Source of the DNA: Gossypium raimondii
Lineage: Eukaryota > Streptophyta > Magnoliopsida > Malvales > Malvaceae
Assembly: GCF_025698545.1 (NCBI RefSeq)
Contig: NC_068569.1
Location: 7,006,001 to 7,070,000, forward strand
Reading direction: 5' to 3'
DNA length: 64,000 nucleotides
Below are positions 1-64,000 of the stretch, piece after piece. Position 1 is the first letter of the stretch. Each line of letters opens with the position of its first letter. A program made the translations under genes and the position numbers. The notes under the pieces were generated by a model. That model was not told the DNA's origin, searched no databases, and saw nothing but the letters and a program-made list of their open reading frames with translations.

Positions 1-1635
1 GGAAAAACGAATATTCTCTCTAGGTTCACCAGAAACGAGTTTTGTTTGGAATCTAAATCCACTATCGGCGTCGAGTTCGCTACTAGAACCCTCCAGGTTT
101 TTCATCTATTTAATCGACTCCATGTTTATTCATCTTCATGTATGTTTTTTAGTTTCTGTTATTTCCTTTTGCTAAAAATGAATAACTCTTGAAAAGTATC
201 TTCAGCTTTGATATTTTGAAGTGTGCTTGAATACTTCTGATCTGATTTAGCTTCGTAATTTTTTGCATGATTAAGTTGATTGTGAAATCTTATGTTCACT
301 TAATTGAATATTCAGTAAATAAAAAATCATCTCAATAAATATCGTGTGATGATTCCGGTTGCCTTATCCTACACTGTGATTTTAACTTGGAAGTTCATTT
401 TGAATGTTAAGAGAAAAGATATCTGGATAATGATGCTCATCGAAGGTGCTTTATGTCGTTCTTTTACTGTGAAAGTCTTAAATCATACGGTTGAGTTGAG
501 GGATTCCATTTCTGTTTTTAGGAACAAATTGCGGATGTAAGATGTGTTGAAAAGTTGATCAATACAAAGAGTCTTTTTACATGTTTCAACTATTTTAGTT
601 ATGGGTTTTCTAACAAAGTAACAAGGGTCATTGGGCCACTCTTTAAGGATTGTCAATATATTATAAAGTAATGAGTATTGTAATAAATGAAGTGCTTGTC
701 GACTTCATTCATCATTTTCAATACATAGGTTGAGATATTACTATTTATAGTAATCTTAAAGAGTGCCCTCGCAAGCAAAATCTTTTATTTACTGAAGCAA
801 CAAAGTTGGAAGGATGAGAAGGCTTTTGTTAGTGAAAAAACAAGCAAACGACTTGTCTGTCGTTTGCAATTTTTCCACTCTCCATTATTATACTACTCCA
901 GGCTGTTTTTATATCGTTTTATTCTCATTTACACTGGCAGGGAGTATATGGTTGCTTCTATTGGCTCATTACATGATTGAGCATTTGACTCTGAGAAAAA
1001 AACATCATTTTCCTGTGTTTTCCAGCCTGTCATGTCAGATTTATTAGAACCTTCTTTGGGTTCTTTGTTAATTAGCAATCATATTGGTGCAGATTGGTAA
1101 ATTGTTGTTTGTATTTTGCAATGAATTTATATTGTTTTTGCTGATATAGGTAGAGGGAAAGACTGTCAAGGCACAGATTTGGGATACGGCAGGTCAGGAG
1201 AGATATCGAGCCATCACCAGTGCGTACTACAGAGGGGCTGTTGGTGCACTTATGGTCTATGACATAACGAAGAGGCAAACCTTTGATAATGTTCAAAGGT
1301 GGCTTCGTGAATTGAGGGACCATGCAGATTCTAACATTGTCATCATGATGGCTGGAAATAAATCCGACTTGAATCATCTCAGAGCTGTTACCGAGGAGGA
1401 TGGTCAAGCTCTGGCTGAGAGGGAAGGTCTTTCATTTCTTGAGACATCAGCACTGGAAGCAACCAACATTGAGAAGGCATTCCAAACTATATTGACTGAG
1501 ATCTACCATATCATAAGCAAAAAGGCATTGGCAGCCCAGGAAGCAGCTGCTAGTACCGCAATTCCTGGCCAAGGAACTACCATTAATGTCACTGATACAT
1601 CAGGAAACACTAAGAGAGGATGCTGTTCTACTTAG
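1..1635 (+). CDS. RABA2: Rab11-type small GTPase, RABA2 subfamily (5' end outside window)
   Basis: Small GTPase of the Rab11/RabA2 group, expected at the trans-Golgi/early endosome in secretion to the plasma membrane and cell plate. Two exons are visible: 1-96, which opens inside the P-loop (GKTNILSRF), and 1150-1635, joined by a phase-0 intron at 97-1149. Exon 1 has the switch I effector region ([13 protein letters not shown]). Exon 2 has WDTAGQE (switch II), NKSD (G4 base recognition) and ETSAL (G5). The tail ends in CCST, a double-Cys geranylgeranylation signal. About 193 residues are present; the missing N-terminus should be about 23 residues, giving the usual length near 216. The KRQTFDN and [11 protein letters not shown] segments resemble Arabidopsis RABA2b/c/d more than RABA2a. 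The family is clear; the exact orthologue (probably RABA2D, from gene order) is inference. Confidence 0.93.
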
Positions 1636-1694
1636 AAAGGTGATAGGTTACATTTGATGCTGTTCTACCTTAAAAGGTCATAGGTTACATTTGA
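1621..1694 (+). repeat. 37-bp tandem duplication spanning the Rab stop codon
   Basis: Copy 1 (1621-1657) covers the last codons and stop of the Rab gene. Copy 2 (1658-1694) lies in the 3' UTR. They differ at only a few bases, so the UTR carries a non-coding echo of the C-terminal codons. Confidence 0.8.
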
Positions 1695-1859
1695 GAAGGT
1701 AAAAATATTTGCTAGGAAGTAGGCCCTTTTTCTGTTTTTGTCAATTTTTGGCTGAGAGGGAGACATGTAAAATACATATATATATTACCTGAATTGTGAT
1801 ATGAAGCTTGTGATGTTTTAAACAACCATAAATTGTTAGTAGAAATAGAATGGAACGCC

Positions 1860-3487
1860 TGGTTTTACTTTGCACTGTTACTCAACGTGTTACTTCAAAA
1901 GTTGTTTTGGTGAGATGTCGCTATTAGAAAGGCAGGAAGCGTAATTGGTTTTATCTGATCTGGCACACTTGTCTTTAAAGTGTCTCCCTGTACCTCTTTT
2001 AACATGCATGGCTTAATTAAAGTTTATGATGCGAGTAAATGAGGCATTGGCAGTGTTAACAATGAATGAGGATTTGTGACCTTGAGTGCTAAGGTTTATG
2101 CGTTAAATGTCATGTTTGGGTTTTCTTTTAAAATTTTTGGGTTTGCGGATGTAGGACTAAAAGGTATAAAATTGACATTTGACCGGTTTTTGATGGATTG
2201 ATTTTAGTTCTGAGTATTTCAACATTCGTATTATTAATTTGATTTTATTTTACAATTATTCAGATATATATTTACGATTGTACTATAGTCATACTAAATT
2301 GTATTATATTTATAGTTATAAATTCAAGTAAAAAACCTTTTAATCTGAAAAAGGACTTTATTAAGCCGGTCCATGTAATTCATGTTAAAGAAATGATATT
2401 TAAATAGACCGAGTTTGGCTGTCTGACCAAAATAGGAGTAGGCATGAAATATTGGGAAGATCTGAATGGTGGCATGAACAAGTAGGGACGTAACGTGAGC
2501 ATAACCGACTCCAACGTGCTGTCCATCGTCTTTGACAGTTAGGGTAATGGGGAATAAAACAAAGCGACCGCCCGATAAGCATGCACATTACAGGGCCACA
2601 CGCAACGCCTGGCATTTTGACTCAATTATATATAATTTATATGGAATACACATCAACGTCTATGTTTTAATCTAGAATAACAGAGTGGTACTCTGCAGAT
2701 CAACCTTTTTTACGATAGCCGAATTTGACTGAGTATTAAATGTGAATACGAAAATTAATTCTTTGTTTTCTTTATCAAATTCTAAAAAGAAAATAAAAAT
2801 TGAATGGATCTAAATGATATCCACTCAAAATTTGTTTGGTTGTTGTCATACGTTGTTTTTAATTGGATTAGATTAGATTCATGTTGTAGTTTATTTCCTT
2901 TTCAGTTAAATGGGCACAAACTTCACCCAACATTTCAAAACCAAATTGCTACTAGTATTCCGAATTTAATCTGTAATTATAAAGTAACTTTAATTATTTT
3001 TTATGGAAAATCCATTTTCATCATTTTGATGATCTTAATTAGCATATATATAAATAAAAATATATATCGGACATAATATACAAAGTAAAAGAAATCCAAA
3101 TTTTATCACAAAGGCAACGGCTTTTAGTTTTACCAAAGGCTATTAATATAAAAAGGAGCGGATTTATGGACCCCGATGAGAATTATTTACAAACATATAG
3201 AAAAAAAATTATAGGCTTCTCCGCCACATCGGAGTTTCAGTCAGCCAATCACCGCCACCCTTATATTACAAAATTATAAATGTTTTTTTAATCATTTTCT
3301 TTAAATATAGCAGTAAAAAAGTATTAATTAAAAAAGACTAGGCGTCCGCTTTCCGCCTCTTTCTTTTTTTCAAAGAACCTCCAAACCAAACCAAACCAAA
3401 ACTCAGTTTTGGAAATACCCAGGAGAGAAGAACAAAGAATTTTTTTGTTGCTGTTATTGTTTAAAAAAAAAATCATTTCCCCAAATT
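1860..3487. other. Intergenic region between the Rab and PP1 genes
   Basis: AT-rich spacer holding the Rab 3' flank and the promoter and 5' UTR of the phosphatase. A less AT-rich block at about 2400-2630 has no recognisable protein similarity. Just before the phosphatase start there is a CCAAA-repeat stretch (about 3380-3400) typical of a plant 5' UTR. Confidence 0.5.
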
Positions 3488-5721
<2,234 letters not shown>

Positions 5722-8111
5722 GGACACTACTCTGTCTCTGTTCCTACATTGAACTGCTGATGTAAGTTTTAATCCAACTTTTATCACGTAACTGTATCAT
5801 ATAATTCTACCTACAATACTTGTCAGATCGATCGCCTAGGTTACAAATTCATTGTAAACTGTGTATTTTGATTTGTTATCTTCAGCCACCATTTCTTGTG
5901 TTCATATATTCTATTTATAGACTTCGCATGAAAATTTACTTGCACATATTTTATGATGTTTGTCAGATCATAGAATGTCTTTAACCTTCATCATAAACTT
6001 TTAATTGTCTTTTCTCATATGTGAACCTAATTTCTGTGTTGTCTCTGTCGATTATAACATATTTGTTGCAATTTCAGTAGTGATTCGAGAAGAAATGTTC
6101 AAAGATTAAGGATGCTGATGCTGATTTTGCAGCTCCATGTGATAATGAAATATGACCATATCCTTCCCTATATCAAAGGGTACAGGTTATCTGTTTACCA
6201 CTATTTTATAACCATATGAATCGAAAGATAAGGCATGGTTGACAAGGACTCAGCCACTGAAATCCTTTGATTCCTTTTTTTTTTTTTTCATTATTCACCC
6301 ATTTTTTTAGAACCCATGGCATTTTCAATATTTTGTTTTATTTTATCATAGGAAAGGGAGAAGAGTTGGAGGAAATAACGAGGGTTTAGGAATTAGGAGG
6401 AAGGGGAAAAAAAGCTAAAATATTGAAAGAGCTTTTGAACTATTTCATGTTTGTAAATTTCCTATGTTTTGATTGTACCTAAATAAAAATTTACACTTTC
6501 ATTTGTATACAAATAAGTCTTTGTTTTGAATGAAATGTTGGTTTATTTCGATTAAAAGTTTGTTGGGGTATTTGGCTGTAAATTAAGGGCTAATGATTTG
6601 TTTGGGAGTCGTGAAAATAAAATGTTAGAATTTTTATAATTATTTTAGTCAAAAGATAAAATACCAAATTGTGAGAAAGAAATTATTCTCTTTTCTTCTA
6701 TTTTCCTACTTATTCCTTGTATTAAAAAAATTCCTACGACTTGGAAAATATTAAAAAGGGGAAAAAACACCAAGATTTGATCAAAATGATTGTGTGTGTA
6801 TTTGAATATCTTATAGATTTAAAATAAATGCAAATATTAATTATTTGATATTCCATTTTTTAAAAAGTATCTTAATGAATTTGCTTATCGACTTGGAAAT
6901 TCAATGTATAATATTACTTAATTTAGATTTAAATTATAATAAATAAGAAGAGAATATTTGGTACGTTGTCAATTAATAATAAATATTATGATTGATGTAA
7001 AATAAAAATATTAAAGGATTCAAACATTAATATAAATAACTTTATTTTTAAAACAAATGTTAATTATAAGTATTAAATATAAATAAATGAAAAAAAATCC
7101 AAACTTGAAACCCAAAGTTAAAAAATTGAAATCTAAAACCCAAAGCCAAAGACTCGAATGAGAAATAAAATAATTATGTTTAAATAAAATTTTCAAGTTC
7201 TTCAATAATTTTTATTTACTAATGATACATGAGACTTATGCATCAAATATTCTCTCATAAATAAATTTGAATTTTATAGTAACTATCTATCTATAATCTA
7301 TAAAACATGAGTTTGGAGAAACTTTTGAACTGAATTCACTTTTAAAAATAATTATAATATTTAATTTAAATTTATTAGTTAAAATTTGTGATAGTTATAT
7401 ATTTAAAAATAATTATAATTTAATACAAGTTGTGATAATTACACGCTTAAAAATAATTAGAATTTAATTTACAATTATTAGTTAAAAAGTTGAGCTAAAT
7501 TTAAAATAGAGCTATTATTACTTTAATAAAACTCTAAATATAAACTATAAGAAAATATTGTGATAATTATAATTATAATTTACAATTATTAGTTTAAAAA
7601 TTGTGACGAAAATAAAAGTTGTGCCAATTTTATTGATGTAAAATAGAATTATTACTTGAATAGAATTTTAAGCATCTTAATTATCACTTAATTAATATTA
7701 TAGTTAATTATGTCAATCAATTATTATTTTAAATAGGATAAATCTCAAAATTATACCTATGCTTTGATTTAATGTGTAGTTATATAAATGAATTTTAATT
7801 TGGTACAATTATACACATGAAACTCTAATTGTGGATCAAATGTGTATTTAAAATTTTAATTTTGATTTAATCATACACATTTAAAGAAAAAAATACATCA
7901 ATTTATTTTATATTGAATAAATATAATTATTTATGCATGCAATATATAAACATAAAATGATGTTATATCAATAATTTTATTAATAATTTACAAGAATTAG
8001 ATCAAATCAAAATTTAATATATAAAATTGCATAAAATCAAAATTCATCATGTATAGTTTTGTGATTTATCCCTTTTAAGTAATGTTAGTTTGTATTAAGC
8101 TTAGAAGTAGA
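5722..8111. other. 3' UTR of the PP1 gene and AT-rich spacer
   Basis: The proximal few hundred bases are probably 3' UTR. From about 6550 the DNA is strongly AT-rich with many stops in all frames. Short related blocks around 7330-7620 built on 'aaaataattataat' look like decayed repeat DNA. No gene is seen. Confidence 0.5.
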
Positions 8112-8129
8112 GGCGAATCTAGGGGTGTG

Positions 8130-8400
8130 CATTCGGTTAACCGACCGGTTAACCGACCCGAATTAGTAATAACCGAATTAACCGACCTTCAAAATTTTTT
8201 AACCGTTAACCGAACCGAATTTTTTTAAAAAAAATTTAACCGAACCGAATTTTTTTCGGTTAAACCGGTCGGTTAACCAAATTAACCGAAAATCATATAA
8301 TTTTTATTTTTGGTTAAAAATTAACCGACTTAACCGATTTAACTGATTTAACCGACTTAACCAATTTAACCGACTTAACCGACTTAACCGATTTAGTTCA
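8130..8400. repeat. Left subterminal array of the hAT element
   Basis: Dense GGTTAACCGA-like units, then an imperfect minisatellite built on ACTTAACCGA at about 8325-8400. The matching right-hand array is at about 10090-10260 in opposite orientation. Confidence 0.85.
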
Positions 8401-8419
8401 ACTGAAATATCAAAATCGA

Positions 8420-8640
8420 TGTATATTGTATGACCAGATAACACTGAGTCCATACTTCTATTGAGGACTCTTCCAGAATACCATACATTTGGCTTTCCTA
8501 TCATGTCTAGTTTCTTTGCTTCATGAAAATCGGCAACAAGACATGAGTTTTCGGAAGCAGTAGACCCAGCAAGCCGATTCAACTCATCTACACATGCGGC
8601 ATTGTCTTCTGCACCCTTCACAGTGTAGAGTGATTCACTT
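8420..8640 (-). other. Possible captured exon inside the hAT element
   Basis: On the minus strand an acceptor-like CAG near 8636 is followed by about 70 open codons of ordinary protein-like composition, with segments such as DNAACVDELNRLAGS and DMIGKPNVWYSG, before the frame enters the subterminal repeat. It does not look like a hAT transposase and I do not recognise the family. It may be a host exon picked up by the element or a chance open frame. A second minus-strand open stretch at 8708-8968 is less protein-like. Confidence 0.3.
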
Positions 8641-9959
8641 AACCTTACTGCATGAATGGAGAAAACAAAAATTATAAACTAACAGAAATCAAATTACCCC
8701 ACAAAAATTATAAACTAACATTTCTGCTTCCATTAACAAGGCAAGCAACAACAGGTAACATAAGGTATCCTAATCTTAACAAGTAGTAGAATAACTGAGT
8801 TCGAATTTTCGTATTAAACAAGCATTGCAGCAAATCCTTCATATTGCAACAAAACATAACACAACAGGGAAGTATGAAATGAGAGGCATATCCTAATCTT
8901 ACCATTCCTCTTGACACTATCCAAAAACCATCCAAGTTTAACAAGGAATAGACCATTTCTCGATCCATGTTTTACAGCGTGAACAACGTTTTATTTAATT
9001 TAATTTGGGTTGTTGACAAAAGTCCAAGTATAATGAATACTGAATAGTGGTGGTCAATTTAAAATTTATTTCTCAAATATTGCTTCATTCCCAAATTTAA
9101 TATCTTAAACAACAAAATCTCATCAATCTTAATGAAAAAATTTCATTTATACTTGCACTGGATCCAATGTATTTTGATAAAGCTAATTATGCTTTTACTA
9201 TTTATATCATCTCTACTTTTAATTTTGTTAAATCAATTTATGTAATATTTTAAAATATCACTTAGAATCTATGTCTAAAGTAAAGCAAATAAAAAATATC
9301 AGCAAATTCCAGCAAAGGTCATATTAGATTACAATCATTAAATTAAAATAATAGAGAAACTAAATAAAAACGAGGTCATAATTAAATCTTTGATAAATTA
9401 GCAAATTCCAGCAAAGGATCTCAGTCACCCACGCAATAAAGGATGGAAGAAGAAAAGCACTGGAGAATTTAAATAGATTAATTTAATATGTAAAAAAATC
9501 TTGCAGTGATTTGAAACTTAGAAAGAAAAAAGAAAAACTAAAGAAGAAAGAACTGAAGAAGAACTGAAGAAAAATGTAGAAAACTTAAAAAGAAACGAAG
9601 GAAACGTGTGCATGTTCGACTGAGATTTTATTCATTTTTAACAAAAAGAGACTTTTTGTAGCAACTTCAAAGTGGAATCACTGGACGTCCATTACGGCAT
9701 GTTACCAGTGAAGAAATTGGAAAAAAAACAAAACCCTAAAATTAAAAATACATCTGCCATTGAAGAAATTGGAAAAAAAAACAAAGGGAAATTAGAAGAA
9801 AGCAAACCTAGCCTCTGGGTTTTGGTGTGCTGGAAGAGAAACGGACAGCAAAAATGGTGAATTTTCCCGATTTGACTGAAAATCTGAGATTGAGACTGAG
9901 AAATGAGAAATGGCCGATTTGTGATTTTGTTTGCTGTTAGTGTTACAAGTACCCTACCT

Positions 9960-10035
9960 GCAAAATGTTTGGTTATTGGGCTTGGAGCCTGAGTGCTCTT
10001 GAGAAAATATTTGGTTATTGGGCTTGGAGCCTGGA
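9960..10035. repeat. Short tandem duplication inside the hAT element
   Basis: A block of about 28 bp containing TTTGGTTATTGGGCTTGGAG occurs twice (about 9964-9991 and 10006-10033). Confidence 0.7.
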
Positions 10036-10285
10036 GGAGAAAAAATAAATTGGGTTGGCCGGCTGGGTTTAATTTAAGGCCCATTATCCTGCAAAATTCG
10101 GTTAACCCGAAAAAATTCGGTTAACCGACCGGTTTCAAACCGATTTAACCGTTAACCGAAAATTTAAAAAATTCTTAACCGACCCCCGACCGAAAAAATT
10201 CGGTTAACCGACCGATTAACCGAATTCGGTCGGTTAACCGAATTTTTTCGGTTTTACCCGAATTTTGCACACCCCTAGGCGAATC

Positions 10286-11915
10286 TAAAGGGGCTAGCTT
10301 AGCAAGGTCCCTGGCTCCCCCTAAAATGGAAAATTGCTATTTTGATTCTTTAAAATTTTAAATTAGTAAAAGTAAAATTATACTTTAACCACCTAAAATT
10401 ATAAAAAAAATAATTTAATCATTTAAAAGTTATAAATATATTAACTATAAAAAAAATTAAAATTTTATTCGTTCCCTCAAAAATTATTTTGAATTCGCCG
10501 TAAGAATGAAATAAAGAAAGAAAAATCAAAGGCTGTGGGTGCTGTAATCTGAAAGGTATTTGGGTTTAGATGAAAAGTTGGCGTGGAGAGATGAGTTGCA
10601 TGCATCAGAAACGCATTCATGCACTGAATCATACATATATGAGTAATTTCGGTTACTCTTGAACCGGGAAATGGTGGCAATGGTCTCCCTTTATAGTGTC
10701 AGCAGATTCCTCGTGTATTTTCCCCCCTCCGAATAGTCAATCAAATGACGTCCCTTTTTTAAAGTGAAAGAAAAGAAGAAAAAGCTCGATAGTTTAAACA
10801 GAAAATAATTTCTGGAAAACATGATATGTATGCGGTGTTTTTACCATACCAATGAGTGAATTTCAGCTTCAGTAATCATATCCCATTTCCAACAATTGGA
10901 TTGGATTTCATAATCAACATATTTTAGTGTTCAAACTTTGCATGCGACTACATTAGCTTTTCAACACATGGAGGGAAACGTGTATGCTAATTGACACGAT
11001 AAAGAAAACAGCTCATTTGCATGTCGGTGGGGGTGCATGTTTGATAATATTTAAGTTGACAACTTAATTAAATTATAACATCATTAAAAAATAGCTTAAA
11101 TATGAACATCACTTACCCCTTCATACACTGTTGCCTGATAATCAAAGGTTTAATGTGGATAAAATCCTTAAAAACCACATTTTAATAAAAGATTATCATA
11201 AACTAGTTACAATGAGTTTCCATATATTAGGATATTCAAATAAAATGGTAATTTGCTTAGTTGGATGTATTTTTTTGACAGGTGGTATGTCCTACTTGTC
11301 AATATAAATGGTAAAATATATATTGGTAACTTATTCATGTACATGATAAATATAGTAGCATATCATATATATCAAATCATAGTAGGATATTCAAAAAAAA
11401 ATGGTAACTTGCTTAGGTGGCAGCTTATTTTCATATATAACAAATCCAAGTTTTAGATTGCTTCTTCCTTTGATTTTCTGCACTTTTCTTTGTGTTTTTC
11501 CAATAAGAAGAGAGTGGGTAAATTTTCTTTTAAAAAAGAACTATTTTATTGTTTCATTAGAAAAAGAAGATTAGTTTAATATTTTGAGGAATTTTTTAGT
11601 GATACAGGTAAATAGATTGGCGAAATTTGAAGCAGTGTAAGGTACACGTTAGGCGTGGACAATGGCTATATCAAAGTGCTCTTATTTTTTGAACTGAAAT
11701 TATGAAATAAAAATTCAAAATCTGATATGAAACAGGGTATGGGCGAGATGCATGTCGGTGTATAACGGTACAAAAGAACATAAACTTTAACGCCGGATTG
11801 TGCATAAACCAGATTATAAGAGACTGTGTGTGAATAAAACTGAAACTTTAGAGATGATAAAGAGAACAAGTTGTTTGTGTTAGAACATTTGTCAGCTATT
11901 GTCACTTTGAGAGGC
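10286..11915. other. Intergenic region before the proline-rich gene
   Basis: AT-rich spacer with no supported gene. It holds two copies of a block of about 38 bp beginning AGGATATTCAAA, at about 11229-11266 and 11383-11420. The last few hundred bases are the promoter of the proline-rich gene. Confidence 0.5.
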
Positions 11916-11923
11916 TATTTATA
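11916..11923 (+). promoter_or_regulatory. TATA box of the proline-rich protein gene
   Basis: TATTTATA lies 58 bases before the ATG, giving a short 5' UTR of about 25-35 bases if transcription starts about 30 bases downstream. Confidence 0.6.
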
Positions 11924-11970
11924 CAGTGAGTTCGCCGCTCTTTCACTGTACCAAAAACAGTCATTCATAT

Positions 11971-11979
11971 ATGCTTTAA
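11971..11979 (+). promoter_or_regulatory. Two-codon upstream ORF before the proline-rich gene
   Basis: ATG-CTT-TAA ends one base before the main ATG at 11981. If the 5' UTR includes it, ribosomes could terminate there and reinitiate on the main start, or scan past its weak context. Confidence 0.45.
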
Positions 11980-11980
11980 A

Positions 11981-14221
11981 ATGAAGTTGTTTGCTTTGCT
12001 TCCACAAATTACATTGGTGGTGCTGCTAGTGATCGCAGATCAAAGCATTGCCCTTTCGTTTGCTTCTTTAACCAATGTATATGGGAGGCAAAATGGTGAT
12101 GTTAAAGCTGGCTTTTCAAAGCATTCCACTGCTCTTCAATCTGTATTCATGAAAGATGGAATGGAGTATGGTCGATCACCACCTTTATACGTGTATCCTC
12201 CTTCCTCTTTACCTCCTCAAAGTCCTCCAACGATACGATATCCACCACCATCTCAAGACTACCCACCTCCTATTTATCGACTTCCTCCTCCTATACAACT
12301 CTCACCACCTATTGAAAGTCATCCACCACCAACGCAATACTCGCCACCCGCTCAAGGTCGCACACCACCTACACAAGCTCATTCACCACCAACGCAATAC
12401 CCGCCACCCACTCAAACTCATCCACCACCTACTCAAGGTTGCACACCACCTACTCAAGCTCATCCACCACCAACACAATTCACACCACCCACTCAAGCTC
12501 ATCCTCCACCAAGACAATACCCACCACCTACTCAAGCTCATCCACCACCAAGGCAATACTCACCACCCACTCAAACACATCCACCACCAATGCAATACTC
12601 ACCGCCAACTCAAACTCCACCAAGGCGATACCTGCCACCCACTCAAGCTCATCCTCCACCAAAGCAATACTCGCCACCCACTCAAGGCCATCCACCACCC
12701 ACACAAACTCATCCTCCACCAATGCAATACCCACCACCCACTCAAACACATCCACCACCTACACAAGCTCATTCACCACCAACGCAATACCCGCCACCCA
12801 CTCGAACTCATCCACCACCTACTCAAGGTTGCACACCACCTACTCAAGCTCATCCTCCACCTAGACAATACCCACCACCCACTCAAGCTCATCCACCACC
12901 AAGGCAATACTCGCCACCCACTCAAACACATCCACCGCCCACACAGACTCATCCTCCACCAAGGCAATACCCACCACCCACTCAAACACATCCACCACCA
13001 ATGCAATACTCACCGCCAACTCAAACTCCACCTAGGCAATACCCGCCACCCACTCAAGCTCATCCTCCACCAAGGCAATACTCGCCACCCCCTCAAGGCC
13101 ATCCACCACCAACTCAAACTCCTCCACAAAGGCAATACCCGCCACCCACTCAAGCTCATTCACCACCAACACAATACTCGCCACCTACTCAAGGCCATCC
13201 GCCACCCATTCAAGTTCATCCTCCACCAAGGCAGTACTCGCCACCCATTCAAGGCCATCCACCACCAATACAATACCCACCACCCACTCAAATACATCCA
13301 CCGCCAACTCAAACTCCTCCACAAAGGCAATACCCGCCACCCACTCAAGCTCATTCACCACCAACACAATACTCGCCACCTACTCAAGGCCATCCGCCAC
13401 CCATTCAAGTTCATCCTCCACCAAGGCAGTACTCGCCACCCATTCAAGGCCATCCACCACCAATACAATACCCACCACCCACTCAAATACATCCACCGCC
13501 AACTCAAACTCCTCCACAAAGGCAATACCCGCCACCCACTCAAGCTCATTCACCACCAACACAATACTCGCCACCCACTCAAGCTCATCCTCCACCAAGG
13601 CAATACCCACCACCCATTCAAGCTCATCCACCACCAAGGCAATACTCGCCACCCACTCAAGGCCATCCACCACCTACACTAACTCACCCTCCACCAAGGC
13701 AATGCCCACCACCCACTCAAACACATCCACCACCAACTCAAACTCCTCCACCAAGGCAATACCCGCCACCCACTCAAGCACATCCACCACCAAGGCTATA
13801 CCCACCACCTATTCAAGCTCATCCACCACCCACTCAAACACATCCACCGCCAACGCAATACCCGCCACCCACACAAGCTCATCCGCCACCCACTCAAACC
13901 CATCCACCATCAAGGCAATACTCACCACCCATTCAAACACATCCACCACCAATGCAATACACGCCACCCACTAAAGGTTGTGAACCACCTACTCAAGCTC
14001 ATCCTCCACCGAGGCAATACTCACCTCCAACTCAAACTCATCCACCACCAACCCAATACTCGCCGCCCACTCAAAGTCATCCACCACCAATGCAGTACTC
14101 ACCACCTACTCAAATTCATCCGCAGCCTCCTCAATCTCCCCCTAGCTATGGACCACCTTATCAATATCCTCCACCTTCAGGTGGCTATTCTCCTCCATAC
14201 TTTGCCGTCTCCGTACCATAA
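11981..14221 (+). CDS. Repetitive proline-rich (extensin-like) cell-wall protein, 746 aa
   Basis: Intronless gene for a secreted wall glycoprotein. Residues 1-25 are a signal peptide (hydrophobic LLPQITLVVLLVIA core). A non-repetitive stretch of about 50 residues follows, then from about residue 67 nearly the whole protein is short Pro-rich units alternating PPPTQ, AHPPP, RQYPPP, QYSPP and THPPP. Runs of two or three Pro next to Ser, Thr, His and Tyr are expected to become hydroxyproline and carry arabinosides. The Tyr residues could take part in cross-linking. Cys is rare (GCTPPTQ twice, RQCPPP, GCEPPTQ). There is no C-terminal eight-Cys domain, so this is not a HyPRP. It is close to the repetitive PRP/early nodulin-75-like group and probably the positional counterpart of a proline-rich gene between the PP1 and RPB7 genes of Arabidopsis. 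Open frames on other strands and phases here are by-products of the repeat. Confidence 0.9.
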   Translation: MKLFALLPQITLVVLLVIADQSIALSFASLTNVYGRQNGDVKAGFSKHSTALQSVFMKDGMEYGRSPPLYVYPPSSLPPQSPPTIRYPPPSQDYPPPIYRLPPPIQLSPPIESHPPPTQYSPPAQGRTPPTQAHSPPTQYPPPTQTHPPPTQGCTPPTQAHPPPTQFTPPTQAHPPPRQYPPPTQAHPPPRQYSPPTQTHPPPMQYSPPTQTPPRRYLPPTQAHPPPKQYSPPTQGHPPPTQTHPPPMQYPPPTQTHPPPTQAHSPPTQYPPPTRTHPPPTQGCTPPTQAHPPPRQYPPPTQAHPPPRQYSPPTQTHPPPTQTHPPPRQYPPPTQTHPPPMQYSPPTQTPPRQYPPPTQAHPPPRQYSPPPQGHPPPTQTPPQRQYPPPTQAHSPPTQYSPPTQGHPPPIQVHPPPRQYSPPIQGHPPPIQYPPPTQIHPPPTQTPPQRQYPPPTQAHSPPTQYSPPTQGHPPPIQVHPPPRQYSPPIQGHPPPIQYPPPTQIHPPPTQTPPQRQYPPPTQAHSPPTQYSPPTQAHPPPRQYPPPIQAHPPPRQYSPPTQGHPPPTLTHPPPRQCPPPTQTHPPPTQTPPPRQYPPPTQAHPPPRLYPPPIQAHPPPTQTHPPPTQYPPPTQAHPPPTQTHPPSRQYSPPIQTHPPPMQYTPPTKGCEPPTQAHPPPRQYSPPTQTHPPPTQYSPPTQSHPPPMQYSPPTQIHPQPPQSPPSYGPPYQYPPPSGGYSPPYFAVSVP
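13111..13573 (+). repeat. Perfect 195-bp tandem duplication in the proline-rich gene
   Basis: A 195-bp unit (65 codons) starts at 13111, repeats without visible difference from 13306, and begins a third, partial copy at 13501. The exact copies and in-frame length indicate very recent expansion, or a collapsed or expanded assembly. Confidence 0.9.
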
Positions 14222-15053
14222 AGTATCATCTCTAACGAAACGTCCCAATGCTGAACCTCGGGATGCTTCAAACAAGCCCTAAAGTTTGGAAGTTGAGACT
14301 ATATATAATGAATAAAAGTAATCACCTTGCTGCTTGTTTTTGTAAGTTTTAACTATTGTATAATCGTATATATTTAATATTAATAATACATGTTTTGTAT
14401 CATTTAATAGTAATATTATTAATAATATGTACGTGTCCTACTATAACTTGCATGCATGTTATGTTTTTGAAATGCGAAATAGAAAGAAACAAGACAAAAA
14501 ATTAAGGCACGTCAACAAAAGTACTCTGTTAATGGCAATTTATATCTCTTAATGATCTTATGATAATGAGTTAAGCCAATAAGTGAAACAAATACTACTT
14601 TTTTCCTGTAAAAGATAGAAGTTTTCTAACACGTTTTTTGTAAGAAGAAAACGACTCGTAAACATAAAGCAACGGGTATCTTTTAGTCAAGGAAAAAAGT
14701 TCTTTCAAGTTTGGTAATTTCTTCTGCTCTATATATAAAATTAAGACCATAAAATTATAACATAAGAAAGTTTTCCTTGTGCTTGCTTCTCTCTGTCTCT
14801 GTTAGCACATTCCAATCTCACAAGGGTTACTTTGCTTGAATATTTCAATCAGCTAAGCAAGCTAAAGTTCGAGACTTGAGATCATCAGAGAAATAAAAGA
14901 CACAAAAACTTGTTGGGTTAGTTCCCGATCATCTTCAAGCATTCGATTGGCCCAACTTTGTTGTAAAGGGAGGGATCAAGATTGCCCATTGGTACAGGTT
15001 TTTCTTCCTACCGAGTACCGATGAAGAAGCTTTTTGTGGAACTATAAAATAAG
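14222..15053. other. Spacer between the proline-rich gene and the RPB7 remnant
   Basis: Contains the 3' UTR of the proline-rich gene (AATAAA-like AATGAATAAAAG near 14307), AT-rich DNA, and from about 14700 a C/T-rich stretch that may be the promoter and 5' UTR of the ancestral RPB7 gene. No further gene is supported. Confidence 0.45.
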
Positions 15054-15347
15054 ATGTTGAATTGTAGTTTCTGGACAAAAGCCCAAAACACGGTGGCAAT
15101 TGATAACCGAGAAAAGGATCTACAAGCACAAGGCTGTGAAACGAAAAAGCTAAACAGAAATCAAACCCAAGGGGCCCAAGTTCAATGCCATATAATGGAG
15201 CCCAAGGAAAGAAAAAGAGGCGAACCGTATCCTATTAAACACCTTCAACTTTTTGACCTTACAGTCCTTACTGACTATCATGTTAAGAAAAGTTCAGACA
15301 GGGAAAATCTTTGTTCTCAATCTTATTCGAAGAGACCAAAAAGGGGC

Positions 15348-17582
15348 GTGTTTTTCCACATAGTATTGGAGAGGAACATGCAATTGCATCCTCGCCACTT
15401 TGGTCGTAATCTACGGGAAAACCTTGTATCCGATCTCATGAAAGATGCTGAGGGCACTTGCAGGTTCTGTTCTTTCCTTCACAATTCCAATTTCCAGCAG
15501 GGTTTCGAAAAGTTACAACCTTTGCTTGTTTTGGGTTCTGTGATTTTTCCCCTTTGAATTCAGTTTGTTTGATGTTTTTTGAGGTGATGCTATAGCTGTA
15601 ATTTTATACCTAGTTGATGGGGGATTCTAACATGGCGGCTCCCTTTTAAGCTTCCAATGGATTCTGGTTATTTGCTTGGTTCTAAAAGCAATCTAGGGGC
15701 AAACATAACTGAATAGTGTAATTGGTAAATGTGCAGTGGTAGACATGGTTTTGTGGTGGCAATAACAGGCATAGAGAACATAGGGAAAGGCTTGATTCGA
15801 GACGGGACAGGGTTTGTGACATTCCCTGTGAAGTATCAATGTGTTGTATTTAGACCATTTAAAGGGAGATCTTGGAAGCTGTTGTTACCATGGTGAACAA
15901 GGCATGCATTCCTTCTTTTTCACTTTGTTTGATTCTTTTGTTAATTGGGTAATTAGATTTCTGCCACCTTTTTTTTTGTGTGTGTGTGTGAGTATGTGAT
16001 TATAACTAGATTTGTGGTTTATGGTTTACATACAGATGGGATTCTTTGCAGAAGCTGGACCTGTTCAATTTTTCGTTTCTAACCATGTAAGCTTTCTTTT
16101 TTTTCCTTTACGTAATAGCGTAGTTAGGAAATTGCATGTCTTTTGTCATCAACTTATTTATCATAATCCCTTTTAGATATATGTTCCTTATATTTTCTTA
16201 TATATGATGTCTTCCAAGGTTCAAATTTTGCTTTCCTTTTCAAAGTTATGGAGTTGGCGTAATTATTTGATAACTTATAATTAAGATAAAGTAGGGATTA
16301 TGAGAAGCATAGCCGAAGACTATATAAATGATAGAATCTAGGATTTTCTATATTTGATTGTTTTATCGGTCTAGTTTCTTTGTTAGGGGGAGATTTTCTA
16401 TTTCTGGTGTCACATAGGAGAAAATATGAGTCTGTTTTTAGAGATTCGCTATCTGACCATTGCAAAGAGGAAGAAGTTGTTGCTTTCCTCTAAGTATGCT
16501 TGTTTCGATATGTTTCAAGATAAGTTTCATTCATATATAACAAACTTTCATTTCCTGGTGATGTTTATACATGATTATGTACTTGCATATTTGACTTGTT
16601 AATTGTAATGAAGTTTCTTTGTCAATTATAGTAGCTTTGCCATATTCTTTCATTTCCGAATTGCTGGATGGGCTCATAAATTCCCTTTTCTATGATATCT
16701 CTTCCACAAATGTGTAATAATTTTTTGTGCGTGTTTTCTCAGTTGATTCCTGATGATATGGAGTTTCAGTCTGGAGATATGCCAAATTATACTACCTCTG
16801 ATGGATCGGTATGCTTCAGTTCCATTTAAGACAAGTAATTGTTAATTTTTCTGTTGCAGAAGTTTAGTTTTTCACTTTGATATTTATTTTCTTTTACAGG
16901 TTAAGATTCAAAAAGATAGTGAAGTGCGGTTGAAGATAATTGGAACTCGAGTAGATGCTACGGAAATAGTACACACTTTGACCCTTTCTCAACTCATAGT
17001 TTTATAATCATTTGTGTTGCTTCTTCATATTTGAATATAATTTTCATAATAGCAAAATGAATCACAATTCACAATCTTGTTGGTGTGATTAACTTAGATG
17101 TTTAGATGCTAACCTGATAAAGAGCTCGTTTCACTGAGAATTTCAAGCATTCCTTAATGCAACTAGTAACTGATTACTGAAACCAGTGAGTGGTCAAATT
17201 ATAAGTTGCATGGAGGATGGCTAGTGCTAATGGAGGAGGTTATTGCCTTCACTAGGTAGCATTCGAGTTCAAGTTTCTTAATGATGCAATTATTGCGATT
17301 GTATCACAATTTTTATAACCATGTGATTTAAGAGCCATGCTGTTCAGAATGAAAATTCACATCCGTGTATGTGGTTTTGTTGCGGTTATGAGATCAAAGA
17401 TGATCTAATTTCGAGTCAATATTACGACATTTATGTAGTTTGTATTTTATGTACTTTTTTTAAGGTTTAAAACTATTTGATTCACGTCTCATCTAATTTT
17501 AATGGCCTTTTCCTTGCAGTTCTGTATTGGTACCACAAAAGACGATTTCTTGGGTGTGATTAATGATCCCACAACAACTTAA
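15348..17582 (+). pseudogene. NRPB7: RNA polymerase II subunit RPB7 gene, decayed
   Basis: RPB7 forms the Pol II stalk with RPB4 and binds nascent RNA. Six exon-like blocks align end to end with plant RPB7: 15348-15463 (FFHIVLERNMQLHPRHFG), 15737-15901 ([20 protein letters not shown]), 16036-16086 (MGFFAEAGPVQFFVSNH), 16743-16808 (LIPDDMEFQSGDMPNYTT), 16900-16968 (VKIQKDSEVRLKIIGTR) and 17520-17582 (DDFLGVINDP, then stop). Two changes argue against a working gene. The start codon position reads GTG (15348). In exon 2, near 15864-15866, one G is missing compared with the expected FKGEILEAVV coding, which shifts the frame and brings a TGA at 15892. The donor after exon 2 is GC, not GT. The frame is open upstream to an ATG at 15054, which would add 98 unrelated residues. 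A sequencing error could explain one change but less easily all of them. Confidence 0.85.
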
Positions 17583-18627
17583 TCGGATGTTGGGTATGCG
17601 CTGCCCTGTCATGGAAATTTCAGGTTTCCCGCTGCCTTGTACCATATTTCAATGGACATTGATTTTTCTGTCGAACTCTCGGTGTCATCAACTGGATATT
17701 GCTTAGAGTACTGATTCAAAACTAGAACTATAGAGATGTATGTCGATTATAAGTAAGTTTCGTTAAACCCTATTCTGAGTCAGGGAAGAAACCCAAGCTT
17801 GCCTTGACAATGACTCGTCATAACCTGGAATTCAGGTTTTAATATTAGCAAACTCGATGCTTGTACTTGAATTGGTGAACTCCCCATAGCATATATTCCA
17901 CCAAACCCACGGATTTCGGTACCTTTAACAACAAGGGTAACAGAAGGAAAAGAATTACCAAAAAAAATAAAAATAAAAAACATTCTTATTGGATAACCAC
18001 GTTAGCCAAAATAATTTTAGGTAGGAAACAGAATAATGGGTTATGATTATATATGCCAACAGCCTGTCTATAAAATTATTGATGCAGCTTCATTTTCAGT
18101 TCATGCATCTGCATTACATGTGCAATCTATCAATCACCAACAGTTAAATTTCCCGTGATATAAGCCCTTAGTACTGTCTAAAATGCTTCTTTAATCAGCT
18201 TTAGAACAGATTAATTGGAACCCAAGGTTTTTTATGTGCCAAGTTTGAATTATCGAATCTACAATTCTTTTCTTTTTTCTTTCTCGAGATTGCTATTTTT
18301 ATTGTAGCTTAGAAAAGGAGTCCTTACCTTTATTATTTAATGATATGACATCCCAATTTCTCGAGCTTTACAGCTTAGCTTTTCTGATTGGTTTTTTCAA
18401 TTAACCTGGTTTAGACACTCATTTTATACAAGTGGGGCTTTACCTTTTTATACTGATGAGGAAGAATAATTAAGAATTTAAAAAAGAATCCCTGTTTGTA
18501 TCTTGAAAATGCTTGTCAACCAAGGAACCTAGAGCTAAATAAATAAACGATATGGTGTTTTACCACTTCGTACATAGTTCTTTTGCTTCAAGTATTGCCT
18601 GTTTTGAGGGTTTATTCATTTGCAGCC

Positions 18628-18867
18628 ATGAAATTCAGAAGCTTTTGTTTTTGCATCCCAGGATCAAAGCAAGAAGATTCAGACAGTTCTTCTAACAAAG
18701 CAAAATCCCATAAAAAGTCTGACAAAAGTGGGAAAAAGGAAGGGAATGTGGATGATGCTGATTATCAGGGTGCCATTACTACTACTACGACAGCCAGCAG
18801 TGATGCTGGAATGGCTGCTGCTGTAGCAGTGGGTGCCACTACAGCACATGCCTCCGCTGTGGAATGA
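18628..18867 (+). CDS. Small Ser/Lys-rich protein of unknown function, 79 aa
   Basis: Encodes MKFRSFCFCIPG followed by a hydrophilic Ser/Lys/Asp-rich middle, a Thr run and an Ala-rich tail (MAAAVAVGATTAHASAVE). I chose the ATG at 18628 because it directly follows an acceptor-like TTTGCAG, suggesting a non-coding first exon upstream; an in-frame ATG at 18583 is possible. The CFC near the N-terminus could be acylated, but that is speculation. No domain is recognised. It lies downstream of the RPB7 remnant on the same strand and could also be a fragment of a larger gene. The downstream 300 bases look like a plant 3' UTR. Confidence 0.5.
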   Translation: MKFRSFCFCIPGSKQEDSDSSSNKAKSHKKSDKSGKKEGNVDDADYQGAITTTTTASSDAGMAAAVAVGATTAHASAVE

Positions 18868-19149
18868 AGTGGTTGCGATGGTTGTCATGCAGGTGGTGGT
18901 GTTGGCGGCTGATAGCCGGACACTATTTCAAAAAAGCTGGTTCAGTTTTTGGCCTTTGGCATTCTTCATCATATTGATTTCAGAATCTTTCTTTCATCTT
19001 GCATGAAAGTTGCTTGTTTTTTTCATCTTTATATTTTTGGTGTTCTTTTTTTTTTCCCCGAGTCTAAGTTGTGCATTGGGATTACTGGTTTTTATTTCCA
19101 GTTGAACGTGTAATCATTCTTGTTTCCCGAATAAGATTGAAGATCATTT

Positions 19150-21465
19150 GAAATTTTGATATTGTTCTCCCCAGATAAAACCTAACACAAATATGCTTTG
19201 TTTTGTTCTACATTTGGACTGACATCACATGTTGAGTTGAGATTTTGGTTGGGGTAATAATTTCATATTGATTTGAACTAATCCATATGCTCCCATTTTT
19301 AATAAAATTCCAGCTAGAAGTATATAAGTACTCTAATGGACCTCTCCGTGGATATCTGGTAATCACGTATATAAGGGTATAATCGGTAATTTGACAGTAA
19401 AGCAATAAGAAATTCAACATAGAATATTATTTTCAGTGTGATAGGATATGATTGGTTAGCTAATGTTTTAAATTTGAATGTTGGTTCATTAGAACCATAT
19501 AAACCGAGACTCAAAACTCCTATTAATAGAAAAACAGATCCCTCTACAGTGTACAAAATAAATTTTGTAGCCGAGTACAGACATTTCCTTCCCATGTGAT
19601 AAACAAGAACTAATTCAAACTCCCACATGATGAAAAAAAAGTAAAAGGTCTCAAGAAGAAATAATCTTATTTAATCACTGTACATTGCTAACATCAAGAA
19701 ATGAAATAACTGTGAATCTCGAGTAACTGACGAAACCACCAAATGTTTCGTATGACTGACTCTGTCTGAAGTTATAAACTTCCAACTTACAACGAATTGA
19801 AGTGGTTCGAGTGTCTCGAACACTCCTCTAAATTCTTAATACAGCTTTTGCAAATTCTCTCCACATATTTGTCCCTGCATCTTTGTTTTTGTGTTTCCTT
19901 TAATGGTTCTTGTTTACAACATCAACTAATAATTAGATTTTACATCCCAAGTGAATTTATATTACTAATTATAAATGAATTAAAATTTAATTATATTAAA
20001 TTATTTGAATTAAACTTGAAAATTTATGTAAACTATTAATTTATTTGGGATTTAATAAAATACAATAACAATATGCAATATAAGATAATGTGAATACTAC
20101 ATGAATATATGAAGCTACAAAATTTATATAAAACCAATTATATTAAAAACATGAACATAAACACCTGATTTTTTTCTAAATTGAAGAATGATAATACCAA
20201 CAATCAACTAGTGTACTGGTTCAGGTGCCCACATTTAGGCATAGAAAATTTTCTTTTTTAACATTAATTTTATTTCATAACAAAGAAATTACAAGTGTTC
20301 ATATCTAATCTTCGTACGAGGTAAAAACTTAAAAAGGCAATAATTTGTACAAGTGAAAGCTTTGAAGGTTAGTGATTTTAAGCTCCCTCAAAATAAATAC
20401 AACAAGTAATGAAATAATAGAAAATTTATGAATTGGCTCCACTTGATCTATTAACAAAATCTCTATTTATAGAGGTAATATAATTTATAACATTTAAAAC
20501 ATAAATAAGATAAAATAATAATTCAAAACTTAATAAAATTAATAACAATTATATTTCAATCTTAAATTATTGATAGCAGAAAAAAAATCTAAAAAGATTA
20601 CTTTATTAATAAGAATAAACATAGTCAATTCAGAAAACCATCGCTCTTAACCACGTTGGATTTGTATTTTACATGGGTGCAAGAGGAGACTCTCCTGCAA
20701 CCTCGATAGCTTACCATAGCACTCACACATGCCATGGAGCGTGACAATCCCCAGCAAAGTCCTTATTTGCCCAACAAAAGGAACGAAGCACAACATTGAA
20801 ACCATTTTGTCAAGTCAGTGTCGATGGTTGGGTAAATCCCATCAGAAGGCCACACATTAACCACTGTTGCTGAGGAAAGCCGCCACCTGCTATCCACATC
20901 TTCTCCAAAAAAGGTGTAGAATGAGGAAGAAAGGCAGCTTTAGAAAGCAAAAACAACATCAATACTGCCCATCAAAGTCAGATCCCCACTCACAACTAGT
21001 GAGCAAGGTCGAAGAGGACATCATCGGCTACCATGAGACCCATGGTGGTTACTTATTTTTCATTAAAAGCCGAAGAGATTACAAACCCAAGAGGTTCCGG
21101 TGAGACCTCCAAAGGAAGCCAAGCCCAGCCTCCGGTCCGGCCATAAAATATCAAGTTCAAAGTTCCGGTGATTCACCGTTAACAACCGAGAAGGGAGGAG
21201 AGTTGCCGGTGAAATCAACATCGTCAAGGCTGTTGTACCCACGTCCAACAGATCACCGTAAAGGAGCCTAAGCCAAAGGCGGGTCCAGGATTAGAAGCTT
21301 TGTCTGTACTGAAGGTGTTTTTGCTTGTAAATCTCTTATATTATCCTCTGTTAGTAGGCCAAGGCTAAGGCAAGACCCAATTGCTTGGCGAGGTTCAAGT
21401 GTCGTTCCTTATATTCATTGCTTTGACACTTTTTTCCCTTCATCTTATGTTAACAGAGAAACACT
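19150..21465. other. Intergenic region
   Basis: AT-rich DNA with no supported gene up to about 20640. From 20640 to 21420 the DNA is less AT-rich and has open frames on both strands (20867-21103 +, 21063-21248 -) without recognisable domains. This may be a decayed repeat or gene fragment. Confidence 0.4.
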
Positions 21466-21469
21466 TGTC

Positions 21470-21665
21470 ACTTAGACCTATTAATGTTCAGGCCACTCAG
21501 CCCGGCTCGAAGACCCGCTCGAAATATAAAAAAATTTGGGTAAAAATATAGGTCTGAAAAATAAATTTAGATAAAAAATAAGGACCGTTAAAAAAACAGA
21601 CCGAACTTCAAATAAGACATTTCTGGCCTGAGCCTAGCCCAGTCTAGTCCGACCCGAATTTACTA
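21470..21665. mobile_element. Decayed GC-rich hAT-like MITE copy
   Basis: A block with CAGCCCGGCTCGAAGACC at one side and GCCTAGCCCAG...CCGACCCGAA at the other. It resembles the end sequence of the neighbouring GC-rich MITE, including the GGTAAAAATATAGG stretch. The ends are too worn to define a target duplication. Confidence 0.5.
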
Positions 21666-21732
21666 AAGGACAAAAAAATTATTTTTTTAAAATATTATTT
21701 TCTTCCTATTTTACTATTATGTTGCTACTGAT

Positions 21733-22072
21733 TAGATCTGTCCATGGGCCGGGCCGGGCCAGGTTCAGGCCGGGCCTGGAAAAAATTTCAGCCTGACTCT
21801 TAGGCCCGACCCGGCTCGAGAAAAAATAATAAGCCCGGCCCGGCCCGGTTTTTAATAAAAAATATTTTAAAAATAAAATAAAAAATATATATTTATTATA
21901 TTAGGGCCGGTCTGGGCCGGGCCAAAAAAGTTGAACCCGAGCCCGGCCCATTTTTTAAACGGGCCTCATTTTTTTCCCAAGCTCATATTTCGGACTTATA
22001 TTTTTACCCGAACCCTCCCATATTTCGAGAGGGCCATCGGGCCGGACCGGGCCGCCCGGCCCATGGACAAAA
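21733..22072. mobile_element. GC-rich MITE (hAT-like), about 340 bp
   Basis: The ends carry inverted TGTCCATGGGCCGGGC-type sequence and repeated GGGCCGG/GGCCC motifs around an AT-rich middle. It belongs to the same family as the well-delimited copy at 63545-63940. The right end is worn and I see no clear target duplication. Confidence 0.65.
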
Positions 22073-22621
22073 TTTGAACAAAATTTTAAACTCCCGTGAG
22101 TAAGGTCAACCTTTTAAGAGATTTATCTCATCCATTTAGGATTCAATGATTCATTTACAATGGCAAACCAAATGAAATTAAAAATATATAATATTAATAC
22201 AAAATATAATTTAAACAGCAATTATTTTCTAATTATACATGAGATTTCGTTTATTTTATTTTGTTTTTATTTCTAATCAAATATTTTTAGAGCAGTAAAA
22301 TGAATAAATCAAATCATTATTTAAAAATTATTAATAGAACATATACATTTTTCTGTCAGCTAAAAGATTTTGATTTCTTGAAAATGAAGCAAGAAAACTG
22401 ATCTAACGTTTTCATTTTACTAGTATTTTTGTGTTTAAATTTTTTTTCAACATTCACCCCACTATTTTCAGCCCTCTCTCTCTCTTCTCCTTAAAAAAGG
22501 GCTAAACTTAAATCTAAACAAAGAAAATACCCCCAACTTTTTTTTTCAGTTTTCACTACCAAGTCCCGACCAACTAAAAAGAGAATTAGAGAGAGAAAAA
22601 CATTGAATTTTCGGATGCCTA
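22073..22621. other. 3' flank of the PP2C gene
   Basis: AT-rich spacer with a CT-repeat (about 22475-22495). The part nearest 22620 is probably the 3' UTR of the minus-strand phosphatase. No gene is seen. Confidence 0.5.
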
Positions 22622-24480
22622 TTACGTGGCTCTCCTTAGATCCACCACGACTACGCTAACATTGTCCGTACTATGCCTGGCCAACGCCAGCTTTGTCAAC
22701 AACATGGACGCATCAGCGCACGCCTTGTCCGGGATCTCTCCTCCCATCATCGACCCTACAACCGCCTCTCCTTCCGGTGACAATAGCGGCGCCTGTACAT
22801 CACACTTTCCCCTCAAACACATGCGCGCCACCCCGCATGCAGTATCATTTGATACCACGTCCCATAAACCGTCACTCGCCAGAATCAAACATTCGTCCGC
22901 TGCCGTTCGATCAGTAACTGTAACCTCCGGCTCACAGCTCACGTAGGGTTTCAAGTAGTTATCACCTGTGGCGTAGACAATGTTTTTCAAGTTAGCGGCG
23001 TACTCCTGATGTTAAATAGAATGAAAGTTATGATCTGCCTTTTAAATAAATTTTACCAATGGCTCTTGACATCGCGAGGACTCCCAGAACTCGAGGACCA
23101 TCCCAGAAAATGACCCGACCTCCCGCTTCTTGGATCCGGTTCAGCTCATCCGGACGATCCGGCTGTTCACACATAGGGGGGAAAGGAGGTTTATTTACTT
23201 AATATCATATTATAGTAAACATAATTCCAAATCTTTCTTCCAAATTTTGGCCGTTAAAACATCGAAACAAGTCCAAACCATCAGATTAAGATTATCTCAT
23301 TGTTTCCGCATGATATGTATGAGCAGTGCACCTAATCTATATTATACATTAAGCTGCTTGACTGCATAGAAATTAAAAGGAAAAGAAGACATTTTCCGGA
23401 GAAAATCTTATTCCTTAAAGCTTGTTGTTTGGTTAAACAGAAAAAGAACCAAATTTTTGTTATACGGAGACAGCTAAGAAACATTTTCTTGTAAACTAGC
23501 AGGATTTCTCAAACTTCAAACAATTAGAACTTTTTTACGTTAAATAACAGAGCTAACTACCGAGTGCTAACCTTATGATCGGACGATAAAGGAACAGGCC
23601 TGCCGTTACGACACAAAACAGCTCTCGAATCACCACAGTTAGCAACAACAACTTTATCAGGCGTTACGATAGCGACAACAGCTGTAGATCCAACCGTATC
23701 ACACTCGGGTGACTGTAACTCGCATCGGCAATTAGCACCATCCACGCTCTCGTTCCACTTTATCACTTCCTTATCCATGCGCGTGAAGCTACGCTCCATA
23801 GCACCTTCCCATTCCTCCTCACTGGCCAACTCTTCTTTCACCAGCTCATGTAAACGCTCTCTGCACCTCATCGCCACCTAATAAACAGTAACCAAAACCG
23901 CCAAAAGCATATTCAATTTCTTCAGAGATGGAAAAAAACCAACAGAACATCTATTTTTAACTTTAAAATTTTACAAGACTCGTACATGAGAGCAACCGTG
24001 ACCATCATAGACGCCAAAATAGTGGAAGCCAATGGCGGCAGAGTCCTGGCCTTGACGATGGAAAGAAGGATGAATAGCGACGGCGTCTTCCATGTCTCTT
24101 CTCCTACCACAAACCGAAGCGACACCGAATTTAGGATGTAACTCTGAATCGATTTCAGGTATCAAAAGCGAGGGACTCGAGTTACTTTTCATTATTGTTC
24201 CTTTCGTTTTTAGTCTTCCATTTTTAGGTTTAACAGTTCGCTTTTTTCCGTCCTCATCGGAGGCACAATTTTCTACAGCGTTTTCACAGTCCAGAGAAAA
24301 TGATGCTCCGTAAGCTTGCAGGTTCTTGCGTTTCCGGCCGTTGTCAGCTTCAGATGGAGCCACGTCGACGATTTTAATTCGTCTAATCTCCATCCTACGC
24401 CTCCTTGCTGCACGTGAACTCGGCTCGCACGGTATTGATGCTTCGCCTTCGCTCACAACTCCGTAACAGATCTCCGCCAT
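22622..24480 (-). CDS. HAI1: Clade-A protein phosphatase 2C, HAI type (ABA co-receptor)
   Basis: Mg/Mn-dependent Ser/Thr phosphatase that holds SnRK2 kinases inactive and is blocked by ABA-bound PYR/PYL receptors. Four exons on the minus strand: 24480-23986, 23877-23572, 23162-23057 and 22965-22622, giving 416 residues (HAI proteins are about 410). The start MAEICYGVV matches the HAI N-terminus. Motifs seen: [24 protein letters not shown] (metal-binding DG), [44 protein letters not shown], and [11 protein letters not shown] at the end. The Trp in VIFWDG is at the lock position that contacts the ABA receptor; it is present, unlike in AHG1. [21 protein letters not shown] and [11 protein letters not shown] favour HAI over ABI1, HAB1 or AHG3. 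Many ACGTG boxes lie upstream. An upstream in-frame ATG at 24498 adds six residues and is less family-like. Confidence 0.93.
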
Positions 24481-24864
24481 AACAAGAACTAGAAACACAC
24501 CATTATTATCATAAAAATCAATGATAATATCAAAAGATAAAACTTTTATTCCTAATTATCGTTTTTTTTCCTAAAAAGAAAAAAAAATAGAACGAAAGAA
24601 AGAAAGAAATCAACGCAAAATCGAATACGAAAATGAAATAGAAAAAGACAGTCGCGCGCTCTACAGAGGGAGGCATTTAAACTGAAGAAGGTTTGGGTAT
24701 GTGAAGGAACTCCATTTTGGGTTGCCACGGGCAGCTGCCCGATATCGTCCCGGGTAGAGCAGAAAACAGGTAGTCCTCTATTTTGTACCGTGACGTAGTG
24801 CTCTTGCCCCTAAATGAACTCATCTCCACCGCTGATCTCACATCTCTTGCTCTTTCAAATCTAC

Positions 24865-26106
24865 CACGTGTTTCTTTTAATCGGTACCTTCTTACATGAT
24901 CCAATCAGATTTCAACAGCGCTCTTCAAGGAGCTTCCTTTCCTGACACGCATGTGGTCCTCCCCAAAGATTGTTTTATTTTTAATCTTCCGATTTTGAAC
25001 TCTTTTTAAGACGCGAGAGAGAGGGGATTAAAGAAAAATAAAAAAGAATTGGAGTTGCTATCCACGTGTCTTCATCGTGGAATACGAGATAGAGCCATAT
25101 TTTTTTCTCTCTCACTCAAAATTCCAACTTTATTCCGCTTAGGGTGTCGTGGGCCAATCAAACCCATATACGTATCAGTTGATGATTTTGACTTGTAGGT
25201 CCCCATGTCCATATAGTTGACGCCTGTGTAGATTAATATCTAGAGCCCGGTTTGGGTCATCAATTTAGAACACGTGTCTAACCCGACCCGAATCACGACT
25301 TTAATTTAAAAGGTCGGTCCACAGAATTTATTATTTTTACAGTTTTGGCCCCCAAAAGGAAGAGGAAGAGACTCTTTACCGTACACAATTATAAAGGGGG
25401 AGCATATTTTCAGGTAGGCAGCAACAAAATCACACAAACTGGATTCTGCTGGACACGTGGGGAATATGGATTGGAAAACGTGTGAATGAGAGAGGGGAGA
25501 GTAAAGGTAGGGTAGGGACCATAGTGAGAGAACCCTTGGAGATGGGTACACGTGTAAAATCAAGCTGGCAAGCAAAACTTGTAGTAACTGAAGGGAGGTT
25601 TGAATGAAGTCGACACTTTGAAGAAAAAAAAAGGTGAGGTTGCCACGTGATTGTTGGGAGTTAACATGTAAAAGGAAAATGGTAACCAGAGTTTAGTTAT
25701 CATAGAACCACGAGTAGGAATGTATGGTTAAATTAGGTTGGGTTTGGTTTCAAAGGCCTAACTTCTCTTGTTTGGAAATGAAACTCCACCGAACTCTTAC
25801 CTCAAGATGGAAAAAAAAAAAAAAAAAAGGAAAAGAGACAAAAGGCCTTTGACAGAACAGAAGAAGATATTAATGAGGAGAGACTTGTTTAATATTTGTT
25901 GTTTCGTCTTTTCTCCTAGGGGAACGAAAAGGAGTGCCGCGTGGCTAAAAGGTTTCGAAAGGGAAGAGAGATACGTGGAAAGACGAAGATGACACGTATA
26001 GGGGTGGGGAGTAGGAAGGGGGAAAGAGGGCAGGAAAGGGTGTTTGGGTTTGATGGAAAATAAAGACAAAAGTTTTGATGAGTTGAGGTAAGGAAGGGAT
26101 TACGTG
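24865..26106 (-). promoter_or_regulatory. Cluster of ABRE/G-box elements upstream of the HAI-type PP2C
   Basis: Perfect CACGTG palindromes occur at 24865, 25063, 25271, 25454, 25549 and 25644. Further ACGTG cores are at 25478, 25973 (TACGTG) and 26101 (TACGTG), and a CACGTA is at 25993. Six CACGTG in about 0.8 kb is far above the chance rate of about one per 4 kb. CACGTG/ACGTGG are the sites of ABF/AREB bZIP factors, which fits an ABA-induced gene. Flanking forms such as GACACGTGG (25452-25460) and GCCACGTGA (25642-25650) are strong ABREs. Confidence 0.75.
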
Positions 26107-27594
26107 GTGAAAGGTGGGGGGGGGGGGGGAATGCATGATTTTGATTACATTTGGCGCTACCGATCTAACCTCGCATGCATGCTTGCATGAAGAATGAAAA
26201 AGGTCGGGGTTGTAGGGTTTTGCACTTGACACCTTGCATGTTATATCTGGCAACCTCGAACAAGGGGATTTTGCAGGGTTTTGGGGTTCCTTTTCTTTCT
26301 TTATATTTATTTCCGTCGAGTTCGAGAGACAAAGGTAGTAGGCAATTAAGCTTTTAATTATTTTTTCTTTTCAAAATCTAATGTTTCATCATTGTAATTT
26401 ACACATTTCTAGGAGACGTGACCATGCATTTCGGATTTGAAATTTTGTAGAATGGAGTAGTTAACAATGCTGAACCCTTAATTAATTAATGAGATTAATT
26501 TTAGTAATTTTAAAATTATATATTACAAGAAATATGTATTCAGATTTAATTGTGAAAATGTAAAATAATCATTAAAAACGTTAAATTAAAATATATTATA
26601 CTTATATTAAAAAAATCAAAATCATTGAAACCATATTTTATACAAATTTATATTATAAATAGAAAAAATATTTCTATTTAATAATTATATTTATATTGAA
26701 AATAAATTATTAAAATTGAGACAAGTACCAATTATAAATATCTTGGTTTTGAAAAATAATAATGTAGCAAATTTAGTCAAGGGTAAAAAGAGAATTGAAG
26801 GCCAGTGAGGTGAGTTTCCTCGCTAATAGACATCCAAAGGGCTACCGCGTCGAGATTGAAAAGAAAAAATCCCATTACAAATTGTCAAGACTTCATCGCC
26901 TCATCGCACCCGTGAGATCCAAATAAGCACTACTAAAATAGATACAGTTTATTTGTAATTAATTGTAAATAATTATTAGTATTTCATCAAGAAGAGGAGA
27001 TTTGTTTACATCAATATAAAATTGGTTGAAATTTTAAAATAGTTTACAGGACGTACGTAGTTAAAAATAATGCGATAACGATTAATGGCACGAGGGTTAT
27101 CGTCACATGATTTAATTCTTCAACCAACATTTATGCTCTCTATTGGTTTGTCAATAGATTATAAAGTTTTAGGTAGGCAAGTGACGTGTCACTGAACTTC
27201 TGTTAATTTTTGTTTTCTCATAAAGGCACTTGTCCTAAAAATCAGGTTGCTTACATATGTACATATATATTTTTAAAAAGTTAAAACTCTTATATGGGCA
27301 CCCTGTTTAAAATAAGTTGATATTCTATTATATTTTGAATATCGTATATAAAAAAGAAAAAAGTTCATTCCATACTCATGTTAGGGATCAAATATGAAAA
27401 TAAAATGTTTGGTATCAACAAAAGGCGAATAAAAATAGAAAGGAATCGAGGATTTTAAAGTTTAAATTCCTATCAGATAAACCCGAAATGGCCTTGAAAT
27501 CAGGCCTCTCCCTCCATTAGTAGATGGAGTAATCACTTCTTTACAAAATCAACCAACATTATTATCCTTGTTGGCGTTTACATGTTGAAACGTG
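26107..27594. other. Intergenic region
   Basis: Begins with a run of 14 G (26116-26129). CATGCATG-type motifs lie near 26165-26190, then AT-rich DNA with no supported gene. Confidence 0.5.
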
Positions 27595-27602
27595 GAATAT
27601 TG

Positions 27603-28275
27603 AGGGTATGTTCTTCTGTGCTTAAAATAAGTATTTATGACTTCAAAAGTACTTTTGTAAGAAAAGCTGTGCAGAACAAATTGTTTTTGGTTGAAATTTT
27701 TAGTTTTTCAAAAGTTCTTTTTAAAAGCACTTCTGAAAAGGAGAAGCTAAAAATCTTAGTTTTTCCTCTCCAAAAAGCACTTTTGGTGCTTAATTACTTT
27801 TTCACCCTCCAATAACATAGTACTTTCCTTTTTTTTTCTTGGTGCTTAATTACAAATGAGTTAAAATCATTAATTAAAAATAAAAAAATGTTTTTTAAAT
27901 ACTAATTACAAATATTTAATGGTTATATTTAAATATTTAAAATATAGTTTATATATTCTAATTAAATTTTATAAATAATTAATATTTATTGCTTAAAAAT
28001 ATTTACAATTTATATTTCATATATTAAAATATTAACAACCAGTTATAATATTTTTTTATATTCTTACTAAAATATAATAATATTAACTAATTTAAATATT
28101 ATTTAAATGCATATTCGTTACTTGATAATAACATGTCTAAAATGGACATTTTATTTCTCAAAAGTATTTTTTGACAGCAATGCTAAACACTCAAATTTTA
28201 AACCAAACTTCTCAAATGCACTTTTCCACAACACTTCTCAAAAGCACTTTTCAAAAGCATTGCCAAACTAGCCCT
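27603..28275. mobile_element. hAT MITE, 673 bp
   Basis: Flanked by near-identical 8-bp repeats GAATATTG (27595-27602) and GAATGTTG (28276-28283). The ends start AGGGTATGTT and finish AAACTAGCCCT. The subterminal parts carry many inverted copies of AAAAGCACTTTT-like motifs, a common feature of this plant hAT MITE family. No coding capacity. The mismatch in the duplication suggests moderate age. Confidence 0.75.
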
Positions 28276-28664
28276 GAATGTTGTAATGCGTCAGGTTTCC
28301 CCTGTCTACTGCCTCATTAAAATAAAAGGCCCTTGCTTAGATTAAACTTATCTAAGGCTTCCTTAACCATTTGCCAATTAATCAGAGTTGAATTAATGCT
28401 AGCATATATGCAAATGTGACGGAGGTTGGTAACCATTTATTTTGAATATATGTGTTGATACACAGTATCAACAAAAGTGGAAAAGGAGGGGGGAGGAGTT
28501 CTAATGAAGGAGTAGAGAAGAAAAGGATAGTAAAAATAAAGTATCTCGAGTGCCCTCCTCCTCAAGAGGGATTTTTAGAAATATATATATATAGGGGGTT
28601 TATCGGTTCGAACTTTAGGTTGGATTATAACATATTTTATTTTTATTACAATTGTCACCCATGT

Positions 28665-30520
28665 TCTAAATTAGTTTTTAAATTCTAAAACATTCTAATT
28701 ACAACTCTAAATTATCAATATTATATCAATAAGGTCCTTTCGTTATTAAAACCATTAATTTAACTGTTAAATGGAACATCAAATTTATGTTGCTAATGTA
28801 ACAGCCTAAGTTTCAGTTGTGTCGAAAACAGTGATTCGAGATCATTAAATCTGACTAGTGAGTTTTAAAATTTAATAAATTAATAACTATGGGTCAAGTT
28901 TGAATTTAGAAAAAATTTTGAATTAGTGAATTTTGTGATTTAAAAAGAATTTAATAGGTAAATTGGGTCTAAAACGAGGTATCGAGACCTCGAATTCATA
29001 AGTCGAGCCATAAATATTTATAAAAATATTCATAAGTTTCGTTAGAAAATTTTAACGTTTGGATGGTCAATTAACTAAAAAAGACTAAATTGAAAATAGT
29101 GTAAAATTTGTTAAATTGTGATTAAATAGCTTAAGTGACTAATAAGGAGGGATTTAAAAGGTATAGACCCAAATTATATGGGCTGGACGGTTTGGGCTAG
29201 AAAAATCAGCAAGAAAGTAAGGAAAAACAAGGGAAAAATTGAAAATTTTGCAAATTAAATATATAAAACAAAGACAAAAGTGAAAAATCTAGAGATTTCT
29301 TCATAATTCATCAAAATTGAAAGAGGTCTGAATAAATTGGTTTCTCATGTTTTTTTAGTTTGAATTCAATTCTTGCATTTTCTTTGAAAATTTTTATGTT
29401 TGAATGAAAATTTTACCAAGATAAACTAGAGAAAATATCAAACTAGTTTGTATGAATTAGTTTATCAAACTAGTTCCATATTTTATCTTTTCGAGTTTAT
29501 CTTCGGATTCCGATCTATAATATAAAATTTTTTCCATTCACTAGTATCTATTTCAATACTAATTTACTTCTCAATTTATGCCATTTAATTTTTGAAATTA
29601 CACTTTTACCCCAAAATTTACAATTTTTACAATTTAGTCCCTACTCAATTAACACATCAATTGAACAAATTTTTCCTAAAATAACACTTTATCTAATCAT
29701 TTTAGGCTATTATACAACCTTTGATATTCAAATTTTTGTACAAAATCCCAATTCCTAGCTTTTTCAAAATTAGGTCTTAGAAATCATTTTCTACTAAAAT
29801 CACTTAATAAAATCATAATATAATGAAATTAAAGCTTAAAATATATGATAATTCATCATAAAATTCCAGCACTTATTCATGGTAACTCACAAAATCACCC
29901 ATGGAATAAAAAACTAATGAATTCAATAGTTGGACCTAGTTGTAAAAGTCACAAAACATAAAAATTTTCAAAGAAAAAGCAAGAATTGAACTCACATGGT
30001 GTAAAAATATGAGAAACCAGCTTGTTTCAGACCTCCTATGGCGTTTTGCTTATGAATTATGAAGAAATCTCTAGATTTTAAACTTTTGTCTTTGTTTTAT
30101 ATATTTAATTTGCAAAATTTTCAATTTTGCCCTTCTTTTTCTTTACTTTCTGGCTGATTTTTCTTGCCCAAACCGTCCAGCCCATATAATTTGGGTCTAA
30201 CTTTTAAATACCTCCTTATTAGTCACTTAAGCTATTTAATCACAATTTAACAAATTTTACACTATTTTCAATGTAGTCCTATTTAGTTAATTGACCATCA
30301 AAGCGTTAAAATTTTCTAACGAAACTTTTATACTATCTCAATGACACTCCATAGTTATTAATTTATTAAGTTTTAAAACTTACTGGTCGGATTTAGTGAT
30401 CTCGAATCACTGTTTTCAACACCATTAAAAATTTGGGTGTTACACGAAATGACTTAATTGCTACATCTTTGATAGTTTAGAGATGCAATTAGAATGTTTT
30501 GAAGTTTGGAAACTAACTTA
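28665..30520. mobile_element. Foldback element with arms like a Gypsy LTR 5' end
   Basis: A long imperfect inverted repeat. Left arm about 28797-29403 begins TGTAACAGCC; right arm about 29966-30444 ends GGGTGTTACA. The arms share long stretches, for example CAGTGATTCGAGATCA, and a region around ATATGGGCTGGACGGTTTGG. The arm sequence resembles the 5' end of the solo LTR at 41161-43919. Similarity in inverted orientation continues outside the TGTAACA termini (about 28665-28745 against 30450-30520), where the left side has about 50 extra bases. No clear target duplication lies next to the TGTAACA ends. It looks like a fossil palindrome derived from LTR sequence and has no coding capacity. A transcript could fold into a long hairpin. 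Confidence 0.7.
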
Positions 30521-30524
30521 GAAT

Positions 30525-31795
30525 GAAGATGTTTGGTACAATTAACTTTAAGAAAAAAACGTTTCATAAGTCCGCTCATAATGAAAATTATTTTAAAAAA
30601 TATTAATTTAACCCTAAGAGTTGGGTAAGAAGATAGTCTTTTCTATATTAATCAATGATCAAGGGTTCGCTTTGAGTATGAAATAATTTTACGAGTTTAT
30701 AGAGTGCGAAATAATAGTTACTGAACTCGCTTTAGTGGATACCTTAATAAACAAGAAAAACATTAATTTTATAAAAAGTGAGAATTTTGGATAATTTAGA
30801 AAAACATTAAAAACATTTTTTTTATAACCACAAATATCTTCATTTATTCTAGGTCTAAGTATAATTATGTTAGTGTTGGGTGACATAATCCTTTTAGTTA
30901 ATGGTCGAAGATTCTTATCCGTTGGCTTTTATAGGCATTGCATGTTGCAATTGTATGAGCTATCTATCACCCTCAATGCACATGATAAAGAGCTGAAGTT
31001 TGAGTCTTGGGATATGTAAAATAATTTTAGATGAAAATATAAAATTGATTCAATGTTAATATAATTGTGAATTTAAAATGAAGTTAAATAAATGTTTTAT
31101 TATGTAATCTAATGATGATTTTCTGTAAGCTCTACATTATTATTTATATCAGCACGGCAAATCAGAGCTGTTTATGATCTAAGCAATGTTTCAAAATTTT
31201 AAAAATTCTTTCTCGAAGTTTGAGTTTGAAGAATTTAAACTATAAAAACTTTATACAAATTCACTTTCATGCTTATCCAAGATTGATAAAAATAATTTGA
31301 TTAAGTTAACTGTAAAATTTTTAAATAGTTTATTACTAGTGTACACCTATTATGTTATTTATATTAATTTTTCAAAGATGCTCATAGTCTGGTCAAATTA
31401 GCTCGACATAGAACATACAATTTATGTTTATTCGAGGGGTAATTTAGATTATGTAGTTAATTTAAGTACTCTTCCTTTTGTAACTTAACCTTTGATTATG
31501 TTAATATAACTTTTTATTGGCTCATAATTATACTCCATGAACATAAAAAGAAAATGAAAACATATACTTTTGATTGAATGCCAAACTTTTTCTGTTAAAG
31601 GATTTCTTTATAAAAAAGAGACTCGACCCATGCATCCTCGTGCAAGTATGATTCACAAAAGTTGACACAAAATCCACTATGAATTATTTCATGATAGAGT
31701 TTATAAAACCTTGGATGAATATCATTTAGTGGCGACGAGACACCATTAGCAAAGCCCTGCAATCCGATCAGTGTTTGTTTAATGCAGTAATTTAT
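30525..31795. other. Intergenic region
   Basis: AT-rich spacer with no supported gene. The part closest to 31795 is the 3' UTR of the first SDR gene. Confidence 0.5.
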
Positions 31796-34257
<2,462 letters not shown>

Positions 34258-34379
34258 TGTTACCGGTCACTCTCTGTCTCTCTTGTCTCTCCAGAGTCGA
34301 CGGCTTGAGGAGTTGTTAAGCACAGAATATGTGTGGACGAATTTTATGCTAAGGCATTAGGTGGCTGCCTGTCTTATGT

Positions 34380-35308
34380 GACAAATAAACAAATTTATTA
34401 AAATCAGTAAAATTGTTTACATACATATTGTACTATGAATGCTTAATATGTATATTACACACCACAAACAAACAACAACCAACACCTATATATATATTTA
34501 TATAAATATATATAATATACCTAGGAAGACTGTCGTTTATGTGTGCCAATTGCAATTAGAAAAATGCTTGTAGACCATTAATGCCGCAAGATTCGACAAA
34601 TTTGGTAGAAAACAAGAAAACTTTGACGTTACCTCTTTTATAGATATGGTTAAAAAAATTCAAATATTTAATTTAATAAAAAATACCATAATTACCATCA
34701 CTAAGGAAAGTTTGCTTTGTAAGGATTTTAATGTTGGTAAGAAAACTATTTATTCAATATCTTTTTAGATAAAATCCATCTAGTTTCAAATAACAAAACC
34801 GTTGGATAATTTTAAATTTAAATTTATTCCAAGAATAGGGACTCAACTTGTCCACTAAATTACTCAAGAAGGCTGATTTTTGCCCTGAAATATTACTTGG
34901 TGGAATGATTTACCTGTCCGACTGAAGAAGTTTGCTGATGAGGACTGACGGAGTGGATCGTTAATTAAAACTTCATTGCAGATTTGTTTCTTTAGCAGAG
35001 GGTGAGAGGCGACGTTTTGTTACTTGCTGGTAGCTTTTTGGTTAGTGAAGGGTTGAGGACCTTTTTTTTTCTTTTTGTTTTATACGTTCTCTTGATTGTT
35101 CTTTTATTAATATTATATGGGCTACAGAATAATGGGAGAGATAGAGAGGTTTTAAATAACAAAATTGGCTACAAACCACCCCATTTTCCAATAAAAAACT
35201 AAATAATAACTCTGTAAAACAAAAAGTCGAAAAGCAAGGGCCCGGAAACTTTCCTCTCCAACATCATCAATTACAGAGCATATGACCAGTTGATCCTTAA
35301 GTCGATTT
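34380..35308. other. Spacer between the two SDR genes
   Basis: AT-rich region holding the promoter of SDR copy 1 and the 3' flank of copy 2. A TA-rich stretch occurs near 34485-34520. No gene is supported. Confidence 0.5.
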
Positions 35309-37639
<2,331 letters not shown>

Positions 37640-38522
37640 TGTTGAATGATGTGCTACGGCCTGAGGGGGCTTGGCTCAAGCTCTAACACGCCTTCTAATA
37701 GAACAAAGCAGCAACTCGGTGATTAATGACCCAATAATTGTCACAAAAAAGAAAAAAAAAATCGCTCTCACATTCTTTTAATCTTCCCCTATTGAAAAAT
37801 GCTATGCTCTTATTCTTCCAAAGTTTTGATTCCCAATTATTTGGGTTAAGTATCTTTTGCTTAACTGGCACTTAAAACTCATACGGCCATCTTTATTTTC
37901 CCATGGGAATCACCAGTGAAATCTGCACCTCCTAGCACACTGATGCAAAATATGTTCAACTTCTTAATATTTCAACATTTGCCGAACATGAATGTACTTA
38001 AAAACAATGAATAGTTGGAATGCTTTAGAAATCATATAGAAATAAAATCTATAAATTGCGAAAATTCTATAAAAACTTGTGTTAATTTCAAGTCTCCCCG
38101 TTTGTTATGGCCCAAAAAGGAAAACCGTACATGAAACATCGAGGTCTTACATATTCCTCAATTCTTTACCAAAAATATAAAAATGACTTGTATACTTTGC
38201 TAGCTTTTACGATGCACGATGAACCATACCTGCTTCTGTCTACACCATCAGTCAAGCTAGAAATGGAGGAGCAGGGCCAATAATAGCAAGGGACCTGATT
38301 GTTGACTATATTATAAACATTCAATTAATTACTTAATCCTAAGCTGTCAATTACAGATACTATCTTCAATGGTAATTACATTACCTTCTTTTAATGACAA
38401 AAATTTAAAAAGAAAATTATAAAACCAAAGGGCAGAGGCTGCTTGTTCCTTATTCAGGCCCGAATCTCACTGAAATTTGGGTTTATTGGATTTTATTTGT
38501 TGGGTTGTGTTGTGTTGAAGGC
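37640..38522. other. Promoter region of SDR copy 2 and spacer
   Basis: No gene is seen between the SDR start and the target duplication of the Mutator-like element at 38523. Confidence 0.5.
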
Positions 38523-38531
38523 TTAGAATTG

Positions 38532-38645
38532 GGCAAAATACCAAAAAAAGCCACTTTTTTTAAAAAAATTTACCGAAATAGGCCTGATATTTTATTATTT
38601 ATCGGAATGGGCCATTTTCCCTTAAAGCGCTTCACGTCAATATGA
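38532..38645 (+). repeat. Left terminal inverted repeat of the MULE
   Basis: Starts GGCAAAATACC next to the 9-bp duplication. The reverse complement of the right end (GGGGTAATTTACC...) matches it with gaps over about 110 bp. Confidence 0.8.
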
Positions 38646-38897
38646 AGTCGGGGACGATGTCGACAAATCGCGTCCACGTCGGTAGCTTTCTTGACATGCA
38701 CGAATCATGCACGACGTGGACGCGATTTGTTCTACATAAGCGCGCCCACAGGGACGCGTTTTTCCCATTTTTTTCACGTTAGGTTTTTGGTTTTTAGGGT
38801 TAGGGTTTGGGGTTTTAGAGAAAAAAGTAAATTAATTATAATTTATTCAAAATTGGATTATGTTTCGTGTTTATAGGTTTTTAAGATAAAATCAAAA

Positions 38898-39335
38898 CAG
38901 GATGCTTTATAAGAAGAATTTGTGAAATCGCGCCCTCGTGGATGCGCTTTTGCTACAGTAGGTCCTGGAAAAAATAATTTCGAGTTGATATTTCTGAGCA
39001 AATAGTATAAAAACGTTTCAAGCAGGATGCTTTATGAGAAGAATTTGTGAAATCGCGCCCCGTGGACGTGCTTTTGCTACAGTAGGTCCTGGAAAAAATA
39101 ATTTTGAGTTGACGTTTCTGAGCAAATAGTATAAAAACACTTCAAGCAGGATGCTTTATGAGAAGAATTTGTGAAATCGCTACTCGTGGGCGCGCTTTTG
39201 CTCTGATGAGTCTGGAAAAATAATTTCGAGTTGACGTTTCTGAGCAAATAATATAAAAACGCTTCAAGCAGGATGCTTTATGACAAGAACTTGTGAGATC
39301 GCGCCCACGTGGACGCGCTTTTGCTACAGTAGCAT
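38898..39335 (+). repeat. Subterminal tandem repeat of the MULE, about 124 bp x 3.5
   Basis: Units begin CAGGATGCTTTAT at 38898, 39023, 39147 and 39269. Each contains AATCGCGCCC, a CGTGGACGCGCTTTTGCT-like core and TTTCTGAGCAAATA. The array ends just before the transposase reading frame and probably holds promoter or transposase-binding sites. Confidence 0.85.
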
Positions 39336-41160
39336 GTTTGGGTTGAGGCTATAAATGAGGCAAAAAATGTTCTCAGAATGCATAAGTTACAGCAGAAACA
39401 ATTTAGAGAGGCTAAGAAGGTTAGAGTTTCAAATATGAGTGAACGTATTAGTGTTGTTATTTATTATGATGGTGAGGTTTGCCACATTGAGAATGGTGTT
39501 GTTTTTTTGTCGGAGAATACGGTGCGACTAGTTTTTAACCAGAACATAGATTTGACAGAACTTCGTAAAAGAATTAGGCGTAAAATTTTTGGAATGACAC
39601 CAATGAAAGTTCTGTCTATTACTTATCGATTTTGTTCTTCTGTTGATCTGGTGACATATGACTCGTTCGACATAAAAGGTGCTCGTAGCTTGGAGGCAAT
39701 GGTGCAGACTCATCTTGTTAGTGGAGCACCTTATATTGAGTTATATGCACAATTTACACCGTCAAATGATGTACTTGCGACTGGTGTTCGAGATGTATAT
39801 ACGACCCTTGGCCGACACTCGGTTAACGGGTTACAAAACACGAAACAGCCCATGTTTGGTAGTGGTGTGGAATGCACATCCCTTACAAGACACTCTGTCG
39901 GTGGATGGGACATGTACGTCAGTGGCTCGATGTTTGATGCTGGAAATACGTATTAGGGAACGGCATCAAGTTCTAGTGGTTGGCAATCTACATCAAATTG
40001 GGGACGTTATGAAATGCCCAGAAGAAGGGATGATGTACTCCCTACGATGTTCACCGGTGAGGGGACCTCGTACGCTGCAGATGATTGTGGGTTAGAAGAT
40101 GACTCCGATTGGATCCACCTCGAGAGCCCAGGCCCGATGGTGCAGAAGTTGGCTTATTTTCTGAACCGGAGCCTATTCCAACAGAACCTGAAGATGCTGA
40201 AAGGAGTTCAGATGAAGAAGAAGATCCACGATTCAGAACATACTCACCTCCAGCCCACATGCATAATGTCGATCTGTCTGCAGATGATGTGTTAGAGTTT
40301 CCAGACCTACCACACCGGTTGCATGATCGTACCAGTTCGGGGCTAGATTCGGGTGAATTTGAAGTTGGTAATCAATTTACCAACGAGGATAGTTTTATTG
40401 GTGCTTTGAAACAACATAGCATAAAAAACGACATTAACTACCACTTCGTTAAATCCAAATCTGATAAGTTTGAGGCGAAGTGTGCGGTGCAAGACGGCAC
40501 ATGTTCATGGAAAATCTACGCCTCGTTAAGGAAAAGGACAAGGTTGTGGGAGATTAAAAAGAACAAAGGTCCACATACATGTGCTGCAGGTACAGTATTG
40601 ACGGTTTCTGAATAATACTGTTATTATGTAATGTTGCATTATTTAATGTACTCCATTTATAGGTGTTTCACAATATCATCTCAAGATGGATTCAGCTATG
40701 TTAGCTAGTTTGATACTACCCACGGTGAAGGCAGATCCAGGACTTCAGTTCCGGTCTTAATTGCCAATATTCGTAGCCAAATGGGGTACACGCCCTCTTA
40801 TTGCAAGGCTTGGATAGCTAAGCATAAGGCGTTGGAGAAGATGCATAGTGGGTGGGACGCTTCATATAATGAAATATGACAGTGGTGTCAAGTGCTAGAG
40901 AGTTACGTCCTAGGTGCCATCATAGACCTTGAAACGGAACATGCGTACTACAACGACCAATTGCTACGTGGATGCCAAGTGTTCAAACGCCTGTTTTGGA
41001 CCTTTAAACAATGTCGAGATGCATTTTCATACTGCAAACCATTGGTACAAATTGACGGTACCTTTATGTTTGGTAGGTATACTCATTGGCTATTGCTTGC
41101 AGTGACACAGGATGGCGGTGGGAGAATTCTTCCAATTGCGTTTGCAATAACACCGGGGGA

Positions 41161-43919
41161 TGTAATGGCCCAAATTTGAGGTTATCAGAACAGTGGTTTC
41201 GAGACCACAAATCCGATGAGAAAAATTTTATTTTTCTTATATTTTTATGGTCTAAAATTTCACAAAATGATTTTTTGAAAATTTCGTTCGAAAATTTCGA
41301 TGTTTGGGCACTCAATTTAGTCAAAAGGACTAAATTGTAAAAGTGCAAAAGTTGAGTTCTACATGTTAGAGGTGTCCAATTGTTATGAAACTTTAAATTG
41401 GAGGTCCTTATATGGTAATTATACTATTGGTAACTTGGTAGACAAAAATGGACATTAGATAAGTGAAATAGAAAATTTTTAAGTTAGGGGCAATTTGGTA
41501 ATCTAGTAATTAAAATGAATTAAAAGGGAAAAAGATGGCAAAAATCATCATCTTCTTCATTAGGACGAAATCAGCAAGGGGGGAAGCCATAGTTAGGGTT
41601 TTCAAGCTTCCAAGCTCCATAGTAAGTGATCCCAAGTCCCGTTTTAATGTTTTTACGTTTTTGGAGTCCCTTAGCTTAATTTAGCTTATTCTAGCAATAA
41701 TTTAACCTAGGGTTTATATTTGGAAAAATACCCATAGGTGAAAAGTGTTTATTTTGATGTTTTATGATAGAATATGAAGCTAGAAATTATGTTAAACAAC
41801 TTTTGCTAAGCGATTTTAAGTGAAAACGAGTAAAACGACATAATCGGTAAAAATACCTAATGTTCATAAGTACATGTTAGAGTGGGAATTTGATGTTGCC
41901 ATAGAAGGGAAAAATGTTCAGAATGTTATAAAACATAAGAATAAGAGATTAAGTTTAATTTCCGAGCCTTGGGGCAAAAATGTAATTATGTAAAAGTTTA
42001 GGGGCAAAATTGTAATTTTGAAAAAGTTAGAGTCGAGGGCTGTTTTGATGAATGTGATTATTAAATAAGTTAAATTTACTATTTTAGATCAAGAAGTACT
42101 AAACTCGAGGTTAGACAAAGGAAGAATAAAGTTGAAGACTAAGTTGGTGAATTTGGCTATAATTGGTACCGAGGTAAGTTTACGGTAAATAAATGCAATA
42201 TTTCAATATTTATTATCAATGCTGTTAATTTCAGAAATTATGAATTTATTTTATGAATTTATTTGATGATGACCCAAGCATGAGATGATAGAGAATTAAA
42301 ATTTGAAAGTCCGTTGATACATAAGGATGGTCTTGGATACGAATGTCATGACATTTGGGTAAAGAGATCCCATATAAGACCATGTCTGGACATGGCATTG
42401 GCATCCTTAAGATCATGAGAGGTCCTCAGAAGACCATGTGCGGGACATGGCATGGGCACCGAGACGAGAGGTCCCATGTAAGACCATGTCGGGACATGGC
42501 GTTATACCGAGATGAGATGTCCCCTATAAGACCATGTCTGGGACATGGCATGGGCACCAACATCAGAACATCCCATGTAAGACCATGTCTGGGACATGGC
42601 TTTGGCATGTTATTATCAGAAGAGACTCGAGTATCCTTATTATTTCAATGTAGCTCAACGGGCTTGTAAACGAATTATGTTCATGAAAGTTCAGTTTAAA
42701 GCATAAATGGCAAGCTCAGGTAAGTTATAAGAGTTAAGAACTTATTATACTATCAATTGATGTTCAACGATGCAGCAAGATTTGAGTAAGTTATGTACAC
42801 AAGTATTCTAAGTAAACAAGCAAGAGAACTAGTATGAGATTAACTAAAGAGTAAACTAGAGATATAGACATTTGAGTTTAATTATTTAAGTTAAATATTG
42901 TTATTTATTTGCTAGTAAACTTACTAAGCTTTATGCTTACTTCTTTTATTTCTCTTTCTCTTATAGTATTGCAAAGCTACTTCAAGGATCCTAAAGAAGT
43001 CGGAGATCGTCCACACTATCAACCACAACTACTCGGTATTTTATATCGAATCACGTTTGAGTTATGGCATGTATAGGGATTTAGTTATTTTGTATGTTTG
43101 TGATTATGATTTTGCTAAAGAATGGTGTGTAAGTATTTGATGATGTATGGTTATTAAAATGGTTAAGTATGAAGGTATTTGTTGTTATAAGAGTCTAGGT
43201 GATAAATTATGTATGGAAATCATGAAAGGATGAAATTTTGCAAAGAAACAGAATTCAGGCAGCAACAGTGACGTGACTTTGAAAAATCACCCAAGATAGT
43301 ATAAAATGAATTATAGGGTGAATGATATATGGAATTAAAGCTTGTTGAGTCTATTTTCATGGAAAAATAACGGTGTAGTGAAAGGAATTTTATATTTTAA
43401 GATATGTGAATTTTCGTGAGACAGGGTCAGAACAGTTTTTGGTGTCCCCTGTTTTGAGTTTAGAAAATTATTAAAAATTGTACAAAAATGGTTATGAGTT
43501 ATAGTTTATATGTATAGATTTCTCATTGAGTTTATTTTCTGTAGAAACAAGTAAGAACTTCATATGAAAATCCTACAGTGAGAAAACTTATTTTTAGTGA
43601 CTAGAGGTCAGGGCAGTCAGGTGGTGAAACAGGGGAGACTTTAACTAATAAACTGTATTAATTGGCTGAACCAAAAATTCTAAAAATTTTATGGTGAGTA
43701 GATATATGAGTCTAGTTTCAGGTAAAATTTACGGAATTAAATTTCGAGTTCTGTAGCTCAAGTTATAATTAATTTAGTAACTGCTGTGCGATTGGATAGA
43801 TTTGCTGTAAATAGTGAAATAAATTTTCAAACCTAGTTTTTATGCTCCGAATTGGTAAGATAAGCTAAGTAATGCCTCGTGCTCAACTCCGGAAACGGTC
43901 TCGGGTAAGGGGTGTTACA
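41161..43919. mobile_element. Solo LTR of a Tekay/Del-like Gypsy retrotransposon, 2.76 kb
   Basis: Begins TGTAATGGCCC and ends GGGGTGTTACA (TG...CA), flanked by a perfect 5-bp duplication GGGGA (41156-41160 and 43920-43924). No internal gag or pol domain is present, so this is a single LTR left after recombination between the two LTRs. It lies in the catalytic region of the MULE transposase, so it is younger than the MULE insertion or arrived in a progenitor copy. LTRs of 2-3 kb with TGTAA...TTACA ends are typical of Tekay/Del Gypsy elements in plants (family knowledge). Confidence 0.88.
42340..42612. repeat. Array of palindromic units inside the solo LTR
   Basis: About five units of roughly 55-65 bp, each with AAGACCATGTCTGGGACATGG or a close variant. 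The core CCATGTC-TGG-GACATGG is a 7-bp palindrome with a 3-base loop. Confidence 0.8.
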
Positions 43920-45164
43920 GGGGAGTCGTCTGATGACTCAGATTTCTTACTCTAGGTTAATGAGGCATGTGTGCCCCCAACCTGATATCTGTGTTATTTC
44001 AGATCGGGGTACAGGTATACTAGCTGCATTTGATGGACAGAGAAGCTTATGGCAGCGCACACACCATCGATATTGCCTAAGCCACGTTGCTTCAAACTAC
44101 TACAGGCAATATCCATCTAAGAGCGAATGTCGACAAGTGACCAACATGAGTATTTAGTCTCTATCTGTGTTATTTCTTTTGTCAATTTGAATTAGTTGTA
44201 AATGAAGAAGTGGTATGTAATATTTACTATGAACTTATTTTGGCAATGTATGAAATAAATAAAGATTGTTTTCACGAGATGTTGGCAATTTTACGTTCAA
44301 TTAACGGAGAAGGGGAGGACTACCTTTGTAACATACGTTTCGAACAGTGGGCACAAGCATACGATGGCGGCCTATGATATGGTCATATGACCTCAAACCT
44401 GGCTGAATGCATAACTTATGTTCTAAAAGGAACGCGCCATCTATTGATAACATCGGTTGTGCGAGAGATATATTTTCGTTTGGCGATGCTATTTCCAAAG
44501 CGAGCAGCGAGTTATGCAGGCCAGATGCAGGGAGGCTATGTATGGTGCAGTAAGGTAGTACAAGAAATTAACAAGGCCAAGGCGCGAGCGAATACTATGC
44601 ACAGAGTGTGTCACAATCGAGACAACTTATGGTTTCGCGTGACAGAGTTTGACAGACCGCACCAAGGTGTTGTTGGCGGGCAATATCGTGTACACTTGCG
44701 AAACAGGACTTGCCACTGTGGGATGTTTGGTGCACTTCGTTATTCATGCGCTCATGTTATTGCAGCTTGTCAGAATCTCCGCCTGGATCCGATGAGCTAT
44801 GTGGACGAAGTGTATAAATTAGAAAATATGTATAACATTTGGAGACACGTTTTACCACCGATCCCAGATGAACGTAAGTGGCCACCCTTATCTCTTGCTC
44901 CTTTTAAGCTGTTACCGGATAGAGAATTGCGTCGCAAACCAATGGGTCTACATTGCTCGACTAGAATACGTAACAATATGGATATTCGAGAAACAGCTAG
45001 TCAACATAAGTTGTGCGGATAGTGTAGGAATCCAGGCCATACAAGTCGATCATGCCCTAATCGCAATAGTTGAATGTAATTGTAAAAAAATTATATTTTT
45101 TTTAATTATTAATTGATAATTGTATTAATTGTTAGTAAAATTATCAAATTATTAATTGTTAGTA

Positions 45165-45485
45165 CCAGTCAAGGGTTAAGGTTAGGGTTAGGGTTAGGGT
45201 TTTTAAGTTAAGTGTTTAGGGTTTTTAAGTTAAAGGTTAGGGTTTTTAAGTTAAGGGTTAGAGTTTAGGGTTTAGGGCTAAGAGTTTTGGGTTGAGAGGT
45301 TTTTCAGTTAAGTCAAGGGTTTAGGGTTTTTAAGTTAAAAGTTTAAGGTTTTTAAGTTAAGGGTTAGGGTTTAGGGTTTTTAAGTTAAAAGTTTAAGGTT
45401 TTTAAGTTAAGGGTTAGGGTTTAGAGTTTATGGTTTTTAAGTTAAGGGTTAGGATTTTTAAGTTAAGGGTTTAGGGTTTGTCAAT
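45165..45485 (+). repeat. Telomere-like interstitial repeat inside the MULE
   Basis: Irregular array of GGGTTAGGGTTAGGG, TTTAGGG and GGGTTTTTAAGTTAA units between the 3' ends of the transposase and mobile domain genes. It mixes plant (TTTAGGG) and TTAGGG units with a longer unit of about 30-45 bp, so it is not a true telomere. Confidence 0.75.
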
Positions 45486-45647
45486 TAAATTATGTATTTA
45501 ATTGTAATTTATAAATTTATAAATTTTTAATAAATTAGTTTAGGGTTTTTAAGTAATAACTTAAAAAAATTTCTATTTTATTACATCAAATAATATCAAA
45601 ATATTCAAAATGTTTGTACAAATATATTAAAATACAAATCAATCTCT

Positions 45648-47757
45648 TTACCCACCAAATTTAGTGCCACATAGCGACCGTCGATGGTTACGCGCTGGAT
45701 TCTTCCTTTGTCTAGCTTCCGGCGACGGTTGTGGTTCCTCCGGCGGGGATTCTGGTTCCTCCAGTAGGGCATCTTGTTGTCGGAGTTGGGACGATGAGCC
45801 ACCTTGATAGAATAGTGAATGTGGAGGTGTTTGCATCACCAACGGCGACGGTGTTTGAAACCCATACGGTGGTGGGGATTCGTAAAAAGAAGAGCTCCCC
45901 GACGGCCTCTCTTGCGATCCTTCGTGCCCCACTGGCCTATACATCGGCGGTCTACTCGGCGTAACAGGAAAATGAGCTGAACCGGGTCATTGGCTCCACC
46001 CTGCCATAGGACTCGAAAAAGGAAACATATAAGGGTTAAGATACATAAATGGGCTAGGAAACGCACATCGCATCATCTGAAAAGGCTGTGCCGTGGGTAT
46101 CGTCGGTTGAACTGCTGGGTCGGGTGACTGTGTCGGTGCTCTCGTTGGGCCTGGTGATTGAATGGCCGCTGATGATGGGCCAGGTGAATGCCTGGGCCTC
46201 GTTGATGGGCCAGCGTTATCGTCCTTTCGTCTTGGATTTAGAGGCCTGCATCTTTCCCTTTGGACATGTAATTGCCGCTGCGTTTCCTCTACCGACAGTA
46301 AATACGGCTTGCCATGGATCCTAATCATGGCTTATATTCTGGCACGCACGCTACCTCCGGAACGATGATCGGTTCCATAGTAGGTATATACTCATACTGA
46401 TCTTCCCACATTTCAATGTAGTTGGACCAGAATCTCGGTCAATCTGTATGCAGTTGCCGTAGGTCAATTTTGTGTTGATCATCAAACACCTCAGGTGGCA
46501 AGGGAATCGGTTGTCTACATCCAAATTACCGTATCACTCTGTCTAACTGGTGCATCTCCACGGTTGCGTAGCTGAAACTCATTTGGAATTATTGCCCGAA
46601 TTGTCAGATCCTCGTATGGTGTCCATTGAAACTATATGAAAATGATAGAAATATTAGTTATATACATAATACTAAATACTAAATACCAATCGACTAGCGA
46701 ATGATGAAATATCAATTTTATTTAATACTTACATGTGCTTCCGACTGTTGGTCTAATTGAAGCCGTATATCTTCAAGAGAGGTAGGTAATCGAGCATGAC
46801 TTGCCAGATGGTTCCACCTAATTAAATAAATTTTTAGCATACTATTATTTTTAAAAATCTACATAATAATTGTAAAATCTAATATAAAATTTACTTCGTT
46901 ATGAGTGGGAATGTATATGGGTGGTCCACTCGAGGACGTAGAAATGGAAAGCGAAACCGTGCCCATGACTACAGTAGTGACAGGCAACCTCCGATTTTTG
47001 CTTTACTTGGTGGCCTCGCCCCGCACATCTCCCGATATAATGTTGCCAAGACTACAGACCCCAACTCAATTCACCAGCTGCTCTAAAATCAACGAGTTTC
47101 AGCAGCCATCTTAGATGTACGCGGCTCCGTGACAAGTCCGGCATCAGATAACCTCCAATTATCTGAAGAATGTATGCCCATGCATATTGGATTCTTTCTA
47201 CTTCGGTTGAATCATCATCCGGATCCGAGAATGTGTCTCGTAACCAGTCCATCTCGATCCGACCTCTGTCCATTTTCTCCAGAATAGCGTCCAAAAGCTC
47301 GTAGCACACCGCTCCCCAATCGCTAAATTAGACAGACCCGGTAACTGGGTACTCGCCCATCACCAATCCTAATTGCAGACTGACATCTTCCAAAGTGATA
47401 GTGTACTCTCCACATGGAAGATGAAATGTGTGCGTCTCGGGTCTCAACCTCTCGATCAACGCACTGATAAGTTTCGGGTCCAACTTGCGTCCCCGGTCTA
47501 CTGTCGCCACGTGCCAAAAACCCACTTCCCGCAGATAGTTCTCTACCAACGGTGATGGAAGAGCATGCATATTCTGGATATAGCATTCCAATATCCGATT
47601 TACAGACTTTTATAACAAATAATAAATTAATAATTATCTAAAAGTGCATAAATAAAAAAATCTTAAATAATATTTAAAAATTAAATTTAACACTTACCAT
47701 TTTCATTTGTTCGACGGATATGTGCTGCTTATCAAGACGAGTCAATTCTCCGGCCAT
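45648..47757 (-). pseudogene. Plant mobile domain (PMD, MAIN-like) gene inside the MULE, decayed
   Basis: Minus-strand gene starting with exon 47757-47698 (MAGELTRLDKQHISVEQMKM, donor GTAAG). Downstream blocks match the plant mobile domain: LREVGFWHVATVDRG and HLPCGEYTITLEDVSLQLGL (47590-47330), WLRDTFSDP and WAYILQIIGGYLMPDLSRS and KLVDFRAAGELSWG (47309-47052), RWNHLASHARLPTSLEDIR (about 46815-46740), FQWTPYEDL (46620), and a Pro/Ser-rich tail (46328-45648). The PMD occurs in host proteins MAIN and MAIL1, in MULEs and in some Gypsy elements (established). Stops or frame changes occur after about 47335, between 47052 and 46830, within 46550-46330 and near 45985, so no full product is expected. 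Its function in the transposon is unknown. Confidence 0.8.
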
Positions 47758-48334
47758 TGCTGAAGTCGTACAAATTTTTACGATTTAAAAATTTTTTTAA
47801 ATAAATTTTTTTAAAATTATTTAAAAATAGGGATTTAAGAGAAATTTAAGAGGAAATTGAGAGCAAATTGAGATTAAATATGGATTTAAGAGAGATTTAG
47901 AAAGAATTTGAGAGCAAATTGAGAGGAAATTGAGAAAATAATTTAGAGAGGATTAGTTTGTAAAAAAAATGGTGGGGGTTTTTATAAATTTTTTTTGACC
48001 GTTGGGGGGGCAACGGTAAAAAAAATGACCGTTACTGCTTATTCACGCTGGGAAATCGCGTCCCTAAGGCGCTTACGTAGTAACAAATCGCGTCACGTCG
48101 GTAGCGATTTGGCCGACGTGGACACAAATCGCTATTACGTGGACGCGTTTTTTTGCCACGTCAGCAAAGCGCACTGACGTGGACGCGATTCGCTGACACG
48201 TCCCCTGACTTTGCTTTGACGTAGACACGCTTTAGGAAAAAAAGGCCAATTTCGATAAATAATAAAATACCGGGCCCATTTCGATAAATTTAGAAAAAGA
48301 TAGGCTTTTAATGGTAAATTACCCCTTAGAATTG

Positions 48335-49700
48335 GACCAAAAATTGTAAGAATTACCATTATTTATTCCAGTCAAAAAATAAAATACAGCCATTGTGATT
48401 CTTAGGATTAAAATAAATTATAAAAATAATAATATGAGTGATTTTGGGCGAAAAACTCGATGAATTTATTTAAAAAATAAATGGGACATTTAATTGAGTA
48501 GTTCAATAAATTTATTTTAAGAAATAAATTTAATCACTATTGATCTTTAAAAAATTCCGACTAAAAACGGTTTTTACATGAAAAAAGTAATTACTAAAAT
48601 AAAATAAAAACAAATTATTTCCAATAATGTATCGTTTTTACATGAAAAATTAATTACGAAAATAAAATAAAAATAAATTGTTTAAAAGAATGTATTATTT
48701 TAAAGACAATAATATTTTAAGAAAATAAATAAAAGAATAATAATAATTTTATTTTAAAAGGGGTGTCGCCAACAAAGGGGTGGCACTCCTTTTCCCCCCG
48801 TACGTTTATTATTATTATTTATATATTTTATAGTTTTATGATTTTATATTTTATTAGTTAGTTTTATATTTATATTTTATAGTTTTATAATTTTATTTTA
48901 TTTAATAAAAAATGTTTAAGTTGTTTTATTTTCATATTTTTATTATTCTTTAATATTTTATGATTATAAATTTTGAATATTTAGAATAATAACTAAATTG
49001 ATATTTTTGGTAAAATTGACATAAAAATATTAGGGTAAACTACTTAAATAGTCACTTAAGTTTTTAGCGAGTTTTGTTTTGGTCATTAAAAATTTTTATT
49101 ATTTAATTTCGTTAAGTAAATTTTCAATTCTAGTCATTTCATCATTAAAATGTATTTGGTCACCAAAAAATGATATAATAACAAATTTAACCATTAATAT
49201 TTTACGCATTCTATTTCTAAAAGTTCAATACATTTTGCCCTCAAAATATACATATTATCAAAACATTAAAAAATTATAATTATAATTATAAAAATTAAAA
49301 ATTGTAATTATAAAAATAAAACAACTCAACCATTTTTATAAAATAAAATAAAATTATGAAAACTATAAAATATAAATATAAATATAAAACTAACTAATAA
49401 AGTATAAAAACATATTATAAAACTAAAAAAATATATAAAAAAAAGAAGGTGGTAAAAGTATGGGGAAAAAGAAGTGCCGCCCCCTTGCTCGCGACACCAC
49501 TTTTAAAATTAAAATATTATTATTTATTTATTTCTATTAAAATATTATTATTTTTATAAATGGTGCCCAATGCTCAAAATAATCCATTCCTGTAAATAAT
49601 ATGTTTTTTAACCTATTTTCGTAATATTTTTGTATTATTTAAGTTTTTTTTTTCTTATTCAAACTATTTGTCAGATCATAAGCGCCGGTATTGAGAGCTT
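48335..49700. other. AT-rich spacer with an inverted-repeat pair
   Basis: Contains a tandem duplicated block of about 75 bp (about 48566-48700, each copy starting GTTTTTACATGAAAAA). A further imperfect inverted-repeat pair at about 48703-48830 and 49440-49565 has arms containing GGTGTCGC...GGCAC. It is probably a worn repeat element. No gene. Confidence 0.5.
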
Positions 49701-50077
49701 AGCGTAGTTCTAGAAAAAGCGCATGTTAACAGAAAAATAAAAGAAAAAAACTGAAGGAGCACTTGAATTGCGCCACGTGGTTGCAGTCCTTATAAACGGA
49801 TGCAAACCTATTTATATTGCACTCTTTTAATCTCCTTTTCTCGTCCGCCCCTCTCTTTCTATCCGTTCTTTCTGTTAAGCTCCGATTCATTCTCCAAAGT
49901 CCGAACCCTAGCTTCCCTTTCTCTAATTTCACTCCTTCCTTCAAATTCCATTCACATGCTTCTCTTCTTTTTCTCCTAAATCATTTTCCCATAAAATAAA
50001 TCCAACAATTATTTCTTTGTTCCAATAATTGAAAAAAAAAAGGAAACCGAGGAGCTAGATAGAAGATTCGAGAAAAT

Positions 50078-53000
50078 ATGACGTCGTCAACAACGAGCGC
50101 GGTTTACATCCACGTCATCGAAGACGTCATTAGCAAGGTTCGCGACGAGTTCATCAACAACGGTGGACCAGGCGAAGCTGTCCTCAATGAACTCCAAGGA
50201 GTAAAAGCCTTCTCCAATTTCCTTTTTATTCCAATTTTTTAAAATACGATTTTTAGGGTTTGGTTATTTGTTTTAGAAACTAGTAGGTTTTGGGACTTTA
50301 TGCGTTTAGATTTGATCTGATTGAAACTTTAGGGTTTGTTAATAATGTTATTGGAAGGAAATGATCTAGTTGAATTGATTACGTGGGATATTGGGTTTTA
50401 GCTTTGGGAGACGAAGATGATGCAAGCGGGCGCAATATGTGGTCCTATAGAGAGGTCTACGGGTCAGAAGCAACCCACTGCCGGTGGCCCAATTACGCCA
50501 GTGCACGATCTCAATGTCCCTTACGAGGGGACTGAGGAGTACGAAACTCCTACTGCTGATATGCTTTTCCCTCCGGTAACGGCTGTATTTTGACTGTTTT
50601 TATTCCATAAAATTGCGGTGATATTTTTTGTTTTTGTGATTTTTAGATATGGGGGTTTTAATTGTGTAGACTCCGTTGCAAACACCTGTTCCTACACCGT
50701 TGCCAGGAAGTGCAGATGGCTCTATGTATAACATCCCTACTGGAAGTAGTGATTATCCTACTCCTGTGAATGATGGTGCTAGTAATGCTGATGTGAAAGG
50801 TGGGAGGCCAAGCCCTTACATGGTAAATGCTTTGTAACTACCAGTCTACCACTTCCTTTAGGGAACATTGTGCTACAGTAGTTGTAATTTTCTAATTGCC
50901 ACAGAAAGGAAAAAGTAGCTGTTTGGCTTGTTGTAGATTTATTTCTGATATATTCTTATTGTTTTTTTGTTCCGCAGCAATCTCCTTCTCCTTGGTCAAA
51001 TCAAAGGACTCCACTAAGCGTAGATGTTAATGTTGGTTAGTATGATGTTAAAAGAGCAATCAGTTCTAATGCACATGGTTTGTTGATGCTAACTACTATT
51101 TTCTTGTAGCTTATGTGGAAGGGCGGGATGAGGTGGACAGAGGAACCTCAAATCAACCCCTGACACAGGTAACTCCTGTTATGAGTAACATTACAATTCC
51201 ATAATGGCATCTGGTTTTTTTATGGTTTGAAAACTCATGGGTCATGTGAAAAGGGATTGGTGTCGCAACACTTTAATCTGAATTTTCTGGGAAATATGTC
51301 CATCAAAAAACGAACTGTTGCGTAAGTTGGTGATTAGTTTTAATATTGGAGAAAATACCAGGACTTCTTTATGATGCCTCCTGGAAAGAGAAAACGTGAG
51401 GATTTTGCTACACAATATAACAACGGTGGATATATACCCCAACAAGATGGAGCTGGGGATTCTACATCCGAAGTTGCAAAGACAGAGGTTAGTGGTCCTT
51501 TGTGTAATATATCTACAAATCCGCATTTATTTTTCGTTGAAATATCTGGGTTAAATAGTAATATTGAAATTAGAGTTTTATGATTTTTCTGATTCATTTG
51601 TACTTCCCATTGTTCAGTAAAGAACATTCTCAGGATTAAAAGAATGTGTTCTTTATTATCTTTTGGTTGACCCAGAATGCTCTCATAGGTTAAAGGTCTT
51701 GGCAGTCGGTATGTGGCAGGTCTTTGAGATAGTGTGATAAGATGAGGTTGCTTTTCTCAACTTATAATGATCCCCTAACCTTTTAACCTGAATTCTTTTA
51801 TCCATTATTGTTAGATCTGCTAGAGACATGTTTTCTTTTTTTTTTGTCCCTGCATTCTTTTCTTTTTTTTATTACACCTTTTATCTTATTAAAAATGGAA
51901 AAGCAAACTTACTTCAAGCTCTGAGCTATAAGAGGAATATTCGTAAGGATACTTTATCATTCTAATTGTGGTCATTGTGATAAGATGAGGTTGGTTTCCT
52001 CCAGTTATAAATGATCCCTCCACCTGTTAGCCCTAATTTCTTTTTCTCCATTATTGTTAGATCTGCTTGTGACAAGCTGTTCCTTTTTTCTTTTATCCCT
52101 ACGTTCTTTTCTTTTTTGCTTATCTTCTATCTTAATAAAAATGCAAAAGAAAACATAGTTCAAGCTCTGAGCTATAATTTGATAAATGTTTATAATGAGA
52201 CTTCGTTATTCCAGAAGGGTACTTCTGTACCAGAATCGTTGTTGGAATATGTGGGTTTGGATTTGTTCTACACCATTCTTAATCACATGGTTCTGAACTT
52301 CAGGGAAGTAAGGGTTGTAATTTCCTGGGTAGACATGACTCAGCAACCACTGGCAAAACCAATATATTAGCTCACTTTGCTACATCATCACTGAAGATTT
52401 CTCAACTGGATGGACCAATTCCTGATCCATTTGAAGATATGCTTTCCACTCCCAATGTAAGTATCATATGCTTCCTTAAGTCAATTCCTAATCTAATTTG
52501 TGTAATTCTACAACTGACACCTTATGCATATGGTTTGGAATGACCTTGTCTCTTTGTTTCTTGTATGCATCATTGGAGAGTTTACTAACTTACAGGCTGT
52601 TGCCTTTTTATTTTCTTCTTTCACCTTAAAGATATACAATTATCAAGGAGTTGTCGGTGAAGACTATAATGTAGCGAACACACCGGCTCCCAATGGTAAT
52701 TTCAATGGGTGAACTGAATCTTGCATCTTTTATATGGCTACTCTCTCTCTCTCATCTAAGCACCTTATTTTTCTGGTTGACCTGCTTGTTTGTTTCATTG
52801 CCAGACCTTCAGGCTGCCACTCCTGCCCCTGTTGCCCAAAATGATACAGGAGACGACGACGATGATGAACCATTGAATGAAGATGACGATGATGATGATT
52901 TGGATGATGTGGACCAGGAGGAGCTGAACACGCAGCATCTAGTTTTGGCTCAATTTGATAAGGTGATTTTGCTAATTTGCAGCATCCATCATTGCTTCCC

Positions 53001-53311
53001 ATAGCCTATTCAGTAATTTGTATTTCTGCAAGTTTTGGTAGTCACCTTGTGCTGACTATAAACAAAGATGTTGTGCATTTTTGTTAACAGGTAACACGTA
53101 CAAAGAGCCGATGGAAATGCACCCTGAAGGATGGCATCATGCATATAAACAATAAGGACATTCTCTTTAATAAGGTGTGCTTCTTACTGAATGATATGTG
53201 GCTTGTTATTTCACTTGCATGCTTTCTGGCTTTGAGTCACTCTTCCTAAATCCAAGTTTCCTTTGCTAAATGCTTATGTTTTTGCAGGCAACAGGCGAAT
53301 TTGACTTCTGA
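50078..53311 (+). CDS. TFIIA-L: Transcription initiation factor TFIIA large (alpha/beta) subunit
   Basis: General Pol II factor that binds TBP-TATA and stabilises the pre-initiation complex. Eleven exons: 50078-50200, 50402-50575, 50670-50822, 50978-51035, 51110-51168, 51362-51487, 52304-52456, 52632-52695, 52805-52962, 53091-53174 and 53288-53311, all GT-AG, giving 391 residues. The N-terminal helical domain (YIHVIEDVISKVRDEFIN...VLNELQGLWETKM) and C-terminal beta-barrel (QFDKVTRTKSRWKCTLKDGI, DILFNKATGEFDF) are conserved. They are joined by a variable linker with PIPDPFEDMLSTP and an Asp-rich acidic stretch before the last domain. In yeast and animals the linker is cleaved in some species; here that is unknown. 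The start is the first ATG of exon 1 and matches the family. A C/T-rich leader with ACCCTAG (about 49908) resembles telo-box-containing leaders of housekeeping plant genes. Confidence 0.95.
51715..52185 (+). repeat. Tandem duplication in intron 6 of the TFIIA gene
   Basis: A block of about 245 bp starting GTGATAAGATGAGGTTG is repeated (about 51733-51970 and 51977-52180), with TTATTGTTAGATCTGCT and CAAGCTCTGAGCTATAA in both copies. The copies differ at many sites, so it is old. Confidence 0.75.
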
Positions 53312-54064
53312 TTTTGTTAGAGAAATGTCTATTTTGCCATATTATATTGCAGCAGTTACTCTTAAAGAGAGAGTCAAGGGGTATTACTGGGTGTTTCGTA
53401 ATTTTTCTTTAATTGAAATTAAAGTGAGAGCTTGATGGAAGGGCATGGGATTCCTTTATTTTTAATGTCTTCCATAAGACTTGGTTGGATGATTGTGGTA
53501 TTGTACATAAACAATGGAGGTTTTTCGGCCCTGGAATGGATTACTAGCTGAGATGCTCCATTAAGTTCTAAAAATTTTCTGCAATGAAATACCTAATTTC
53601 GTTTATGACTTACTTCATTTCTACTTATCTTGTTATTAGCTGAAAAAAATTCAGATTACACTGATCGGAACTTATCTAGTCTTGATTGAAGCAGTAACAG
53701 ATTGATATTTGTTTGGGGGCCTAATGCTAAAATACAAAACCATCAAAATGCCGGCAGTCCTGTTATTGTAATGCAACAACATAGAGTAATTGTGAGAATC
53801 CGATACTTGAGATTGTGAAACAAAACACGAGCTTAAAATCAACAATGATATCACTTGTAACACAAATCGGATGATATTCGTTCTTACAAGCAAAAACAGC
53901 AGGCAACAGCTGATCACTCAACTACTTATCATAGTATTGACTATGGAGAAAAGTGCCCTATCCATCATTTATGAACAAATCTGGTAAAATCAACCTCATA
54001 GCTGGGAAAAGCACAAAAGGTGAAGTGGTAAACCATATATAGATAAAATGCAAAAGCATAAACA
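53312..54064. other. 3' flanks of the TFIIA gene and the small minus-strand gene
   Basis: About 250 bases of TFIIA 3' UTR, then the downstream side of the convergent small gene. No further gene is seen. Confidence 0.5.
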
Positions 54065-54442
54065 TCACTGTGCATCATTGACAAGAACACATCTGGTTTG
54101 GAACAAAGCGAACAAAGTGGAAGCGTCCACATATGGTGCCCCACCCCCAACTGGCTCTTTCCAGGCAAATGCTGTCGGTACAAGTTCTGCAGCGGCTTTC
54201 ATGTCATCAGACTGTGGGAAGGGATGGGGGGATAAGGCGAGCGGTGTGAGCAGGGGAATTGGAGTTGCAGCAGCCTTACAAGTCCCAGCAGAAAACCCAA
54301 AATCTGGTTTCACGTGATCAATCTCAAGCGATGCCGGGGCATGCATTTGTAGCCTGGTCCTGGACATGGGTTGCTTCCCTTCTTTGCTATTGCCCATTCC
54401 CATAAATACGTTGTCAAATATGTTGCTGTTACCCCCCTCCAT
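54065..54442 (-). CDS. Small single-exon protein of unknown function, 125 aa
   Basis: Starts MEGGNSNIFDNVFMG with a short basic segment GKQPMSRTRLQMHAP, followed by Pro/Ala-rich sequence (PIPLLTPLALSPHPFP) and a C-terminal stretch with GGGAPYVDASTLFALFQTRC. No signal peptide, membrane segment or known domain is seen. Composition and codon use look like real coding DNA, and the opposite strand is less protein-like. It is convergent with the TFIIA gene. I cannot assign a function. It may be a plant-specific conserved unknown. Confidence 0.6.
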   Translation of the reverse strand: MEGGNSNIFDNVFMGMGNSKEGKQPMSRTRLQMHAPASLEIDHVKPDFGFSAGTCKAAATPIPLLTPLALSPHPFPQSDDMKAAAELVPTAFAWKEPVGGGAPYVDASTLFALFQTRCVLVNDAQ

Positions 54443-54474
54443 TGAAGTTGAAACTTGGCAGAGAAATAATTGAT

Positions 54475-56640
54475 ATGAATCAATTGTTAAATTACGAAAG
54501 GGATGGATTGGGTGAGTGAATCAAGAACTTGTCTTGGAAACCGGGAAAATGGGCTCGTTTTAACAGGGTGGGTAATTTCAAAGACAGTTATGAACTGATG
54601 GGCAACGGTCGCTTAACTCATAATTATTAACATTTGGGAGATTATTTTATTTTAGTGGCTAATAATATTCTTCCATTAAAGAATGAACAGTTATCCAAAG
54701 TCAGACATTTGATCGTTGTTTTTCCATACATGTTTTCCTTTTAACTGCAACAAACAAATTGCTTTTGTTTCTAAACAGAAAAAAAAAAAAAACGGTTAGT
54801 AATTTCAAGTATTTTTTTAGTAAGAACCAACAGAAGAATGAATTTAAGAAATTTGAGTGCAAAAATATTTTAGCTTAATTCAAAGTCAAACTCATTCATT
54901 CAATAGCTAAATTGTTTTGCGGAAGATCTGTTGTAGCCTCGACTTTTTATTTTTGGGGAAAATTTACATTTTGCTACCTGTACTTGACTTCAAGGTTCAA
55001 ATTGGTACATAAAGTTTACTTTTTATCCAATTAGATACCTAAGTTTAGCTTTAAGGTTCAATTTAATTTAAATTTGATTTATATATAATTAAATCCTTGA
55101 ATTTGACCTTTTAATCCAAATTAGTACTTAATTATTTGAACTAATTTGAACTATGAAATCAAGTTTAAGTACTTAATTGGACCAAAAAATTAGTACTAAA
55201 TTAAAGTTCAAGTCAAGTTTAGATACTTAATTGGACTAAAAAATCTTAAATACCAATTTAAACCTTGAAACCAAATTAAAATAGCAAAATATATATTTAG
55301 TATTTTTTCAAACACAAAATATTAATTCTAAGATCATTTGAATTTATCATTGTGAGCAAAGCTTTGATCTTTTAGTTTATTTATTTGTCATCCTACCATC
55401 ATCAAATCATGATTGCAGCCAAAATGTCACTATATTTAGTAAATTCATTTGCATTTATCCTTGTGAGCACAGCTTTGATCTTTGTAGTTTATTTATTTTT
55501 CATCCTACCATCATCAAATCTTGATTGTAGTTAAAATTTCACTATATTTAGTAAATTAAAATTTTTTTTGAACTATAAGAGTAAGACAAGCCCTAACAGC
55601 AACGCGACTAGCACGACTTAAATCCAATCACACCTGAAATGGTGAATATCCTAACCATCAAACTAACACACAAACTATTGCAATATTAATTAATTTTAAA
55701 AGCTACATATGCAGCTACTCTATCATTTATTTTCTCAAATGATGTTCTATTTAATGTTTAAACTCATTGTTCCATCTCACGTCAGTTAAGAAATATAGAA
55801 AGGTGGTTGTTACAGAGTATAAATCTAAACAAATATGTCTATTTTATGAAGGATACGTAATCTAACATTTAAAAAAAATAAAGTTGTAAAAGTTGAAATT
55901 TAATAAATATTTAATAAAATGATTGCACACAGATATTTATATTAAAATACGACTTAACAGAGAAAGTAAACAATGTGAAGTGATAAGATTGAAATCTTAA
56001 AAGGTAAGTCGATTTCTAATAGACTTAATTAATCTCTTATAATCGTCAGCTGTCAGCATTGACTATTGAATTTCAAATTTTCTAGCTCTGATTTTGTTGT
56101 TTCACTTAAAAGAGAAAAAATAATTGATGGGTTTTTTTTTAAAGATTTAATTATAAACTTGGCCTCAAATTATATTAATTTTCTCACTTAAGTATTTAAA
56201 ATGGTACTTGAAATTCAATTTCATCTCATTTTGCCCCAAAATACAATGCTAGTCAATATGACATGTTTTTGTTGGACATAGTACATGTTTGGGTAAAATG
56301 AGATGAAATTGATAATTTAGGTGTCACTTTAAATTAAAAAAATTAAATATAGTTTAAAGGTTAATTTTGTATTCAAATCTTTGTAATTATTGTTACTTAA
56401 AATTAGGAAATCCAAGGACTTCAAACACATTGAGGATAGGTTTTATGGAACATTAGGATCACATAATTAATTTTATTTTTGTTCAATAAGATCACATAAT
56501 TGAATTTAACTGAGTGTTACGGAATTTGGATTACAAACAGATTAGAGGGCAATTTTCTCTAATGTTTCTTTTCATTTTCAAGCAGTTACTAAAATTTTCA
56601 GTTAATAGAGTGAAAATTTCATTTTGTTCTCTCAAAATAT
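54475..56640. other. Intergenic region with decayed repeats
   Basis: AT-rich. Short, partly repetitive phrases with TTCAAATTGGTAC and ACTTAATTGGACC in both orientations at about 54970-55270 suggest a worn element. A clear 111-bp tandem duplication is at 55335-55554. No gene. Confidence 0.5.
55335..55554. repeat. 111-bp tandem duplication
   Basis: Copies begin at 55335 and 55446, each containing CATCCTACCATCATCAAATC, with about 10% differences. Confidence 0.8.
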
Positions 56641-56698
56641 TTATAATCCAAAAAAAAAAAAAAAAAACATAAGGAACAAATTTCCATTAAAACACTCA

Positions 56699-58792
56699 TC
56701 AGCGACCTATATGAAGAACTGTATCTGTACTCGACAAGGAATTCACAGAAAGACCCGTCCCAACTGATGAAGAAAACGAAACTATACAATCTGAGGCTAC
56801 GTTACTTGCTAAAGATACGTTAATAGCAGTGCTCTGAGGAGATAATGGTAAGGTTTGAAGGATAGAAGATGGATTATTTTGGGCATTGTCAAGTGGTATA
56901 TCAGGCAAACTGGCAGTGCCTTCCAGATAGCTCACCGCTTCTTTAATGGTGGGTCTCAAATCTGGTTTGGGGTTGGAACAAAGCAGGCCTAGTTTCAGAA
57001 CCTTCTCAATCTCCTCCACCACGTAATTGCCTTGTAATCTTGGATCGATAACATCAACAATGGCATCTCTTTTCCAGCACCTATTGACTAAATCAACTAG
57101 AAAAATGTCTTGGGGTGGCGCATTTGGTTCAAATGGCTTCCTCCCACAAGCAACTTCAAGAAGAAAAGCCCCGAAAGCAAACACATCGGCAGCTTTAGTA
57201 GCCCTTCCCATTCGGGTGAGTTCCGGATCGATATATCCTAGTGTTCCTACGAGGCGAGTCGTTTGTGGATCGCCGTCACGGTCGTACAATCTGGCAAGAC
57301 CGAAATCTCCGAGCCGTCCATTTAGATTGGAATCTAAGAGAACGTTGCTGGCTTTGACGTCTCTATGGAGCACAACTTGTTCCCATTCTTCATGGAGATA
57401 AAGAAGAGCCGATGCCACCCCTTTGATGATTTGGAACCTTTGAAACCAAGTAAGGGTGGGTTTATCATCGTCGAAGAGGAACTTGTCAAGGCTGCCATTT
57501 TCCATAAGATCATATACCAAAATGAGTTCTTTCTTACGCCTGCAATACCCAAGAAGCCGCACCAAGTTCTTATGCCTTAGCCTTCCCATGCTAACAATCT
57601 CTGAAACAAACTCCTTCATCCCCTGATTTGTTTCATGGGATACTTTCTTTACTGCAATTTGTTCATTGGAATAAGGGAGTGTACCTTTATAAACTTTCCC
57701 GAAACCTCCCGATCCAAGAAGCTGCTTGTCTTTGAAACCTTTGGTCGCTTTGTACAGTGTCTTGTAAGAGAACCTTTGAGGTCCATATTCCTTTTCCCAG
57801 TCTTCATGTACTTCCTCGTATTTCTTCATCCTGTAAACATATGCTGCTCCAATGATTATTAACAGCAAAGCAGCAGCTGCAATGATCGAAATTAATCGAA
57901 CTGTATTTCTTTGTCCACCATTTTTGGGAAGCTTTGGAAGCTTGGATATGTCAAGGCCTTGTGCTTCTCCGCTTCTATTGAAGCTCCAGCCCAGAATATA
58001 ATGGCTACTACTAGTGCTTTGAATTGAACCAGTTGCAGCAGAGAAACCAACACACATGACATCCTTTAGAATGCCCGAGAGATCGATTGATGTCGACAAG
58101 AGAGGCTGGTCTGGTTTTGGGGTTTTATCTGGCGCCAAGGTTACGTTGAGCAGTTCTTCTCCACCATTGTAGTCTATCCAAACCTGTATTGGATGTCCAT
58201 TTTTGAGGTCCAAACTCGTATTCTTCCTTTCTTCATTGGAAAAATATCCTGCTGGAACGGATTTGTTTGATTTCACGCCATTCAGATCAATTCCTACATG
58301 ATTGTCATCTATGTCGCCCATGTCAAGACTGAAGATGGTATCAAACTCCACAGCGAAGAAATGGTTGGAGGAATTGCCATTGTTTGACTCATTAACGAGT
58401 CCCAGATATTGGACTGCCTGAGCATGGCTAAAATCCGTAGATTCTGATATGACAAAGGCAAGTCCATGGCCACTAGATTCTTTGGATCCAGGAACAATGG
58501 CGATTACGAAATTCGTGGAGAAGGAAAGAGATCCGGCTGATCTTGAAGACGAAGAAACATTGAAGTTTATAGGAGATGGGTAGAAAGCATGGCCTTTCAG
58601 CAGTTTTAAATTATTGGTGAGCTGCAATAGACCATTGGAGCGGATGTTGGCACTCCCATCAAGTTGTAGTTTCGCATCACGGAAGCCATGGTTATAAATG
58701 AACTCTTCAGCTTCTTGAGCCTTTGCCATGGAAATCACAGCCACCAGGCACGAAAACAGCCAAAAAGGGACTGATGTAAAAGCAGGAGCCAT
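56699..58792 (-). CDS. L-type lectin-domain receptor-like kinase (LecRK), 697 aa
   Basis: Single-exon plasma-membrane receptor kinase for extracellular signals; members bind eATP, NAD-related or wall-derived ligands, and the ligand here is unknown. Residues 1-26 are a signal peptide. About 28-275 is a legume-lectin domain (FIYNHGF start, FAVEFDT and DIDDNHVGIDLN loop, IQVWIDYNG). About 298-320 is a membrane helix (LISIIAAAALLLIIIGAAYVY region). About 353-630 is the kinase. Key kinase residues are present: GSGGFGKVY loop (360-368), Lys382 in IAVKK, Glu398, HRD 476-478, DFG 496-498 and GTLGYIDPE activation end. With RD (Arg477) it should be an active kinase. The Ser-rich C-terminal tail is about 65 residues. 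Clade IV- or II-like by its DWEKEYGPQRFSYKTL juxtamembrane; the clade is uncertain. The start is the only Met giving a signal peptide. Confidence 0.95.
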   Translation of the reverse strand: MAPAFTSVPFWLFSCLVAVISMAKAQEAEEFIYNHGFRDAKLQLDGSANIRSNGLLQLTNNLKLLKGHAFYPSPINFNVSSSSRSAGSLSFSTNFVIAIVPGSKESSGHGLAFVISESTDFSHAQAVQYLGLVNESNNGNSSNHFFAVEFDTIFSLDMGDIDDNHVGIDLNGVKSNKSVPAGYFSNEERKNTSLDLKNGHPIQVWIDYNGGEELLNVTLAPDKTPKPDQPLLSTSIDLSGILKDVMCVGFSAATGSIQSTSSSHYILGWSFNRSGEAQGLDISKLPKLPKNGGQRNTVRLISIIAAAALLLIIIGAAYVYRMKKYEEVHEDWEKEYGPQRFSYKTLYKATKGFKDKQLLGSGGFGKVYKGTLPYSNEQIAVKKVSHETNQGMKEFVSEIVSMGRLRHKNLVRLLGYCRRKKELILVYDLMENGSLDKFLFDDDKPTLTWFQRFQIIKGVASALLYLHEEWEQVVLHRDVKASNVLLDSNLNGRLGDFGLARLYDRDGDPQTTRLVGTLGYIDPELTRMGRATKAADVFAFGAFLLEVACGRKPFEPNAPPQDIFLVDLVNRCWKRDAIVDVIDPRLQGNYVVEEIEKVLKLGLLCSNPKPDLRPTIKEAVSYLEGTASLPDIPLDNAQNNPSSILQTLPLSPQSTAINVSLASNVASDCIVSFSSSVGTGLSVNSLSSTDTVLHIGR

Positions 58793-58849
58793 TGTTAAAA
58801 GACTGAAAAGCTTCCTGGGTGTTACTGTTTAAGAGAAGAACCTGCATAA

Positions 58850-61800
58850 CATATACTTTTTATTTATTTCCTGGACCAACAACTTGCAGCAATTTATTAA
58901 ATGAATCTGTCAAGAATAATATTATGTATAATAATTCAACGATTTTAATTTTGAAAGATTCAATAGACAAAATTATCGACATCATGCATGTCACACCAAA
59001 GGGAAAATTTAGGTTATATTCACCTAAACATTGGGTCAAACTAGTTTCATTTATGCTTTAATTGCCCCCTACATGGTTTAAGAAAAATTAAGCTTTTTTT
59101 TCTTTCTAAAAATTAAAAAAATATATATTTGAAGTTTAAACTACCAAACAATTTCTAAAGGGAAAAAAGTCCAACAAATGGCAAACATTATCGTGCAATT
59201 TTCGAAATTACAGCACATTGCCGTAGTTACAAAAGTAGCACGGACTTGGTCTATCATTTGACTTTTGAAAATGTTTCGTTCCCACTCATCCGCATACCCG
59301 GCAATTTAGATTTTTTTACTTTAATTTCCACTACTTTTGGATTAAAAAAATTTTAAACTACTTTTTATTAAAAGATAAATAAATAAATTTTTATATGTTA
59401 TATTAAAAATTAAATTGATCATTTTTGTTAAATTTTTTATTATTAAAAGCTGATGTGATTGATAAAATAACCAAATAATTACATGTGATGTGTTGTGTAT
59501 TCCTCATGTTAACATATACAAATTAGTTTTAATAGTAAAATAAATAAAAATTTTAATAGAAAAACTTGTTTGCTTTTTATTTAACATATAAGGACAAATT
59601 TGTCTATTTTTTGAGCAAATGGACAAAATACAATCTTACTATTAATACAATAGCCTCCATAATACTTTTATCGTGCAAGCAATGAACTTTTATTTATAAA
59701 CCTTTAAATAGATAAAAGATATTTAATTGAGACAACTTCGTATCATTGAGCCTAAAACCCTCAATATTTATATTTTTGGTAATTTAACTATTATTATCTT
59801 TTAATTAAATTTGATTCTCAACCTTTCAAAAAAGAGTCAAATTATTTTTTTAGCGAAGATACTGACTAAAACATTAATTTTTTAAACAATATTGGTGTAA
59901 CAACCCACACCGTAGTCCACATGTACTTTCATGTTGACATGACACTATTTGTCTCAACAAATAAATTTAAAAATAAAAAAATTTAAATTCAAAAATTATT
60001 AAAAAGCTCATAAAAGTCTTAAAAATTAACATGAAGTACATGTGGATTGTTATTTGAGCCATCATGTATAAAAAATAACGTTTTAATAAATGTTTTCGTT
60101 AAAAAAGAACAATTTAACTCTTTTAGAAATATTAATGGTTAAATTCAATTTTTTAAAGGTTAAGAGTTAAATTTAGATAAAAAACAATGGTCAAATTGAC
60201 AAAATAATAAACATTAAGAACTAAATTTAATATTATATATATATACTTTTGTAAATAAAGCTTATTAATTTTGAAATTGGAGAGTTTGAAAAAAGCAAAT
60301 CGATCTAATAACGTTTATATTTTTATTTACACGTGATAAAAAAACTATATTTTCTAATTAAATTTTCGTATTTTAGAATATTCGTATTATTTATACATAT
60401 TTAAATAGAATATAAGCATATTTTTAAAATGTATAAAAAAATAACTACACCAGATTCCGGCTGCAATTCTTTAGTTATATGTTCATGTGTCAAAGCTCAA
60501 AGGCGTGAGGCATGCAATTAATTTTATTCTCCCCTCCAAAGGATTTTCATGTCACTGTCAAAGCATCTTCCTAATTCAGCGCCACATAGTTTACATTATT
60601 ATAGATAGATGATGTCATCAATTGGTCCATTTTTTTCCAAAGTAAATCAGCATTTATTCAAAATAATTATCTTCTAAATCACGAAGGATAGAATAAAAGA
60701 GTAATGACCTTAGCATATGTTGAAGAGCCAAGGGCGGCTTTGTCTTCACTTCTTCGGTTTCTGTTCTGCTTTGTAAAGCTGAGGTATAAATATGGAGCAT
60801 TAGACAGTAACTAATCCATTTATATATTCCTTTTTAAAAATGTCTTCTTCTTTGTCATATATTATTATCTAAGATATCCGAATATTTTGGACATAAAAAT
60901 GGGAAACTTTTATTTTTTATATCAATAAATTTAAATTAATATAATATATTTTTGTATTTAACTCTATTTTTTTAGCACAATGTCTAAAATTATTTATAGT
61001 CCCCCTCCAATCCATAAATAGGAGGATAATGTGCTTCAGCATACGTCCTTTTATATTGACAATAATAGCCATACTAATCGGATTAAGACCCAATTGACAA
61101 TATTTTTTAAAATTATTATATATAATATAAGTTAATAACGTATTTTTGGCATGGATTTATAGGGGAGAAATAATAATTAATTTGATGTGAATAAAGGAAG
61201 TAGAGAAGACACAAGTGTAGATGTTTGATAGAGAAGGTGGTTCAGTCATGAAATAAAAACATTGACCTATGTAGAGCAAGGGCGTTCAATAATTTGAACA
61301 CAATAGCCATCAGGATATTGACAAATTCAGGCATTCTTTACAGATTCTCAACCACCTTAATTATATTAATATAGGAAATCCTCGAATCCTTATCTCATTA
61401 ACTTGCAACCTTCGAGAATTTGTCAGAACATGCATGCCATCATTGCCTTGTTTACACAGCTCAACAAATACTTGCAGGTAGATGTTTTGCAACCTTGATT
61501 GGGGCATGCAAGTAGATATTCACAAATTTAGCCACTTCCTTAAATAGTCTGTTGCACAATCTTGGTTGGTACATGCAAATCGGAATATTAACAATTGAAT
61601 TTTAGTTTTGAATTTTGAAAAATAAAGAGATTATATTCTTAAAAAAATAAAAATATAAAGATTAAATTTTAAATTTGTAAAGAGTTAGGGACCAATAATA
61701 TATTTAACACTTTTTATGTAATAATTGAAACAACAATCTCAAATTTGACAAATTTAGCCAACATTATTGTTGAGCAGTTGAGATACTGTAAAAAGGTAGA

Positions 61801-63150
61801 AAATGTTGGTCTCCTTTGAGTGAGGAATTCTTTTTTCTTCTATGAACAAAGTTTCAGAAAAGGAGGCCTCACCATTATTGAGTAACGTATATTAATAAGG
61901 TAGTTGATGTTAAATTCAATTTTAGTGAATTTTCTTAAGATCGACAGTTTGAGAATTTTAGATTTGATGATGTTGATATTTGTTGATACAATTATACAAT
62001 AAGGAGGGAATATGGATGAGAGAGTAATGATTGTTATGGAGGCCGGTTTATCTAGTCGGAAGTTATAAAGAGTGGGGGAATATGAATGAGAGAATGATGG
62101 TTGCTATGGAGGCCGGTTTATCTGGTCAGGGTGAAGAGTCGGAGGTTACAAAGAGTGAAGATAAGAGGAATATGAAGGCTAAGGGTTAAAGGTAAGTTAC
62201 AAGAATATAGATTTGATTTCTTGGAGAGTAGATCTCTTCTTCCTTGTTCCAAGAGGCATTTATAGGGAAGGATCTGTGTAAGGTCACGTTAATGTGTTGG
62301 ACTTGCATTAAGCCATCATTAGGGGATGCGTGGGGTGGATGTCTTCGATGGGAGATATATCTGATAAGACAGATCCTATCATTTATTCTGCCTAGATGGT
62401 ATGGAACATTTGAACCTATGTAGTATTTGGTGACCAACAACTTCATACTTCCAATGAAGCTTAGGTATTCGGATAGTGGATAGCTTGCACTTGTTTGAAT
62501 GGTCATCCTGAAAAGGAAAACTCGCAAGTGACCTTCCAGTTTATTGGTGACAGTCTTACCATTTGAACACCTTTCTAGCTTGCCATGTATCTTGATGCCA
62601 ATGAAAGTAAAACAATATTTTAAATTAAAAACAAACATAAAATTAGATTTATGAAACTATTAATTAGAAACTTCAGTAATTTGATTATATGCTGAAATTC
62701 TTCAAGGAACAACGAACACTTAAATAGCATGATACAAGACAAATAAAATCACCATTGGATATTCTAGCTTGTCGTACCTAAGACAAAAGTTCTCCACATA
62801 CATGCAAGTAGCGAGCAACCCTAAGCTTCCACTTTAATTTATTTGGCACGTTTAGAATTAATGTTTAAGTTGGTAGTTAATTTTTTCAACAATATTACTT
62901 CTAAGATTTAAGTTTATTTATTGTTATTAAAAAATACACTATATCTTCCCACTATTCTCCGCACTTATTTATATCTTTCTTTATTATCTGACTACTAAAA
63001 TGCTTAATTCCCTTCACCATTATAATATATTCTTTATTGATTCTTTAAAAAGCATCCTAAAACACAGGTATCAACGCTGCCTTAGTTTACATTTGTCTTG
63101 CAAGACATTAAAAAAAACAGAGAGAGAGAGAGATCATTGACAATAAGAAT
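58850..63150. other. Long intergenic region downstream of the LecRK promoter
   Basis: Mostly AT-rich DNA. A worn inverted pair with CCACATGTACTTCATG-like arms is seen at about 59910-60050. A TATA-like TATAAATA lies near 60783 without a clear gene. Tandem copies of a block of about 70 bp occur at 62004-62158. A 150-codon open frame on the minus strand (62186-62638) has no recognisable domain. I cannot support any gene here. Confidence 0.5.
62004..62158. repeat. Tandem duplication of about 70 bp
   Basis: Two copies containing GGAATATGGATGAGAGAG / GGAATATGAATGAGAGAA and GGAGGCCGGTTTATCT, starting about 62004 and 62074. The second copy has a small insertion. Confidence 0.75.
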
Positions 63151-63199
63151 ATTAGAATTGAAATTTATCAATACCACATTTTAAGAAAGATGGTAAGAA

Positions 63200-64000
63200 C
63201 CAAACTTGAAGGAAACGTTACTAGTACAGACAGGTGTCAAATGACCAGTGGAGGCTCCTAACCTTTGTCGTCATTCACAACAGCCAAGAATTTTCTATTT
63301 TTCTGTTTTCACTCTCTTCAGCAGATTGCTCCACGTCTCTCCTCTTATTCTCTATTATAAAAACTATTTTTGCTCTCAATCTCCAGTATAAAATGTACCA
63401 AAAATGATCCATCAAATAGTATGAAGGAATTCATTTTCTCATTTTCTGATTCTCTTTTATTTTCAGTATTTAGTCTATATTTTACACTTTTCTTGACTTA
63501 GTATCAGAGCCTTTCTTCCTCACGAATTAAGCTTCCGTTATGACTAGAGGTGCTCATGGGCCGGCCCGGGAAAAAAATCATAAGCCCGAGCCTGGCCCGA
63601 CCCATTTTTTAATAAATACCAAAAAATTATTTTAAAAATTAAAAAAATTATTTTAAAAATATTTTAAAAATATTTTAAAATTTAAAAAAAATTAAAAAGT
63701 ATTTTAAAATTAAAAAATTATAAAAAAAGTATTTTAAAATTAAAAAAATTAAAAATATTTATTATATCGGTAGAAATAGGCCCGGCCCAGCCAAAAAGTG
63801 GTGCCGAGGCCTGCCCGTTTTTAAACGGCCTTATTTTTTTGCCAAGCCCATATTTCGGGCCTATATTTTTACCCAAACCCTCCCATATTTCGGGCGGGCC
63901 GTCGGGCAGGGCCGAGCCGCCCGGCCCATGAGCACCTCTAGTTATGACCAACACCAACAGTAACGCCACCATTCAAACGACTGAATCTGTCACTGCCTCC
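63200..64000 (+). mobile_element. Probable 5' end of a Copia-like LTR retrotransposon, cut by the window edge
   Basis: A primer-binding-site-like TAGTATCAGAGC (63499-63510), similar to the initiator-Met tRNA complement, follows an LTR-like stretch with a TATTATAAAAAC box (about 63350). A gag-like open frame starts at 63944 and runs off the window. The LTR start is not defined; the interval is approximate. A MITE lies inside it at 63545-63940. Intactness cannot be judged because most of the element is outside the window. Confidence 0.45.
63545..63940. mobile_element. GC-rich hAT-like MITE, 396 bp, with intact target duplication
   Basis: Ends are inverted: TAGAGGTGCTCATGGGCC at left and GGCCCATGAGCACCTCTA at right. 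A perfect 8-bp direct repeat GTTATGAC flanks it (63537-63544 and 63941-63948). The middle is AT-rich. Perfect ends and duplication indicate recent insertion. Same family as the copy near 21733. Confidence 0.9.

Follow-up and report, generated by a model that had tools for sequence, protein, structure and literature searches.

The window, a stretch of 64,000 nucleotides of Gossypium raimondii DNA, is very probably a surviving copy of a gene neighbourhood that predates the split between cotton and Arabidopsis. The block would have been multiplied and then fractionated, and its SDR pair is most likely original to it. The locus is an ordinary remnant left by an ancient genome multiplication, with fractionation following polyploidy. 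The ancestral run would have read RABA2 – PP1 – PRP – RPB7 – HAI – SDR tandem – TFIIA-L – MEGGN gene – LecRK. An ancient genome multiplication would have copied this block, each copy then losing different genes. Several partial copies are kept in the cotton genome, and those of Arabidopsis lie on chromosomes 5, 3, 1 and 2. The SDR pair would have been lost from the Arabidopsis chromosome 5 copy, and the transposon now in the window would have inserted into the block.

Gene content of the window

The initial annotation gave the order RABA2, PP1, a proline-rich protein (PRP), RPB7, HAI, TFIIA-L and LecRK. Exon reading and Pfam domain matches find all seven genes in that order. The features are:

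1..1635, + strand, RABA2-type Rab GTPase, cut by the window start with its 5' part outside (Ras domain E 6.2e-45, last exon)
3488..5721, + strand, PP1 catalytic subunit (TOPP type), 3 exons by exon reading (PF00149, Metallophos, match at C5:7010901-7011464)
11981..14221, + strand, extensin-like proline-rich protein (PRP), a 763-codon stop-to-stop frame with PPPT-type repeats
15348..17582, + strand, damaged RPB7 (NRPB7) copy (SHS2_Rpb7-N and S1 domains on read-through)
18628..18867, + strand, small MKFRSFCF... gene with a relative in the C8 block
22622..24480, - strand, HAI-type clade A PP2C, 4 exons (PP2C E 2.5e-64)
31796..34257, - strand, SDR-B, tropinone-reductase-like SDR, 5 exons (best PDB match At1g07440, 1XQ1, E 8.9e-105)
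35309..37474, - strand, SDR-A, tropinone-reductase-like SDR, 5 exons (adh_short domains)
38898..45022, + strand, MuDR-type transposon remains, ends not mapped (DBD_Tnp_Mut E 9e-11, SWIM E 2.7e-4)
50078..53311, + strand, TFIIA large (alpha/beta) subunit gene, TFIIA-L (PF03153 E 3.2e-45; last exon ATGEFDF)
54065..54442, - strand, small conserved MEGGNSN... (MEGGN) gene, an extra anchor
56699..58792, - strand, L-type lectin receptor kinase, LecRK (Lectin_legB E 2.8e-78, Pkinase E 1.6e-46)

The identity of the PRP comes from reading its sequence; its Arabidopsis counterpart, At5g59170, is described as an extensin. The MKFRSFCF gene has 32 of 67 aligned positions identical to its C8 relative (E 9e-9 in that one comparison alone). 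A tblastn search at 1e-5 did not find this relative, and Pfam gave no match for the gene. The transposon had been called an insertion, and the DBD_Tnp_Mut and SWIM domains of a MuDR-type element, with a 124-bp tandem repeat on its left side, bear this out. Scanning the window against Rfam and for tRNAs gave no hits. The window is flanked by HSP20, PPR, subtilase, second LecRK, Toc75, Myb, Pumilio, ZIP and DVL genes, which we take to fit the same Arabidopsis segments.

At the position of the ATG start of the C8 copy, the window RPB7 reads GTG, and its exon 2 has lost one base relative to the C8 copy, the exons of which are open. It is because of these two changes that the window gene is read as a damaged copy, and no intact frame from an ATG, as expected of a functional NRPB7, was found in it. 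A GC splice donor was considered as a third lesion and dropped, since it is common to the C8 copy. The gene would be in decay here, with the C8 partner retained. The Arabidopsis counterpart At5g59180, in contrast, is the named gene NRPB7.

Paralogous blocks in the cotton genome

The RABA2 search gave 14 matches. The window itself and seven matches at 73% identity or less were excluded, and six other close copies (at least 81% identity) were kept. Last-exon identity to the window copy is 92% on C2, 91% on C8 and 90% on C7. Further window families are found within 450 kb, a reach chosen after seeing the data, of all six close copies. The resulting blocks are:

C2: RABA2-PP1-HAI
C7: RABA2-PP1-TFIIA-MEGGN
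C8: RABA2-RPB7-MKFRS-MEGGN
C4: RABA2-HAI-SDR
C10: RABA2-PP1-HAI-LecRK
C5:30.9 Mb: RABA2-LecRK

These make 13 anchor pairs, all of them on the same side as in the window and 11 in the same orientation, with two or more pairs at five of the six loci. By inspection, no kept anchor lies within 450 kb of the seven excluded RABA2 matches. The anchors were the eight strongest PP1-like matches outside the window among 71 PF00149 matches, the matches of four HAI loci outside the window out of 21 (other PP2Cs being excluded), and all 13 LecRK matches outside the window at E <= 1e-170. Of 47 SDR matches, the count used four exon-split, tropinone-reductase-like loci outside the window, with the C13:58.1 cluster counted as one and single-exon matches of about 30% identity excluded. 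For the remaining families all other loci were kept: three RPB7-like, two MEGGN and one TFIIA.

Several of these copies involve small families. The single other TFIIA-L copy is on C7. MEGGN has two other genome matches at E <= 0.001, one beside this TFIIA gene and one 5–6 kb beyond RPB7 on C8. The nearest copies of HAI are on C2, C4, C10 and C13. The C2, C7, C8, C4 and C10 blocks agree with the window in anchors, in side and, LecRK apart, in orientation, and in the searches made each holds only a subset of the window families. The window is the copy with the most members seen in the genome. Several anchors on the same side and in the same orientation near each paralogous RABA2 are the pattern of a polyploidy-derived block, and this pattern is found here. 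RABA2 and HAI lie 175 kb apart on C4 and 331 kb apart on C10, a looser spacing than in the window. LecRK is the weakest placement in the ancestral order, because its orientation is opposite to that of the window at both RABA2 loci with a LecRK nearby (C10 and C5:30.9).

The copies fall into two divergence ages. Ks against the window is 0.38–0.82 over six gene pairs for C2, C7 and C8, a twofold spread within the younger class, and about 2 or saturated over four gene pairs for C4 and C10; this set leaves out RABA2 on C2, C7, C4 and C10 and HAI on C10 and C13. Ks is similar within each partner block, as it is in blocks derived from polyploidy. For PP1 copies that belong to none of the blocks (C3, C2:26.6, C13, C8:58 and C9) it is saturated. 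We infer that the older age is that of the core-eudicot (gamma) triplication, with a cotton-lineage multiplication behind the younger one.

Arabidopsis counterparts

Arabidopsis At5g59150-At5g59270 has the same families in the same order as the window. Six of the seven loci are confirmed by printed locus numbers: RABA2d (At5g59150), TOPP2 (At5g59160), the extensin (At5g59170), NRPB7 (At5g59180), HAI1 (At5g59220) and LecRK-II.1 (At5g59260). The TFIIA-like At5g59230 was not found in the literature searched by locus number, and so the chromosome 5 order proposed in the initial annotation stands for all but this locus.

A single counterpart on chromosome 5 is nevertheless incomplete, as the window relates to segments of chromosomes 5, 1, 2 and 3. 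On chromosome 1, RABA2b (At1g07410), HAI2 (At1g07430) and TFIIA (At1g07470) are in print. The best PDB match of SDR-B, At1g07440, is one locus step from HAI2 and lies between RABA2b and TFIIA. The segment At1g07410-At1g07470 carries RABA2, HAI, SDR and TFIIA in window order, and presumably lacks PP1, PRP and RPB7. The printed loci of chromosome 2 are SAG13 (At2g29350) and HAI3 (At2g29380), three locus steps apart, with TOPP1 by At2g29400; those of chromosome 3 are TOPP5 and RABA2c (At3g46820-At3g46830). Both segments keep the window order when read against rising locus number (PP1-HAI-SDR for At2g29350-At2g29400 and RABA2-PP1 for At3g46820-At3g46830), with fewer members. SAG13 is assumed here to be an SDR. 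A Brassica oleracea BAC map (PMC3276173) has a table with BAC ends matching At1g07450, At1g07460 and At1g07480, and this portion of the paper contains nothing on the gene block.

Origin of the SDR pair

The SDR pair had been described as an insertion relative to the chromosome 5 block, which would place its arrival in the cotton lineage. To our knowledge there is no SDR among At5g59150-At5g59270, and a search at E <= 1e-15 gave no SDR match on C2, C7 or C8 or near the C10 block, as this explanation would have it. However, the older C4 block has an SDR about 16 kb from HAI, on the same side and in the same strand relation as in the window. Only retroelement-like frames were recognised between the two, and Ks between the C4 SDR and the window SDRs is about 2. 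In Arabidopsis, At1g07440 adjoins HAI2, and SAG13, presumably an SDR, lies close to HAI3. Identity between SDR-A and SDR-B is only 63%, which makes the tandem an old one. An insertion in the cotton lineage is very improbable in light of the SDRs beside HAI on C4 and beside HAI2, and the pair most likely belongs to the original gene run.

In a seven-member SDR tree the three cotton sequences form one group (86/92, short of the starred level and drawn open), but At1g07440, the SDR on C4 and those of the window are not resolved. The tree therefore gives no evidence for or against orthology to At1g07440. The best solved structure for SDR-A is 6Y4D, with 1XQ1 (At1g07440) ranking fourth. Tropinone-reductase-like SDRs are characterised by a TGxxxGxG cofactor motif and a catalytic Tyr-xxx-Lys. 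Both are present in SDR-B. The cofactor motif and the Lys are kept in SDR-A, where the PDB alignment and the codon (CAA) show that the catalytic Tyr is replaced by Gln.

Descent, chance and selection

Rab, PP1, PP2C, SDR and LecRK are large families, members of which could come to lie in this order without common descent. The 13 pairs observed, however, refute chance assembly, as random placement reached a maximum of 4 over the whole genome and 7 over 30% of the genome (100,000 trials each). The small TFIIA, RPB7 and MEGGN families fit equally well, and the likelihood of chance assembly is negligible. Selection rather than inertia might instead hold the neighbourhood together as a stress- or ABA-related cluster. 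HAI-1 is described as belonging to the clade A PP2Cs, which regulate ABA signalling negatively (PMC3563958), and RabA2b as stress responsive (PMC8526897). Yet every other block seen is without several members, two of the genes (RPB7 and TFIIA) serve housekeeping functions, the window copy of RPB7 is decaying, and the pattern of loss resembles ordinary fractionation. Such a cluster is very unlikely, slightly more so than the SDR insertion. A broader proposal, hardly more plausible, is that the genes united in the window (RABA2, PP1, PRP, RPB7, HAI, the SDR pair, TFIIA-L and LecRK) come close to the neighbourhood as it stood ahead of the core-eudicot triplication, with a stress-linked RABA2-HAI-SDR core kept adjacent by selection in more than one lineage and SDR-A retained in a new role as a non-catalytic tropinone reductase relative.

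Common descent followed by fractionation makes the locus a concrete example of reciprocal gene loss between block copies. SDRs are retained in the window, on C4 and, in Arabidopsis, on chromosome 1 and presumably chromosome 2. For RPB7 the retained copies are those of Arabidopsis chromosome 5 and cotton C8, and the window copy is decaying. When only a single Arabidopsis segment is compared, ancestral genes can be mistaken for insertions. This principle is textbook knowledge; the locus can usefully serve as an anchor when HAI and RABA2 orthologs are called in cotton.

PCNA and FA_hydroxylase are presumed markers from Arabidopsis chromosomes 1 and 2. A marker search placed PCNA some 0.6 Mb ahead of RABA2 on C2 and likewise on C4. 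The region C13:58.01-58.13 Mb carries PCNA together with SDRs, a LecRK and a short match to FA_hydroxylase. As extra block markers, these positions are suggestive only.

Gene content and order

The initial annotation listed seven genes here, and all seven are present in the order that it gave, namely RABA2, TOPP-type protein phosphatase PP1, a proline-rich protein, RPB7, a HAI-type clade A PP2C (HAI), the large subunit of TFIIA (TFIIA-L) and an L-type lectin receptor kinase (LecRK), with orientations + + + + - + -. For this reading, stop-to-stop frames were listed, those of gene regions were read, splice joins were chosen and domains were confirmed. Further features of the window are as follows.

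37474-35309, minus strand: SDR-A, tropinone-reductase-like, between HAI and TFIIA-L
34257-31796, minus strand: SDR-B, tropinone-reductase-like, between HAI and TFIIA-L
Between the SDRs and TFIIA-L: MuDR-type element with DBD_Tnp_Mut and SWIM domains
18628-18867: small gene MKFRSFCF..., an anchor
54442-54065: small gene MEGGNSN... (MEGGN), an anchor

The window is very probably a surviving copy of a neighbourhood that predates the cotton-Arabidopsis split, with the SDR pair as an original part. The block would have been copied, the copies then losing different genes. It illustrates such copying and differential loss in textbook fashion, and holds little surprise.

Degenerate AGGGTT telomere-like tandem arrays flank the MuDR-type element on both sides (45172-45479 and 38778-38818), and a TFIIA-L intron has a 246-bp unit in 1.8 copies with 81% matches (51733-52177). 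The extensin-like gene contains a long degenerate array (12303-14121), in which a higher-order unit of 195 bp recurs in 2.9 copies at 94% matches; this suggests recent expansion.

Partner blocks in the cotton genome

Nearest copies were located with eight queries against the whole genome (750,779,957 bases, 281 contigs; window G000:C5:7006001-7070000). The matches seen in the genome searches fall on contigs C1-C13. Six RABA2 loci besides that of the window, of at least 81% identity, were compared with a reach of 450 kb, and another window family lies within that distance at all six.

Rounded distances from RABA2 in the partner blocks, named by contig
C2: PP1 25 kb, HAI 127 kb
C7: PP1 13 kb, TFIIA 41 kb, MEGGN 44 kb
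C8: RPB7 5 kb, MEGGN 11 kb
C10: PP1 56 kb, HAI 331 kb, LecRK 425 kb
C4: HAI 175 kb, SDR 193 kb
C5, 30.9 Mb: LecRK 64 kb

In all 13 pairs the partner gene is on the side of RABA2 where its window counterpart lies; orientation agrees in 11, both exceptions being LecRK. In 100,000 trials of random placement over the whole genome no more than 4 pairs arose; with placement restricted to 30% of the genome, the maximum in 100,000 trials was 7. On inspection of coordinates, seven remoter RABA matches (identity of 73% or less) had no kept anchor within 450 kb. A relative of MKFRSFCF on C8, which fell below the cut-off of the genome search, occupies the same place as the window gene, with RPB7 on one side and MEGGN on the other; in a single comparison (E 9e-9) the two have identical residues at 32 of 67 aligned positions.

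SDR and LecRK are also neighbours at C9:41.89-41.91 Mb and at C13:58.01-58.13 Mb, the latter also having PCNA and a short match to FA_hydroxylase. Both places may hold further partner copies of the ancestral block.

Ages of the copies

Synonymous divergence from the window copy is 0.42 (C7) and 0.44 (C2) for PP1, 0.38 for TFIIA on C7, 0.61 for RPB7 on C8, 0.64 for HAI on C2 and 0.82 for RABA2 on C8. It reaches 1.98 for PP1 on C10, and for the C4 SDR 1.97 to SDR-A and 2.37 to SDR-B; HAI on C4 is saturated. The values fall in two classes, and C2, C7 and C8 are therefore the younger partners and C4 and C10 the older. We take the younger event to be a cotton-lineage multiplication and the older to be the core-eudicot triplication.

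LecRK and its flanks (55278-60637) also have a dispersed copy at C10:52.15 Mb (G000:C10:52150001-52160000), with 96.5% identity over 56230-59000, 78-91% in flanking pieces and a Ks of 0.035. This is a recent duplication outside the block.

Arabidopsis counterparts

Running locus numbers reflect chromosomal order, and the Arabidopsis order was inferred from numbers in print. The locus number At5g59230 was not found in the available text of the literature searched for it; we take this locus to be the TFIIA-like gene of the chromosome 5 run. SAG13, on chromosome 2, is presumably an SDR.

Arabidopsis loci of the window families, from the available text of the sources
Chromosome 5: RABA2d At5g59150 (PMC9950755); TOPP2 At5g59160 (PMC4091783); extensin At5g59170 (PMC1420293); NRPB7 At5g59180 (PMC7062917); HAI1 At5g59220 (PMC12301882); LecRK-II.1 At5g59260 (PMC13353682), named lectin protein kinase in PMC10079790
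Chromosome 1: RABA2b At1g07410 (PMC9950755); HAI2 At1g07430 (PMC12301882); SDR At1g07440 (molecule name of 1XQ1/2Q45); TFIIA alpha/beta At1g07470 (PMC12367599)
Chromosome 2: SAG13 At2g29350 (PMC7867171); HAI3 At2g29380 (PMC12301882); TOPP1 At2g29400 (PMC4091783)
Chromosome 3: TOPP5 At3g46820 (PMC4091783); RABA2c At3g46830 (PMC9950755)

By these printed numbers, the common families keep the window order in all four runs, allowing either reading direction. The proposed match to At5g59150-At5g59270 is borne out for six of seven loci, with At5g59230 as the presumed seventh. Common descent stands as the interpretation, but a single segment is too narrow, since four Arabidopsis segments match. A PP2C survey includes all three HAI loci and reports 13 PP2C pairs in duplicated segments; the HAI pair is not named in the portion of its text seen (PMC2612031).

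The SDR pair

The SDR pair had been regarded, like the transposons, as an insertion into the block. Against this, some 16 kb separate HAI on C4 from an SDR, read in five exons, whose side and strand match the window arrangement. Frames of at least 90 codons in the C4 HAI-SDR interval, by reading, include reverse-transcriptase and integrase-like stretches and no recognised host gene. Among solved proteins, the top match of SDR-B is At1g07440 (E 8.9e-105), the locus directly after HAI2. Identity is 63% between SDR-A and SDR-B, and 65% and 68% between these and the C4 copy, which places the origin of the tandem at about the time when the two block classes separated. Together these points make it most likely, as judged from sequence comparison, that the pair is an original member lost from the Arabidopsis chromosome 5 segment. 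SDR-A fits this less well, in that its top solved match is not At1g07440 (1XQ1, fourth and a few bits behind) but 6Y4D, followed by noroxomaritidine/norcraugsodine reductases. A tree of seven SDR sequences resolved the relations of the window SDRs and the C4 copy no further. Both points slightly lower confidence in the overall explanation.

The catalytic tyrosine, kept in SDR-B and the C4 copy, is replaced in SDR-A by Gln (CAA, 36331-36329, minus strand). Constraint is similar despite this, with Ka/Ks to C4 of approximately 0.15 for SDR-A and 0.13 for SDR-B, hence SDR-A may be a retained pseudoenzyme.

The RPB7 copy

One of the listed genes, RPB7 (15348-17582), is damaged. Its exons are kept, with 87% protein identity to the C8 copy over 172 codons, however it has GTG at the site of the C8 start ATG and one base fewer than C8 in exon 2. 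In the C8 partner (C8:348-350 kb) all six exon stretches read are open and the first begins with ATG. Both copies share a GC splice donor, following exon 2, which was rejected as a lesion. The ratio of non-synonymous to synonymous change (0.095/0.606) suggests that the decay is recent or that the exon 2 deletion is an assembly error, which would be a harder explanation for the GTG. In-frame ATGs are present upstream in the same open frame; even with such a start, the deletion would break the protein.

Flanking genes

The left flank has two HSP20 genes (one checked), a PPR gene and a subtilase. The right flank has a copia-like element and a PPR gene (both by reading), a second LecRK, a Toc75-type gene, a Myb-domain gene reading like LUX, a Pumilio gene, a ZIP transporter and a DVL peptide gene. 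These genes would fit At5g59090-At5g59570 and At3g46613-At3g46880, and HSP20 and Pumilio are presumably also on Arabidopsis chromosomes 1 and 2. The collinear region thus probably extends past the window edges.
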